Shown here piece by piece: positions 1 to 64,000 of a DNA stretch of 64,000 nt. Both the position numbers and the translations under genes were made by a program. Below the pieces are notes generated by a model. The model worked only from the letters and a program-made list of their open reading frames with translations. It had not been told where the DNA came from and did no database searches. The DNA is from Bolinopsis microptera. Its lineage: Eukaryota > Ctenophora > Tentaculata > Lobata > Bolinopsidae. Position 1 is the stretch's first letter. Each line of letters starts with the position of its first letter. The stretch lies in the NCBI RefSeq assembly GCF_026151205.1, contig NC_087073.1, forward strand, positions 1,302,001-1,366,000, given 5' to 3'.

Positions 1-385
1 GTCGGAAGTCAGTGGACGCTGTTTGGAGTCGGCTTACTCCGCGCGGAGTCCGCCGACTGCGGACTCCGGCGGATTCAAGTCTGGCTGAGAGGTCCGCGGA
101 GTCCGCCAAGCACTCCGCCGGAGTCCTCAGCGGACCGGAGTCCGCCTAGTGGCTTTACTCTGCGCGCGGACCTCTTCGAGCCGCCGCGAGCCGCCTCTAG
201 TCCGCGGCGGACTTTAAAGGTCCGCTCGGAGTCCGCTCGGAGTCCGCTCGGCTCCGCTCGTGAGTCCCGCCAAAATGTACTCGAGTCCAGTGTTAATACA
301 TTTTATCGGAGCAACCGCCGGAGTCCTCTCGGAGTGCCGGGCGGCTCCGCCGCTGGACTCTACTCCGCTACGTAGTTCCAATAAA
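1..385. repeat. GC-rich head of unit (copy 1)
   Basis: The block is far richer in GC than the following sequence and is built from short, mutually complementary motifs such as CGGAGTCCGC and GCGGACTCCG, so it can fold into many alternative hairpins. Near its end, AAAATGTA and TACATTTT-like arms flank a central CGAGTCCA. Corresponding heads lie at 5373-5775 and 10,765-11,165. It sits where the LINE-like RT reading stops in each unit, so it marks the 5' truncation point of that RT or a fused satellite. Reading frames inside it are artefacts of the repeat. Confidence 0.7.
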
Positions 386-3300
386 AACGACTTTCTCTAA
401 TGACATAGAAAGTTCTAGATTAAACTGATGTGTTCAAACAGGAAAGAGAACAACTTTTATCTGACAACCATTTGATTAGATAATTTATAAATTATTAATC
501 AATTATAAAACATACATTCAAAAATTATAACATTATTTTCTGATCAAAATATATTAAATACGTAGACAGGACTAATAAACAACTTTTTCAACTAAATTAA
601 TCGGGAAATCGAAGCAGTACTTTATATTTAACCATATTATATACTAAATAAGAGTCTTACAATATGAAAGTCCTCAGCTGGCACATTGGTGCAATTGTCC
701 TGACATTTAAGGCAGGTTTATCCACAATGTATTCCTGCTTTCTGCATGTAGACAAAGGCATTGCCACAACCTGACTTTAAACAGTTGCAACTGGATTTGT
801 TTTAAAGAGCTTTTTCGGAGCTGTATTCCATAAGAGTGGTCACTGGAACATGCGCCCCATTATTCTTCTTTCATCCTCAGCTTATCGTATCTATGTTATT
901 ATAATCTTAACGCCTCAGCTATGGTAAACAAGATTAGAATGTGTGTTCAGCTGCCCAGATGGTTGGCGGGAGCTGTTCCCACTGATGCCTGCTGTTGAAG
1001 TTGTGCGACTTCTGTTCAAGACTGAAAGTCTAGCTTCATCAAGTCATCTCGATTATGAGATTAAATCAACTTCAGCATCAAAAGTTCTCCGACATTCATA
1101 ATGGTTGCTGTTGTAGAATTTGCCGAAAAAAAAGCAACTATTACTACTTACAACGATAGAGTGCGATCGGTCTTAATAGCCATCCTTACAATTCCGTGAT
1201 CCAACTGTGGAGTCTGAACTGGGAAAGCGTGGCACAGCAGGGGGACAGCAGTATCGTGTTTACGTGCCTCCAAGTTTAGGGGGAGTCTAAATCGGTAGTT
1301 CATAATAACCGTTGTTAGACCTTATGTTGTCAAAAACTAGGAGCTGAATTCTATTCCAATGAATCAACCAAACCCATTATTTTAAACAGTCCATAAACTC
1401 CTACTGTTCATAATCATTACGAACTCGTACTGATAACTGAACTTTTTAAATAGGAAATATATGGTAACCCATATCTCTCTACTCATTACTTAACATGTCT
1501 GAACTGAGGATGACCGTCTAATACCACCAAAGTCCCAAGCCATAACTATATTTATAAATCTTCTTGGTGCTTTGGAATCAATTCAAGGACTCCAATCCAC
1601 AAATAAACCAGACTTTGAGAACACATCCAGTAACTCATCAAATCAAGGCTAAACCGATCTCTCTAGATGCCCAAAGCATGTTCGATATGAGAGGCATAAT
1701 GACAACTAAAACAGTTTTGGACCATGCAAGATTATTTGATAAAAACGTGGAATTTATGTAAACAAATACATAATTACTTAAATATTGCCGTTTCCGTACG
1801 GCGCTATTACGTAATATATGTTAAAAAGCGCGCCGTGCAGCTACTCTCCTTCAACATAGCGCTGGTTTCTTATGCGCCACGTAACGTTATGCTTAGGCCT
1901 TAAATCATACCGCATGACATAACGCTAAAGGTGGCAGTGACTGTAATTTTCTTCAACAATTACTGAATTATCCATCCTAAAAGTGATTTACAAAAATGAC
2001 ACCTAAACCTCTATATTTCGGTGTTTCACGTAAATCGTAACTTCGTCTGAACTGTGGTGTCTGACGTTTGCAGCTAGATCGTACTCTGCATGATATTGTA
2101 TTAGCAAATTTGTATAGTGCATAAATTGTTTAGTTTTTATAATACTCTGCAACCTGGTAGCACGGCTAACACAAAAAACAAAAATGTTGGCCTGGCTTGT
2201 GCAAAACCAAGTAAATAACACGCACTTCCGATAAAAGCCCGTCTGGAGAAGACTCCTGCAAAATTGTTCATTGTAGTCAACGGGCACAAAGAAGCACTAC
2301 GAGCAATTGTGGTCCTTTAACCTCCTACATAATTTGAACATTTTTGTGGCGAATCATTGAACAACTACTGCTTCTGAATAATAAAACAAAAGTTAATAAA
2401 ACAAAATTAAATTAATTACCAATTTATTCAATCAATACAATCATAAATTCTAATAAAGGAAACACAAAGCAAAAAGGATGTCTGTAAACTATAATTTTAG
2501 TGTGACTAATAATCTATCGACTTCAAAGATGAATTTTAGTTTAATAATGAAATGCACACATCATAGTTATGGGTAAAATTAGTATTTTAAAATTTTAAAA
2601 TTGATAAGAATTGCTCAATGCTCAAAATGTGAAAATTCTAGCAAAGATATCATATTTTTAAATATGTTGGTTACAGTTATGACAGAACTGGCATGACTAG
2701 TTTTATTGAGGCTGGTAAAAGACCCAGTTGCCTGTGAATGGTCTTATACCTGAACCCAGGGACCACAATGTGATAAGATCAGGCCTAGATGTTTCTATGT
2801 AGAGCAATTATATATTTTTGTAGCTATATTTACTTGTATAGCTGGTGGTCATTTTTAAATGGTCAGTTTATGCCTTGTGTGCAAACTATCCATCCAGATG
2901 CTTAGTGATGTTGGTAAATCATGCCTTCTACGATATATAATGTTTGACCATAAATTTTGTTTTACACATAAACTGTGGCCAAAAAAACAATGTCAATTAA
3001 CAATATTTAGCATTCATTCTGTTATTTAAAGCGTGTTATTTCCCAGCACTACTACACAACAAAACCTGTCGCCCACGAGGAAACACGGTCGCAGATACAA
3101 ATAGCCCAATTGTGCTCTTCTAATTCTGTGATCGTGGTGTATCTACTAATACAGCTAATTATATTACTAATGACTGACAAACATTTAAATGGAATCGATT
3201 ACAGTCGTTTGATAAGTTCCGGTCAAAGTAATGTTCATGGTGATCATATTTTTATGATCCCCGGTTGTGCAACACACTCCGTCCGAAAGGTCCAAGGCAA

Positions 3301-3779
3301 ACCTGTCGATGTTTTCACCATACGAAGTAAGGCGATTGAACATATACACAGCTTACAACTCAACCCATGGGACGATACGTCGTGAGCCTCAATTCTTCAA
3401 ACATATACAGCACATACCTAGTTGCAAACACTAAACACAACATACACACCATACCAAATATGTATAATGCCATTACTGAATTCGAAAGAAAATATATCTG
3501 CTATCTAATTTGAAAAAAATTGAAAATAAACCTGAAGAAAAGGGGAAGGAAGGGGTTTGGGAGAGCAGAGTAGGAAAACAACAGATCCTGTGCCGCAGGA
3601 TTTTAAAATTGTTTATAGGATCCGTATTGTTTCGTCTCTTAGATTAATATATAGGTCTGATAACCCTTGTCATGGTACTTTGTCAATAACACCGTGGTTT
3701 ACTCATATGATTAAGTTTAGTTAGTTAACCTATTTTCAATGGATAATACTTTGCATCCAAAGTTGTAGACTGCACATAG

Positions 3780-5270
3780 TATTGTCTGTCTATTTAGATT
3801 GTAGTTCTAACGACAGCTTTCTTAGATTATACTTGAGAATATACTGATAGTAGTGGGAGAAGACTATTTTCACTCGTTGACTTACGGCAGTGATTCCAAA
3901 TACTGGTTTGATTGTAGATGAATAGTCTGACGGAGTGGTGTGATGAGGTAGATTGCACGTCTGGTGACCTGATTAATAAAGAGAACATTAGACTGGTGAT
4001 GGAACTTATAATTTTAAAAACATTTCAAGTAAACAGTGCAACTACTTATGAAGAATTGTGTACAGTCAGGAATTATACTCGTACAGTATTGTTTACAGTG
4101 TTTCTAGGTTCAAAGAAATCTTTGCCCTAACATCTGCTTGATAACTTTACCGTCTTATCCCTATGATAGGCCTTACTCTGGCACATGTTTTGATCTTATT
4201 GCAGTACGCATCAATATCACCAAAGAGAATTCTTATGCATTTCTTTTGTGTTTTAAATATGGCTTCTTCTAGTTTAACTATTATGATACACCTCCCCAAA
4301 CATATATTCCATAACATAGATGAGATTCAAAAAGGGTGTGGTACAGGTCCTTAATTAAGTGTTTTAGGTACACAGCGACTGATTCCACAGAGTCTACCAT
4401 CACAATTTCAATGTTACGACTTAACGCTCCCAATGAGCATCCCTGTTCAGTTTTTTGTCCATAATGACTCAAGAAACTTAGTTTCCTCTAACCTTTTTAA
4501 TTATTATATTATTCCATTGTCAGTTATTCTAATGTCATTAGTGATTGAATCTGTTCATTTCTACAGTTCGGCTTAAAGTGGATATAACAACATTTCTTTG
4601 TGTTGATATGCAGCAGAAGAAACTCTATCATATATTGATGAGACAAGTTTTAAGATTTTGTAAAGCTTGCAGTAAAGTGTTTTATACATTTTATCAGACA
4701 ACAAATATGTTATTTGCATCGGCAAAAGTAATAAACTTACATAGGTTCTTATACTCTATATATTTTCATTGATGTAGATAATAAAAGCACGGGACCTGAA
4801 TACAGACCCTGGGCACACCAAATATTACAGACAGTTTATTTCGGATTCTGTCACCAAGTACTGAAAACATATTGCTGCCTATTATATGAGGTAACTGGCT
4901 ATTCATTTATTTGCAGTCCCACGAATCCATAATCATTCAGTTTTTTAAGCAGTTTATATTACAGATTGTATCAAAAGCTTTAACTTAAATCAATGAAATA
5001 TGCCCCTAGAACAATGATTTTTTATCCTTAGTTATTTTTCAATGTTAGATCGACAGAAGAAGTTTAAGTGCAATGGCTTGTCGAATGATTTTTCCTGAAG
5101 CCATTATAGATAATCATAAAATAATTCCTTGCGACAGGGGAAAGAAACTGTAAAGCCTGGAGAATATCAATGCCATGATAATTCGCTGCGGTACGGTTTG
5201 GTGGAGGGTTAGGGTCAACGTTTATGACATTAGTAGGGTTCAAAGTTAGGACTAGAGTTGTACACAATTG
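3780..5270 (-). pseudogene. CR1/L2-like non-LTR retrotransposon RT remnant (copy 1)
   Basis: Read on the minus strand with frameshifts, the order of RT motifs is clear: GFRKNHSTSH near 5105, a motif-A region DLSKAFDTI-like near 4990, GVPQGSV near 4815, FITFAD (motif C, disrupted) near 4725, an NKLSINTKK-like segment near 4620, and the thumb LFESHLCYGIYVWGG near 4300. The C-terminal region with SIWNHCRKSTSEN follows near 3870. Motif spelling and order fit the CR1/L2/Rex1 part of the Jockey superfamily. No endonuclease domain is seen upstream; the reading stops near the GC-rich head. The frame is broken repeatedly, partly perhaps by consensus errors. Confidence 0.8.
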
Positions 5271-5372
5271 ACATTTGTTATGGTAATGGTTAAGTTATAC
5301 ACTTCGCGACCTTTATCTGACCACAATATTGCAAAATGCTATGTTGAATTCACGTGAAAAATTTAGTCCGAG

Positions 5373-8300
5373 GGTCGAAGTCGGAGGTCTAGAAGGTCAT
5401 GACTCTGTTGGAGTCCGGGCGGACTCCGAGCGGAGTCCGCCGAGCTGGGGCGGACTCCGGCGGATTTCAATTCTTTGCGGAGAGGTTCCGGGCGTAGTCC
5501 CGCAAGCACTCCGCCGAGTCCGCAGCGTCCGGAAGTCCGCCAGTGGCTTAGCCTCTGCCGGACGGCACTCTGCCGAGCCGCCGCGGAGGCCGCTCGGAGT
5601 CCGCGGGCGGAATTAAAAGTCCGCACGGAGTCCGCTCGGATTCGCTCGTGTGCTCCGCTGGATTCCGCCAAAATGTACTTCGAGTCCAGTGTACATACAT
5701 TTTAGCGGAGCACCGTGCCGAATCCGCTCGGAGGTCCGTCGGCTCCGCCTCGGAACTCTAACACCCGCGACGGATAGGCCAATAAAAACGACTTCTGATG
5801 TCATAGAAAGTTCTAGATTAAAAGATGTGTTCAAACAGGAAAGATAAACAACTTTTATCTGACAACCATTTGATTAGATAATTAATATAATTAGTTTAAT
5901 CAATTATAAAACAAATATTCAAAATTATAAAATTATTTTCGATCAAAATATTTTAAAATTACGTAACATGATAATAAACAACTTTCACTCAAATTATCGT
6001 GAAATCGAAGCAGTAATTTAGATATGACCATATTAAATACTAGATAAGAGTCCTTACTTATAATTCCTCAGCAGCACATTGTGCAATTGTCCTGACATTT
6101 AAGGCAGGTTGATCCACAATTGTATTCCTGCTTTCTGCATGAACAAGCATTCCCAACTACTTAAAACAGTTGCAAACTGATGTTTTAATGAGCTTTTTCG
6201 GAGCTTTATTCATAAGAGTGGTCACTGTACATCCCCCATTATTCATTTTCATCCTCAGCTTATCGATCTAGGTTATTATTATCTTACGCTGCAGCTGATG
6301 GTTAAACAAGATTAGAATGTTGTTCAGGCTGTCCGCAGATTGTGGCGGGAGCTGTCCCCAACTTGAATGTCCTGCAGTTGAAGATTGCGACTTCTGTCAA
6401 GAACTGAAAGTCTAGCTTCATCTAGTCATTCTCGATTGTTATGAAATCACTTCATCAATCAAAAGTTCTCCGACATGCTTTATGGTTGCTGGGTGTAAGA
6501 ATTTGCCGAATAAAAAGCACTATTACACATTCAATCATAGATGCCGATCGTCTGAAAAGCCGGATCCTAACCTAAATCGCGGTTGTATCCAACTGGTTGT
6601 GTCGATCCATTGAAAGCGTGGCACCAGCAGTATCGTGTTTTACGTGCCTCCAAAGTTAGGTGGGAGACAAATCGGAAAATCATAATAAACTTTGTTAGAC
6701 CCTTATGGTTGTCAAAAACTAGGAGCTGAATATCCATTCCAAGGAATCAACCAACCATTATTAACGTCCATAAAACTCCTTACTGTTCATGAATCTTTTA
6801 CAAACTTCGTAACTATAACTGAACTTTTTAAAATAGTGAAAATTATAAGGTACCCAATATCCTCTCTACTCTTTACTTAAACATGTCTGGAACTGAGGGA
6901 TGACCGTCTAATACCACCAAAGCCAAGCCATAACTTATTATAAAACTCTGGCATTGGAATCAATCAAGGACCTCCAATCCACAGAATAAACCTCCTTTGT
7001 GAACACATCTGTAAACTCAATCAAATCAAAGGCTAAACCGATCTCTTCTAGATTCCCAAAGCAGGTTCTATAATGAGTGGGCAATAATGACAACTTTAAA
7101 CAAGTTTTGGACCATGCTAAGATATTGATAAAACGTGGAAATATATGAAAACAAATACGTTAATACTATAAATATTGCGTTTCCGTACGGCGCTATAACG
7201 TAATAATGTTAAAAGCGCGCGCGCAGCTACTCCCTACCTCAACATATAGCTCGGTGTTTTCTTATGCTCGCACAACGTTTTTTATTCTTGGCCGTTAATC
7301 AGACCCATGACATAGACGCTATAGGTGGCATGACTGTAATTTTCTTCCACAATTACTGAATTATCCATCCATAAAGTGATTTTACAAAATGAACACTAAC
7401 CTCGTGTTTCGGTGTTCACTTAACGTTACTGGCGGCTGAACTGTGTGTCTGACGTTGCAGCAAGATCGGACACTGCTTGATATTGTATTAGCAAATTTGT
7501 ATAGTGAATAAGTGTTTAGTGTTATATAAAACTCTGCACCTGGTAGCACGGCTAACACAAAAACAAAAATGTTTGGCATGGCTTGTGCATAACAAAGTAA
7601 ATAACACCACTCACGATAAAAGCCGTCTGGAAAACTCCTGCAAAATGTTTCCAATGTAGTCAACGGCCAAATAAAGAAATCACTACTAGCAATTGTTGTC
7701 CCTTTAACCCACCTACATAATTTGAACATTTGTGGCGAACTCATTGAACAACATCTGAATTAATAAAACAAAAGTAATAAAACAAAGTTAATTTATTTAC
7801 CAATTATTCACTCAATACATATCATAAATTCTAATCAATGGAAACACAATTGCAAAATGGATTCCCTTAAACTATAATTAATGTTGTGACTAATAATCTA
7901 TTGACTTTGCCAAAGTTTAATTTTAGTTAAGTATGAAAATGCCACCACATCATAGTTAGGGTAAAATGTTTTTTAAATTTAAAATTGAGAATATTGCTCT
8001 ATGGCTTAAAATGTAAAATTCTAGCAAAAGTATACTTATTTTAAAATAGTTGGTACAGGTTTATGACAAGTACTGGCTGGGCATGACAAAGATTAATTGG
8101 GGAGCTGTATAAGGACCTGTTGCCTGTAAGGGCTTTAACCGAAGCCCCAAGGGGACCACAATTTTGAAAAGTATCAGCCAGATGATTTCTAATTAGAGCA
8201 ATTATTTATTTTGGAGCTAGGATTACGTACGTTGAATAGCAGGAGGTCCATGTTTTAAAGGCTTTTATCCTTTTGTGCTAATTATCCTCCATATGCCTTA

Positions 8301-10764
8301 GTGATGTGGGTAAATCAGTGCCCTTCTACGATAAAAGTTTAGACATAAATTTTGTTTTAACCACATCAACTTGTGGCACACTAATGTCAATTACAATATT
8401 TAACATTCATTTATATTAAAGCGTGTTTTTCCGCCCCCTCACTACTACACAAACAAAAACCTTCTGGCCCACCGAGGGAAAACACGGTCGCATAACAAAT
8501 GAGCCCAATTGTGCTATTCAATTCTTTGATCGTGTGTAACTACTATAAACTAGCTAATATACTAATAAAATTAAATGGAATCATTACAGTCGTTTGATAA
8601 GTTCACGTGTCAAAGTTATGTTTCAAGGTGATTCATATTTTTTTGATCCCCTGTGGGCAAACACTCGTCGAAAGGTCAAGGCAAACCTGTCGATTTTTCA
8701 ACCATAACGAAGAAAGGCGATTGAACATATACCAGCTTAACAACTCAACCCATGGGACGAGACGTCGTGAGCCCTCAAATTCTTCAAAATATACAGCACA
8801 TACCTAGTTAGCAAACACTAAACACAACATACAAACGATACCAAAAATTATAATGCCATAACTAATTCGAAAGTAAAAATATATCTGCTATACTAAATTA
8901 AGAAAATTGAAGAATAACCTGAAGAAAGGAATGAGAATGGGTTTTTGGAGAGGCATAGAAGAAAACAACAGGAATCCTTGCGCAGAATTTAAATTTGTTT
9001 GTATGATGATTCGTTTTGTTTCGTCTCTTAGATAATATATGGTCTTGATACCCTTGTCATGGTTCTTTGCAATAACACCGTGGGGGGGGGGTTTTTATTT
9101 TACTCATATGATTATAGTTTAGTTAATTTTCCTAATTTCAATGATAATTCAATTGCTCAAAAGTGTAACTGCAGCACCATAGTTTGTCTTTCATATTTAG
9201 ATTGTAGTTCAACAAAGCTTTCTTAAGATTATACTTGAATATACTGATAGTGAGTGAGAAGTTCTATTTTCACTCGTTGACTTAAACGGCAGTGATTCCA
9301 AATACTGGTTGATTGTAGATGAATAGTGAGGACGAGTGGGTGGGATGAGGTAAGTTGTCCGTTCTTGTGTGACCTGTGAATAAAGAGAACATTGAGACTG
9401 GTGATTGGAACTTATTAATTTTAAACATTACCAGTTGAAACAGTGCAACTTATTAAGATTGTGGAACAGTCAGGAAGTTATACCTCGTTACAGAATTGGT
9501 TTACTGGTGTTCTAGTTCAAAGAAATCTTTGCCAACATCCTGCTTGATAACTTTACCCGTCTTATCCCCTAGTGATAGGCCTTACTCCTGGCACATGTTT
9601 TGAACTTATTGAAGTACGCATCATTATCACCCAAAGTGAGAATTCTTATGCATTTCTTTTGTGTTTTAAATAGGCTTCTAGTTTATTATTTGTTTCACCG
9701 TCCCCAAACAGATATTCCATAAAACATAGGGTGATTCAAAAGGGTGTGGTACAGGTCCTTATAGAGTGTTTTTTAGGTTACACAGCGTCAGATACCACAT
9801 ATTCTAGACCATTCTCACATTTCAATTTACGATTTAACGCTCCTCAAGTGAGCATCCCAGTTCAGTTTTTGGTCAATAAATACTCAAGAAACTTAATTCC
9901 TCTACCTTTTTTAAATATTATATTATTCAGTGTCTAGTTCAATTCATTAGTGTTTGAACTTGTGTCATTTCTAACAGTTCGGCTAAAGTGGATATAACAA
10001 CATTTCTTTGTGTTGATAGCAGCAAGTTACTCTTTCAAATATGATGAACAAGTTTAAAGAATTTTGTTAGCTTGGCAGTAAAGTGTTTGTTATACATTTA
10101 ACTACAACAAATATGTGTTGAGTCATCGTCAAAAAGTAATAAACTTACCTAGGTCTGATACACTATATATTTCATTGAATGTAGATAATGAAAAGCAATG
10201 GACCTAAATACTGACCCTGATGCACACACCAAAAATACGACAGTTTTGTCGAATTCTTCTCCAAGTACTGAAACTTATTTCTGCCTAATAGAGAGGTAAT
10301 CTGGCCTATTATTTATTTGGCAGTCCCTCGAATACCGATAATCATTCAGTTTTTTTAGCAGTTATCAGAACATATTGTATCAAAAGCTTTACTTAAATCC
10401 AATGAAGATGCCTAGTACATGATTTTTATCTCTTAAGTTGGTTTTTAATGTAGTCCGACAGAAGAATTAAGTGCATGGCTTGTCGAATGATTTCTCTGAA
10501 GCCATATGATTTTCATATATAAATCCTTGGCGACTGAAGAAACTGTAAAGCCTGAGAATATCAATAGACAATGATATTTCGCTGCGGACGGTTGGTGAGA
10601 GGGTAAGGTCAACGTTAATACATTATGTGTCAAAGTTAGGACTCGAGTTGGTACACTATTGAAGCATTGTGAGGGGTAATGGTTAAGATTATCACTAGCG
10701 ACCTTTCATCTGACCACAATATTGCAAAATGCTATGTTTTTAATGTCACTGACAAGTTAGCCGA
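5373..10764. repeat. 5.4-kb tandem unit, copy 2
   Basis: Second full copy of the unit, with GC-rich head at 5373-5775, AT-rich middle, and RT remnant at the far end. It matches copy 1 throughout; differences are dominated by short indels. A homopolymer run of nine G at about 9083 is not matched in copy 1, which supports base-calling noise or local instability. Confidence 0.85.
9190..10650 (-). pseudogene. CR1/L2-like RT remnant (copy 2)
   Basis: Same minus-strand RT remnant as in copy 1. The reading RNHSTSHAL lies near 10,490, and a clean motif-A reading FIDLSKAFDTI can be followed near 10,380-10,420 before the frame shifts. A GIRGTANK-like segment follows near 10,330. Because copy 2 preserves some motifs that copy 1 has lost, and the reverse, the two copies descend from one RT-bearing unit. 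Confidence 0.75.
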
Positions 10765-13366
10765 GGGTCGGAAGTCGAGGTCGTGAAGTTCAGTGGACTC
10801 TGTTGGAGTCCCGGCCGTACCCGAGCGAGTCCCGCCGAGCCAGGCGGACTCGGCTGATTCAAGTCTGGGCGGAGAGTCAGTCGGAGTCCCGCCTACCCTT
10901 GCGACATCCGCCGGAGTCCGCAGCGGACCCGAGTCCGCCTATAGGCTTACTCTTCGCGGACACTCAGCCGAGCCTCCGCGAGCCGCACGGATCCGCGCGG
11001 ACATTAAAGTCCGCACGGAGTACCGCTCGGAGTCCGCTCGGCTTTTCCGCTCGGAGTCCGCCAAAAAGTCCTCGAGTCCATTTAAAATACATTTTAGCGG
11101 AGCAACCGCGGAGTCCGCTCGAGTCCGCGTCTCCGCCGCTTACTTCTACTCCGTCGACGGATAGTGCAAAAAAAACGACTTCTGATTCTTAGAAAGTTTC
11201 TAGATTAAACCTGATGTGTTCACAAACAGGAAAAGAACAACCTTTTTAACTGACAACCATTTGATTAGATAATTACTTAATGTATTTAATCAATTATAAA
11301 CAAATATTCAAAATATAAAACATTCTTTTCGATCAAAAAATATTTTAAAATTACGTAACATAAAATAAAACAACTTTTCACTAAAATAAATCGTGAAATC
11401 TAAGCAGTACTTTATATATACCATATTATATACTATATAAAGATCTTACTTATGAAGTCCTCAGCTTGCAAGCATTTGTGCAAATTGTCCTACAGTTAAG
11501 GCTGTTGATCCACAATGTATTTCATGCCTTTTCTGCATGAACAAGCATTGCCACAACCTGACTTTACACAGTTGCAACTGATGTTTAAAATGAGCTTTTC
11601 GAGCTGTAATGCCATAAGAGTTGTTCACTGGTACAATGCGCCCCATTATTCTTGCTTTCATCCTCATCTTATCGGATCTAGGTTATTATTTACTTAACCT
11701 GCAGCTGATGGTAAACCAAGATTAGAATGTTGTTCAGCTGTCCCAAAGTTGGCGGGAGCTGTTCCCACTTGATTCCTGCTGTTGAAGATTGCGACTTCTG
11801 GTTCAAGAACTGAAAGTCTAGCTTCATCTAGTCAATCTCGATTGTTGATGAAATCAACTGCAGCATCAAAAGTTCCCGACATGCTTTAATGGTTGCTGGT
11901 GTAGAATTTGCCGAATAAAAAAGCATCTATTTACACTTTCATCGTATAGATTCGATCGTATCTAATAGCCGATGCCTTACCAATTTCCGTGGATCCCACA
12001 TAGTGGTGTCAGATTCCATGGAAAAGCGTGCACAGCAGTACGTGTTTACGTGCCTCCAAGTTAGGGAGTCTAAATCGGTAGTTCCATAAATAAACTTGTA
12101 GAGCCCATATTTGTCAAAAACTAGAGCTGAATTCTACTCAGGAATCAACAAACATTATTTAACAGTCAAAAACTCCTTACTGTGTATAATCTTTACAAAC
12201 TTTCGTACTATAACTGAACTTTTAAAATAGTTGAAATATAGGGTACCCATATCTCACTACTTCGTTACTTAACAGGACTGAACAGAGGGATTACCGTCTA
12301 ATACCACCGAAAGCGAAGCCATAACTTTTATTTAAAAAATCTTCTCGGCTTTGGAAACAACTCAAGGAGCTTACCATCCCAGAATAAACCTGCCTTTGTG
12401 GAAAACACACCTGTAACTCAATCCAAATCAAGGCTAAACCGATCTCTTCTATAGCCCAAAAAAAAGCAGGTTCGATAATGAGATCATAATGACAACTTTA
12501 ACAGTATATTGACCATGCTATATTATGATTAAAAACGTGAATATAAGTAAACAAATTAGCTTAATTACTTTAAATATTGCGTTTCATCCGTACGGCGCTT
12601 ATACGTATATATGTTTAAAAGCGCGCCGCAGCTACACCTATCTCAAACATTTGCTCGGGTTTCCTTAAGCCGCGCACGTACGTTATTCTTGGCCGTTAAT
12701 CAGACCATTACCATAACGCTATAAGGATGGCAGTTGACACTAATATGCTTCAACAAATACTGACTTTAGGAGTCCCATCCATAAAGTGATTTACAAAATG
12801 ACACCTATAACCTACGTGTTCGGTGTCCTAAAACGTTACTTTGGCGCTGAACTGTGGTGTCTGACGTTTGCAGCCAATCGACTCTGCCTGATAAATGTAT
12901 AAGCAATTTGTATAGTGTATCATTGTTTAGTGTTTAAATACTCTGCAAACCAGTTATCACGGCTAACCACAAAAACAAAATTATTTGCCTGCTTTGGCAA
13001 AACCAAGTAAATAGACAACGCACATCCGATAAAAGCCGACAGAAAAACTCCGGCAAAATTTCATTGTAGTCAAGTCAACGGGCACAAGAAGCACTACTAG
13101 CAATTGTGTCCTTAACCTCCTACATAATTTAGAACATTTTAGTGGCAACTCATTGAACAACATCTGAATTAGATTAACAAAAGTTTAATAAACACAAAAT
13201 TTAAATTATTACCAATAATTCAATCAATACCATCATAAATTCTAATAATGGAACACAATGCAAAATGGATGTTCTTAAACTATAATTTTGTTGTGACTAA
13301 TAATCTATTGACTTCAAATTGAATTTAGTTAAGTAATAAACGCCCCACCAACATCATTACCAAAAT
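10765..13366. repeat. 5.4-kb tandem unit, copy 3 (truncated)
   Basis: Third copy, beginning with the GC-rich head (10,765-11,165) and following the other copies to a point equivalent to about 2570 of copy 1. It then stops abruptly at the 35-bp minisatellite. The RT half is absent. At the break, copy 1 reads AAATTAGT and the minisatellite unit also contains AAATTAGT, so the junction carries microhomology. Confidence 0.85.
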
Positions 13367-15623
13367 TAGTGTACTGCTACTAGAGTATTGCTGTACCAAA
13401 TTAGTGTACTGCTACTAGAGTATTGCTGTACCAAATTAGTGTACTGCTACTAGAGTATTGCTGTACCAAATTAGTGTACTGCTACTAGAGTATTGCTGTA
13501 CCAAATTAGTGTACTGCTACTAGAGTATTGCTGTACCAAATTAGTGTACTGCTACTAGAGTATTGCTGTACCAAATTAGTGTACTGCTACTAGAGTATTG
13601 CTGTACCAAATTAGTGTACTGCTACTAGAGTATTGCTGTACCAAATTAGTGTACTGCTACTAGAGTATTGCAGTACCAAATTAGTGTACTGCTACTAGAG
13701 TATTGCTGTACCAAATTAGTGTACTGCTACTAGAGTATTGCTGTACCAAATTAGTGTACTGCTACTAGAGTATTGCTGTACCAAATTAGTGTACTGCTAC
13801 TAGAGTATTGCTGTACCAAATTAGTGTACTGCTACTAGAGTATTGCTGTACCAAATTAGTGTACTGCTACTAGAGTATTGCTGTACCAAATTAGTGTACT
13901 GCTACTAGAGTATTGCTGTACCAAATTAGTGTACTGCTACTAGAGTATTGCTGTACCAAATTAGTGTACTGCTACTAGAGTATTGCTGTACCAAATTAGT
14001 GTACTGCTACTAGAGTATTGCAGTACCAAATTAGTGTACTGCTACTAGAGTATTGCTGTACCAAATTAGTGTACTGCTACTAGAGTATTGCTGTACCAAA
14101 TTAGTGTACTGCTACTAGAGTATTGCTGTACCAAATTAGTGTACTGCTACTAGAGTATTGCTGTACCAAATTAGTGTACTGCTACTAGAGTATTGCTGTA
14201 CCAAATTAGTGTACTGCTACTAGAGTATTGCATACCAAATTAGTGTACTGCTACTAGAGTATTGCTGTACCAAATTAGTGTACTGCTACTAGAGTATTGC
14301 ATACCAAATTAGTGTACTGCTACTAGAGTATTGCTGTACCAAATTAGTGTACTGCTACTAGAGTATTGCTGTACCAAATTAGTGTACTGCTACTAGAGTA
14401 TTGCTGTACCAAATTAGTGTACTGCTACTAGAGTATTGCTGTACCAAATTAGTGTACTGCTACTAGAGTATTGCTGTACCAAATTAGTGTACTGCTACTA
14501 GAGTATTGCTGTACCAAATTAGTGTACTGCTACTAGAGTATTGCTGTACCAAATTAGTGTACTGCTACTAGAGTATTGCTGTACCAAATTAGTGTACTGC
14601 TACTAGAGTATTGCTGTACCAAATTAGTGTACTGCTACTAGAGTATTGCTGTACCAAATTAGTGTACTGCTACTAGAGTATTGCTGTACCAAATTAGTGT
14701 ACTGCTACTAGAGTATTGCTGTACCAAATTAGTGTACTGCTACTAGAGTATTGCTGTACCAAATTAGTGTACTGCTACTAGAGTATTGCTGTACCAAATT
14801 AGTGTACTGCTACTAGAGTATTGCTGTACCAAATTAGTGTACTGCTACTAGAGTATTGCTGTACCAAATTAGTGTACTGCTACTAGAGTATTGCTGTACC
14901 AAATTAGTGTACTGCTACTAGAGTATTGCTGTACCAAATTAGTGTACTGCTACTAGAGTATTGCTGTACCAAATTAGTGTACTGCTACTAGAGTATTGCT
15001 GTACCAAATTAGTGTACTGCTACTAGAGTATTGCTGTACCAAATTAGTGTACTGCTACTAGAGTATTGCATACCAAATTAGTGTACTGCTACTAGAGTAT
15101 TGCATACCAAATTAGTGTACTGCTACTAGAGTATTGCATACCAAATTAGTGTACTGCTACTAGAGTATTGCTGTACCAAATTAGTGTACTGCTACTAGAG
15201 TATTGCTGTACCAAATTAGTGTACTGCTACTAGAGTATTGCTGTACCAAATTAGTGTACTGCTACTAGAGTATTGCTGTACCAAATTAGTGTACTGCTAC
15301 TAGAGTATTGCATACCAAATTAGTGTACTGCTACTAGAGTATTGCTGTACCAAATTAGTGTACTGCTACTAGAGTATTGCTGTACCAAATTAGTGTACTG
15401 CTACTAGAGTATTGCTGTACCAAATTAGTGTACTGCTACTAGAGTATTGCTGTACCAAATTAGTGTACTGCTACTAGAGTATTGCTGTACCAAATTAGTG
15501 TACTGCTACTAGAGTACTGCTGTACCAAATTAGTGTACTGCTACTAGAGTATTGCATACCAAATTAGTGTACTGCTACTAGAGTATTGCTGTACCAAATT
15601 AGTGTACTGCTACTAGAGTATTG
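13367..15623. repeat. 35-bp minisatellite, about 64 copies
   Basis: Nearly perfect tandem array; the unit begins CAAATTAGTGTACTGC and ends GAGTATTGCTGTAC. Occasional units are one base shorter (TTGCATACC in place of TTGCTGTACC) and one carries AGTACTGC in place of AGTATTGC. The short variants cluster at about 14,230-14,310 and 15,068-15,140, indicating local amplification of variant blocks. High homogeneity suggests recent expansion. Confidence 0.97.
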
Positions 15624-15754
15624 ACAGTGGAACAATGTGTCACTTAATGCGTGTCAGTTAATGTTAGACAAATTGTTGCAAAATTAAAAGACAAATCAAA
15701 ATAGACTGAATGGAGAAGGATTTGTGAAGTATCGAGGAGAGCTGAAGCTAGACG

Positions 15755-15995
15755 GTACGTGACCAGTGGCGTAACCAGGCAACGTAACGCCACGGTAAGT
15801 GACCAGTGGCGTAACCAGGCAACGTAACGCCACGGTAAGTGACCAGTGGCGTAACCAGGCAACGTAACGCCACGGTAAGTGACCAGTGGCGTAACCAGGC
15901 AACGTAACGCCACGGTACGTGACCAGTGGCGTAACCAGGCAACGTAACACCACGGTACGTGACCAGTGGCGTAACCAGGCAACGTAACGCCACTG
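15755..15995. repeat. 40-bp minisatellite, six copies, with hAT-end-like unit
   Basis: Six tandem copies with exact 40-bp spacing. Each unit contains CAGTGGCGTAAC followed eight bases later by GTAACGCCAC, which is close to an inverted repeat (11 of 12 if the final copy ending in CTG is used). CAGTGGCGTA is a common start of hAT-type transposon termini, so the unit resembles two abutted transposon ends. The sequence stays open in several minus-strand frames only because it is repetitive. Confidence 0.93.
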
Positions 15996-16340
15996 CATGT
16001 CACGCATCACGTGCTGCTAACAGTTTGTCAATAAGAGTTGCACTAGTTACCATGGTTATTAGTGTAACCCTATGGCCGGGACTTCACTGTCGCAGTTGAA
16101 ATGCAAAAGTATAAACCAGCCTTACATTTTCGTAGTTAAAACGGTGCGAAAGTAAATCTATTATGAGGGAGGGAGCGAGAGTGTGGGAGTACACACAAAC
16201 TTTAGTATCTAATCACATTTGGGTCACAAAATGATCAATTAAACCACTTACCACCGACCAATTTAGGAAACCTTTATCCTTTTATCATTTGGTTTTCCAG
16301 CCCCCGTAACTTACCGTTTTCTTGATTGAGCCGTTCAGAA
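15996..16340. other. No gene recognised
   Basis: This stretch lies between two tandem arrays on the 3' side of RAD9 exon 7. I looked for the next RAD9 exon on the minus strand (expected to resume after a split AG codon end) and found no convincing match. The segment just before the tetranucleotide array, TTGAGCCGTTCAGAAATT, resembles sequence often found next to tetranucleotide tails of mobile elements, but I cannot name one. Confidence 0.5.
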
Positions 16341-16341
16341 A

Positions 16342-16343
16342 TT

Positions 16344-16398
<55 letters not shown>

Positions 16399-16401
16399 GT
16401 C

Positions 16402-16490
<89 letters not shown>
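16342..16490. repeat. (CAGA)n microsatellite
   Basis: About 37 tetranucleotide units, interrupted once by CAGT. It is followed by three copies of a short TATTATGTAAG motif (16,535-16,567), which ends directly at the donor of RAD9 exon 7. Confidence 0.97.
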
Positions 16491-16570
16491 CATCTTGAGA
16501 TTATTATTATTGATAGATAATACTAGAAAGTATTATGTAAGTATTATGTAAGTATTATGTAAGTATTTAC

Positions 16571-19500
16571 CTGCCAGGATCATCGAAGTATAAATGTAGT
16601 TGCTGAGCAACAGAGTCTTGGAACTGAAGAATAGCTCTCCACTCCTTCAAACAAAAGGTAATCTCTCTGTCTACTGATACATCGTAGCAGGAGAACTCAG
16701 TGCTAGCTAACCGCATTTCAGTCTGCAGCACCTGGAACAGTACCAAGTTGGAACAGTGCCAAGTTGGAACAGTGCCAAGTTGGAACAGTGCCAAGTTGGA
16801 ACAGTGCCAAGTTGGAACAGTGCCAAGTTGGAACAGTGCCAAGTTGGAACAGTGCCAAGTTGGAACAGTGCCAAGTTGGAACAGTGCCAAGTTGGAACAG
16901 TGCCAGGTTGGAACAGTACCAAGTTGGAACAGTGCCAAGTTGGAACAGTGCCAGGTTGGAACAGTGCCAAGTTGGAACAGTGCCAAGTTGGAACAGTGCC
17001 AGGTTGGAACAGTACCAAGTTGGAACCAGGGGTGTAGGAAGAGTGGGGGCAGGGGGGGCGACCGCCCCCCCCCCCCATAAAATCTGGAAAAGGGGCGAAA
17101 AGGGGCCAACTTTTTCAAGTAAATTAGCAGGATACAATCCAGCTGTGAGCTGGCATGAACATGAAATCTGATAATTTATATTACATATTCCGATATTACA
17201 TGTCAGGATTCATCAGAAGTTCAGGAACCTAGCGATTATAAAATTCAGATAACATTGCTGGTTACTCTTCTATGCCGTGTTCAGTATTTTCAATACCAGA
17301 ATCTTTCAATGAACCAGAAATCTGTTAATTTATATTACATATTCTGATATTAAACGGGTAGCTGATTTTGATAAAATAACATCGTGATCCGGCGTGATCA
17401 ATTATTTTAATTGAAGTACAACGGCTGCACCCCTGACTTTTTAACTTAACAAGAGACGTATAATGTATATATTAGGACATTTGTAATTTGATAAAATTTA
17501 AAGTTTTGGTGTGTGAATTAAAGGTCTTTAAAACAAAACATATTACATGTCAGGATTCATCAGAAGTTCAGAAGCCTAGCGAGTATAAAATTCAGATAAC
17601 ATTACTGATTACTTTTTTATGCCGTGGGAGTAAATTAGTAAGACACAGTTTGCCCCTTGTAGTCCAAATTTACATTACCTCATTGCTAGAATTCGTTCCT
17701 TAAAACAAATTTTCCAAGAATTGTTCCAGTTTCTCCTTCCTTGCATGTTGTACCCTCTTTGAGAGTGAGACCTATAACTGTAAGAATATTTTTCAAAATT
17801 TGCAGGACATTTCCTTTGACCCTTAATTAAATGGGCACAACAAAATCTTTCTGGATTTATCATTTCACATTGCTAGATTTCAATTCTGGAAGCAAATTTC
17901 CTGAAATTCTTTTCCAGAGAATGCAATATGCACCCCTTTTTCGAACTACACTTATTTCGCAAGAGCTGCTTGCAGGCCCTAATAATTAATATGCATTTAA
18001 AATCGTATTATTTTAATCATTCTTGAAACTGTGTTTGAAAATGATCTCTATTGCCAAATTGCTCAGCTAGGCCTTTTACACGTTTTCAGGCTGTGGCCAA
18101 AGCGCGTGCTAAATTTGAAAAACTCTAAGATTTTGGCCCCCTCATGAAGAAAATCATTCCTACACCCCTGGTTGGAACAGTGCCAAGTTGGAACAGTGCC
18201 AAGTTGGAACAGTGCCAGGTTGGAACAGTGCCAGGTTGGAACAGTGCCAAGTTGGAACAGTGCCAAGTTGGAACAGTGCCAAGTTGGAACAGTGCCAAGT
18301 TGGAACAGTGCCAGGTTGGAACAGTGCCAGGTTGGAACAGTACCAAGTTGGAACAGTGCCAAGTTGGAACAGTGCCAGGTTGGAACAGTGCCAAGTTGGA
18401 ACAGTGCCAAGTTGGAACAGTGCCAGGTTGGAACAGTACCAAGTTGGAACAGTGCCAAGTTGGAACAGTGCCAAGTTAAAACACTGTATAATAATGGACT
18501 GATCTGTAGTCTGGGAGACAATTTCGCAATCAACACGTGATTTCAAAGAATTTATGATCTACAATTATAAGTCTCCAGACACAGTACAATTAATAAGAAT
18601 CGGGACGTTCTTTTAATTCCGACAAATATCCCGATAGTGATTCCGGCAACAATTCTAGAATATTCCAGAATATTCTATACTATTCTTTGATGTTATGTAA
18701 TGTTCTGTAATGTTCTGCAATGTTCTGTAATGTTCTGTAATGTTCTGTAATGTTCTGTAATGTTCTGTAATGTCCTGTAATGCTCTGTAATGTCCTGTAA
18801 TGTCCTGTAATGTCCTGTAATGTCCTGTAATGCTCTGTAATGCTCCGTAATGCTCTGTAATGTCCTGTAATGTTCTGTAATGTTCTGTAATGTTCTGTAA
18901 TGTTCTGTAATGTTCTGTAATGTTCTGTAATGTTCTGTAATGTTCTGTAATGTTCTGTAACGCTCTGTAATGTTCTGTAATGCTCTGTAATGCTCTGTAA
19001 TGCTCTGTAATGATCTGTAATGTTCTGTAACGCTCTGTAATGTTCTGTAATGCTCTGTAATGCTCTGTAATGCTCTGTAACGCTCTGTAATGTTCTGTAA
19101 TGCTCTGTAATGCTCTGTAATGATCTGTAATGCTCTGTAATACTCTGTAATGCTCTGTAATGTTCTGTAATGTTCTGTAATGTTCTGTAATGCTCTGTAA
19201 TGTTCTGTAATGTTCTGTAATGCTCTGTAATGTTCTGTAATGCTCTGTAATGCTCTGTAATGTTCTGTAATGTTCTGTAATGCTCTGTAATACTCCGTAA
19301 TGCGCTGTAATGCTCTGTAATGTTCTGTTATGCTCTGTAATGCTCTGTAATGCTCTGTAATACTCCGTAATGTTCTGTAATGTTCTGTAATGCTCTGTAA
19401 CGCTCTGTAATGTTCTGTAATGCTCTGTGACTGTAATGTTCTGTAATGTTCTGTAATGCTCTGTTATGCTCTGTAATGTTCTGTAATGTTCTGTTATGCT

Positions 19501-22500
19501 CTGTAATGCTCTGTAATGCTCTGTAATACTCCGTAATGCTCTGTTATGCTCTGTAATGTTCTGTAATGTTCTGTAATGCTCTGTAACGCTCTGTAATGCT
19601 CTGTAATGTTCTGTAATGTTCTGTAATGTTCTGTAATGCTCTGTTATGCTCTGTAATGTTCTGTAATGCTCTGTTATGCTCTGTAATGTTCTGTAATGTT
19701 CTGTAATGTTCTGTAATATTCTGTAATGTTCTGTAATGCTCTGTAATGCTCTGTAATGCTCTGTAACGCTCTGTAATGCTCTGTAATGTTCTGTAATGTT
19801 CTGTAATGTTCTGTAATGTTCTGTAATATTCTGTAATGTTCTGTAATGTTCTGTAATGTTCTGTTATGCTCTGTAATGCTCTGTTATGTTCTGTAATGCT
19901 CTGTAATGCTCTGTAATGCTCTGTAACGCTCTGTAATGTTCTGTAATGTTCTGTAATGTTCTGTAATGCTCTGTAATGCTCTGTAACGCTCTGTAATGTT
20001 CTGTAATGTTCTGTAATGCTCTGTAATGTTCTGTAACGCTCTGTAATGCTCTGTTATGTTCTGTAACAGTACCTTGCCGTACTGACTCTCCTCCTCTACA
20101 TAGTTACTGAGCATCGTGTGGTCATGTTTAGCGTTTAGGGTTATCTCCGCCACATTAGTAGGGAAATGTACGACGCAGTCTCCTAGAAACCTGGGACAAA
20201 CGGGATTAGAACGGTATTATGTGTACAGTATTGGTACTAGCATAATGGTATTATGTGTACAGTATTGGTACTAGCATAATGGTATTGTATGCTAGTACAG
20301 TATTGGTACTAGCATAATGGTATTGTATATGCTAGCACAGTATTGGTACTAGCATAATGGTATTATATGCTAGTACAGTATTGGTACTAGCATAATGGTA
20401 TTGTATGCTAGTACAGTATTGGTACTAGCATAATGGTATTATATGCTAGTACAGTATTGGTACTAGCATAATGGTATTATATGCTAGTACAGTATTAGTA
20501 CTAGCATAATAGTATTGTATGCTAGTACAGTATTGGTACTAGCATAATGGTATTATATGCTAGTACAGTATTGGTACTAGCATAATGGTATTGTATATGC
20601 TAGTACAGTATTGGTCTTTATATAAATTACAAGTTAACTCAAGTCACATAAACACTGAACCTTAGTCACAACAAACTGAACTAAAGAAATGACGTTGCTG
20701 TCAGAATAAAAACAAGAGTTTTTACAAAAACATAGACGGAAAGTTTCAATGTGAACACTTACTTTTGGTCTGAGACGATGTGAATGACAGAAGAGTTTTT
20801 ATTGAAGATAGCACTGAGTCCCTCGCATTCCTGGAACGTTAAGTTGAACTGCTTCTTTATTCCTGAAATCAGAAGAGTTGTAACATTACAGTGAACAGTC
20901 ATAGTACTGTTGCTAGGTTACTGTTGATAGGTTACTGTTGCTGGGTACTGTTGCTAGGTTACTGTTGCTAGGTTACTGTTGCTAGGTTACTGTTGCTAGG
21001 TACTGTTGCTAGGTTACTGTTGCTAGGTTACTGTTGCTAGGTTACTGTTGCTAGGTACTGTTGCTAGGTTACTGTTGCTAGGTTACTATTGCTGGGTTAC
21101 TGTTGCTAGGTTACTGTTGCTAGGTTACTGTTGCTAGGTTACTGTTGCTAGGTTACTGTTGCTAGGTTACTGTTGCTGGGTTACTGTTGCTAGGTTACTA
21201 TTGCTGGGTTACTGTTGCTAGGTTACTGTTGCTAGGTTACTGTTGCTAGGTTACTGTTGCTAGGTTACTGTTGCTGGGTTACTGTTGCTAGGTACTGTTG
21301 CTGGGTTGCTGTTGCTAGGTTACTGTTGCTAGGTTACTGTTGCTAGGTTACTGTTGCTAGGTTACTGTTGCTAGGTTACTGTTGCTGGGTTACTGTTGCT
21401 AGGTACTGTTGCTAGGTTACTGTTGCTAGGTTACTGTTGCTAGGTTACTGTTGCTAGGTTACTGTTGCTAGGTTACTGTTGCTAGGTTACTATTGCTGGG
21501 TTACTGTTGCTAGGTTACTGTTGCTAGGTTACTGTTGCTGGGTTATTGTTGCTAGGTACTGTTGCTGGGTTGCTGTTGCTAGGTTACTGTTGCTAGGTTA
21601 CTGTTGCTGGGTTACTGTTGCTAGGTACTGTTGCTAGGTTATTGTTGCTAGGTTACTGTTGCTAGGTTACTGTTGCTGGGTTACTGTTGCTAGGTTGCAG
21701 TTGCTAGGTTACAGTTGCTAGGTTACTGTTGCTAGGTTACTGTTGCTGGGTTACTGTTGCTAGGTTATTGTTGCTAGGTTACTGTTGCTAGGTTACAGTT
21801 GCTGGGTTACTGTTGCTAGGTTACTGTTGCTAGGTTACTGTTGCTGGGTTACTGTTGCTGGGTTACTGTTGCTAGGTTACTGTTGCTAGGTACTGTTGCT
21901 AGGTTACTGTTGCTAGGTTACTGTTGCTAGGTTACAGTTGCTAGGTTACTGTTGCTAGGTTACTGTTGCTAGGTTACTGTTGCTGGGTTACTGTTGCTAG
22001 GTACAGTTGCTGGATTACTGTTGCTACGTTACTATTGCTAGGTTACTGTTGCTAGGTTACTGTTGCTAGGTTACAGTTGCTAGGTTACTGTTGCTAGGTA
22101 CTGTTGCTGGGTTACTGTTGCTAGGTTACAGTTGCTAGGTTACTGTTGCTAGGTTACTGTTGCTAGGTTACTGTCGCTGGGTTACTGTTGTTAGGTTACT
22201 GTTGCTAGGTTACTGTTGCTAGGTTACTGTTGCTGGGTTACTGTTGCTAGGTACAGTTGCTGGGTTACTGTTGCTAGGTTACTGTTGCTAGGTTACTGTT
22301 GCTAGGTTACTGTTGCTAGGTAGAGGGCGAGCCCACTGCCCACCGATGGTAATACTAGTGCTTATCTCCCGACCAGCAAACTTAGCTACGATTAGATTTC
22401 AAACGAAAGATGAGCGACTTGCATATTTTCGCCGCAAAATTACTGATCACATTATAGAAAGTGAAACAGCGAAACAGAATATTTTAATACCTAAAAAGGA

Positions 22501-25017
22501 AAGAGGTTATAGTTTAGAAGAAGCTGTATGGTGCGTGTATTTATATAATATATAATATAATGTATATAATCTTACTATATATAAAGCGAGACGATATATA
22601 TATATTTATCCGTGCCATTTTACTGACACCACGGCATCAACTTTAAAGCGAATTTCCGCAAAAACCGTAAAAGATATACAACTGAAACTTTTTTGACTGG
22701 GTCAAATGCTTTAATGGCCTCCAATTCAGCATGAAAAAATAAAAAATTGGCCAAGAATTAGTGATTTTAGAGCCCAAAATTTGGACCCCCAAGTGGTGTC
22801 TAAAACGCGAATTAAACAGGTAATAATTATTTTGGTCTGTTGAGTCTTGACACCGTTTAGAGTTATATTATACGGGTTCCTGCTAGTGTATATAATGTAT
22901 ATATTGTATGTAATGTATATAATGTATAAAATGTGTATAATGTGTATAATGTATATAATGAATATAATGAATATAATGAATATAATGAATATAATGAATA
23001 TAATGAATATAATGAATATAATGAATATAATGAATATAATGAATATAATGAATATAATGAATATAATGAATATAATGAATATAATGAATATAATGAATAT
23101 AATGAATATAATGAATATAATGAATATAATGAATATAATGAATATAATGAATATAATGAATATAATGAATATAATGAATAATGAATATAATGAATATAAT
23201 GAATATAATGAATATAATGAATATAATGTATAAAATGTATAAAATGTATATAATGTATTTAGATAATGTATAACACCAGAATAATAATAACCGTGTCTGT
23301 GATTGAGACTGAAGACAAGTTCTCCTTCCACGAACTTTAATTCTATGGTAAAAGTGTCCACCGATTTCTCCAGAGAAGCCAAGTTCTTGAAAATGGACAG
23401 GCACGACTGAAATGAAAAACATTTATAAGATCACAGAAAGGTTAAAAGTAGTCAGCAATGTTTTAAAACCTATGAATGTGTAATATATAAGTTCTTATTA
23501 CCCACTAATCAATTAATTAATTACCCACTAATTAATTAAGTGATCGTTCATATACTATGCTTGGTGTAGCTCGTTGGGATAGTATAGGAATTCCAGTTCC
23601 TATAGTTGGGAATGAGGTAGTTGTCTGTTTACAGATCGCCCTCTAAACTTACAAGGAAATATTTCCTGTAGATCCTTGGTATATAAGCAACATTTGACAA
23701 AGCATAGTGCGGAGTGAGCTAAGTGCCCATCCTTGGAGAACCCGGTGGATGTCCTTGCTGTACGGCAGTGTTAAACAAGGAACTGAAACCGAGGGGTTCC
23801 GTTCAGACCCTTCTCACTTTGTTTCTGTCTAGTTCTAATGTAGGTACCGTCACAATAGTGACTTTAATATACAGGCCCTTCACACTTTGTTTCTGTCTAG
23901 TTCTAATGTAGGTACCGTCACAATAGTGACTTTAATATACAGGCCCTTCTCACTTTGTTTCTGTCTAGTTATAATGTAGGTACCGTCACAATAGTGACTT
24001 TAATATACAGGCCCTTCTCACTTTGTTTCTGTCTAGTTCTAATGTAGGTACCGTCACAATAGTGACTTTAATATACAGGCCCTTCTCACTTTGTTTCTGT
24101 CTAGTTCTAATGTAGGTACCGTCACAATAGTGACTTAAATATACAGGCCCTTCTCACTTTGTTTCTGTCTAGTTCTAATGTAGGTACCGTCACAATAGTG
24201 ACTACGTTAAAGGGTTTACTGTTATTTTTAATGTTTTAAAACCTCTAAACTTATAATTTAAGTATGCTCCTAAATCATGAAAATTGGTTTTATCTACGGT
24301 TTAAATGACCAAACAATTATGCAAGCAACATGTAATTAGCAGTAAGAAAGTCCTTACCCTTGCTGAGACTTTGCAGCGAAGTTCACCCGAATTTTGGCTT
24401 TGGAGGGAGAATTTTGAGAAAAAGGAAGTTTGAAAAAGAAAGGATCCATAGGCAGAGCGGGATAGATTAACTGTACGTACAGCGAGCTGAAAATGTAGGA
24501 AATATAATCAACTATCAATACTGAATTATATGAAACAGTTAATCAGTGGTTTAGAGGAGTTGGGAAGTTCCCGATTTGTGAAATTCTGAAACAGAGAGCA
24601 CTTACCCCACTAGCTTCACCCTCAAAGTATATCTCCTCTCCAACCTTCGCGAGACATAGTATAGCTTTACCAAATACTGGGGGAGGGAGCTGTCAATTTA
24701 TCGTTTCAGCTGAATTTTCATCGTGCGTGCGAAGATTCTAAATTCTACAAAATGCTCAGAAGTGACGTACGTGAAAGCAAGATTCATCATGCGAATGTTT
24801 TCGCGCCGTACGCAAACATTAATTTTCCTGCAAGGACCGCAAGTGGCAACAATTCGACGAGATTTGAAATTTTGGAAAAAAAAATATTGCATTGACCGGT
24901 GACCCTCACATTTCTTTTCTGCTTGATGCACGAAACATTATCGATGTTGTCAGCAAAAATCTACGAAACAGATGAATTATTACCTTTGATATGTCGTCCA
25001 GGAGCTGTGCAATTCAT
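16571..25017 (-). CDS. RAD9: RAD9 checkpoint clamp subunit, exons 1-7 (3' end missing)
   Basis: RAD9 is a PCNA-like subunit of the nuclear RAD9-RAD1-HUS1 (9-1-1) clamp, loaded at damaged DNA to activate the ATR checkpoint. Exons, in minus-strand order: 24,984-25,017; 24,606-24,676; 24,358-24,486; 23,292-23,406; 20,763-20,862; 20,073-20,190; 16,571-16,731. All have GT-AG borders and phases agree, giving 242 codons without a stop. Diagnostic segments are VFGKAILCLAKVGEEIY, RTVNLSRSAYGSFLF, SIFKNLASLEKSV, FNLTFQECEGLSAIF and REITFCLKEWRAILQF, which align in order with vertebrate RAD9A (from my knowledge of the family). Exon 7 ends at the FDDPGR segment; the end of the second PCNA-like lobe and the phosphorylated tail are not found. 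The start MNCTAPGRHIK aligns with the family N-terminus; a short upstream ATG reading stops at once. Introns consist mainly of minisatellites. Confidence 0.93.
16733..17026. repeat. 16-bp minisatellite, RAD9 intron 6 (proximal half)
   Basis: Tandem array of TTGGAACAGTGCCAAG with variants TACC and CAGG. It is one half of an array split by a transposon; the other half is 18,171-18,478. On the minus strand the last unit reads ...TACTGTTCCAG and supplies the 3' splice site of RAD9 exon 7, whereas internal units end CCAA. Long reading frames on both strands here are repeat artefacts. Confidence 0.96.
17027..18170. mobile_element. Non-autonomous hAT-type transposon
   Basis: The 1144-bp segment interrupts the 16-bp minisatellite. 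It begins CAGGGGTGTAGGAA and ends TTCCTACACCCCTG, a perfect 14-bp terminal inverted repeat, and is flanked on both sides by the 8-bp duplication GTTGGAAC (17,019-17,026 and 18,171-18,178). CAGGGG-type ends with 8-bp target duplications are hallmarks of the hAT superfamily. No transposase reading is seen. Inside is a diverged direct repeat of about 80 bp (near 17,200-17,285 and 17,548-17,628), starting CATGTCAGGATTCATCAG, and a run of 13 C near 17,064. Confidence 0.92.
18171..18478. repeat. 16-bp minisatellite, RAD9 intron 6 (distal half)
   Basis: Continuation of the TTGGAACAGTGCCAAG array on the far side of the hAT element. About 19 units with AAG/AGG and TACC/TGCC variants in the same mixture as the other half, as expected if one array was split by the insertion. 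Confidence 0.96.
18695..20070. repeat. 10-bp minisatellite, RAD9 intron 6
   Basis: About 137 copies of TGTTCTGTAA and its variant TGCTCTGTAA, with rare TGTCCTGTAA, CGCTCTGTAA and CTGTTATG forms. One short 7-base unit (near 19,430) shifts the register. On the minus strand the array starts within a few bases of the exon 6 donor: the intron opens GTACTGTTACAGAAC, already in repeat-like sequence. Variant blocks recur in order, pointing to higher-order amplification. Confidence 0.97.
20207..20616. repeat. 38-bp palindrome-containing minisatellite, RAD9 intron 5
   Basis: About 11 copies with unit near 38 bp. Each unit contains TACTAGCATA and, after a short spacer, TATGCTAGTA, which are exact reverse complements, so each unit can form a cruciform or hairpin. 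The first two units have a GTGTACAGT variant in place of one arm. Confidence 0.94.
20905..22321. repeat. 14-bp minisatellite, RAD9 intron 4
   Basis: About 100 copies of CTGTTGCTAGGTTA with GGG for AGG, CAG for CTG and 13-base variants scattered throughout. It begins about 40 bases from the exon 5 acceptor. The GGTTACT core is also present in arrays of the Ly6-like gene introns. Confidence 0.96.
22322..22949. other. Unclassified intronic sequence in RAD9 intron 4
   Basis: Single-copy sequence between two tandem arrays. A plus-strand reading of 80 codons (22,313-22,555) has its start inside the minisatellite and no recognisable domain; it could be a mobile-element fragment. The part from 22,600 to 22,860 is AT-rich and resembles non-coding transposon sequence, but I find no terminal repeats. 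Confidence 0.4.
22950..23232. repeat. 9-bp minisatellite, RAD9 intron 4
   Basis: About 30 copies of TATAATGAA, flanked by the related TATAATGTA units, one copy being a truncated 6 bases near 23,178. It lies just downstream of the exon 4 donor on the minus strand. The periodic reading frames (IFI IFI or NEY NEY) are by-products. Confidence 0.96.
23795..24205. repeat. 68-bp minisatellite, RAD9 intron 3
   Basis: Six nearly identical tandem units with 68-bp spacing, each containing TTTGTTTCTGTCTAGTTC, GTAGGTACCGTCACAATAG and TATACAGGCCCTTC. The array is homogeneous, with only single-base differences such as ATAATG for CTAATG. Confidence 0.95.
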
Positions 25018-25513
25018 TCGGTTTCCATGGTGCTGCTAAACCGTCTACCTTTAAAAATCCATCTTGATTAAGAGGTTTCCTCAATTTCTTGGGTACACTT
25101 TACACAAAGATTACCATAGTAACACTACTAGTTACTATAGTTACACAAAGATTATCCTAAATTAGTTGTAAATTTCTTTGGTATGAGACAAGAGTGAGAC
25201 TCGTTAGGTGCTACACTACATAATATAGGAAAACAAGGTTTAAACTTTGGTATTTATTAATAACAATCAAAACATATACCAAAACTGAAATCGATTAATG
25301 AAAACAATATATAAACAAAATCATTTGAATCACTGAGGGTGGAATGTTAACTTGAATGACTATAATGATATCACGACTATAATTAAGAGATAAAACAAAA
25401 CATCACATTTTACCAAATCTTTAAAAGCCAGTTATGTCACTGAAGCCCAAATGCAAATGACGTTTGAAACAGAAGTTGCCAAAATTTAAAAACGCATAAA
25501 ATACTAAATAAAA
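25018..25513. other. Intergenic, RAD9 5' flank and FAD synthase 3' flank
   Basis: About 500 bases between the RAD9 start and the repeat at the FAD synthase stop. On the minus strand an AATAAA is present at 25,253-25,258 and could serve FAD synthase polyadenylation. A partly palindromic segment, AGTAACACTACTAGTTACT, lies near 25,118. No TATA-like promoter can be assigned with confidence. Confidence 0.4.
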
Positions 25514-25690
25514 CAGAGCACTTGAAACTTCACTTAGTTCTGCCAGCGCGCTAGATAAAACAGAGCACAAACTTCACTTAGTTCTGCCAGCACGCTAAAT
25601 AAAACAGAGCACAAACTTCACTTAGTTCTGCCAGCGCGCTAGATAAAACAGAGCACAAACTTCACTTAGTTCTGCCAGCGCGCTCCTTCG
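25514..25690. repeat. 44-bp repeat overlapping the FAD synthase stop codon
   Basis: Four tandem copies with exact 44-bp spacing (CACTTAGTTCTGCCAG at 25,531, 25,575, 25,619 and 25,663). The copy at the gene end encodes the last residues and stop of FAD synthase; the other three lie in its 3' flank and repeat the same AGAACTAAG stop region. One copy differs by AGCACGCTAA. The unit was evidently copied from the end of the coding sequence. Confidence 0.95.
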
Positions 25691-26342
25691 CACCATCTGT
25701 CAGACAATATGCGGGTTTGTAGGTTGTACCATCCTCGCAAAGCAAGGCCGGGTTCCTCTGAGTGTTGTGGATATTACCTAAGGAAGTGTACCCCTCATTG
25801 TATAAAGTACAGTAAGGTACATTCATCTCCCTAATAAAGCACCACACATGTTTATAGGACCAGGATAAGATGGGGCTAACCCTCATCAGACTGGGCCAGC
25901 CCGGATCACAGGGAGTGAAGGAGCGAAGAGAGGCTGAGTAGGGGTCTGTGGATCTGGTACCCATTAGTACAGCCGACAAGTGAGGCATGTCAGCCTTCAG
26001 TTCGAACAGCGCGTCTTTTATTTTACCATTCTTCTTTACTATCGTTAGTCTGTACAAATCTGCAGATTGGGCTATAAAGTTATTGAGTTCAGGAAAAACC
26101 TCCTCAGTTTCGATATTAACGGTTATAACATTAGTGTTGTGTAAGTTGAGTCTCTGGAGTGTCATATGTAACAGGTGGAGAAGGACGGTGCAATCTTTTC
26201 CTCCGTTGAACGCCAGAGCGATGTTTTCCAGTCCATATTTATTGATAGCTTCGGTGATGAAACCTAAACTCTCCTCAATTAGAACCTTGATATCTTCACT
26301 GCATTGCAATGTTTCTGTGTTGAGAACAGGATTCAATAACAT
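25662..26342 (-). CDS. FLAD1: FAD synthase (FMN adenylyltransferase)
   Basis: The 226-residue product belongs to the PAPS-reductase-like FAD synthases, which transfer AMP from ATP to FMN to make FAD. Family signatures are the pyrophosphate-binding loop AFNGGKDCTVLLHL (residues 44-57), LMGTRSTDPYS (126-136), DPGWPSLMRVSPILSW (146-161) and VPYCTLYNEGYTSLG (175-189). The length covers only this domain; the vertebrate FLAD1 long form also has an N-terminal molybdopterin-binding-like domain, not seen upstream here. The reading is a single exon. Just before the ATG, CACTAAAATTCCCTTAG could be a 3' splice site for an upstream exon or untranslated leader, so a longer protein cannot be excluded. The stop lies in a 44-bp tandem repeat. 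Confidence 0.93.
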   Translation of the reverse strand: MLLNPVLNTETLQCSEDIKVLIEESLGFITEAINKYGLENIALAFNGGKDCTVLLHLLHMTLQRLNLHNTNVITVNIETEEVFPELNNFIAQSADLYRLTIVKKNGKIKDALFELKADMPHLSAVLMGTRSTDPYSASLRSFTPCDPGWPSLMRVSPILSWSYKHVWCFIREMNVPYCTLYNEGYTSLGNIHNTQRNPALLCEDGTTYKPAYCLTDGAKERAGRTK

Positions 26343-26836
26343 TGACTAAGGGAATTTTAGTGTTAAAATAAAGTTTGAATAAGAAACGTTATAAAAAATG
26401 TATACAGTAACACGGATTACCATAAGAAACTGTCCCAAATTTAGAAATAATCGATTTCTGGGATATAATTACCACGGAGTGTAATAAGAGTATGTCCAGA
26501 ATTAACAATTCGAGTATAAAACTCTTTCAGCAATTACCAAATTGTATAAAGAGTTTGGCCGGAAAACATAATTGACAAATAATAAAATACCCATATTATT
26601 TCAATAAATTAAAGAAGTTTATATTTTAGTTTATATAATGATACTCAAAAGTAAAAACTAAAAACTGAAACGTAATCAATGAGAACAGAACGGGTCACGA
26701 CACCAAATAGCAAAGCCAAAACTTCATCTTATCTGCCTTCAAGCACACTTAAAAACACTAACTCCTGCGTTAACTTTCACGTATAGATTCAGAAATGAGA
26801 GAGTTATTATGAAAATATTCATCCCTTGCTACCAGC
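26343..26836. other. Intergenic between FAD synthase and twin-CX9C gene
   Basis: AT-rich, without a recognisable coding segment on either strand. It contains the putative leader of FAD synthase and the 3' flank of the twin-CX9C gene. Confidence 0.4.
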
Positions 26837-26958
26837 CTCACTTTCTTGCTTCATAGTACACATTCTCTAAATACCTAGGTGTTACTAGGGTGTTACTAAG
26901 GTGATACTAGGTGTTACTAGGGTGTTACTAACTCACTTTCTTGCTTCATAGTACACAT
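26837..26958. repeat. Duplicated 3' coding end with TTACTAGGG mini-repeats
   Basis: The 27-base end of the twin-CX9C coding region (26,932-26,958; minus-strand ATGTGTACTATGAAGCAAG then AAAGTGAG) is repeated exactly at 26,837-26,863. Between the copies are five short units of the GTGTTACTAG type. Minus-strand reading through the outer copy gives a different C-terminus (EAGSKG then stop), probably the older one. The inner copy carries GTGAGT, a consensus donor, and TTTAG precedes the outer copy, so the insert could be spliced as a small intron. Confidence 0.85.
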
Positions 26959-27189
26959 AGCATACAACAAGAACTCGTGTTGACACTTATCTTTATCTCC
27001 TTTATCTATCACGCATTCTCTAAACTGCATCTTAAACTTAGAACAGTCCCCGGACTCTAGTACATTCACCAAGCTCTGTGTCTCATCACAAGTTAACCTC
27101 TGCTTCTCGTTTTTCAAAGAGTCCGCCAGTCCGGCTATTCGCTGTAACCTCATCTCTTCTGCTTGTTTTGCTTCTTCTACTTCGGACAT
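26917..27189 (-). CDS. Twin-CX9C (CHCH) mitochondrial-type protein
   Basis: Ninety residues, acidic and alpha-helical at the N-terminus. Cysteines at 49, 59, 69 and 79 are spaced nine residues apart (DCSKFKMQFREC then VIDKGDKDKC then QHEFLLYAMC), the twin CX9C arrangement of proteins oxidised by MIA40 in the mitochondrial intermembrane space. A further Cys lies at 34. The 9-9-9 spacing is like that of COA4 as I recall it, but the rest does not allow a firm name. It is followed by COX19 upstream on the same strand, 330 bases away. The last residues, ELVTP, come from a recent duplication at the 3' end (26,837-26,958), so the C-terminus is uncertain. Confidence 0.85.
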   Translation of the reverse strand: MSEVEEAKQAEEMRLQRIAGLADSLKNEKQRLTCDETQSLVNVLESGDCSKFKMQFRECVIDKGDKDKCQHEFLLYAMCTMKQESELVTP

Positions 27190-27518
27190 GATTAACTAGG
27201 AGATATCACTGATCAAGGAACTTTGATAATCAGAAATGTTATATAAAAGTTATGGGACAAAATCTGCTCATCTTTTCAAATAAGGACATCAATATTCAAA
27301 AGTTCAGAAATGTTTTTCCTGGAACTTTTTCATACTTTTGAATAAAAAACAGTGATAAACAATCAAAGTGATCAAAAAAGTATTTCAGACCAATTAATTC
27401 AAAACCTATTAACAAAATTACAAGGGTCACTGCACGAGGCTGGCAAAGCAAACATTCCCAGGATATCTGAGGAAACACCACCCTGATGTCTACTGTCTTT
27501 ATTGTGCAGTAACCTTCC

Positions 27519-27869
27519 TCAAGATACAACTTCTTCTTTTTTATCAGGCTGATCTGATTTAGTAATGTTATCATTGAACCCGGGCTGATCTGATTTAGTA
27601 ATGTTATCATTGAACCCGGGCTGATCTGATTTAGTAATGTTATCATTGAACCCCAAATCATCTAAATCTTCACTAACCATCAGATCATTGTCCATTCTAC
27701 ACTGCAAATACTCTCTGCTCTCTACCCTGCACTTCCTCTGATTGTACTCATGTTCCTTTAAACAGGACATGAAGGTCTGCATAAGGGCCTTGCACTCTCC
27801 AAAGTGATCGAGAGGGAAGCTGCCCTTGTCGGGGGGTGAGCCTCGCGGAGTTTGCCGGGCCCAGTTCAT
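27519..27869 (-). CDS. COX19: COX19 cytochrome c oxidase assembly factor
   Basis: COX19 is a soluble twin-CX9C protein of the mitochondrial intermembrane space needed for copper handling and assembly of cytochrome c oxidase. The 116-residue reading contains the family signature PPDKGSFPLDHFGECK (residues 12-27) and the pairs C26-C36 and C47-C57. REYLQCRM matches the family end of the CHCH fold. Typical COX19 is about 90 residues; the excess comes from three in-frame copies of a 12-residue unit, GFNDNITKSDQP, encoded by a 36-bp tandem repeat at 27,544-27,651. A minus-strand AATAAA lies 16 bases after the stop (27,498-27,503). Single exon; the start agrees with the conserved N-terminal length. 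Confidence 0.95.
   Translation of the reverse strand: MNWARQTPRGSPPDKGSFPLDHFGECKALMQTFMSCLKEHEYNQRKCRVESREYLQCRMDNDLMVSEDLDDLGFNDNITKSDQPGFNDNITKSDQPGFNDNITKSDQPDKKEEVVS
27544..27651 (-). repeat. 36-bp coding minisatellite in COX19
   Basis: Three identical 36-bp units keep the reading frame and encode three GFNDNITKSDQP units after the CHCH fold. The first part of the unit, LGFND, corresponds to the normal conserved LGFGD-like region of COX19, so the repeat was formed by duplicating the native C-terminus. Confidence 0.95.
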
Positions 27870-28087
27870 CCTCTGTTAATCCTCCTACCTTGGAAACGCA
27901 ACTGTGGTAAGTTTAAATGAAATTTTAAATGAAATACGGTTGCAGTTTTTGATGATGGTTATTAAGAAAATTGGCATATTGAAGGGATACACAATTAGAG
28001 TATAACGCCAATTTGACGTAGTAATAGTATATTCGTTTAAGTTAATTGTAAAACTTCCTACCTGTGTCTTCATTTCATTTTATATTT

Positions 28088-28182
28088 TGGCCCCCCCCGG
28101 CCCCCCCCCCCCGGCCCCCACCCACACCATTACAAGGTATAGTTTGCCCCCCCCCCGGCCCCCCCCCCCCGGCCCCTCTACT
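28088..28182. repeat. C-rich low-complexity, quadruplex-prone
   Basis: Runs of 7-14 C separated by GG occur twice, around a CACCCACACC spacer. On the minus strand this gives several long G runs able to form G-quadruplexes, about 220 bases upstream of the COX19 start. A promoter role is possible but unproven; run lengths may be inaccurate. Confidence 0.8.
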
Positions 28183-28199
28183 TTCTACAGAAACACAAA

Positions 28200-30345
28200 A
28201 CACAAAACAAGTGTTAACAAGTTAAAAACAGATATATAAACTTTATACTGGCACGAGATGAAATACCCGAGGGGTAGGAAAGGAAACAAGAGATAAATTA
28301 TGCGAGGTAATGTGAGAATTCGGTTCAGTTATGACTCATTTAAATGTTCTGACGTCATAGTTAATAGAATCAGTGCCACGAAAATAACCCAGAAAAATAT
28401 GCGGTTTTAAAGACCGCAACAATTTCCGCTACTTCGTAATCCTGATTATTGCCCGGCAGATTCCTAGTTCGCATACAATCATTATCGTAGTTGACTGAGC
28501 TGTAATATGTTCATGTTGTCGAACTTACCCCGAGCTACTAGAACTTTTTTGTTTTGCTTAATTAAATTATTCGGGGGGGACAATTGGTATTTTTTTGCAA
28601 AACTTGATTTCGAGATAGCAGTTTGACCAACAAACTAGGATATATTTTGCCATGCAAAATTCAGAATTTGGCAGCCAAATTTTTTTGAGGTCTAAATCAA
28701 AAATTCGTTCCTAAAATAAGGTGGAAATGCGATTAAGAGTCGATTCCGAAAATTTCATGCAAAAATTTTAAAAACTGATTGAGTTGTTACAATTTTAATG
28801 AGATCAATTCCGCGAATATCGAAAACCAAGATACAGGCACTTTTGTTTATTTTTTGCGGTCTTTTCGCCTTAGTATCCACATTTAAACAGATATAAAGCT
28901 ATAACTTACAGAGAATATGTAGTTTAGGCTTACCTTTCATATAAAAAATATTGATATTTGACCAATTTATGGGCCGAAATCTATCAAATTTGTTGCGTAT
29001 GCCCAAATATGGGCATATGGTTTTTGGCTCATAACTCAGTAATTTGTTGTCCAATCTTGATGAAATTTCATATACGAGTTCAGGAGACCACTAGCTACAA
29101 TTAGAGCACCTAAAACCTGGGTTTTTGACATGTTCAGGGTATTTGGCCAAATTAGGTCTGTTTGTTAATACAAAATTATAACAACAATTCGTCACAAGAG
29201 AACAGAGAACAGTAAATTAAATTTCAGAGTTGCTTGATAATACAAATATTATATATTGTATATAAATTTTTTGTTGTAAGTTTATTTTGTTTAGCATTTT
29301 ATTCAATGACAAAAGATAAAAAATTCCTGAAACCCACCGTTGTATTGTAAAGAAGCAAATTATGATTAGCTTTTCTGTGAATAATTTAAAATTCATTTCA
29401 CAAAAAATGAATATCATACTCAATTAACGACTCGTGCCCGAACAAAAAACAATTTGAAAACTTAAGAATTATACACCGGGAAGCTTGCAATATTGATCAT
29501 GACTGATAACAACTGAATCCTACAGTTCAAGTTTAGGCCACAAGGTTGAAACAATTATTGTTCAAATGATAATTGGTACCTAGTGGTTCAATTAGTGGTA
29601 CCTATATTGGTACCTAGTGGTTCCGAAAGAAAGATATTATATTGTCAATAATATCAAACATTCAATTAAAAATAATCTGAAATCATAAGACAGCATTAAG
29701 GTTTGTGTCGGCCAACCCAAATGACCTCAAAAATGTGTTTATTCAACTGGAAAGTTGACCTTTTGGACCTCAAAGTCAAACAACGAATTTAGGCATATTT
29801 TTCGTTTTTCATATTAAAATGGAAGTGGAAAATAACCGCAACTAGCATATTTATATTATATGAGTTATGAATAAAAAAACACCCGAAAATGCTTCCTTTT
29901 AAATTTATGGTAGAAAATGTGATTTTTTCTAACAAAACAATCCATTGTTCATTGACGGACTTTTTGGTCAAAACAATCCTGAAAAGAAAAATTACCAATT
30001 TTTGACTTTCAAAATGTATAAAAACACAGCCTTTTCAGATGCGATATCAAGATTTTACACACATCTTGAACAAGATATGAATAAACTTCGTGCAAAATTT
30101 CAGCTCAATATCACAACAAATTATTGACTTAAAGCCTCTAAACAAAACAAATTGTGCTTTTTCCGAAAAATGCACTTTAACCAGGAAATGCTCGATTACA
30201 GAAATCGGTATTCTCAAAGAACCATTTGTTGGTGTGGAAACGGTGCGCTAGATGAGCACTGAACTTCCTATGAGTTCATTTGGGCTGGAAATTTTTGGTG
30301 TATGCCCCCTTAACCACCCTCGCCATAATTCGTCAATCCAAGATC
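28200..30345. other. Gene-free region with mobile-element-like sequence
   Basis: I find no coding segment. A short hairpin, TATGCCCA-AATA-TGGGCATA, lies near 28,998-29,017. Imperfect inverted arms CCAACCCAAATGACCTCA (about 29,711) and TGAGTTCATTTGGGCTGG (about 30,279) enclose about 590 bases and may be the ends of an old miniature element; no target duplication is evident. The sequence between is AT-rich with no significant frame. Short repeats of GGTACCTA/GGTTC occur near 29,575-29,625. Confidence 0.45.
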
Positions 30346-31703
30346 TTGATTTAGTCAAGTCTGAAAATCTACAATTCCAGTGACAAGAGCTGAGGGGTGA
30401 TCTTGATTTAGTCAAGTCTGAAAATCTACAATTCCAGTGACAAGAGGCGTGATCTTGATTTAGTCAAGTCTGAAAATCCACAATTCCAGTGACAAGAGGG
30501 GTGATCTTGATTTAGTCAAGTCTGAAAATCCACAATTCCTGTGACAAGAGGGGTGATCTTGATTTAGTCAAGTCTGAAAATCTACAATTCCAGTGACAAG
30601 AGGGGTGATCTTGATTTAGTCAAGTCTGAAAATCTACAATACCAGTGACAAGAGGCGTGATCTTGATTTAGTCAAGTCTGAAAATCCACAATTCCTGTGA
30701 CAAGAGGGGTGATCTTGATTTAGTCAAGTCTGAAAATCTACAATTCCAGTGACAAGAGGGGTGATCTTGATTTAGTCAAGTCTGAAAATCTACAATACCA
30801 GTGACAAGAGGCGTGATCTTGATTTAGTCAAGTCTGAAAATCCACAATTCCTGTGACAAGAGGCGTGATCTTGATTTAGTCAAGTCTGAAAATCCACAAT
30901 TCCAGTGACAAGAGGCGTGATCTTGATTTAGTCAAGTCTGAAAATCCACAATTCCAGTGACAAGAGGCGTGATCTTGATTTAGTCAAGTCTGAAAATCTA
31001 CAATTCCAGTGACAAGAGGGGTGATCTTGATTTAGTCAAGTTTGAAAATCTACAATTCCAGTGACAAAAGGCGTGATCTTGATTTAGTCAAGTCTGAAAA
31101 TCCACAATTCTAGTGACAAGAGGCGTGATCTTGATTTAGTCAAGTCTGAAAATCTACAATTCCAGTGACAAGAGGGGTGATCTTGATTTAGTCAAGTCTG
31201 AAAATCTACAATTCCAGTGACAAGAGGGGTGATCTTGATTTAGTCAAGTCTGAAAATCCACAATTCCAGTGACAAGAGGCGTGATCTTGATTTAGTCAAG
31301 TCTGAAAATCCACAATTCCAGTGACAAGAGGGGTGATCTTGATTTAGTCAAGTCTGAAAATCTACAATTCCAGTGACAAGAGGCGTGATCTTGATTTAGT
31401 CAAGTCTGAAATCCACAATACCAGTGACAAGAGGCGTGATCTTGATTTAGTCAAGTCTGAAAATCTACAATTCCAGTGACAAGAGGGGTGATCTTGATTT
31501 AGTCAAGTCTGAAAATCTACAATTCCAGTGACAAGAGGCGTGATCTTGATTTAGTCAAGTCTGAAAATCTACAATTCCAGTTACAAGAGGGGTGATCTTG
31601 ATTTAGTCAAGTCTGAAAATCCACAATCCCAGTGACAAGAGGGGTGATCTTGATTTAGTCAAGTCTGAAAATCCACAATTCCAGTGACAAGAGGCGTGAT
31701 CTT
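30346..31703. repeat. 52-bp minisatellite entering the zinc-finger gene 3' end
   Basis: About 26 units with 52-bp spacing, each containing GATCTTGATTTAGTCAAG, TCTGAAAATC and CAGTGACAAGAGG. Variation is limited to TCTACA/TCCACA, CAGTG/CTGTG and GGGGT/GGCGT. The unit nearest the zinc-finger gene encodes, on the minus strand, the final 14 residues and stop of that gene (KITPLVTGIVDFQT). TTGATTTAGTCAAG contains the inverted arms TTGA/TCAA. Confidence 0.96.
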
Positions 31704-32645
31704 CCTCTTTTTGGAGAGTTGCTGAGAGCCCTCTCCATTATAAGAAGAGCAAGACTCTGTGTTTTGGTGGATTGTAAGCTCTACAAAGTCAGTGTACGAC
31801 TGGTTAGTACAGGGAATATGCATGGAGAGATCGTCCTTGTCTCTGAAGAAGGTAGAGCAGGCTTTACACTCGAACCTGGGCAGACAGGAGTGGAGATCTG
31901 TAAAGTGGGTGACCATCATCTCCCGTGTTTCACACTGGCTGCCACACTCCCAGCACTTAAACGAGCTCGCTTCTGATTTCTTGCGGGTCCACGTTTGTTT
32001 GGGGTGGGTTTTAAGGTGGGAGAGGAGCTCGTCCTCTGTTTGAAAGTACTTGTTACACCCCTTTCTAGTGCAGATCAGGGTGCTCTCCCAGGAGTGACAG
32101 CTACTCATGTGAGATGTGAACGTTTCTAGAACATCCGACACAACTGGACAAAACTTGCAGATTAACAGGGAGCAAGGGTCGTTGCCATGGACACGCTTAA
32201 AATGCTGTTTAAGATAGATCGGGTCGAAGAAAGTTTTGATGCAAAACGGACATTTACTGTAGTTAATAGTTTTCTTGTGTGTTTTCTGCATGTGCTCCAT
32301 AAGCTGAGTGGTAGATGTGAAAAATGCCTGACAATCAGGGCAGACCTTTCTGTCGTTACAGTTGAAAGTTGAACTGTGTTTTTTGGTGAAATGATTCTCG
32401 AGATCATATTTGTGCATGTAGCGCCGTTCGCACAGTGAACACACAAACTGTTTCTCTTTGACATGAACACTTTTAATGTGGCGTCGAACGGAAGAGATGT
32501 CTTTGAAGGAGGCGCTGCAAGTGGGACACACTTTATTCTTCTTGTGCACGTTAATGGTGTGTTGTCGGAGATCTTTCTTCGAGTTGAGTATTTCAGGGCA
32601 TATGTAGCACGGGTATTCACCTTCTTCATTCCTTACTTTTATCAT
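31659..32645 (-). CDS. C2H2 zinc-finger protein, nine fingers
   Basis: The 328-residue reading is a probable nuclear nucleic-acid-binding protein. C2H2 fingers follow closely: CYIC...HTINVH, CPTC...HIKSVH, CSLC...HFTKKH, CPDC...HMQKTH, CPFC...HFKRVH, CKFC...HMSSCH, CTRKGC...HLKTH, CWEC...HFTDLH and a final degenerate CKAC...H..C. Linkers are not the TGEKP type, so sequence-specific tandem DNA binding of the KRAB-ZNF kind is not implied. The end, after SKKRK, is encoded by a unit of a 52-bp minisatellite that also supplies the stop. CTCGCAG immediately before the ATG could be a 3' splice site, so upstream exons are possible. I do not recognise an orthologue. Confidence 0.88.
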   Translation of the reverse strand: MIKVRNEEGEYPCYICPEILNSKKDLRQHTINVHKKNKVCPTCSASFKDISSVRRHIKSVHVKEKQFVCSLCERRYMHKYDLENHFTKKHSSTFNCNDRKVCPDCQAFFTSTTQLMEHMQKTHKKTINYSKCPFCIKTFFDPIYLKQHFKRVHGNDPCSLLICKFCPVVSDVLETFTSHMSSCHSWESTLICTRKGCNKYFQTEDELLSHLKTHPKQTWTRKKSEASSFKCWECGSQCETREMMVTHFTDLHSCLPRFECKACSTFFRDKDDLSMHIPCTNQSYTDFVELTIHQNTESCSSYNGEGSQQLSKKRKITPLVTGIVDFQT

Positions 32646-32906
32646 TCTGCGAGTTGTACAGGTTAGTGGAACATTACAGAATATTTAAAAACAATCACTC
32701 AGAATTGCTGGCAGGATTATATTATCATATTCAATAAAAACATAGTGAAGTTTGTAATGTTCCGAGACAATAAACACAAGGTTTTAATGGTCTAATAATT
32801 GTCGCAAGAAAGAATACTGTAGCCTCAGCTGTTTCCCAAACTACAGACTCCCAGATCCCAACTTAATTAAGGTACCCCCTACGTTATATGGTAAGTGGTT
32901 ACCTCA

Positions 32907-33201
32907 TGGCTCAGTGGCTTAGTCGGTTAATCCGCTTGTCTACTGACCTGGAGGTTGCAAGTTTGAATCCCAGTTGGGCTAAAATCTCAAAAACTGAAGG
33001 GCAGCCGTCACTCACCAAACCATGGTGTAAATGGTAGTGGCTTTCGTTAGAGCTGCGAAAATAACAGAGTGCATCATATGCCTGGGCCGGCATCCCGACT
33101 ATGCTGCAGGGAAATCTGTACCGAAAGGACCGAGCGATACACGAAAAGGAAATCGGCTCCTCGTTCCTAGCTTGCTAGGTTCGCCATGTTGTTGTTGTTG
33201 T
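32907..33201 (+). mobile_element. tRNA-derived SINE with 11-bp target duplication
   Basis: The head resembles a tRNA, with an A-box-like TGGCTCAGTGG and a B-box-like AGTTTGAATCC 50 bases later, the internal promoter of RNA polymerase III. A body of about 200 bases follows, ending in a (GTT)n tail. The element is flanked by TGGTTACCTCA at 32,896-32,906 and 33,202-33,212, the duplication left by LINE-assisted insertion. The duplicated sequence is intact, so the insertion is fairly young. Confidence 0.92.
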
Positions 33202-33212
33202 TGGTTACCTCA

Positions 33213-33950
33213 CTTTAGTTTAGTAGAGGGCAGGGAAGTAGTGCATGTATTTAGCTCAGCACATTGGTATGGATTATAAAGGAGCACACTTAGAACATAA
33301 TACATTGGTATTCTTTCCTGCGACCGTAGATCGATATGTAATCAATTACAATGTGTAGAGGACCACTACTAATGGTGTAATAATTACTAATGGTGTAATA
33401 ATTACTAATGGTGTAATAATGGAATAAATAAAATTTGTACAGTCAAACACCCGTTTATTATTGGCTCATATTGCAAAACAAGGACTCATGATGAATCTGG
33501 TAGAGGATTACAATTAATCAGCAAAACAAGGACTCATGATGAATCTGGTAGAGGATTACAATTAATCAGAATATATTTGGCATTTTGCCAAAAGGAATTT
33601 GACCATACATTATTGATACAGTAAATCTTTGAATACTGAAATACAATAAGATTTAAGATTACATTCTGATGGGTCAGATTATGACATTCTCAACATTATG
33701 ATGTACTCTGAGTACCAAATACTCCATTTAGGCCAAAATAAATGTGGACATTTTGCAACAAAAAAAGGTGGATTTTCATCTGAAATACAAAAATACCCGA
33801 TATGTCATTGTTTGAGGTAAGCTGTGCAATAATACAGCAATTAGACCCGACCTCACTTTAGAAATTCGTTATTAATTATTTCAATACTGCTTTAACGCAG
33901 ATCAGCGTTCTCTCCCAGCGCTACAGGAGTAACGCTTCAGGAGTAACGTT
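33213..33950. other. Intergenic with short direct repeats
   Basis: No coding segment seen. Three copies of an 18-base unit, ACTAATGGTGTAATAATT-like, lie at 33,367-33,420, and a 49-base direct repeat beginning GCAAAACAAGGACTCATG occurs twice in tandem at about 33,473-33,570. Downstream of MED19 on its strand, this is the likely 3' untranslated and intergenic region. Confidence 0.5.
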
Positions 33951-36900
33951 TCAGGTGACATCGTGATTTTCCCGCTTTTTCTTCTTCCGCCTGTGCTTCT
34001 TACCTGCAAAAAAAGATTCGTATTGAATATGTATTATTATACAATACATTTGATACATATTATAATCATATGATAGTATTGCGTTTTAAGGCAATATATA
34101 GTACTTTTACACACAGTTTAAATAAACGCGAGATATACGGAAATATGCAATGTTATCAAAACTTTGCTGAAGTTGAACTATTTATTACAAGCTTCAATCA
34201 GTTAACAACTAACAACAAATCATCATAAAAACACGATGGAATAAGTAAGTTATACCGTAATTATTTAAAAGAGGGGATCGAGAGGTTAATTAATTACTAA
34301 TAATTAATAATTAAAATGGAATTTATTCGTGAATTTAATTGTAGCTACTGGATACGGTACAGACTTGTCAGGAACAAACATGGCAATATTATATACAGGG
34401 TGTACCGTATAAAGTGTGACTTTTTTCCACTTTAATAGTTTTTGACAGAATTTAACTTCACGGTTAATTTTAACTAAATTTTGTCAGAAACATAGTTGAA
34501 TTGATAAAAATAATAAAAAATATGGTTAATAGTGAAGCACCTTCCAAAAAAAGCCACCCTTCCCAAAAATTAAATAATTTAGTCTGAAATGGACATTATT
34601 CATGGCTGAGGTCCAAGATTTTCAAAATATAATAAAAACGTTTTAAAGACCTTCCTCAAAATTCTGCCTGGACAATCTCTTCTAAATGATCCCTAACACA
34701 TATTTTGAAAGTTTCAGGGTGATTAATCGAAAACAGTCGGAGAAAAAATATTTTTAGACTCGATTTTCACTACGCCAGATAAACTCGATTTTCACTACGT
34801 GTGATAGAAAATCGCTCGCACAATACAATTACTTATGAGCGCTGACCTTTGACCAGCGATAACTTCGGCTAGGAACAAAATTTTTTGATAGTTTTTAGCA
34901 ACTGCTCCTTCATAATATCTTGTATCATTTCTTAAAAAAGTCACACTTTCTATGGTACACCCTGTAGTTACATACACCTGTACCTCCCCACTATTATTTA
35001 ACCAAGTTTACTGAAAATAATTAGTTGAACTAACCTTCACCGTCTTCATGATCCCTCCTCTTCTTCTTCTTGCGGTGACTGGATGAAAGTGAATTTTTTA
35101 CATCTCCCAGCCTCCCTGGTTGCAACTTGAAAGCTGAGATCTGTTCGTAGGAAAGCGGGTTCAGGTCTCGCTGCATGGAGGGAGGCTTCCTTAACAATCC
35201 AGTTAGTCCCTCAGCATCGCTTATGGTTTTTACATCGATCTTACCTGAAAAATGACAAAATTTGTTAAAGTTTCTCAGTTCTCAACTATCAGGACCCATC
35301 AGGTAAGCTACCAACGATAGAACGATATAATATATAACATTCTCACTCACTGACTCGGAACATTTATTATCTTTTCAAAGAGGGCAAGGCCCAGGTCAAG
35401 ATTTATGCGAGATTGCGAGCCAGACTCATCGCACAAAATTTGTAAATAAATGAGGAAACAGAAAAAGTTTAACTTAAAAGTTGAGGGAATTAGGAACTTA
35501 ACATGTATTTTATAGTCTTAACGTGTATTTTATCACTTGTTTATATCGTGAAAACTTCGACGTAACGCGCGCGAGATTTTTGCCAGATTTTTGCGAGTTT
35601 CGTTTAAATCTCATAGCTAGGCTCACGATATCGTGAGATTTTCCGCGAGATTTCGGCTCCCTCTTTCAGCACTACATATTCGGTCGCGCGCTTGCATTTT
35701 CATCGCTTTTCAGCGTGTTTATTCACTGTACTGTCTAAGTCTTAAAGGATACTAACGTTGTTATAAGATCAAGATTCACAGTGGTTACTATAGTTACCAT
35801 GGTTACCATTAAAGGAGGTCCGGTAACGGTCTAAATCTCAAGTTACTATTCCTGGCTACAGTCTACTCCATCTTTCTCAGAATATACTTGATACTGCCAT
35901 AGGCATAGTGAATATTTCTTCGTTAAAAGTTTGAGAAAGGGTCTCTTCAACTGGAGAACTGACTTATTAATCCTAGCAGGTAATTGACTCTGGATCCTCA
36001 TCACATTGATTCCATTCTAAATTCTAGCCATAAACAAAACAAACATTACCAGATAACTCCGTTTACAATAATTTGACATGTTCCAGTGTGAACGAGGCCT
36101 TCCCCGGACAAATCCTTAAATGCCAGTCTTCTCTAGATGAAGTACGAACAGTATAATCTATCGGATAACGTATATTACAAGGTGCTCTAATGATAATTTT
36201 AGTAAAATAATTAATAATTGCCAAAAGAATGACCGCTGACGAGACTCGAACCTGAGTCTACTGCTTGACGATCGCGCCCTAAACCATCGTGCTACGACAG
36301 GCTTACCATGATTACAATATGTAACATTATATAATTCATAAAAATACGCACGTAAATTTTTCGTTATTTATGGATCCAATTACAGTGACATACTTACAAT
36401 TCTGAGAAATAAACATCGAGCGACATAAAGCGACATACTTACAATTTCGCTTACAAAGGGACTCGCGAAATCTTTTTAAATAGAAAATAATTTGTGGGGC
36501 AAGAAATCTTGCAGGCTGGGGGGGGGGGGGGGGGGGGGGGGTGGGGAGTACATTTCGCCACTGCACGTGACACGTGAAAATCGCACTTTTAGTGTCAAAA
36601 TCCAATATCATCGCACTTTTTTTAGAATCTTGATAGGGGGGGCAAGGATAAACAAATGTATTACCAATTCTATCTCAAAATGATTAACTATTACTATCGA
36701 CAGCTAACTGAGCAACAATGAAACTTGCATCAGCTCAGGGATGATCAATTAGTTTGTTAGCGTTATATCTTTGACGGCCCCAACGTTAATGTGGCTCTTG
36801 CTATGTGTTGGTTCAGCCGAATTAATTATTATGTAATCAAGTTTATTTTTCTCTTTTAGTTAGTTGTCATCCGGCCAAACATTAAGCAACTTATATTGCA

Positions 36901-38739
36901 GTACCATTTATCAATTAGTATATCAAAATATGTCATGGTAATTTTGCATGGCTGAAATGTAACGCTTGATTTATATATATAATAATTAATTGAATTTTCA
37001 AAAAAAAATATATATATATATTATTGAATATTACAGTTAGCTCCTAAATAAACCTTCCACTGAAGTCAAGAAATCGCTGAGGTTTTCTTTCATTTTCCCT
37101 TTGCATAGTTTGTTGTAGTCCGGCATGAGTCCAGTCTGGTTAAGGAGATCACCTTGTGCAGTTAGATGTCCTTGAGGTAACTCTGAAATATTTACATTAC
37201 TTGAGGTAACTCTGAAATATTTACATTACTTGAGGTAACTCTGAAATATTTACATTACTTGAGGTAACTCTGAAATATTTACATTACTTGAGGTAACTCT
37301 GAAATATTTACATTACTTGAGGTAACTCTGAAATATTTACATTACTTGAGGTAACTCTGAAATATTTACATTACTTGAGGTAACTCTGAAATATTTACAT
37401 TACTTGAGGTAACTCTGAAATATTTACATTACTTGAGGTAACTCTGAAATATTTACATTACTTGAGGTAACTCTGAAATATTTACATTACTTGAGGTAAC
37501 TCTGAAATATTTACATTACTTGAGGTAACTCTGAAATATTTACATTACTTGAGGTAACTCTGAAATATTTACATTACTTGAGGTAACTCTGGAATATTTA
37601 CATTACTTGAGGTAACTCTGAAATATTTACATTACTTGAGGTAACTCTGAAATATTTACATTACTTGAGGTAACTCTGAAATATTTACATTACTTGAGGT
37701 AACTCTGGAATATTTACATTACTTGAGGTAACTCTGAAATATTTACATTACTTGAGGTAACTCTGAAATATTTACATTACTTGAGGTAACTCTGAAATAT
37801 TTACATTACTTGAGGTAACTCTGAAATATTTACATTAATTGAGGTAACTCTGAAATATTTACATTACTTGAGGTAACTCTGAAATATTTACATTACTTTA
37901 GGTAACTCTGAAATATTTACATTACTTGAGGTAACTCTGAAATATTTACATTACTTGAGGTAACTCTGAAATATTTACATTACTTGAGGTAACTCTGAAA
38001 TATTTACATTACTTGAGGTAACTCTGAAATATTTACATTACTTGAGGTAACTCTGAAATATTTACATTACTTGAGGTAACTCTGAAATATTTACATTACT
38101 TGGGGTAACTCTGAAATATTTACATTACTTGAGGTAACTCTGAAATATTTACATTACTTGAGGTAACTCTGAAATATTTACATTACTTGGGGTAACTCTG
38201 AAATATTTACATTACTTGAGGTAACTCTGAAATATTTACATTACTTGAGGTAACTCTGAAATATTTACATTACTTGAGGTAACTCTGAAATATCTACATT
38301 ACTTGAGGTAACTCTGAAATATTTACATTACTTGAGGTAAGTCTGAAATATTTACATTACTTGAGGTAACTCTGAAATATTTACATTACTTGAGGTAACT
38401 CTGAAATATTTACATTACTTGAGGTAACTCTGAAATATTTACATTACTTGAGGTAACTCTGTAATATTTACATTACTTGAGGTAACTCTGAAATATTTGC
38501 AAAAATTGAATGTAAGAATTTGAATAATGGTACATTATGTAAAATACAGCAAGTAAATAAATCTAAAAATATGTTTTTACTTATAACTGAGATACTTAAA
38601 TAATGCAAGCTGTATGTATTATGCAATAATGATAATGCTTTTAGGTACCTGCTGGTGACGTATGAAGATAGAAAGGAGAACTTTTCACTTTTTTCTCCTC
38701 TTGAACGTGATTAGCATGTTTATCTTTTCCTTCCAGCGT
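33951..38739 (-). CDS. MED19: MED19 Mediator subunit (5' exon incomplete)
   Basis: MED19 is a head/hook-associated Mediator subunit linking regulators to RNA polymerase II. Minus-strand exons: 38,649-38,739 at most (5' edge unresolved; an in-frame TGA at 38,740-38,742 bounds it), 37,054-37,182, 35,035-35,244 and 33,951-34,003 with TGA. Phases agree across all junctions. The joined reading contains SSPFYLHTSPAELPQGHL, the MED19 motif PDYNKLCKGKMKENLSDFL, LTGLLRKPPS, LNPLSYEQISAFKLQPGRL and a lysine/arginine-rich tail (HRKKKKRRDHEDGEG, KKHRRKKKKRE), all in the order of vertebrate MED19. The initiating Met is not found; it should be on an upstream exon. A 29-bp minisatellite containing the acceptor of the second exon fills its preceding intron, and a MITE sits in the third intron. 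Confidence 0.92.
34396..34964. mobile_element. Mariner-type MITE in a MED19 intron
   Basis: Terminal inverted repeats of about 31 bases, starting CAGGGTGTACC and including AAAGTGTGACTTTTTT, face each other at 34,396 and 34,964 with two mismatches. The element is flanked by TA on each side, the target duplication typical of Tc1/mariner elements. At 569 bases with no transposase reading it is non-autonomous. It contains two copies of CTCGATTTTCACTACG near 34,760 and 34,784. Confidence 0.88.
35245..36225. other. MED19 intron 2, single-copy sequence
   Basis: No exon or element recognised. A perfect 16-base palindrome, CTCACGATATCGTGAG, lies near 35,622-35,637 in a locally GC-rich stretch with repeated CGAGATTT. 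CAGTGGTTACTATAGTTACC near 35,778 resembles the GGTTACT cores of nearby minisatellites. Confidence 0.4.
36229..36303 (-). other. tRNA-like remnant (pseudogene or SINE head)
   Basis: On the minus strand an A-box-like TAGCACGATGG and a B-box-like GGTTCGAGTCT are about 35 bases apart within a 70-base tRNA-sized segment. The T and anticodon stems do not pair well, so it is not a functional tRNA gene. It is most likely a tRNA pseudogene or the head of a degraded SINE. Confidence 0.5.
36518..36547. repeat. Poly-G tract
   Basis: A run of more than 20 G, followed by TGGGG, within MED19 intron 2. Such runs are unstable and hard to sequence; the true length is uncertain. A TATATA-rich stretch follows at about 36,974-37,021. 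Confidence 0.85.
37171..38498. repeat. 29-bp minisatellite carrying a MED19 3' splice site
   Basis: About 46 tandem units with exact 29-bp spacing. Plus-strand unit: CTTGAGGTAACT followed by CTGAAATATTTACATTA. On the minus strand each unit reads TAAATATTTCAG then AGTTACCTCAAG, that is, a polypyrimidine/AG acceptor plus the first 12 bases of the MED19 exon. Only the unit at 37,171-37,190 is joined to the rest of the exon; any other unit followed by the array would meet an in-frame TAA. Variants are few (GGGGTAAC, GGAATATT), indicating recent amplification. Confidence 0.97.
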
Positions 38740-39089
38740 TCAGCTATTTAATACATCACAAGCCTTCTATAAAAACATTATTATAACAAATTAGGGTGAC
38801 TCAAATAACATAATTTCTTAAAATTAATCAAAAGCATCATCTCAAATAGCTACGCATTTTTGAGGTTTACGAAAAAGATTAATGAAATCAATCTGATGCT
38901 TTAGATGTTAGTTGGACAGAATAATACAATTTTAGTCGAAAAGAAAGTTTATTTGTGATCTATTACATAATTTCGATATAACGGCTGCACCGTACTATAC
39001 TGTACATATTTTTATATATTTACAACTTGAGAGTGTGTTTGATAAGAAATGTTGAGTGTGAATTAGTGTGGAAATAAAAAAGACTGGAT
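38499..39089. other. MED19 first-exon region and upstream flank
   Basis: Besides the coding segment described for MED19 (38,649-38,739), no further exon is recognised. On the minus strand a TAATGTTTTTATAG acceptor-like site lies near 38,771, but splicing there would run into the in-frame TGA, so the true first-exon junction is unresolved. Confidence 0.4.
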
Positions 39090-39267
39090 ATCTCCTGCTC
39101 CTCATTTCAGACGAACGGATGCTGGATTTATGTTTTGTGGACCAAAAATTTGGAATGAACTACCCTACTCAGTGAGATCATTATCATCTGTAGAATGTTT
39201 TAAAAATGCGCTCAAGACGTTTTATTTCCACCTAGCTTTTGATAATATTTCTAATATTTGTCCATAA
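39090..39267 (+). pseudogene. Non-LTR retrotransposon RT C-terminal fragment
   Basis: A frame ending at TAA (39,265-39,267) encodes RRTDAGFMFCGPKIWNELP, then SVECFKNALKTFYF. This is the characteristic C-terminus of L2/CR1-type ORF2 proteins (PKIWNSLP motif). The rest of the element is missing, as in a strongly 5'-truncated insertion. Confidence 0.8.
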
Positions 39268-39402
39268 AGTCTGAACTGATCATGATATGAAAGTGCATAA
39301 TCTTGGTATTTCAACATTAAGTCTCGCTTGAATGACTTAAATGTACATCTTTGTTGGGTATATTTTAATGTCGAAGCGTGTAATAAATGTTAGAATTTAA
39401 GT

Positions 39403-39530
39403 TTGGGGCACAAAGTTACTTGGGACACACTTGGGGCACACTTGGGGCAGAAGCAGTTGGGGCACAGCTGGGGCACAGCTGGGGCACACTTGGGGCACAG
39501 TTGAGGCAAAAAAGTGACTTGAAGCACAGT
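39403..39530. repeat. 11-13-bp minisatellite (TTGGGGCACAC)
   Basis: About ten units of TTGGGGCACAC with AGCTGGGGCAC and GCAGAAGCAG variants. The block including its flank (CAAAAAAGTGACTTGAAGC, then CACAGTTTTTG) is repeated at 40,158-40,360. Confidence 0.9.
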
Positions 39531-39540
39531 TTTTGTAAAA

Positions 39541-40157
39541 ATATAACTTGCAGCAGCCCCATACCTTGTCATGAACATAATATCGAAACTACCTCTATGA
39601 TCACATCTTTCTCTGGGTGCAAAATGAATATATATATAGGTTTATTAGTTTTATAGAAATTTAAAAGTTCTATAGAAATTTATTATTATATAAGGATTAT
39701 AAACATTTTGTTTGTGTGTTTTGTGTTATGCATTTTTATACCTATTTTAGAAGAGATTTTTATAGAATGTTACAAGTGCAGTAGGGTCAGTTTCAGACGA
39801 ATTAAGCATAAATGACATCATTGCCATGTCTGAAGTGGTTTGTAAATGGGCCATTGTTAGCCCCAAGCGTTTTGGTCCCTCATTCCTGCCACTCAGCATT
39901 GCCTACTGTAAAGTAGAAATTTTTCTAAGATAATAGAGAAACTGACCTTGTCTCACTAAATTCAACCACTTACCATAATAAAAATACTAACAACCAAATA
40001 AAGTTTTTTAAATAATTATATACAATCAAATATTTCCTCAAGGTTACTTCTAGCTAACTAATTCGTGGTTTAAGCTCTTATTTTATTTATGATTAAAGGA
40101 ATGTAAAATAAAACTTTTCGTTTCATTGAAAACTTTTCGTTTCATTGTAAACTAAAC
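39541..40157. other. No gene recognised
   Basis: AT-rich single-copy sequence between two copies of the TTGGGGCACAC block. A short direct repeat, AAAACTTTTCGTTTCATTG, occurs twice near 40,110-40,148. Confidence 0.4.
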
Positions 40158-40362
40158 ACACTTGGGGCACAAAGTTACTTGGGGCACACTTGGGGCACAC
40201 TTGGGGCAGAAGCAGTTGGGGCACAGCTGGGGCACACTTGGGGCACAGTTGAGGCAAAAAAGTGACCTGAAGCACAGTTTTTGTAAACTAAACACACTTG
40301 GGGCACACTTGGGGCACACTTGGGGCAGATACAGCTGGGGACCAGCTGGAGCACACTTGGGG
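40158..40362. repeat. Second TTGGGGCACAC minisatellite block
   Basis: Same unit and flanking sequence as 39,403-39,530, in the same orientation, then a further short run of units to 40,362. The shared flank CAAAAAAGTGACCTGAAGC shows the two blocks arose by duplication rather than independently. Confidence 0.9.
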
Positions 40363-40494
40363 CACAACCAGGAAGTTAACACTAACAGCTACCAAGCACC
40401 AGGAAATTTCTCTTTCAGATATCAGGTTAAAAGATAGTACACGCACAAATGACGGCACGTTAGACACAGATACCTAGCTCTAAGAGCTATTAAA

Positions 40495-40800
40495 TCACCA
40501 GGAAATTCTCTTTCAGCTTTCAGGTCCCATCGAAGTCACCCACCACAGAGCTAGGGATTCCAATTCGCTCATTCTGACACACTGATAATGAGTAGTCTTG
40601 GTACTTCTCCCTCCAGTAACCACTTTTCAGGTCTTTTCAGGTATTTTCAGTTACAACAGCTAATTCATAAGGTCTGACACACGCTTGACACAGGCTCGTG
40701 AGTTAGGGATTTCAACTCTCTCACTCCGACTTTGAGGACACACTGATTTTCCTGGCACTTCTTCCTCCAGTAACCACTTTTCAGGTCTTCTCAGCTAGAC
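40495..40800. repeat. Diverged tandem duplication, ~180-bp unit
   Basis: Two diverged copies share GAGTTAGGGATTTCAA-like, CACACTGAT and CTTCTCCCTCCAGTAACC (or CTTCCTCC), then CACTTTTCAGGTCTT. The first copy spans about 40,495-40,650 and the second about 40,675-40,795. I see no coding function. Confidence 0.6.
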
Positions 40801-41248
40801 AGCTAAGGGCTCATCTTGAGGCCATCACATTTAACTTAGGATTAGGGGACGGGGTTAGCTTTGCCACACTCTTCATTAAAATGTGACTTGACGCTCTACA
40901 ATCATCTAGTAGCAGCAGAGTTTGACGGGCACCCTTACTGGTTCTAATCAGTTTCTACAGCTGAAGATCTCAACGCTCGAAAACAGTTCATCTCGGACAT
41001 CCTGCAGAGATGCTTTATCACAGCCTGTCCCATTACACAGGGAACCTTTAGATCTACAGTACCCTGGTGGACAGCATAGCTCACTAAAGCATAGCGGACC
41101 TCTTTAGTTCTGAGACGCAAAGCTAACCGGACCAGGAATAAACAACAATTCAATGCTTCGGGGATGCAAATAGGACATACAACTTTTAACATACAAACTT
41201 TGGATTCAATTTGTTAGCTCGATGTTACATGGTAACAATACAGGACAG

Positions 41249-41899
41249 CACCCCTGCAGATTTCGTCGATTTCAGGTGCCGACAGGACCTTAAAAATTAA
41301 AAGCAAACTTAAATTTTTTCCCTTAAAATCGAGCGCTTTCTGCGCAAAAAATTGACCTCAACAGACAAAATTAAACATGGCTTCCAATCCAAATTTGAAC
41401 CAGAGATTTTTCACTTCCTCTCGATAAACTCAATTTTCAACCCAAAATAAAGTCTCAAAAGGGGAAATTACTCAGGTCAGGATTGTAGGCAATGATTATG
41501 CCAAACCATACATTTTTGTAAATTCATTAAACTTTCAATTTAGCCTAAAACACCCTGTTTCGCAAAAATTTTCCGGGGGGCTGTGCCCCCCCAATGGGGT
41601 CCGCCCCTGGACCCCGCTGGGGGCTGCGCCCCCAGACCCCTGCCACAACTTGCAGCTTCGCTCGCCGACAGCCCCCCCCCCCCAAAGAAAAATCCTTGCT
41701 ACGTGCCTGAGCAAAATATAGGTTAAGGGCTTTTCAGATGATTTGGCTCCTCAACAGATACCGACGTACATAACGGTCAATATTTAGTTTAGGTTTACCT
41801 GGCCCGTAGGTTACGAATGTGCCGAGGAGAAAAAAAGCAAACTTAAGAAGATTTCTCGGGAACTTAAAAGTTCACCTCAAAACGAAATCTGCACCTATG
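41249..41899. mobile_element. Non-autonomous hAT-type element
   Basis: The element is flanked by the 8-bp duplication CAGGACAG (41,241-41,248 and 41,900-41,907). Its ends, CACCCCTGCAGATTTCGT and ACGAAATCTGCACCTATG, form an 18-bp terminal inverted repeat with four mismatches near the tip. The 651-bp interior has no transposase. It contains a GC-rich stretch with GGGGGGCTGTGCCCCCCC-type hairpins (41,574-41,690) ending CCTTGCTACGTGCCTG, which itself looks like the end of another hAT-type element nested inside. Confidence 0.85.
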
Positions 41900-41907
41900 C
41901 AGGACAG

Positions 41908-43229
41908 ACAGTCCTCCTTCAGGTTCATTGAGGAAATCGCCTGTATTAATAGTAATACGCCCAGCCAGTAATATAAGGTTTACTGGGACTCTTTGAATTT
42001 TATTAACAATGAATTTGAGTTGGTTTCATTTGTATTATATTAAAAGTTGCTGGAAATCCAAACGTCCAGGAGAGAGGCATGGTTTTGAAAATTAGGACAC
42101 ACCCGGGGAGTAGGGGGGTCTGAAAATTTGTGATTTTGGCGGACGTCCTAAATAGATGGCCCCTTATATAAATAATGTAACTACATTAATTGACGATGTC
42201 AATTCTTCGCAGCTCGGTGAGGCCCACAGCCCAGTAATATTATAGCGCATCTTGCCGAAATTTTTAACGGGTGATACTCGTAAAATATCTGTAAAATATC
42301 TGTCCCATATATTGGACCGTCGACGAGTCCAACTCGGCGCGCGTCCTGGTAGGTTGTAAACCTACAACGAAATTTTAACAAATATGGCCTGGTTCATTAT
42401 TAATGGTTAACGCATTGCACGACAACTAATTTCACTAATATTACTGAATATTACTGCGAATATTACTTAATATTCAATATTACTAACAGTAATATTATAA
42501 TTGATTAACGATGTCAATCATTCGCTGCTCGGCAAGGTTTGTCATACGTTGTATGACCCGCCGCGCACGAGTGTGCGGCTCCCCCTGTATCGTAGAAACT
42601 TCCCTGTATCGTAGAAACTCTACAGGGCCGGGGTGGTCGTGTCCACTATAGTGAAATTAATATAAAACGACAATGGAGGTCATGACGTGATAAAAGGCAA
42701 AACCCATTGGTGCATTTTGCCGATCTACCGATGTCGATCATGGTTGCGAGAAAACTTATTTGATGCGCGGCACGGCCCAATAGACAATAGTGCATCGCGC
42801 TACAAATATTATTAATACTCTACCAGGGGTTTTTATTCACCTAACCATGTGCTTTCGCGCCACTTCGGGCGCGCTACTGCAAGCGTAAGGGCTCTGGATA
42901 GAGCAAGGGTTTTTAAATTATTTTGCGGTTAATATTCTGTTTGTAGTTTGTTACTGTTCATGTTAGGTTGCAATTGGCCGGTCCGGAAGTACGAGTTTCT
43001 TTTGTTACATAGTACGGCGTAAGACTCTAAACCCTTATTACCCTATTACCCTAACCCTTGACGGATGTTACTCTTCTAAATTTTTTCGAAGTAGCGTGCG
43101 CCGCTTGCTTCTCGAAATGTTGGCCCGATGGTAAGTACCACGCGCGAAGTAGCGCGCGCTGGGCCAGATCATTAACAATGGTCAACCCTAATTCCCTCAC
43201 CCGGCCCGGCCCGCCACCGTACAAGAACT
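41908..43229. other. Gene-free, mobile-element-like region
   Basis: No coding segment recognised. Diverged repeats of GACGATGTCAATTCTTCGC occur near 42,192 and 42,509, with a related CCGATGTCGATCATGG near 42,727. CCCTGTATCGTAGAAACT is repeated in tandem near 42,583-42,620. GCGCGAAGTAGCGCGCGC near 43,142 is partly palindromic. I cannot assign these to a named family. Confidence 0.4.
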
Positions 43230-43637
43230 AGACCATATGGCATGCAAATACTAGGCCATAAACATTTTGAAAAGGAGCATACGAAACCCATTTTTAATAG
43301 GTTAAAAATTCTTACGGCTCAAAACTTGTACAAATATCACTGTATTTTAGAATTCTCTAAGATTATCAAGTACCACTGCCCATACTCCCTTTATGAGGCT
43401 ATCAACATTTCAAACCGTGCAACGAGTCTAACAGTTATTCTTCTAAATAAATCAAATACCTTTTTGTTTAATGCAGCCAAGCTTTGGAACACTGTTCATA
43501 AAAAAATTTTAACTTCAAGCAATTGTCTAGAAACTTCCATTAACTTGATAAAATTGAGAACGAAAGCACTATTAATACAATCACAGGCTGCTGACTTAAA
43601 AGAGACTTGGACTCCAAACAATTTTAAGTTACAGTAA
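43230..43637 (+). pseudogene. Non-LTR retrotransposon RT C-terminal fragment
   Basis: An open frame of 131 codons encodes HFEKEHTKPIFNRLKILTAQ, then NLYKYHCILE, and further on NAAKLWNTVHKKIL. These are typical of the C-terminal part of L2/CR1/Daphne-like ORF2 proteins. RT catalytic motifs are absent upstream, so this is a 5'-truncated copy. It is in better frame than the LINE copies at the start of the window. It is plus-strand and not part of a host gene. Confidence 0.8.
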
Positions 43638-44261
43638 TTTAATCTAATTGCAGCAGCACATAACATAATTTAAACTATTTCTATCATTATTGTACTACAG
43701 ACTGAAAATATCTCAGATCTATTTTGGGCGTTTTTAACAACTTGTAGTTGTAATTCTTAAATATTAGATATCCTAATTTATAACTTTTTAATCAGAGTGA
43801 ATTAATAATTGAGATTTGATAATTTATTTATTTGATAGTTTAGTCTGATATTGATATTAATATTGATTATATTGATATTGTTATTATTGAATGAAGCTAA
43901 TTCCAGACATAAATAATACTACTTCTATTAACAAAGGGACTTGGAGTATAAACGACCAATTTTGCATAATTGTCTTTCCAACCACGAATTCAGGAGGCAA
44001 GGGTGGGTGCGTAAACTTTATGGTCTGCACTCTCAGATCCTGTATCACCCTGGATTCATTTCGACGTATTTTTGGTAAAAGTATACATATACTTTCTGGT
44101 CACTCTCTTGCTACTCCAAGTCCCCTAAGATATATGGTCTAAAGTTTGCACTAGTTATATATATAAAATATGTTTTTGTCTGCTTTAACTGATACTAAAT
44201 AAAATTGTTGTTTTCTTGAAATTGTTGTTTTCTTGAGAGTCCGGCGCGGACCCCGTTGGAG
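43638..44261. other. LINE 3' flank, no gene
   Basis: AT-rich, with TTGATATT repeats near 43,850-43,885 that may be the 3' tail of the preceding LINE fragment. A plus-strand 83-codon frame at 43,891 has no recognised domain and looks like a possible LINE-derived fragment. Confidence 0.35.
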
Positions 44262-44287
44262 TTAATACATTGAGTTATTGTATTCAC

Positions 44288-44546
44288 CAGTTTCGCACGC
44301 TGCATTTAGCAAAGTAGTCATGACAACGACATTACTTTGCAAAGTTTAAAAGCTAGAGCTGCGATCTTTTATTTAGCCCAAAATTAAACCTTTCGCGATA
44401 ATTCAAAATCTAAGTTGTCCCAAATTTGCCTCCTGGGGAGCTAACTTTAAATTTACGAAACGTAAATTTTGTTGAAAACCGGAAGGTTCTATTTATTTTA
44501 CTTTTGGAGATATACCCCAGCCGGTAGGGTTTGCTGGGCCTAACCT
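44288..44546 (+). repeat. Direct repeat A (about 250 bp)
   Basis: This block, from CAGTTTCGCACGCTGC to GGTAGGGTTTGCTGGGC, recurs at about 45,043-45,297 in the same orientation with about 90% identity by eye. The 500-bp interval and the direct orientation could reflect a solo duplication or remnants of a terminal-repeat element, but no primer-binding site or coding domain is visible between them. Confidence 0.75.
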
Positions 44547-45039
44547 ACGCGCGTTTAAAAGAATTTGCACTTTCATTTTAAAACGTTCACTTTGACAAAC
44601 CATAACTCTCCACCAATCAAGTCAATTTTTACCTGGAGACCTCAGGCTATTATGTTCATAAACATACGCCGAATAGAGATTCGGCGGAATGACAGGCTGA
44701 GCGCGGCCCAGTAAGTCAATTTTCAATTTTAAAATACCAAAAGAAAGTAAAGAATTTTGCCAACACGAAAGGGGATCCCTGGATGGGGTAATAAAAACGC
44801 GATCTTCACTCTCAAAATCGACTTTTAAAACTTTCCGCCGAAATTATAAGTCTTATATCGCAAAACATCCCCCTACCTCCCTGCACCTCCCCCCCTTTCC
44901 CCCTTCCTTATGCTTTCTTCTGCAGCTGAACTATGAACTCTCAGCTTTTTCGCCCACCCAGAAAACCTTACCGCCTGCCGGGCTCGCTAGAGGTGATCGA
45001 TTTTCAACAGCACGTTTGTCCTCGCGCGTCACATCAAGT

Positions 45040-45297
45040 TCACCAGCTTTCGCACGCTGCATTTAGCATACAGCATAGTAATCATGACAACGACATTACT
45101 TTGCAAAGTTTAAAAGCTGCGATCTTTCATTTAGCCCAAAATCAAACTTTCGGTTTAATTCAGAATCTAAGTTGTCCCAAATTTTGCTCCTGGGGAGCTA
45201 ACTTTAAATTTACGAGACGCAAATTTTGTTGAAAACCGGAAGGTTCTATTTATTTTACTTTTGGAGATATACCCCAGCCGGTAGGGTTTGCTGGGCA
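45040..45297 (+). repeat. Direct repeat B (about 250 bp)
   Basis: Second copy of the block at 44,288-44,546, sharing CGACATTACTTTGCAAAG, CTGGGGAGCTAACTTTAA and GATATACCCCAGCCGG. It differs by several small indels such as CATACAGCATAG near the start. Confidence 0.75.
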
Positions 45298-45298
45298 A

Positions 45299-45696
45299 AT
45301 ATAAACACAACGACTTAAAATTAATTAAAAGGAATAATATATTACAAATTTGACTGATTTTTTGTAACCACAGCTTCTCCAGATAAGAAGTAACATCCAA
45401 AATATCGAGAAAATAACTCGGTTAACAGCCCACTACACTGTCAAGCTGATAAATTAATTAATAAACATTCAATGTATTCTATGCGACTAGTTAACAATCG
45501 CCCAAACATTCAACGCAACTTGGTTATTTTATATGATTATTCTATAAAATTATTTTATAAAATTATTCTATATAATATATAAATAAGATCGAAATTAAAA
45601 TCCCGAATCTTAAACGAGATTAGTTACTGGTAAATATGCTACTGGTTACTAGGTCACTGGTTACTCGGTAAAAACTCGGTGACTAGCTAATAGTCT
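45299..45696. other. 3' flank of the Ly6-like gene
   Basis: AT-rich, with direct repeats of ATTATTCTATAAAATTATT near 45,530-45,570. Near the gene end (45,625-45,690) are diverged units of CTACTGGTTACTAGG type, the same family as in the gene's introns 1 and 2. Confidence 0.5.
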
Positions 45697-48600
45697 CTAA
45701 AGTAGTAGGACGAGTAGAGGTAGAGCTGCAGCCAGTGAAAGGGAGAACGAGACAGCGTCAGACTCAGTGTCAGTGTCAGTGTCAGTGTCAGTGTCAGTGT
45801 CAGTGTCAGTGTCAGTGTCAGTGTCAGTGTCAGACTCAAACTTGATATCACCTGAAAGAGTTATAAATTGAGAAATAATAATATTGAGGAGCACTAACTA
45901 CTACAGTTTGGGAGAAAGGAAAAAGCAGCGGTAATTCGGGGTTTGCGGTAAATCGGGGTTTGCAGTAAATCGGGGTTTTACTATATTACAGAATGGTTCA
46001 GAAACAATTATAAAATCTACCACAGTTCTCTTACTTTTGGTGATCCCATCAGACCGGCCAACCCAGAATAGTTATCACTGACATTTGAACTATTGTTAGT
46101 AATTAAAAACTCACAATGGTCGTCCGCGTCCAGCAGTTTTATAACCACGTCTCCCTTCTGGCTGTCATACACAGCCTGCACGTCAGAACATGTTATCGAG
46201 TGAGGCACGCATTGCTTTAGAAGAATTGACACGTTCTCAATCTCAAAATTCTCCATATTGTCGAAGCTAAATTCGAAGCTGAAGAATTTGATTTAAGTGT
46301 TAAATTCAATTTATAATATCAAATTACATCGGACTAAGCATTTTGACGATCAGGTGTTTTAAGTATTGCAGGGTTATTGTATTCAGTTAAACAAAAATCA
46401 CAATGCTGGCAAGCATGACCGCGCCTCTTAACAGTTATATTCACAATACTATTTACCCCCTTTACTATTTACCACCTTTACTATTTACCCCCTTTACTAT
46501 TTACCCCCTTTACTATTTACCACCTTTACTATTTACCCCCTTTACTATTTACCACCTTTACTTTTTACCCCCTTTATTATTTACCCCCTTAACTATTTAC
46601 CACCTGTACTTTTAATATACCCCCTTTACTAGTATACCCCTTTACTATAATTATACCTCTTTATTGTTTTTCAGGCATTAAGACTCATAGAAAGTAGTTC
46701 AGCAGGTATATTTAAGTTCAAAACATTCTAATTCAATGTTTAAGATGACAGGAATAAGAAATAGTTATGTGAAGGTTTTTAAGAAATTTGCGCAAAATAC
46801 GCGCCTGCAGCATGTTTTACGAAATTCGGTAAAAAACCCAAAATCGCCATATTCAGGTGCCTTAAAATCATGTTAAAATTGAGTTAGAGATCTGAAACTT
46901 TGCAGGGCGTGACCCAGAGGCACATATTAGGTGCGATGGGTGCGGGATCGCACAATTTACCGTTTTCCGCACATTTCCACATAATTTATTGTTTTCCGCA
47001 CATTTTGTAATTTTCTGCATATTTCCGCATAATCTAGCATTTCCCGCGTAATTTCGCATAATTTTTAAATTTTCGCGTTAAGATTTTCGAGTGTAAAAAC
47101 CAAAAAGTCTTTAAAAGTCGGGCCCTTTTAGGACCGTGACTCAGGCCCTTTCGGGACCCTGACCCAGGCCCTTTTGGAACTCATACCTAGGCCACGTGAC
47201 CCAGTTACCACGTGACCCAGGCCCTTTTGGGACCCTGACCGAGGCCCTTTCGGGACCGTGACCCAGGCCCTTTTGGAACTCATGCCTAGGCCACGTGACC
47301 CGGTTACCACGTGACCCAGGCCCTTTCGGGACCGTGACCCAAGCCCTTTCGGGACCGTGACCCAGGCCCTTTCGGGACCGTGACCCAGGCCGTTATGGAA
47401 CCCTCGTCGTTACCGTATTTCGATTATAGTGTATCAGTTATCATTCGTAACTTCACCACATCATCTGATTACTCTATATATCACATCACAACGTCATGGA
47501 CCGTTTCCTAAAGAAACGAACAGCTACAGACAATGACCCATCATCAAGCTCATCACACAAGAAACAGAAGATACCTGCATCAGCAAAACAAGGGGATATC
47601 TCAGCAGCATGGCGAGCTCAAGAGTTTGGTTCACATTTTTACGAATCTGGGGGGAAGAGAGGCGTCTTCAAATAACTGTCTCCTGATCTCTACCAGATCA
47701 AGTCACTGTTCTCGGATAACTGAATCTCAATATAGTTATTGTGAATATAACAGCAACGGTAATGCTTGCCAGCATTGTGATATGATTGTTAGCGGCCAAA
47801 GAAGCTATATTCACTCGGCGGCTGGTGACATTTAATGAAAAATTTGCTAGACTGGGGTCAGATAGAATGGGGTCAGATAGCGCCCCATTAGCGATAATAT
47901 GGCACGAAGCTACCTATTGCTGGGAGGAAAGATGAGAACGTATCTTCAACCTAGGTCAATGCTATAAGGTATTTTACTGAAGACAGAATTGGTGAAAGTC
48001 GGGAAATTATTCTGTGAGTGTGGGCAGACAATTGTTCCGCTCAGAACAAATGCTAGACGGCTTTGTACTACGGCTTACACTGCGTTATGTTCGCTCATAA
48101 ACAGCCCTGACCTCGATCTTGACACGATAACACTATAACAGTGAAATATCTGGAGCCAGGCCATACGTTCAGGAGCGCTGACTCGTTCCACCATAAAGTG
48201 GAACTGTCCATCAAACAGTGCGGACAGCTACATAATTATGACTTATGAGGACTTTGTTGGTACAGTGGAAAAGGTGATACTGCTGTTTCTAATTTCTATG
48301 GCCTGTTCGGACTTTCATTCTTGGCCTAGGTCACGTCATATCGGACAAGCAACCGCTGCAAAACAGAAAGACCACTGCTCGAGAAGGTTATCAGGTTTCA
48401 GCGTGGCTCGGTCCAAATGGAATGGAAATCAGAGCACAACGAGGTTTCCTTCCGTTCTGCTCCATTTCTGCGGCAGAAAGAAGAGAATCATAGCTTTCCC
48501 ACAAAATCAACCACAGGGTATAGCAAGCAAAGAAAGATATGGTTCAAAAACTTTGTAGACTTATGAGCCCCCGCAGTCGAGTATTTTGGGTTGATCTTCC

Positions 48601-51600
48601 CAGCTCTGACCATGTAGCAGATCTCAATAGAGAATTTTATTAATATTTATTAATGAGTATTTTCATTTACCAGTTATTTATGTACAGGATTATTTACAAT
48701 TATATTATATTACCGTTATATTTTTATACGCTTGTTTTTCTTTGCCTTATAGGCTATTGGTGACTAGGCTACTGGTTACTAGACTACTAGTTACTAGGTT
48801 CCTTCTCATGGGCAACCATGGGGATTTGATAGGTTCCTGGTTATTATAAAGTTACTAGGTTACTAGGTTATTAGGTTCCTGGTTATTAAGTTACTAGGTT
48901 ACTAGGTTACTTGTTACTAGGTTACTGGTTACCAGGTTAATGGTTACTAGGTTACCGATTTCTTGGTTACTGGTTACTGTATTTATCAGAGAGTACCTGA
49001 GTTTCATTGAGACTGTCGCACACTCCATGTTGCTATCCTCACACGTTACCATCTCCGGGGTCTTACAGTCAGCTGAAAGGGAATCACATTACATAACCCC
49101 TCTCCAGACACATTACAGAACCCCTCTAGACACATTACAGAACCCCCTCCAGACACATTACAGAACCCCCTCCAGACACATACAGAACCCCCTCCAGACA
49201 CATTACAGAACCCCCTCCAGACACATTACAGAACCCCCTCCAGACACATTACAGAACCCCCTCCAGACACATTACAGAACCCCCTCTAGACACATTACAG
49301 AACCCCCTCCAGACACATTACAGAACCCCCTCCAGACACATTATAGAACCCCCTCCGGTACATTACAGAACCCCCTCCCAGACACATTAGAGAACCCCTC
49401 CAGACACATTACAGAACCCCCTCCAGACACATTACAGAACCCCCTCCAGACACATTACAGAACCCCCTCCAGACACATTACAGAACCCCCTCCAGACACA
49501 TCACAGAACCCCCTCCAGACACATTACAGAACCCCCTCCAGACACATTACAGAACCCTCTCCAGACACATTACAGAACCCCCTCCCAGACACATTACAGA
49601 ACCCCCTCCAGACACATTACAGGACCCCCTCCAGACACATTACAGAACCCCCTCCAGACACATTACAGAACCCCCTCTAGACACATTACAGAACCCCCTA
49701 CAGACACATTACAGAACCCCCTCCCAGACACATTACAGAACCCCCTCCAGACACATTACAGAACCCCCTCCAGACACATTACAGAACCCCCTCCAGACAC
49801 ATTACAGAACCCCCTCCAGACACATTACAGAACCCCTCCAGACACATTACAGAACCCTCTCCAGACACATTACAGAACCCCCTCGAGACACATTACAGAA
49901 CCCCTCCAGACACATACAGAACCCCCTCTAGACACATTACAGAACCCCCTCCAGACACATTACAGAACCCCCTTCAGACACATTACAGAACTCCCTCCAG
50001 ACACATTACAGAACCCCTCCAGACACATTACAGAACCCCCTCCAGACACATTACAGAACCCCCTCCAGACACATTACAGAACCCCCTCCAGACACATTAC
50101 AGAACCCCCTCCAGACACATTACAGAACCCCCTCCAGACACATTACAGAACCCCCTCCAGACACATTACAGAACCCCCTCCAGACACATTACAGAACCCC
50201 CTCCCAGACACATTACAGAACCCCTCCAGACACATTACAGAACCCTCTCCAGACACATTACAGAACCCCCTCGAGACACATTACAGAACCCCTCCAGACA
50301 CATACAGAACCCCCTCTAGACACATTACAGAACCCCCTCCAGACACATTACAGAACCCCCTTCAGACACATTACAGAACTCCCTCCAGACACATTACAGA
50401 ACCCCTCCAGACACATTACAGAACCCCCTCCAGACACATTACAGAACCCCCTCCAGACACATTACAGAACCCCCTCCAGACACATTACAGAACCCCCTCC
50501 TGACACATTACAGAACCCCCTCCAGACACATTACAGAACCCCCTCCAGACACATTACAGAACCCCCTCGAGACACATTACAGAACCCCCTCCAGACACAT
50601 TACAGAACCCCCTCCAGACACATTACAGAACCCCCTCCAGACACATTACAGAACCCCCTCCAGACACATTACAGAACCCCCTCCAGACACATTACAGAAC
50701 CCCCTCCAGACACATTACAGAACCCCCTCCAGACACATTACAGAACCCCCTCCTGACACATTACAGAACCCCCTCCAGACACATTACAGAACCCCCTCCA
50801 GACACATTACAGAACCCCCTCGAGACACATTACAGAACCCCCTCCAGACACATTACAGAACCCCCTCTAGACACATTACAGAACCCCCTCCAGACACATT
50901 ACAGAACCCCCTCTAGACACATTACAGAACCCCCTCCAGACACATTACAGAACCCCCTCCAGACACATACAGAACCCCCTCCAGAAACATTACAGAACCC
51001 CTCCAGACACATACAGAACCCCCTCTAGACACATTACAGAACCCCTCCAGACACATTACAGAACCCCTCCAGACACATTACAGAACCCCTCCAGACACAT
51101 ACAGAACCCCCTCTAGACACATTACAGAACCCCCTCCAGACACATTACAGAATCCCCTCCAGACACATTACAGAACCCCTCCAGACACATTACAGAACCC
51201 CCTCCAGACACATTACAGAACCCCCTCCAGACACATTACAGAACCCCTCCAGACACATACAGAACCCCCTCCAGACACATTACAGAACCCCCTCCAGACA
51301 CATTACAAAACCCCTCCAGACACATTACAGAACCCCCCCCCCAGACACATTACAGAACCCCTCCAGACACATTACAGAACCCTCTCCAGACACATTACAG
51401 AACCCCCTCCAGACACATTACAGAACCCCCTCCAGACACATTACAGAACCCGTCCAGACACATACAGAACCCCCTCTAGACACATTACAGAACCCCCTAC
51501 AGACACATTACAGAACCCCATTCAGACACATTACAGAACCCCCTCCAGACACATTACAGAACCCCTCCAGACACATACAGAACCCCCTCTAGACACATTT

Positions 51601-54600
51601 CAGAACCCCCTCCAGACATATTACAGAACCCCCTTCAGACACATTACAGAACCCCCTCCAGACACATTACAGAACCCCTCCAGACACATACAGAACCCCC
51701 TCTAGACACATTACAGAACCCCCTCCAGACACATTACAGAACCCCCTTCAGACACATTACAGAACTCCCTCCAGACACATTACAGAACCCCTCCAGACAC
51801 ATTACAGAACCCCCTCCAGACACATTACAGAACCCCCTCCAGACACATTACAGAACCCCCTCCAGACACATTACAGAACCCCCTCCAGACACATTACAGA
51901 ACCCCCTCCAGACACATTACAGAACCCCCTCCAGACACATTACAGAACCCCCTCCAGACACATTACAGAACCCCCTCCCAGACACATTACAGAACCCCTC
52001 CAGACACATTACAGAACCCTCTCCAGACACATTACAGAACCCCCTCGAGACACATTACAGAACCCCTCCAGACACATACAGAACCCCCTCTAGACACATT
52101 ACAGAACCCCCTCCAGACACATTACAGAACCCCCTTCAGACACATTACAGAACTCCCTCCAGACACATTACAGAACCCCTCCAGACACATTACAGAACCC
52201 CCTCCAGACACATTACAGAACCCCCTCCAGACACATTACAGAACCCCCTCCAGACACATTACAGAACCCCCTCCAGACACATTACAGAACCCCCTCCAGA
52301 CACATTACAGAACCCCCTCCAGACACATTACAGAACCCCCTCCCAGACACATTACAGAACCCCCTCCAGACACATTACAGAACCCCCTCCAGACACATTA
52401 CAGAACCCCCTCGAGACACATTACAGAACCCCCTCCAGACACATTACAGAACCCCCTCTAGACACATTACAGAACCCCCTCCAGACACATTACAGAACCC
52501 CCTCTAGACACATTACAGAACCCCCTCCAGACACATTACAGAACCCCCTCCAGACACATACAGAACCCCCTCCAGAAACATTACAGAACCCCTCCAGACA
52601 CATACAGAACCCCCTCTAGACACATTACAGAACCCCTCCAGACACATTACAGAACCCCTCCAGACACATTACAGAACCCCTCCAGACACAGACAGAACCC
52701 CCTCTAGACACATTACAGAACCCCCTCCAGACACATTACAGAATCCCCTCCAGACACATTACAGAACCCCTCCAGACACATTACAGAACCCCCTCCAGAC
52801 ACATTACAGAACCCCCTCCAGACACATTACAGAACCCCTCCAGACACATACAGAACCCCCTCCAGACACATTACAGAACCCCCTCCAGACACATTACAAA
52901 ACCCCTCCAGACACATTACAGAACCCCCCCCCCCAGACACATTACAGAACCCCTCCAGACACATTACAGAACCCTCTCCAGACACATTACAGAACCCCCT
53001 CCAGACACATTACAGAACCCCCTCCAGACACATTACAGAACCCCTCCAGACACATACAGAACCCCCTCTAGACACATTACAGAACCCCCTACAGACACAT
53101 TACAGAACCCCATTCAGACACATTACAGAACCCCCTCCAGACACATTACAGAACCCCTCCAGACACATACAGAACCCCCTCTAGACACATTTCAGAACCC
53201 CCTCCAGACATATTACAGAACCCCCTTCAGACACATTACAGAACCCCCTCCAGACACATTACAGAACCCCTCCAGACACATACAGAACCCCCTCTAGACA
53301 CATTACAGAACCCCCTCCAGACACATTACAGAACCCCATCCAGACACATTACAGAACCCCCTCCAGACACATTACAGAACCTCCTCCAGACACATTACAT
53401 AACCCCCTCCAGACACATTACAGAACCCCCTCCAGACACATTACAGAACCCCCTCCAGACACATACAGAACCCCCTCTAGACACATTACAGAACCCCCTC
53501 CAGACACATTACAGAACCCCCTCCAGACACATTACAGAACCCCCTCTAGACACATTACAGAACCCCCCCAGACACATTACAGAACCCCCTCCAGACACAT
53601 TACAGAACCCCCTCCAGACACATTACAGAACCCCCTCCAGACACATTACAGAACCCCTCCAGACACATACAGAACCCCCTCCAGACACATTACAGAACCC
53701 CCTCCAGACACATTACAAAACCCCTCCAGACACATTACAGAACCCCCCCCCCCCCCCAGACACATTACAGAACCCCTCCAGACACATTACAGAACCCTCT
53801 CCAGACACATTACAGAACCCCCTCCAGACACATTACAGAACCCCCTCCAGACACATTACAGAACCCCTCCAGACACATACAGAACCCCCTCTAGAGTCTA
53901 GACACATTACAGAACCCCCTCCAGACACATTACAGAACCCCCTCCAGACACATTACAGAACCCCCTCCAGACACATTACAGAACCTCCTCTATACAGTGG
54001 CGTAACTTTGCCTGTTGGCGCCCCCTCCCCTTTTGGCGCCCCTCCCTAAAATTAAACAAATTGTGTGATTTTAGAGGATACCGATAAAATCTCTTAAAAA
54101 ATGTGTTTCTAGAGCAAAGCGCGCAGTTTTTTTAGTACCCCCTTAGTCTTAAACTCGTACTTTCATTACTGAATCAAATGAGCAGAAATCATTACAGATC
54201 TTTAAAAATATTTTTGCACGATTTGCACGATTTAACAAATTTCTTGAATGAGGAAACAGTAAAAGCTTGAAAAACAAAAGGTCAGGAAACCGAGGGCCGA
54301 TAAGAAATCGTGACAACTTCACTCATACGAAGCAAAGAAGTTGAAAAGAATTCGACACGAGATGACACTTACCTCCAGCTGCTGGTTACTAGGCTACTGG
54401 TTACTAGGGTACTGGTTACTAGACTACTGTGTACTAGGTTACTAGGCTACTGGTTACTAGGTTATTAGGCTACTGGTTACCAGGTTACTGGTTACTAAGC
54501 TACTGGTTACTAGGCTACTGGGTAGTGGGTACTAGGTTACTAGGCTACTGGTTACTAGGTTATTAGGCTACTGGTTACCAGGTTACTGGTTACTAAGCTA

Positions 54601-55332
54601 CTGGTTACTAGGCTACTGGTTATTAGGTTACTGGTTACTAGGTTACTAGGCTACTGGTTACTAGGCTACTGGTTACTAGGTTACTAGGCTACTGGTTACT
54701 AGGTTATTAGGCTACTGGTTACTAGGTTACTGGTTACTAGGCTACTGGTTACTAGGCTACTGGTTACTAGGTTACACTTACATCCAGCTACTGGTTACTA
54801 GGCTACTGGTTACTAAGCTAATGGTTACTATGTTACTGGTTACTAGGCTACTGGTTATTAGGTTACTAGGCTACTGGTTACTAGGTTACTAGGCTACTGG
54901 TTACTAGGTTACTAGTCTACTGGTTACTAGGTTACTAGGCTACTGGTTATTAGGGTACTAGGCTACTGGTTACTAGGTTACTAGGCTACTGGTTACTAGG
55001 TTACTAGTCTACTGGTTACTAGGTTACTAGGCTACTGGTTACTGGGCTACTGGTTACTAGGCTACTGGTTAGTGGTTACTAGGTTACACTTACCTCCAGC
55101 TACTGGTTACTAGGCTACTGGTTACTAAGCTACTGGTTACTAAGCTACTGGTTACTAGGCTACTGGTTACTAGGCTACACTTACCTTGTCCTTCAGAAAA
55201 ACTTTGCTCAAAAGCGGCCTTCTCCTCATCCGATAAATCGCTCACATTAGTTGTGTCGGCAGTAAGGCAGTTAGGGCACTGAAGACCGTAACCAACAGTG
55301 AATATTCCGAGTAAAAGAAGTAGAGAGTTCAT
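45697..55332 (-). CDS. Ly6/uPAR-like GPI-anchored surface protein
   Basis: Four minus-strand exons: 55,185-55,332, 48,997-49,072, 46,035-46,278 and 45,697-45,840. GT-AG borders and phases fit and give 203 residues. The N-terminus, MNSLLLLLGIFTVGYG, is a signal peptide followed by LQCPNC, the usual start of Ly6/uPAR domains. Exon 2 adds DCKTPEMVTCEDSNMECATV and exon 3 adds KQCVPHSITCSD and HCEFLITNNSS. A run of TD dipeptides follows, then ESDAV and a hydrophobic C-terminus (SLAAALPLLVLLL), a typical GPI-attachment signal. The last exon can be entered at CAAG before TTTGAG to keep the frame; TTTCAG eleven bases upstream is an alternative that would change the frame. The canonical final Cys-Asn is not seen. 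No orthologue named. The gene is stretched by intronic minisatellites. Confidence 0.82.
45765..45833 (-). repeat. (GTGTCA)n coding microsatellite, TD repeat
   Basis: About eleven hexanucleotide units encode Thr-Asp repeats just before the GPI-attachment region of the Ly6-like protein. The units are in frame, so length changes would alter only the spacer between domain and membrane. Confidence 0.95.
46448..46640. repeat. 16-bp minisatellite (CCCCTTTACTATTTAC)
   Basis: About 12 units alternating CCCC and CCAC, degrading towards the right end. It lies in intron 2 of the Ly6-like gene. Confidence 0.92.
47118..47398. repeat. 23-bp minisatellite with higher-order unit
   Basis: Units contain GGGACCGTGACCCAGG and CCCTTTC or CCCTTTTG. 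A larger block including GGAACTCATACCTAGGCCACG, split as GGAACTCATACC and TAGGCCACGTGACCC, is repeated once. The contained CACGTGACC motifs resemble E-boxes by chance of the unit. Confidence 0.9.
47496..47675 (+). pseudogene. hAT-transposase-like N-terminal fragment
   Basis: A 59-codon frame begins MDRFLKKRTATDNDPSSSSS and continues HKKQKIP, the style of hAT-family and zinc-finger-MYM-like transposase N-termini. The frame stops at TAA and later parts (such as a WHEATYCWEER-like reading near 47,900) are out of frame. It is a weak call based on composition and the MDRFLK start. Confidence 0.4.
47786..48744. other. Ly6-like intron 2, unclassified
   Basis: No exon recognised. The sequence may continue the decayed transposase of the preceding entry. 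A plus-strand 106-codon frame at 48,238-48,558 has no domain I can name. Confidence 0.35.
48745..48985. repeat. TACTGGTTACTAGGT minisatellite, Ly6-like intron 2
   Basis: Irregular 14-15-base units of GGTTACTAGG type run up to within about 10 bases of the donor of exon 2 of the Ly6-like gene. The same unit family occupies intron 1 next to the exon 1 donor (54,375-55,180). Confidence 0.88.
49087..53992. repeat. 23-bp minisatellite, about 210 copies
   Basis: Unit of 23 bp, CAGACACATTACAGAAC plus CCCCTC, with frequent 22- and 24-base variants. It begins about 15 bases from the exon 2 acceptor of the Ly6-like gene and fills most of intron 1. Rare variants recur at fixed distances: long C runs at about 51,330 and 52,925, GAATCCCC at about 51,150 and 52,743, and CCCATTCAG at about 51,506 and 53,107, showing a ~1.6-kb higher-order duplication. 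Shorter block copies, marked by GAACTCCC, occur at about 49,988, 50,376, 51,762 and 52,149. Confidence 0.96.
53996..54368. mobile_element. hAT-like element end, truncated
   Basis: CAGTGGCGTAACTTTGCC directly follows the minisatellite and looks like a hAT-type 5' terminus, with GGCGCCCC-rich sequence after it. No matching right terminus or target duplication is found before the next array, so the copy appears truncated. Confidence 0.5.
54375..55180. repeat. GGTTACTAGG-type minisatellite, Ly6-like intron 1
   Basis: Units of about 15 bases (TAGGCTACTGGTTAC) with many variants. At 54,368, 54,775 and 55,086 the array contains ACTTACCTCCAGCT or ACTTACATCCAGCT; on the minus strand these give GTAAGTGT, an exact copy of the donor core of exon 1 (at 55,177-55,184). 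The array thus contains three extra donor-like sites. Confidence 0.92.
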
Positions 55333-55716
55333 CTTACCTTGGTGTCTTGGATCAGCTATTGGGGGTAATGTGTTTAAAACTTGAATGGCAATTAAACTTT
55401 GCAAAACCTTAGCTATTTATATACACTAACAAATTGCCATCCAAACAGCTAATTTCCTGCTCAAATTGACCACACTATAATTGGATAGTGTAATGATAAT
55501 CCACTGCAATGTAGAAACTTGTTACGTCGTACAAGAGATTTGTACATGCTAGACTCTAGAGGCATGTATCAGACAAATCTGCTTAGCTTCTTCACTATAG
55601 AAACAGTAATATGCAAGCTTGATGTGCACGTTTCTTTACCAGGTAACTATGGCAACTTTGCTGGAAGTTTAACAAACTAATTTTTATCACACCATTGAAC
55701 CTGTGATATCTACCAT
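55333..55716. other. 5' flank of the Ly6-like gene
   Basis: No further exon is recognised. An upstream in-frame ATG would extend the protein by 24 residues, but the signal peptide starts at the chosen Met. A TATTTATATAC element lies near 55,414-55,425 on the plus strand, about 85 bases upstream of the ATG, and could act as a TATA-like site. Confidence 0.35.
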
Positions 55717-56025
55717 TTAGTATATTATGATAGTCTTGAAGCACTCGATGATCTCCATCAAAGTGCTCATCTGCCTACTCTGCCGTCGAACGAGGTCTAC
55801 TGCTTGCTTAAGCCAGAGTGACAGAGTCCTTTTATAAACAGACGGAGCCATGAATATTTCGTAGTTCATATCTCCACAAATGTCATGGTCGACGTCGTCT
55901 ATTTTCAGTTCTTTTCCCATCGCAGTGAACCACTTATAAACACAGCCCTCTACATCTTCCTATTATTCATAATTGAAATCCTTGATTTTCTCCTGAGATC
56001 GGGTCAAATTTAAATCATCCTCCAT
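55717..56025 (-). pseudogene. Unrecognised small gene, broken (copy A)
   Basis: A minus-strand reading starts MEDDLNLTRSQEKIKDF and, after two adjacent stop codons (around 55,965), continues in frame as CVYKWFTAMGKELK and DDVDHDICGDMNYEIF to a stop at 55,717. The reading is acidic at the start and helix-rich later (LSLWLKQAVDLVRRQSRQ). I do not recognise a family. A duplicate at 58,443-58,601 lacks these stops but has another, so the gene was probably intact before duplication or the two copies decayed separately. Confidence 0.6.
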
Positions 56026-57885
56026 AGCGTACTTGTATAGTACTTGTATAGATAAGATGTAAGAGAGCTCGATAATCGCAACGTAAGTTACACTGACTAC
56101 ACGAATCTTACTAATTTTTATCACACGAAATGAACTAATTAAATATAACAACGCTGGACCCTTTCTAGTCCAACTGCACAATGAGGATCGCAAACATCGT
56201 TGCTCCCACGACCTCCAGCTGGTGTAAAATTACAGCCTAATGAAACTAAACACTATCTGCACTTACCAAACTGCAGCTGGAGTGAGAAAATGTTGGCAAA
56301 CAAGTAATATAAAAATATAAGCAGTGTGCTGGAGTTTTGTCAGCGCCTGCAATTAAACGGATGGATTGATTCCATCAGAAGAGAGTTTATTTGATCAAGC
56401 ATGAGACACCACTATGCAGACTTCCTAAGAAATATGTTAGAATCTTTCAGGCATTTTTCTACGGAACCATGAGTGCTGTCAGGGTTAATGGTGAAATTTC
56501 TGATTGGTTCTCTGTCCATTCAGGCACTGGACAGGCTGATATCCAAGACCCTCCTGTATTTAATTTTTGTCTGAACTTTGGAATCTTCTTGGCCGAGGTT
56601 CACAAGGCAATCAGACATGGTGCTGTACTGCAAAAGAAACTGAGGGGTGCAGATGAAAAAGTTACCATGGATAGTGACTACGCTGATGATCTGGCAGTGG
56701 TGAACAATACTGAAGAAGGGTTGCAAGAGTCCACTGATCTTATCGCTTATTACGCACAGCAGCAGCATGTGCAGACACCACGGTTACACCTCTTACGCTG
56801 GGTTAAAGATCAACGATAAAAATCCACAATGCATGGCGATCAGCAAGTGTGCGTCCCAGTGACCTTACACCGAAAGAGTAAAGCTAACAGTGGAGGGAGA
56901 ACCTGTTGAACAGGTCAGTAACTTTGTCTATCTTGGTGCCAACATCAGTGGGGATGGTACCATTGACCGAGATCTTGACATCAGGATCCAGCGTGCTAAT
57001 GGTGCGTTCCGTAAGCTTTGGAAGATATGGAACAGTAGAACTATAAGAACACCCACCAAGATCCGTATCTACAAGGCTGCTGTTAGAAGAAGCAGTTGAA
57101 ACGGTTCGAGGTCTTCCATCTGACCTCCCTGAGAAGAATCCTGGAGATAAAGTGGTTCTTCCATGTCTCCAATGAAGAAGTTCTCAGGCGTGCTGGAATT
57201 AAGTCTATTGAAACTTTCATCGGTTCGGCTAGACTAAAGTGGTACGGACACATGGTCAGAATGCCAGTGACACGGTTTCCCAAGTTTTCACTGGATTGGA
57301 AACCAAACTAAGGAAAGAGACTGAGAGGACGACCCCACAAAGGCTGGGTGGCCTGCGTACTCGAGGATGCAGCAGACTTTACAGGTGTCGATAACATCAG
57401 CAGAGACGCAGTAAAACAGTTAGCTATAAAAACGAGTGGAATGGAGGAACTGGAACATATGCCACACCGTAGAACTAGACAAGATGTGTCTGTGATGCAG
57501 GCCACCTGAACGACTAGGGGGAGACTTCTCCATGTAGCATGTAGCAGGTGTACGTTAATTCATAGGTCACGTGACATTTTTACCAATGCGCGTCGTAATA
57601 GTTAATCACGTGATACGCTTCATCAAAACACGTGACAGTGCGCGGATGAAATTATCATGGAACAAATCTTGTCGAGCCTAATTAGCGGGCGGAATTCTAT
57701 AATAAAACTGTATCGGGTGATTAAGCGGGAAAAACTAACAGCGGGAGCCGGGATTATCAGAATCTATTCCGCCCGTCCGGCTGATTACCTTAAGAACGAC
57801 AAATTTAGTCTACGATGCTCTTAGTCAAACTTTTGACTGAAATTGTTGTTAACCAAATTACATGAGACTTAAATTTTTCGGCGAC
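55872..57885. repeat. Segmental duplication, copy A
   Basis: The sequence from the broken small gene through the RTE-like element and its CACGTGA-rich 3' flank is repeated at 58,443-62,350 in the same orientation. Identity is high in most parts, for example ACCCTTTCTAGTCCAACTGC and GCACAATGAGGATCGC. Copy B is longer because of two insertions. Confidence 0.9.
56345..57510 (+). pseudogene. RTE-like non-LTR RT, broken (copy A)
   Basis: Readings in order: IDSIRREF, then KYVRIFQAFFYGTMSAVRVNG; the motif-B region HSGTGQADIQDPPVFNF; the catalytic motif DYADDLAVV; then EGEPVEQVSNFVYLGANISG, SRTIRTPTKIRIYKAAV, RLKWYGHMVRMP and the end HRRTRQDVSVMQAT. These fit RTE-type ORF2 proteins. The N-terminal endonuclease and motif A are missing. 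The frame is broken, e.g. near 56,400, 56,800 and 57,085, where copy B retains extra codons (ITILLYGAEVWN) deleted here. Plus-strand. Confidence 0.8.
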
Positions 57886-58442
57886 TTATTTTAAATCAGA
57901 CCAAAATTTCAGTAGAGCAAATTGAAATATGACATGACTATATTATTAAGTTTGGGCGAATTTCTATGTGCCAAATTTGAGATATCACTTCAAACACAAG
58001 AAAATAGTGCTGTCGGACAGATGTCGTGTTACAACAAAACTACAGGGGGGGGAGGGCAAACGTTGGGTCTTATGACTTTTACCACCACCGTGTTTTATAT
58101 TTGAGAGTTGTTGCTTTGCAGATGGCATACTGTACCTACTTGTTCGAGGATTCCGTCACCGCAAAATTTGAAAATTCGATTTTTTGGGGCCACACCAAAT
58201 TAACATTGAATTGCTTATACTCGTGTTTGTGAACATGTTAGAGACTCCGTTGTAACATATTGCAATAGGTCATTTTTTATAATCCGGAATATAATCTGAA
58301 AAGATGGTGCGAAACGGATTTAAAATGACGAAGTAATTTGTTTATCTCGTTAGCAAAATTGATTGGGGACTCAATTATAACCCAATTACGACACTGTAAT
58401 TGGGCTCTCTGCACGATTCCCATAATGCGGATCTAGCCTCAA
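57511..58442. other. Spacer between duplicate copies
   Basis: The first part, to about 57,885, belongs to the duplication and contains three CACGTGA motifs within about 65 bases. The remainder is AT-rich single-copy sequence with no gene. Confidence 0.45.
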
Positions 58443-58601
58443 CCCACAAATGTCATGGTCGACGTCGTCCATTTTCAGTTCTTTTCCCATCGCAGTGAAT
58501 CACTTATAAACACAGCCCTCTACATCTTCCTGTTCTTCATAATTGAAATCCTTGATTTTCTCCTGAGCTTGAGATCGGGTCAAATTTAAATCATCCTCCA
58601 T
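58443..58601 (-). pseudogene. Unrecognised small gene, broken and truncated (copy B)
   Basis: Duplicate of the minus-strand reading at 55,717-56,025. The segment FNYEEQEDVEGCVYK is open here, unlike copy A, but TGA then replaces the Trp codon that copy A keeps (near 58,499). The duplicate ends at 58,443, so the C-terminal half is absent. Confidence 0.6.
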
Positions 58602-58696
58602 AGCGTACTTGTATAGTACTTGTATAGATAAGATGTAAGAGAGCTCGATAATTGCAACGTAAGTTACACTGACTACACGAATCTTACTAATTTTTT

Positions 58697-60112
58697 CTCT
58701 AATCTTGCCGAAGGCAAAAAGATCGTAGGGAATAAGTAATCGGGTTTGGATATACGAGGTGGCCCGATGGACCTACGATGACGACAAAAGTCTGCTCCTT
58801 TGCAATATAGACCACTCCCCTATAATTATGTGTATAAAAGGAACCTATTTTGCGCGCGCGACGCCAGTTATGTGTTATAAATTAATTACAGGCATAGCAA
58901 CCAGTTTTAGGTGCTTGACGACTGTTACACAAGTTTCCATTATCGGGTTACTATACAATTTACTCTAATTCATTTATATAATATAGCATATTAGTCATCT
59001 GAGCGGATCAATCATCAATATAATTATAAGTGTTATTTTGTTGATCCAGCTGACTGACGCCGAGTAGGGTATTTTGGCCGTTCAAACTTAAGACTTTTAA
59101 GAATTAAAGCAGCCGTATTGATCCTCCAAGTCCAAACCTACAACTTTCAAGGGCTAGAATTAGCTGTATTTTGGCCGTTTTAAAATACAACTTATACTGT
59201 TTTACTTCATGATTGGGCTGTAATTCAAAAGCCAATTTGACAAGAAGTGGGGCTCACGGTCTCACTTAACATCAGTTAAGAGCGACCATGTCTTGCGACC
59301 AGACAGCATTAATGCAAGGATATGATCCGAGTACGAAATATCCTTGTGTTTGGCATGTAGTAGCCCTAATTGGTTACTTCGTACCCAGGAAAAGTTACTG
59401 GCTGGTGGTGGTACTAGAGTTGGTTTAATTTAAACAGACGGCTCGACCTCGCGCGCGACATTAAGCATGATTTGCACGCGTGGCGCATTCCAATGTTCAA
59501 GCAGCTACCACGTGACACAATTCAGCCAATCAGAGTACAGGAATCCGCAGAGTTAAACTTGCAAACTTTTGATCGGCCCAAAATGGGACTTTTCTGGAGA
59601 TTTTGAGATAACTCAACAACTACGTTGTCTTAAATTTTCCTCATTCAAGAAGCAACTAAGATCAAAATTGCGGTATGCTTTTAAAGAATTCAATACAGTA
59701 TAGTCGCTGGTGCTGTAGATGTGTCGAGTAAGCACCAAAATGTATTAGTTTATGTTAGATACAAATAATAACTAAGATGAGACAGAATATTTTATTACAG
59801 TCAATAAAGTTGGCATACGATGCAGTAATATGACGTGACATGATCATACGCATCGTTAACACGAAACAAAACCGCGCAACATATGAAATGATCTACAACC
59901 AAACCAAAATCCAAATACAGATCGACGGCGACACCTCAGATGTGCGCAGAATTTTCAAGTTCTGCACGCCTAATTAATATAATGAAAACGATTATAACGT
60001 GCGCCAAAGTCCAAACACCAATCTGGGATACAATAAAGTGGAACAATTACATTGTAGGACTAGGCAGTAGGGAAATTTGATCGTGCGTGGTGTTACCGCG
60101 GCGAAATTCTTG
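58697..60112. mobile_element. Insertion of ~1.4 kb in copy B
   Basis: Comparison with copy A shows contiguous ACTAATTTTTATCACACG there, whereas in copy B this is split by about 1416 bases starting TCTCTAATCTTGCC and ending AAATTCTTGTT. I see neither clear terminal inverted repeats nor a target duplication, nor a coding domain; deletion from copy A is an alternative. Confidence 0.5.
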
Positions 60113-60345
60113 TTATCACACGAAATAAAAAAATTCGATATAACATCGCTGGACCCTTTCTAGTCCAACTGCACAATGAGGATCGCAAACATCGTTGCTC
60201 CCACGACCTCCAGCTGGTGTAAAATTACAGCCTAATGAAACTAAACACTATCTGCACTTACCAAACTGCAGCTGGAGTGAGAAAATGTTGGCAAACAAAT
60301 AATATAAGTAGTGTGCTGGAGTTTTGTCAGCGCCTGCAATTAAAC

Positions 60346-61276
60346 GGATGGATTGATTCCATCAGAAGAGAGTTTATTTGATCAAGCATGAGACACCACT
60401 ATGGACTTCCTGAGAAATATGTTAGAATCTTTCAGGCATTTTTCTACGGAACCATGAGTGCTGTCAGGGTTAATGGTGAAATTTCTGATTGGTTCTCTGT
60501 CCATTCAGGCACTGGACAGGCTGATATCCAAGACCCTCCTGTATTTAATTTTTGTCTGAACTTTGGAATCTTCTTGGCCGAGGTTCACAAGGCAATCAGA
60601 CATGGTGCTGTACTGCAAAAGAAACTGAGGGGTGCAGATGAAAAAGTTACCATGGATAGTGACTACGCTGCAATGATCTGGCAGTGGTGGACAATACTGA
60701 AGAAGGGTTGCAAGAGTCCACTGATCTTATCGCTTATTACGCACAGCAGCAGCATGTGCAGACACCACGGTTACACCTCTTACGCTGGGTTAAAGATCAA
60801 TGCTAAAAATACACAATGCATGGCGATCAGCAAGTGTACGTCCCAGTGACCTTACACCGAAAGAGTAAAGCTAACAGTGGAGGGAGAACCTGTTGAACAG
60901 GTCAGTAACTTTGTCTATCTTGGTGCCAACATCAGTGGGGATGGTACCATTGACCGAGATCTTGACATCAGGATCCAGCGTGCTAATGGTGCGTTCCATC
61001 AGCTTTGGAACATATGGAACAGTAGAACTATAAGAACGCCCACCAAGATCCGTATCTACAAGGCTGCTGTTATTACTATTCTGTTATATGGAGCTGAAGT
61101 CTGGAACACAACAAAGAAGCAGATGAAACGGTTCGAGGTCTTCCATCTGACCTCCCTGAGAAGAATCTTGGAGATAAAGTAGTTCTTCCATGTCTCCAAT
61201 GTCTATTGAAACTTTCATCGGTTCGGCTAGACTAAGGTGGTACGGACATGTTGTCAGAATGCCAGAGACGCGGTTT
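60346..61276 (+). pseudogene. RTE-like non-LTR RT, broken (copy B)
   Basis: Duplicate of the element at 56,345-57,510. HHYGLPEKYVRIFQAFFYG is in frame here; the DYADD motif is destroyed by a two-base insertion near 60,670 (DYAAMIW). The palm and thumb part retains YLGANISGDG and AAVITILLYGAEVWN, lost in copy A. It stops at a TAG near 61,180. The C-terminal end (HRRTRQDVSVMQAT) continues after an insertion, at 61,903-61,986. Confidence 0.8.
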
Positions 61277-61277
61277 C

Positions 61278-61902
61278 CTTAAAGCATCAGTAATACCCGC
61301 TTTTTGGAAACCTTTTTTATCAAACTACCTCGGTCCTTTCAGTGTAAACTTTTACTAGCCATTCGGCGTTAAGTGGTTTTATCTTAGACAACTTTAGGTT
61401 AACCTTAACATCACGTGGAGCTTTCCCTGCACTTATCTGTTTCATTACCTCCCCTGAGTATATTATTATATGAACTATAACAATGTCGGACAATGTTCTT
61501 GGCAACACGATTTACCGTAATATTTAGAGGCTGAAATGTGAAACAAGTTTGTCATGTTGGCGGGGACTAACTCATGAACTATGTTGTTGAGTGCCATAAT
61601 TTCGTTGACTTTTTCCGTAAAGTGACCCTTGAAAACATCATATACTAGAAAATTGTCTGTGCCTCCGGCAGACCAACGAGAACCTCAGAACCTTTCCGTC
61701 GTTAACTTACGGCACAATAAAGTTCTCATAGTTGTCATATCTAGACAAAAAGTTCGAAATGGAAACATTTTAAAAAAATTCAACGGACTTTAACTTGGAC
61801 GGACATTAAATGAATGGACTTTATTTGAACGGACATTAAAATGAACGCTAGGGCCTCCAGCGTTCAAGTAATGTCCGTCCAAATTAGGTCCGATAAGGTA
61901 GC
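61278..61902. mobile_element. Insertion of ~0.62 kb ending in a long hairpin
   Basis: This sequence replaces about 137 bases of copy A. Near its right end, CGGACTTTAACTTGGACGG (from 61,784) pairs with CCGTCCAAATTAGGTCCG (to 61,892), and nested inside TGAACGCT pairs with AGCGTTCA. The left end shows no matching repeat. The terminal hairpin resembles that of some non-autonomous elements, but the family is unknown. Confidence 0.55.
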
Positions 61903-61986
61903 TATAAAACGAGTGGAATGGAGGAACTGGAACATATGCCACACCGTAGAACTAGACAAGATGTGTCTGTGATGCAGGCCACCTGA

Positions 61987-62482
61987 ACGACTAGGGGGAG
62001 ACTTCTCCATGTAGCATGTAGCAGGTGTACGTTAAGTCATAGATCACGTGACATTTTTACCAATGCGCGTCGTAATAGTTAATCACGTGATACACGTCAT
62101 CAAAACACGTGACAGTGCGCGGATGAAATTATCATGGAATATTAAAACAAAACAAATCTTGTTGAGCCAAATTAGCGGGGCGGAATTCTATAATAAAACT
62201 GTGCCGGGTGATTAAGCGGGGAAAAACTAACAGCAGGAGCCGGGATTATCAGAATCTATCCCGCCCGGCTGATTACCTTAACTTTAAGAACGACAAATTT
62301 AGTCTACCATAAATTTAGTCAAACTTTTGACTGAAATTGTTGAGACTTAAAAATAAAATTTTTAAACTATGTTTATGTAAACTACAAATAGAATAGTACA
62401 CAATCGGGCTGTTAAAGCCTGACACTGCTAGTGGAACATAACCCTTTAACAGCGAAGCAAATATATAATAATAATAATCACT
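61987..62482. other. 3' flank of copy B
   Basis: Duplicated sequence with CACGTGA motifs (to about 62,350), then a short single-copy stretch. No gene seen. Confidence 0.4.
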
Positions 62483-62692
62483 GCTTATCTTTTGATAATC
62501 TCACTGCTTATCTTTTGATAATCACTGCTTATCTTTTGATAATCACTGCTTATCTTTTGATAATCACTGCTTATCTTTTGATAATCACTGCTTATCTTTT
62601 GATAATCACTGCTTATCTTTTGATAATCACTGCTTATCTTTTGATAATTCACTGCTTATCTTTTGATAATTCACTGCTTATCTTTTGATAAT
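62483..62692. repeat. 21-bp minisatellite before LINE ORF1
   Basis: About ten units with 21-22-base spacing, AATCACTGCTTATCTTTTGA plus T. The array ends about 45 bases before the ORF1 start of the following retrotransposon, so it lies in or next to its 5' untranslated region. Confidence 0.93.
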
Positions 62693-62735
62693 TGCACCGC
62701 TACTGCGCTGCTAGCTTGTTGTGCTGATCTTTACG

Positions 62736-63599
62736 ATGGCAGATTTGGACTTGGAAAGTATCAATTACATGTGGAATGAGATGTTCACCTGGAGCAAAGA
62801 GACTCTGAAGAAATTTGGCAAGCCGTACGGAAAGTTAAAGGACATTGCGGACGCTAAGAACTTCAACAGACTGAATAAGCCGGAGATTGTCGATGTGTGT
62901 GGTCGATCTTTTGAGTATACGAACTATCTTATGGAGACCGTTGAAACGTATAAGAATGTGTTGACCAGACTTCAGGGTCAGTTAATTGAGAAGCAAGAGC
63001 AGGTTATCAGTGTTCAGGCCGAGCTATCAGCTTGCAAGACTGAGCAACTTGAAGCGATGAAGAAAACTGTGTCAAGTTCAGTTGCTGATTCAGTGAAAGC
63101 GGAGTTCCAATCTTACAGCTCTGTCGTTTAAAGTTGGCCAGCACAGTCTCCAGTAATCAGCCCGGAAGCATTGACGTCTGTAGTCAAGACTATTGTTGCA
63201 GAGGAGGACCGCAGCAGGAACCTTCTTATCTTCGGTCTGCCTGAGGAAAAAGAAGAGAAGCTCGAATCTCAAGTCAGTGAAGTTCTGGAAACTATTGGCA
63301 TAAAGCCAAAAGTAGAGGCTCAGAGAATAGGAAAAAAGAAAACGGTTGACTCAACGCGACCAGTTAAAGTTATCACCTCAAACTCGCTCATCGTTGATCA
63401 GATTCTGAGGAATGCCAGGAACCTGCGGCAGAGTGAGAAGTTTAAGACAGTTTTCTTGAGCCCTGATCGGTCTGTCGAACAGAGGAAGCTCCGGAAAGAT
63501 CTGGTACAGGACATGAAGAAGCGGGCACTTGCAGAACCGACCAAAAAATTTTACATAAAGGACGGGCAAATTTATTGTGCCGATGAGAGCAACGGTTGA
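62736..63599 (+). pseudogene. Non-LTR retrotransposon ORF1 with one nonsense codon
   Basis: The first part begins MADLDLESINYMWNEMF and contains a predicted coiled coil (YKNVLTRLQGQLIEKQEQVI). After an in-frame TAA at 63,129-63,131 the same frame continues to 63,599 and includes EEDRSRNLLIFGLPEEKEEK and FYIKDGQIYCADE, an RRM-like ORF1 domain of L1/L2/CR1-type elements. The two halves share one frame, so a single substitution or base-call error explains the break. ORF1 proteins bind element RNA. The ORF2 endonuclease would start beyond the window. Confidence 0.82.
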
Positions 63600-64000
63600 C
63601 AACTTTTTTGAGTGTGTGTTTCGTGTGCTGTTTTGGTATGTTTTGGACCATGTTTGTGAGGGACATATTGGTAGCTGTAGTTATTTTCTATACAAGACTG
63701 AATAGTCTTCAGGCTTTAGCTGAGCTTTAATTTCCGACGCAGTTTTGTTGAGCCACTAGTCCATGATGGGGAATATAAACAATATATTTAACTCTTAATG
63801 GTCATAGCTACTTTTAATTTCATGAATCATACAGATTTTAAAGTACGCTGGTACGATTTTTATCTTATTAAATTGCTGTTCAATATCTATTTTAGTAAAC
63901 ATTAACTGGGGTAGTAAAACCCAGTTCCCAATCATCAATCAATCATAGTGGCTTGTGTAAAATCCGGATTGGAGTATTATTTATGAGTCGCATTGTTGTA
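63600..64000 (+). other. Spacer after ORF1
   Basis: About 400 bases downstream of ORF1 with no intact frame. The final 100 bases, from ATTAACTGGGG, may hold the beginning of ORF2, but too little is present to recognise the endonuclease. Confidence 0.35.

Follow-up and report, generated by a model that had tools for sequence, protein, structure and literature searches.

Tandem arrays spanning splice sites and stop codons in genes of the ctenophore Bolinopsis microptera

Why do tandem repeats meet the edges of exons so often in this part of the Bolinopsis microptera genome? The window, that is, the whole stretch of 64,000 nucleotides that we analysed, contains 50 merged arrays of all periods, which cover 18,225 bp (28%); in the gene region 42 arrays cover 38.6%. 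An earlier note on this DNA had claimed that a tandem repeat overlaps or abuts an exon edge in six of seven host genes. Six of the seven genes that we modelled do carry an array that overlaps an exon edge or lies within about 20 bp of one, and every site named at the time, in the MED19, RAD9, FAD synthase, zinc-finger, twin-CX9C and Ly6-like genes, was located, with edges within ±1–2 nt. The remaining gene, COX19, is the only one without an array at an edge; its repeat is wholly coding and stays 28 bp short of the stop. We consider it probable, at roughly 0.65, that these arrays arose by ordinary tandem duplication followed by array growth and were kept where one intact boundary survives. Coordinates below refer to the window, and features in it are on the minus strand unless stated otherwise.

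The boundary is itself part of the repeat in MED19. A 29-bp unit made up of the intron end, the AG and 12 coding bases is repeated 45.8 times in a mirage-type array (37171–38498). The units carry TTTCAG followed by AGTTACCTCAAG, so that intronic and exonic parts are present in each and the boundary is spanned. Among the approximately 46 units there are 41 copies of CAGAGTTACCTCAAG, which is an intact acceptor with 12 coding bases, and 44 copies of the shorter pattern AGAGTTACC(T/C)CAA. The acceptor of the exon at 37054–37182, which has a Med19 Pfam match, lies inside the last unit of the array. The last three exons of the gene form one joined frame through to the stop, and the first two of these align with MED19 from solved Mediator structures. 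The stop (TGA, 33951–33953) is also touched by a 14-bp repeat of 2.6 copies (33919–33955), with an overlap of 5 bp. Outside the window, an Ig-domain gene (locus L010) has an array at positions 3954–4477 of that locus in which 14–16 copies each hold the acceptor and coding bases; here the units consist of CAG and GTACCACAATGA, again with intronic and exonic parts on the two sides of a spanned boundary. Ig domains are found in the joined following exons, while the 41-aa exon beside the array has no Pfam match and is based on its open frame and an AG.

Stop codons are held by arrays in a similar way. The last codons and stop of the FAD synthase gene (25662–26342) lie in a 44-bp array of four copies (25504–25684; overlap 23 bp). 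The protein can be aligned with the FAD synthase structure of PDB entry 8ron up to the final residue of that chain, and for this reason we take the stop region to be ancestral. The zinc-finger gene (31659–32645) has its last coding stretch and stop in a 52-bp array of 26 copies (30342–31703; overlap 45 bp). In the twin-CX9C gene (26917–27189), an array whose period is scored as 11 or 21 (26877–26930) overlaps the stop (26917) by 14 bp. A scan for flank duplications showed that a 27-bp coding stretch, ATGTGTACTATGAAGCAAGAAAGTGAG, is present upstream of this array (26932–26958) and a second time on its opposite side (26837–26863); the array may possibly be spliced out. The scan covered five stretches (the window, two 50-kb stretches, L010 and L011), in which seven of 126 arrays lay above the 99th percentile of mismatched flank pairs, with the twin-CX9C array as the clear case in a gene. 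Insertion with target duplication was accordingly rejected as a general rule for the arrays. The repeat within the CHCH protein that we take to be COX19 is a 36-bp in-frame coding repeat of three copies near the C-terminus (27547–27653). Four of the arrays that overlap coding edges have a unit length (29, 44, 52 or 14 bp) that is not a multiple of 3; the fifth is the twin-CX9C array (11 or 21).

A second copy of the region, approximately 180 kb away, is 96.6% identical to the window over 5807 aligned bases outside the arrays. The arrays themselves differ in unit number between the window and this copy: 45.8 versus 82.2 for MED19, 26.1 versus 23.1 for the zinc-finger gene and 3.0 versus 2.1 for an 18-bp repeat, and a 48-bp doubling is present in the window only. 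Array length is unstable between these two copies of the locus, which are perhaps haplotypes; they do not represent population alleles. Short stretches that take in an acceptor, or the stop together with the final codons, have been copied head to tail, and the number of copies differs from one locus copy to the other.

Other splice edges in the window have an array close by. Six exons of RAD9 form one open frame that aligns end to end with RAD9A 12–244. A 16-bp array ends 1 bp from the acceptor of the exon at 16571–16731 (16733–17026), and its remaining part lies at 18171–18477. It is split by a DNA-transposon-like element, not assigned to a strand (17027–18170), with ends CAGGGGTGTAGGAA/TTCCTACACCCCTG and an 8-bp target duplication, GTTGGAAC; we presume the element to be a hAT. 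An 11-bp repeat of 3.6 copies (16528–16567) begins 3 bp into the intron that follows the same exon, and a 10-bp array of 138 copies (18690–20066) begins 6 bp after the donor (20073) of the exon at 20073–20190. In the Ly6-like gene, exons 1–3 form a single joined frame. One array (54378–55178) begins 6 bp after the donor of exon 1; here AGGTAAGTGT, the only sequence to recur, occurs at 55185, 55094 and 54373. A 23-bp array of 215 copies (4.9 kb; 49085–53990) ends 12 bp before the acceptor (49072) of exon 2 (48997–49072), and another (48851–48978) lies 18 bp past the donor of this exon. A possible last exon contains a 6-bp repeat (45753–45833), but its model is doubtful: the frame assumed at first requires a non-GT donor, and a GT donor leads to a different frame ending at about 45687. 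The models of the Ly6-like and twin-CX9C genes are based only on open frames and GT/AG, and neither gene has a Pfam match at 0.01.

With arrays of all periods counted, re-placed at random while avoiding exons, and the edges and stop of the doubtful Ly6-like exon left out, an array end lies within 20 bp of a splice edge in seven of 20 cases (three of ten acceptors, four of ten donors) compared with 1.81 expected, a count reached by three of 2000 placements; this and all other P values for the window are post hoc, as the hypothesis came from the same window. Four of five stops are overlapped (0.37 expected), which none of the 2000 placements reached. No start has an array within 50 bp (zero of five), which is uninformative alone, as 0.87 was expected. 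Including the doubtful exon, the counts become eight of 22 splice edges (2.03 expected) and four of six stops (0.45 expected).

In the reading that we favour, the initial duplication could occur anywhere, at a high rate in a repeat-rich genome, for instance through slippage or when staggered breaks are filled in and their ends joined, and the array would then grow through slippage or unequal exchange. Selection would eliminate most duplications within coding sequence. Where a duplication crosses an acceptor, donor or stop it would be spared, since a functional boundary is left intact (the exon-side acceptor or the first stop), and arrays would therefore accumulate at boundaries without being targeted to them. 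On very few cases, such a filter fits the difference between the four stops of five and the zero starts of five that are overlapped, as well as the unit lengths, which are not multiples of 3 at coding edges but 36 bp within COX19 and 6 bp within the last Ly6-like exon; this last contrast is weakened by the doubt about that exon. Tolerance would nevertheless lead one to expect arrays anywhere in introns, yet they crowd exon edges in the window and acceptors outside it. This crowding goes beyond what tolerance alone explains, but in the introns outside the window it weakens once the Ig-domain gene is left out.

The crowding could also reflect a process that favours exon boundaries, especially acceptors, for new tandem duplications, such that arrays are born there, for example from breaks at low-complexity branch-point or pyrimidine tracts or from co-transcriptional structures. 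We regard this as unlikely. It is supported by the splice edges of the window and by a control set of 49 introns outside it, 39 of them scored exon-to-exon junctions and ten placed by eye (four in a K2P channel gene, six in the Ig-domain gene). Nine of 48 junctions with a splice-model score ≤2.5 were not counted; the scores were trained on sites of the window, the K2P gene and the Ig-domain gene. Two arbitrary 50-kb stretches, on C1 and C9, were poor in recognisable genes, and only the K2P gene was used from them. Considering arrays with a period of at least 7, 12 of the 49 introns (one of the introns counted, L053, includes a run of N) have arrays, and in seven of these 12 an array end lies within 30 bp of the acceptor compared with 3.2 expected (P = 0.007). 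This count leaves out an array 2 bp from the acceptor in L062, which on inspection was seen to be a pyrimidine tract and was taken out manually (eight of 12, P = 0.001, if kept), and the acceptor-overlapping array of the Ig-domain gene, which was omitted because a search with the MED19 array had led to it; the count does include two further introns of that gene. Among arrays of at least 100 bp, five of seven are near an acceptor outside the window (2.2 expected, P = 0.015) and eight of 13 when pooled with the window (P = 0.0003). In an intron of the CCT-gamma gene a branch-point stretch is repeated and the array ends 3 bp from the acceptor; in a dynein intron on C12 an array begins at the donor GT. 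Against such a process, the seven acceptor-near arrays of the control set come from three of eight genes, which at the level of genes is no excess (2.4 expected), and without the Ig-domain gene the excess is five of ten (P = 0.06). Donors in the control set show no excess either: two of 12 have an array end within 20 bp, and 2.2 were expected. Of the process duplicating exon-boundary sequence that the earlier note had suggested, the duplication is thus visible, in MED19, the Ig-domain gene and the stops of FAD synthase and the zinc-finger gene, whereas for targeting there is a modest acceptor excess in the control set, from three of eight genes, and none at donors or at gene level. Slippage and template switching, which it had named, are possible mechanisms of duplication. 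A bolder version, in which arrays would be born preferentially at acceptors and stop codons through boundary-linked break repair, with boundaries acting as minisatellite nurseries and occasionally giving new introns, and with the twin-CX9C array as a possible newborn, seems to us improbable.

It is similarly doubtful that density suffices, with introns so filled by arrays that contact with exons is to be expected. Arrays do make up 58% of the ten window introns, compared with 18% of 47 control introns, and about four-fifths of two of the four K2P introns. Shuffling arrays within introns preserves this density, yet yields fewer contacts, both in the control set (the expected counts given above) and in the window. 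There, five of 18 intron ends have an array no more than 20 bp away compared with 1.02 expected (P = 0.002, post hoc), or five of 20 compared with 1.34 when the doubtful Ly6-like intron is included (P = 0.003). Density also leaves unexplained the units that contain a splice site with coding bases. That a mobile, introner-like element brought AAGTAATGTAAATAT into the MED19 and Ig-gene arrays is very improbable: these 15 bases are common to a gene on C2 and an unrelated one on C1, but the Ig locus was found through a search with the MED19 array, so that likeness is expected, and all 112 exact genome matches of AAGTAATGTAAATATNNCAG belong to MED19 arrays (43 in the window, 69 in L009). For the exact pattern (the 15-mer with NNCAG), confined to the two MED19 arrays, mobile introns were rejected. 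Finally, the cDNA-mediated repair proposed earlier, or any retro-repair duplicating exon ends, is extremely improbable. No case among the arrays examined supports it, and for MED19 and the Ig-domain gene it is contradicted by units that contain intron sequence 5′ of the AG joined to exon sequence, which is impossible from a spliced template.

The arrays appear to be boundary-spanning (‘mirage’-type) minisatellites, a phenomenon already described in lancelets. The lancelet reports describe units made up of an intron end, a splice site and an exon start, with either boundary involved, an unstable copy number and an authentic exon that retains one intact boundary (PMC3087553, PMC3902484); their examples include the globin gene BflGb6, with three and six units, and somatic instability reported for Adh3. 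The arrays described here share the unit composition, the unstable copy number and the single intact boundary; involvement of the boundary is clear for acceptors and tentative for donors. Compared with the lancelet arrays, they differ in occurring in a ctenophore, in reaching approximately 46 and 82 units in MED19, in spanning stops too and in being known from DNA sequence alone. In human IFI6 (6-16), a minisatellite provides several splice donors and alternative donors are used (PMC4526556). An array may likewise supply repeated donor sites at Ly6-like exon 1, although the copies there share only about ten bases around the donor. Intron gain by tandem duplication, as in the Rogers model (named in PMC3087553) and the potato RdRp case (PMC4974935), similarly involves a duplicated segment with splice signals that becomes or lengthens an intron; no gained intron is demonstrated among our arrays. 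Fill-in by Pol alpha-primase at broken ends is described as producing small tandem duplications (PMC8355091); by analogy, such short head-to-tail copies could seed arrays.

Boundary minisatellites, reported from lancelets in the papers cited here, thus extend to a very distant animal lineage, the Ctenophora, with longer arrays and with stops as well as splice sites. MED19, in which a single exon is preceded by dozens of intact copies of its acceptor, offers a natural experiment on how the spliceosome chooses the last of many equals, and boundary-spanning arrays have been proposed to give rise to new introns.

Tandem arrays overlap or abut exon edges and stop codons in the window, as the earlier note had claimed. 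In counts and P values that overstate the effect because the hypothesis arose from this same window, 7 of 20 splice edges have an array end no more than 20 bp away (1.81 expected, reached in 3 of 2000 placements), arrays overlap four of five stops (0.37 expected, reached in 0 of 2000) and none of five starts is within 50 bp of an array (0.87 expected), with arrays re-placed in the window so as to avoid exons; moreover, 5 of 18 intron ends have an array at this distance, compared with 1.02 expected when arrays are shuffled inside their own introns (P = 0.002). All these counts leave out a doubtful exon of the Ly6-like gene; with it the first three become 8/22, 4/6 and 0/5, respectively.

The RAD9 model has six exons in one continuous frame, and its alignment with RAD9A, at residues 12-244, runs over the full length. 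The MED19 exons share one frame through to the stop, and they can be aligned with the MED19 chain in solved structures of Mediator. The FAD synthase model aligns with a solved FAD synthase as far as the last residue of the solved chain, and its stop is therefore taken as ancestral. The COX19-like gene and the zinc-finger gene both have Pfam matches. Neither the Ly6-like gene nor the second CX9C gene matched Pfam at 0.01, and both were modelled from open frames and GT/AG. In the Ly6-like gene exons 1-3 form a single joined frame; exon 4 is doubtful, since a GT donor gives a frame differing from that first assumed.

The array units of FAD synthase (44 bp) and the zinc-finger gene (52 bp) contain the last codons or coding stretch together with the stop. 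A 16-bp array in RAD9 ends at an acceptor and is interrupted by a DNA-transposon-like element (window 17027-18170) with inverted ends and an 8-bp target duplication. Intron 1 of the Ly6-like gene is 94% array, from donor +6 bp to acceptor -12 bp. The CX9C array is flanked on each side by the same 27-bp coding stretch, as if left by duplication with filler; rather similarly, in another stretch of the assembly (L051, 2323-2480) a roughly 29-bp stretch, with mismatches, flanks a 10-bp array on both sides. Very similar reading frames, which we take to be reverse-transcriptase-like, occur at window 56370-57311 and 60382-61182.

The MED19 array consists of about 46 units. Each is 29 bp long and joins the intron end (AAGTAATGTAAATATTTCAG) to the 12 bases with which the exon begins (AGTTACCTCAAG), and CAG plus all 12 coding bases are intact in 41 copies. 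The closest match, MED19 copies excluded, is on contig C1, in a gene with Ig domains in its other exons and no Pfam match in the exon at the array; each of its 14-16 units again carries CAG and coding bases. Because the units contain intron sequence, a spliced template is excluded for both arrays, which contradicts cDNA-mediated repair, one of the mechanisms suggested earlier, in these two genes. The 15 bases common to the two arrays, with NNCAG, were rejected as a genome-wide intron end: all 112 exact genome matches fall in the two MED19 arrays. In the human gene IFI6, repeat units are described as serving as splice donors (PMC4526556); searches of the open literature, judged mostly from titles and abstracts, for arrays of this type in ctenophores, for boundary arrays at large and for arrays at stop codons brought up none that we recognised.

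The assembly comprises 264.65 Mb in 232 contigs, with the window at C2:1302001-1366000; C1-C13 total 258.07 Mb (97.5%), and the published description of the ctenophore Bolinopsis microptera gives n = 13, 97.23% in 13 scaffolds and a genome of about 254 Mb (PMC10232365). Tandem repeats are put at 13% of the genome of the ctenophore Hormiphora (PMC8527503). Control genes outside the window were obtained by exon-finding with the Pfam families dynein AAA_9, CCT, proteasome and HECT, together with the K2P and Ig genes. Splice models were acceptable for 49 introns, and arrays are present in 12 of these. The K2P and CCT-gamma models align unbroken with solved homologues across array-bearing introns. 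Some dynein heavy-chain genes (several contigs, L012-L018) have very long unbroken frames, up to 3703 aa, and others have many exons; a CCT gene intron in stretch L053 is interrupted by a row of Ns, where sequence is either withheld or unresolved.

An array end lies within 30 bp of the acceptor in 7 of these 12 introns (3.2 expected, P = 0.007) and within 20 bp in five (2.2 expected, P = 0.035), whereas donors show no excess (2/12 within 20 bp, 2.2 expected). The seven cases belong to three genes (K2P three, Ig gene two, CCT-gamma two), and in the other five control genes none of the array-bearing introns has an array end within 30 bp of the acceptor. Without the Ig gene the count is 5/10 (2.7 expected, P = 0.06), and by gene there is no excess (3/8, 2.4 expected, P = 0.45). 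The control genes thus give weak backing to an excess at acceptors and none to one at donors.

A filter probably contributes: duplication across an acceptor or a stop would spare one working copy. That arrays overlap stops and no starts is consistent with it, and so are the unit lengths of 29, 44, 52 and 14 bp at coding edges as against 36 bp inside COX19, though the cases are few. Such a filter accounts for tolerance of the arrays; taken alone, it does not account for the way they crowd exon edges in the window. A local mutational bias could be added by branch-point and pyrimidine stretches prone to slippage, as in a CCT-gamma intron.

The MED19/zinc-finger region (window 29755-41248) has an inverted second copy about 180 kb away (L009, G000:C2:1154000-1163999), which is either a segmental duplication or the assembly of a second haplotype. 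Outside the arrays the copies are 96.6% identical over 5807 bases (99.1% in one 1.1-kb piece), and the window copy has several large insertions, the largest of 1258 bp. The second copy has 82 MED19 units, and a 48-bp doubling is found in only one of the two. These differences show that tandem duplication and array turnover are continuing.
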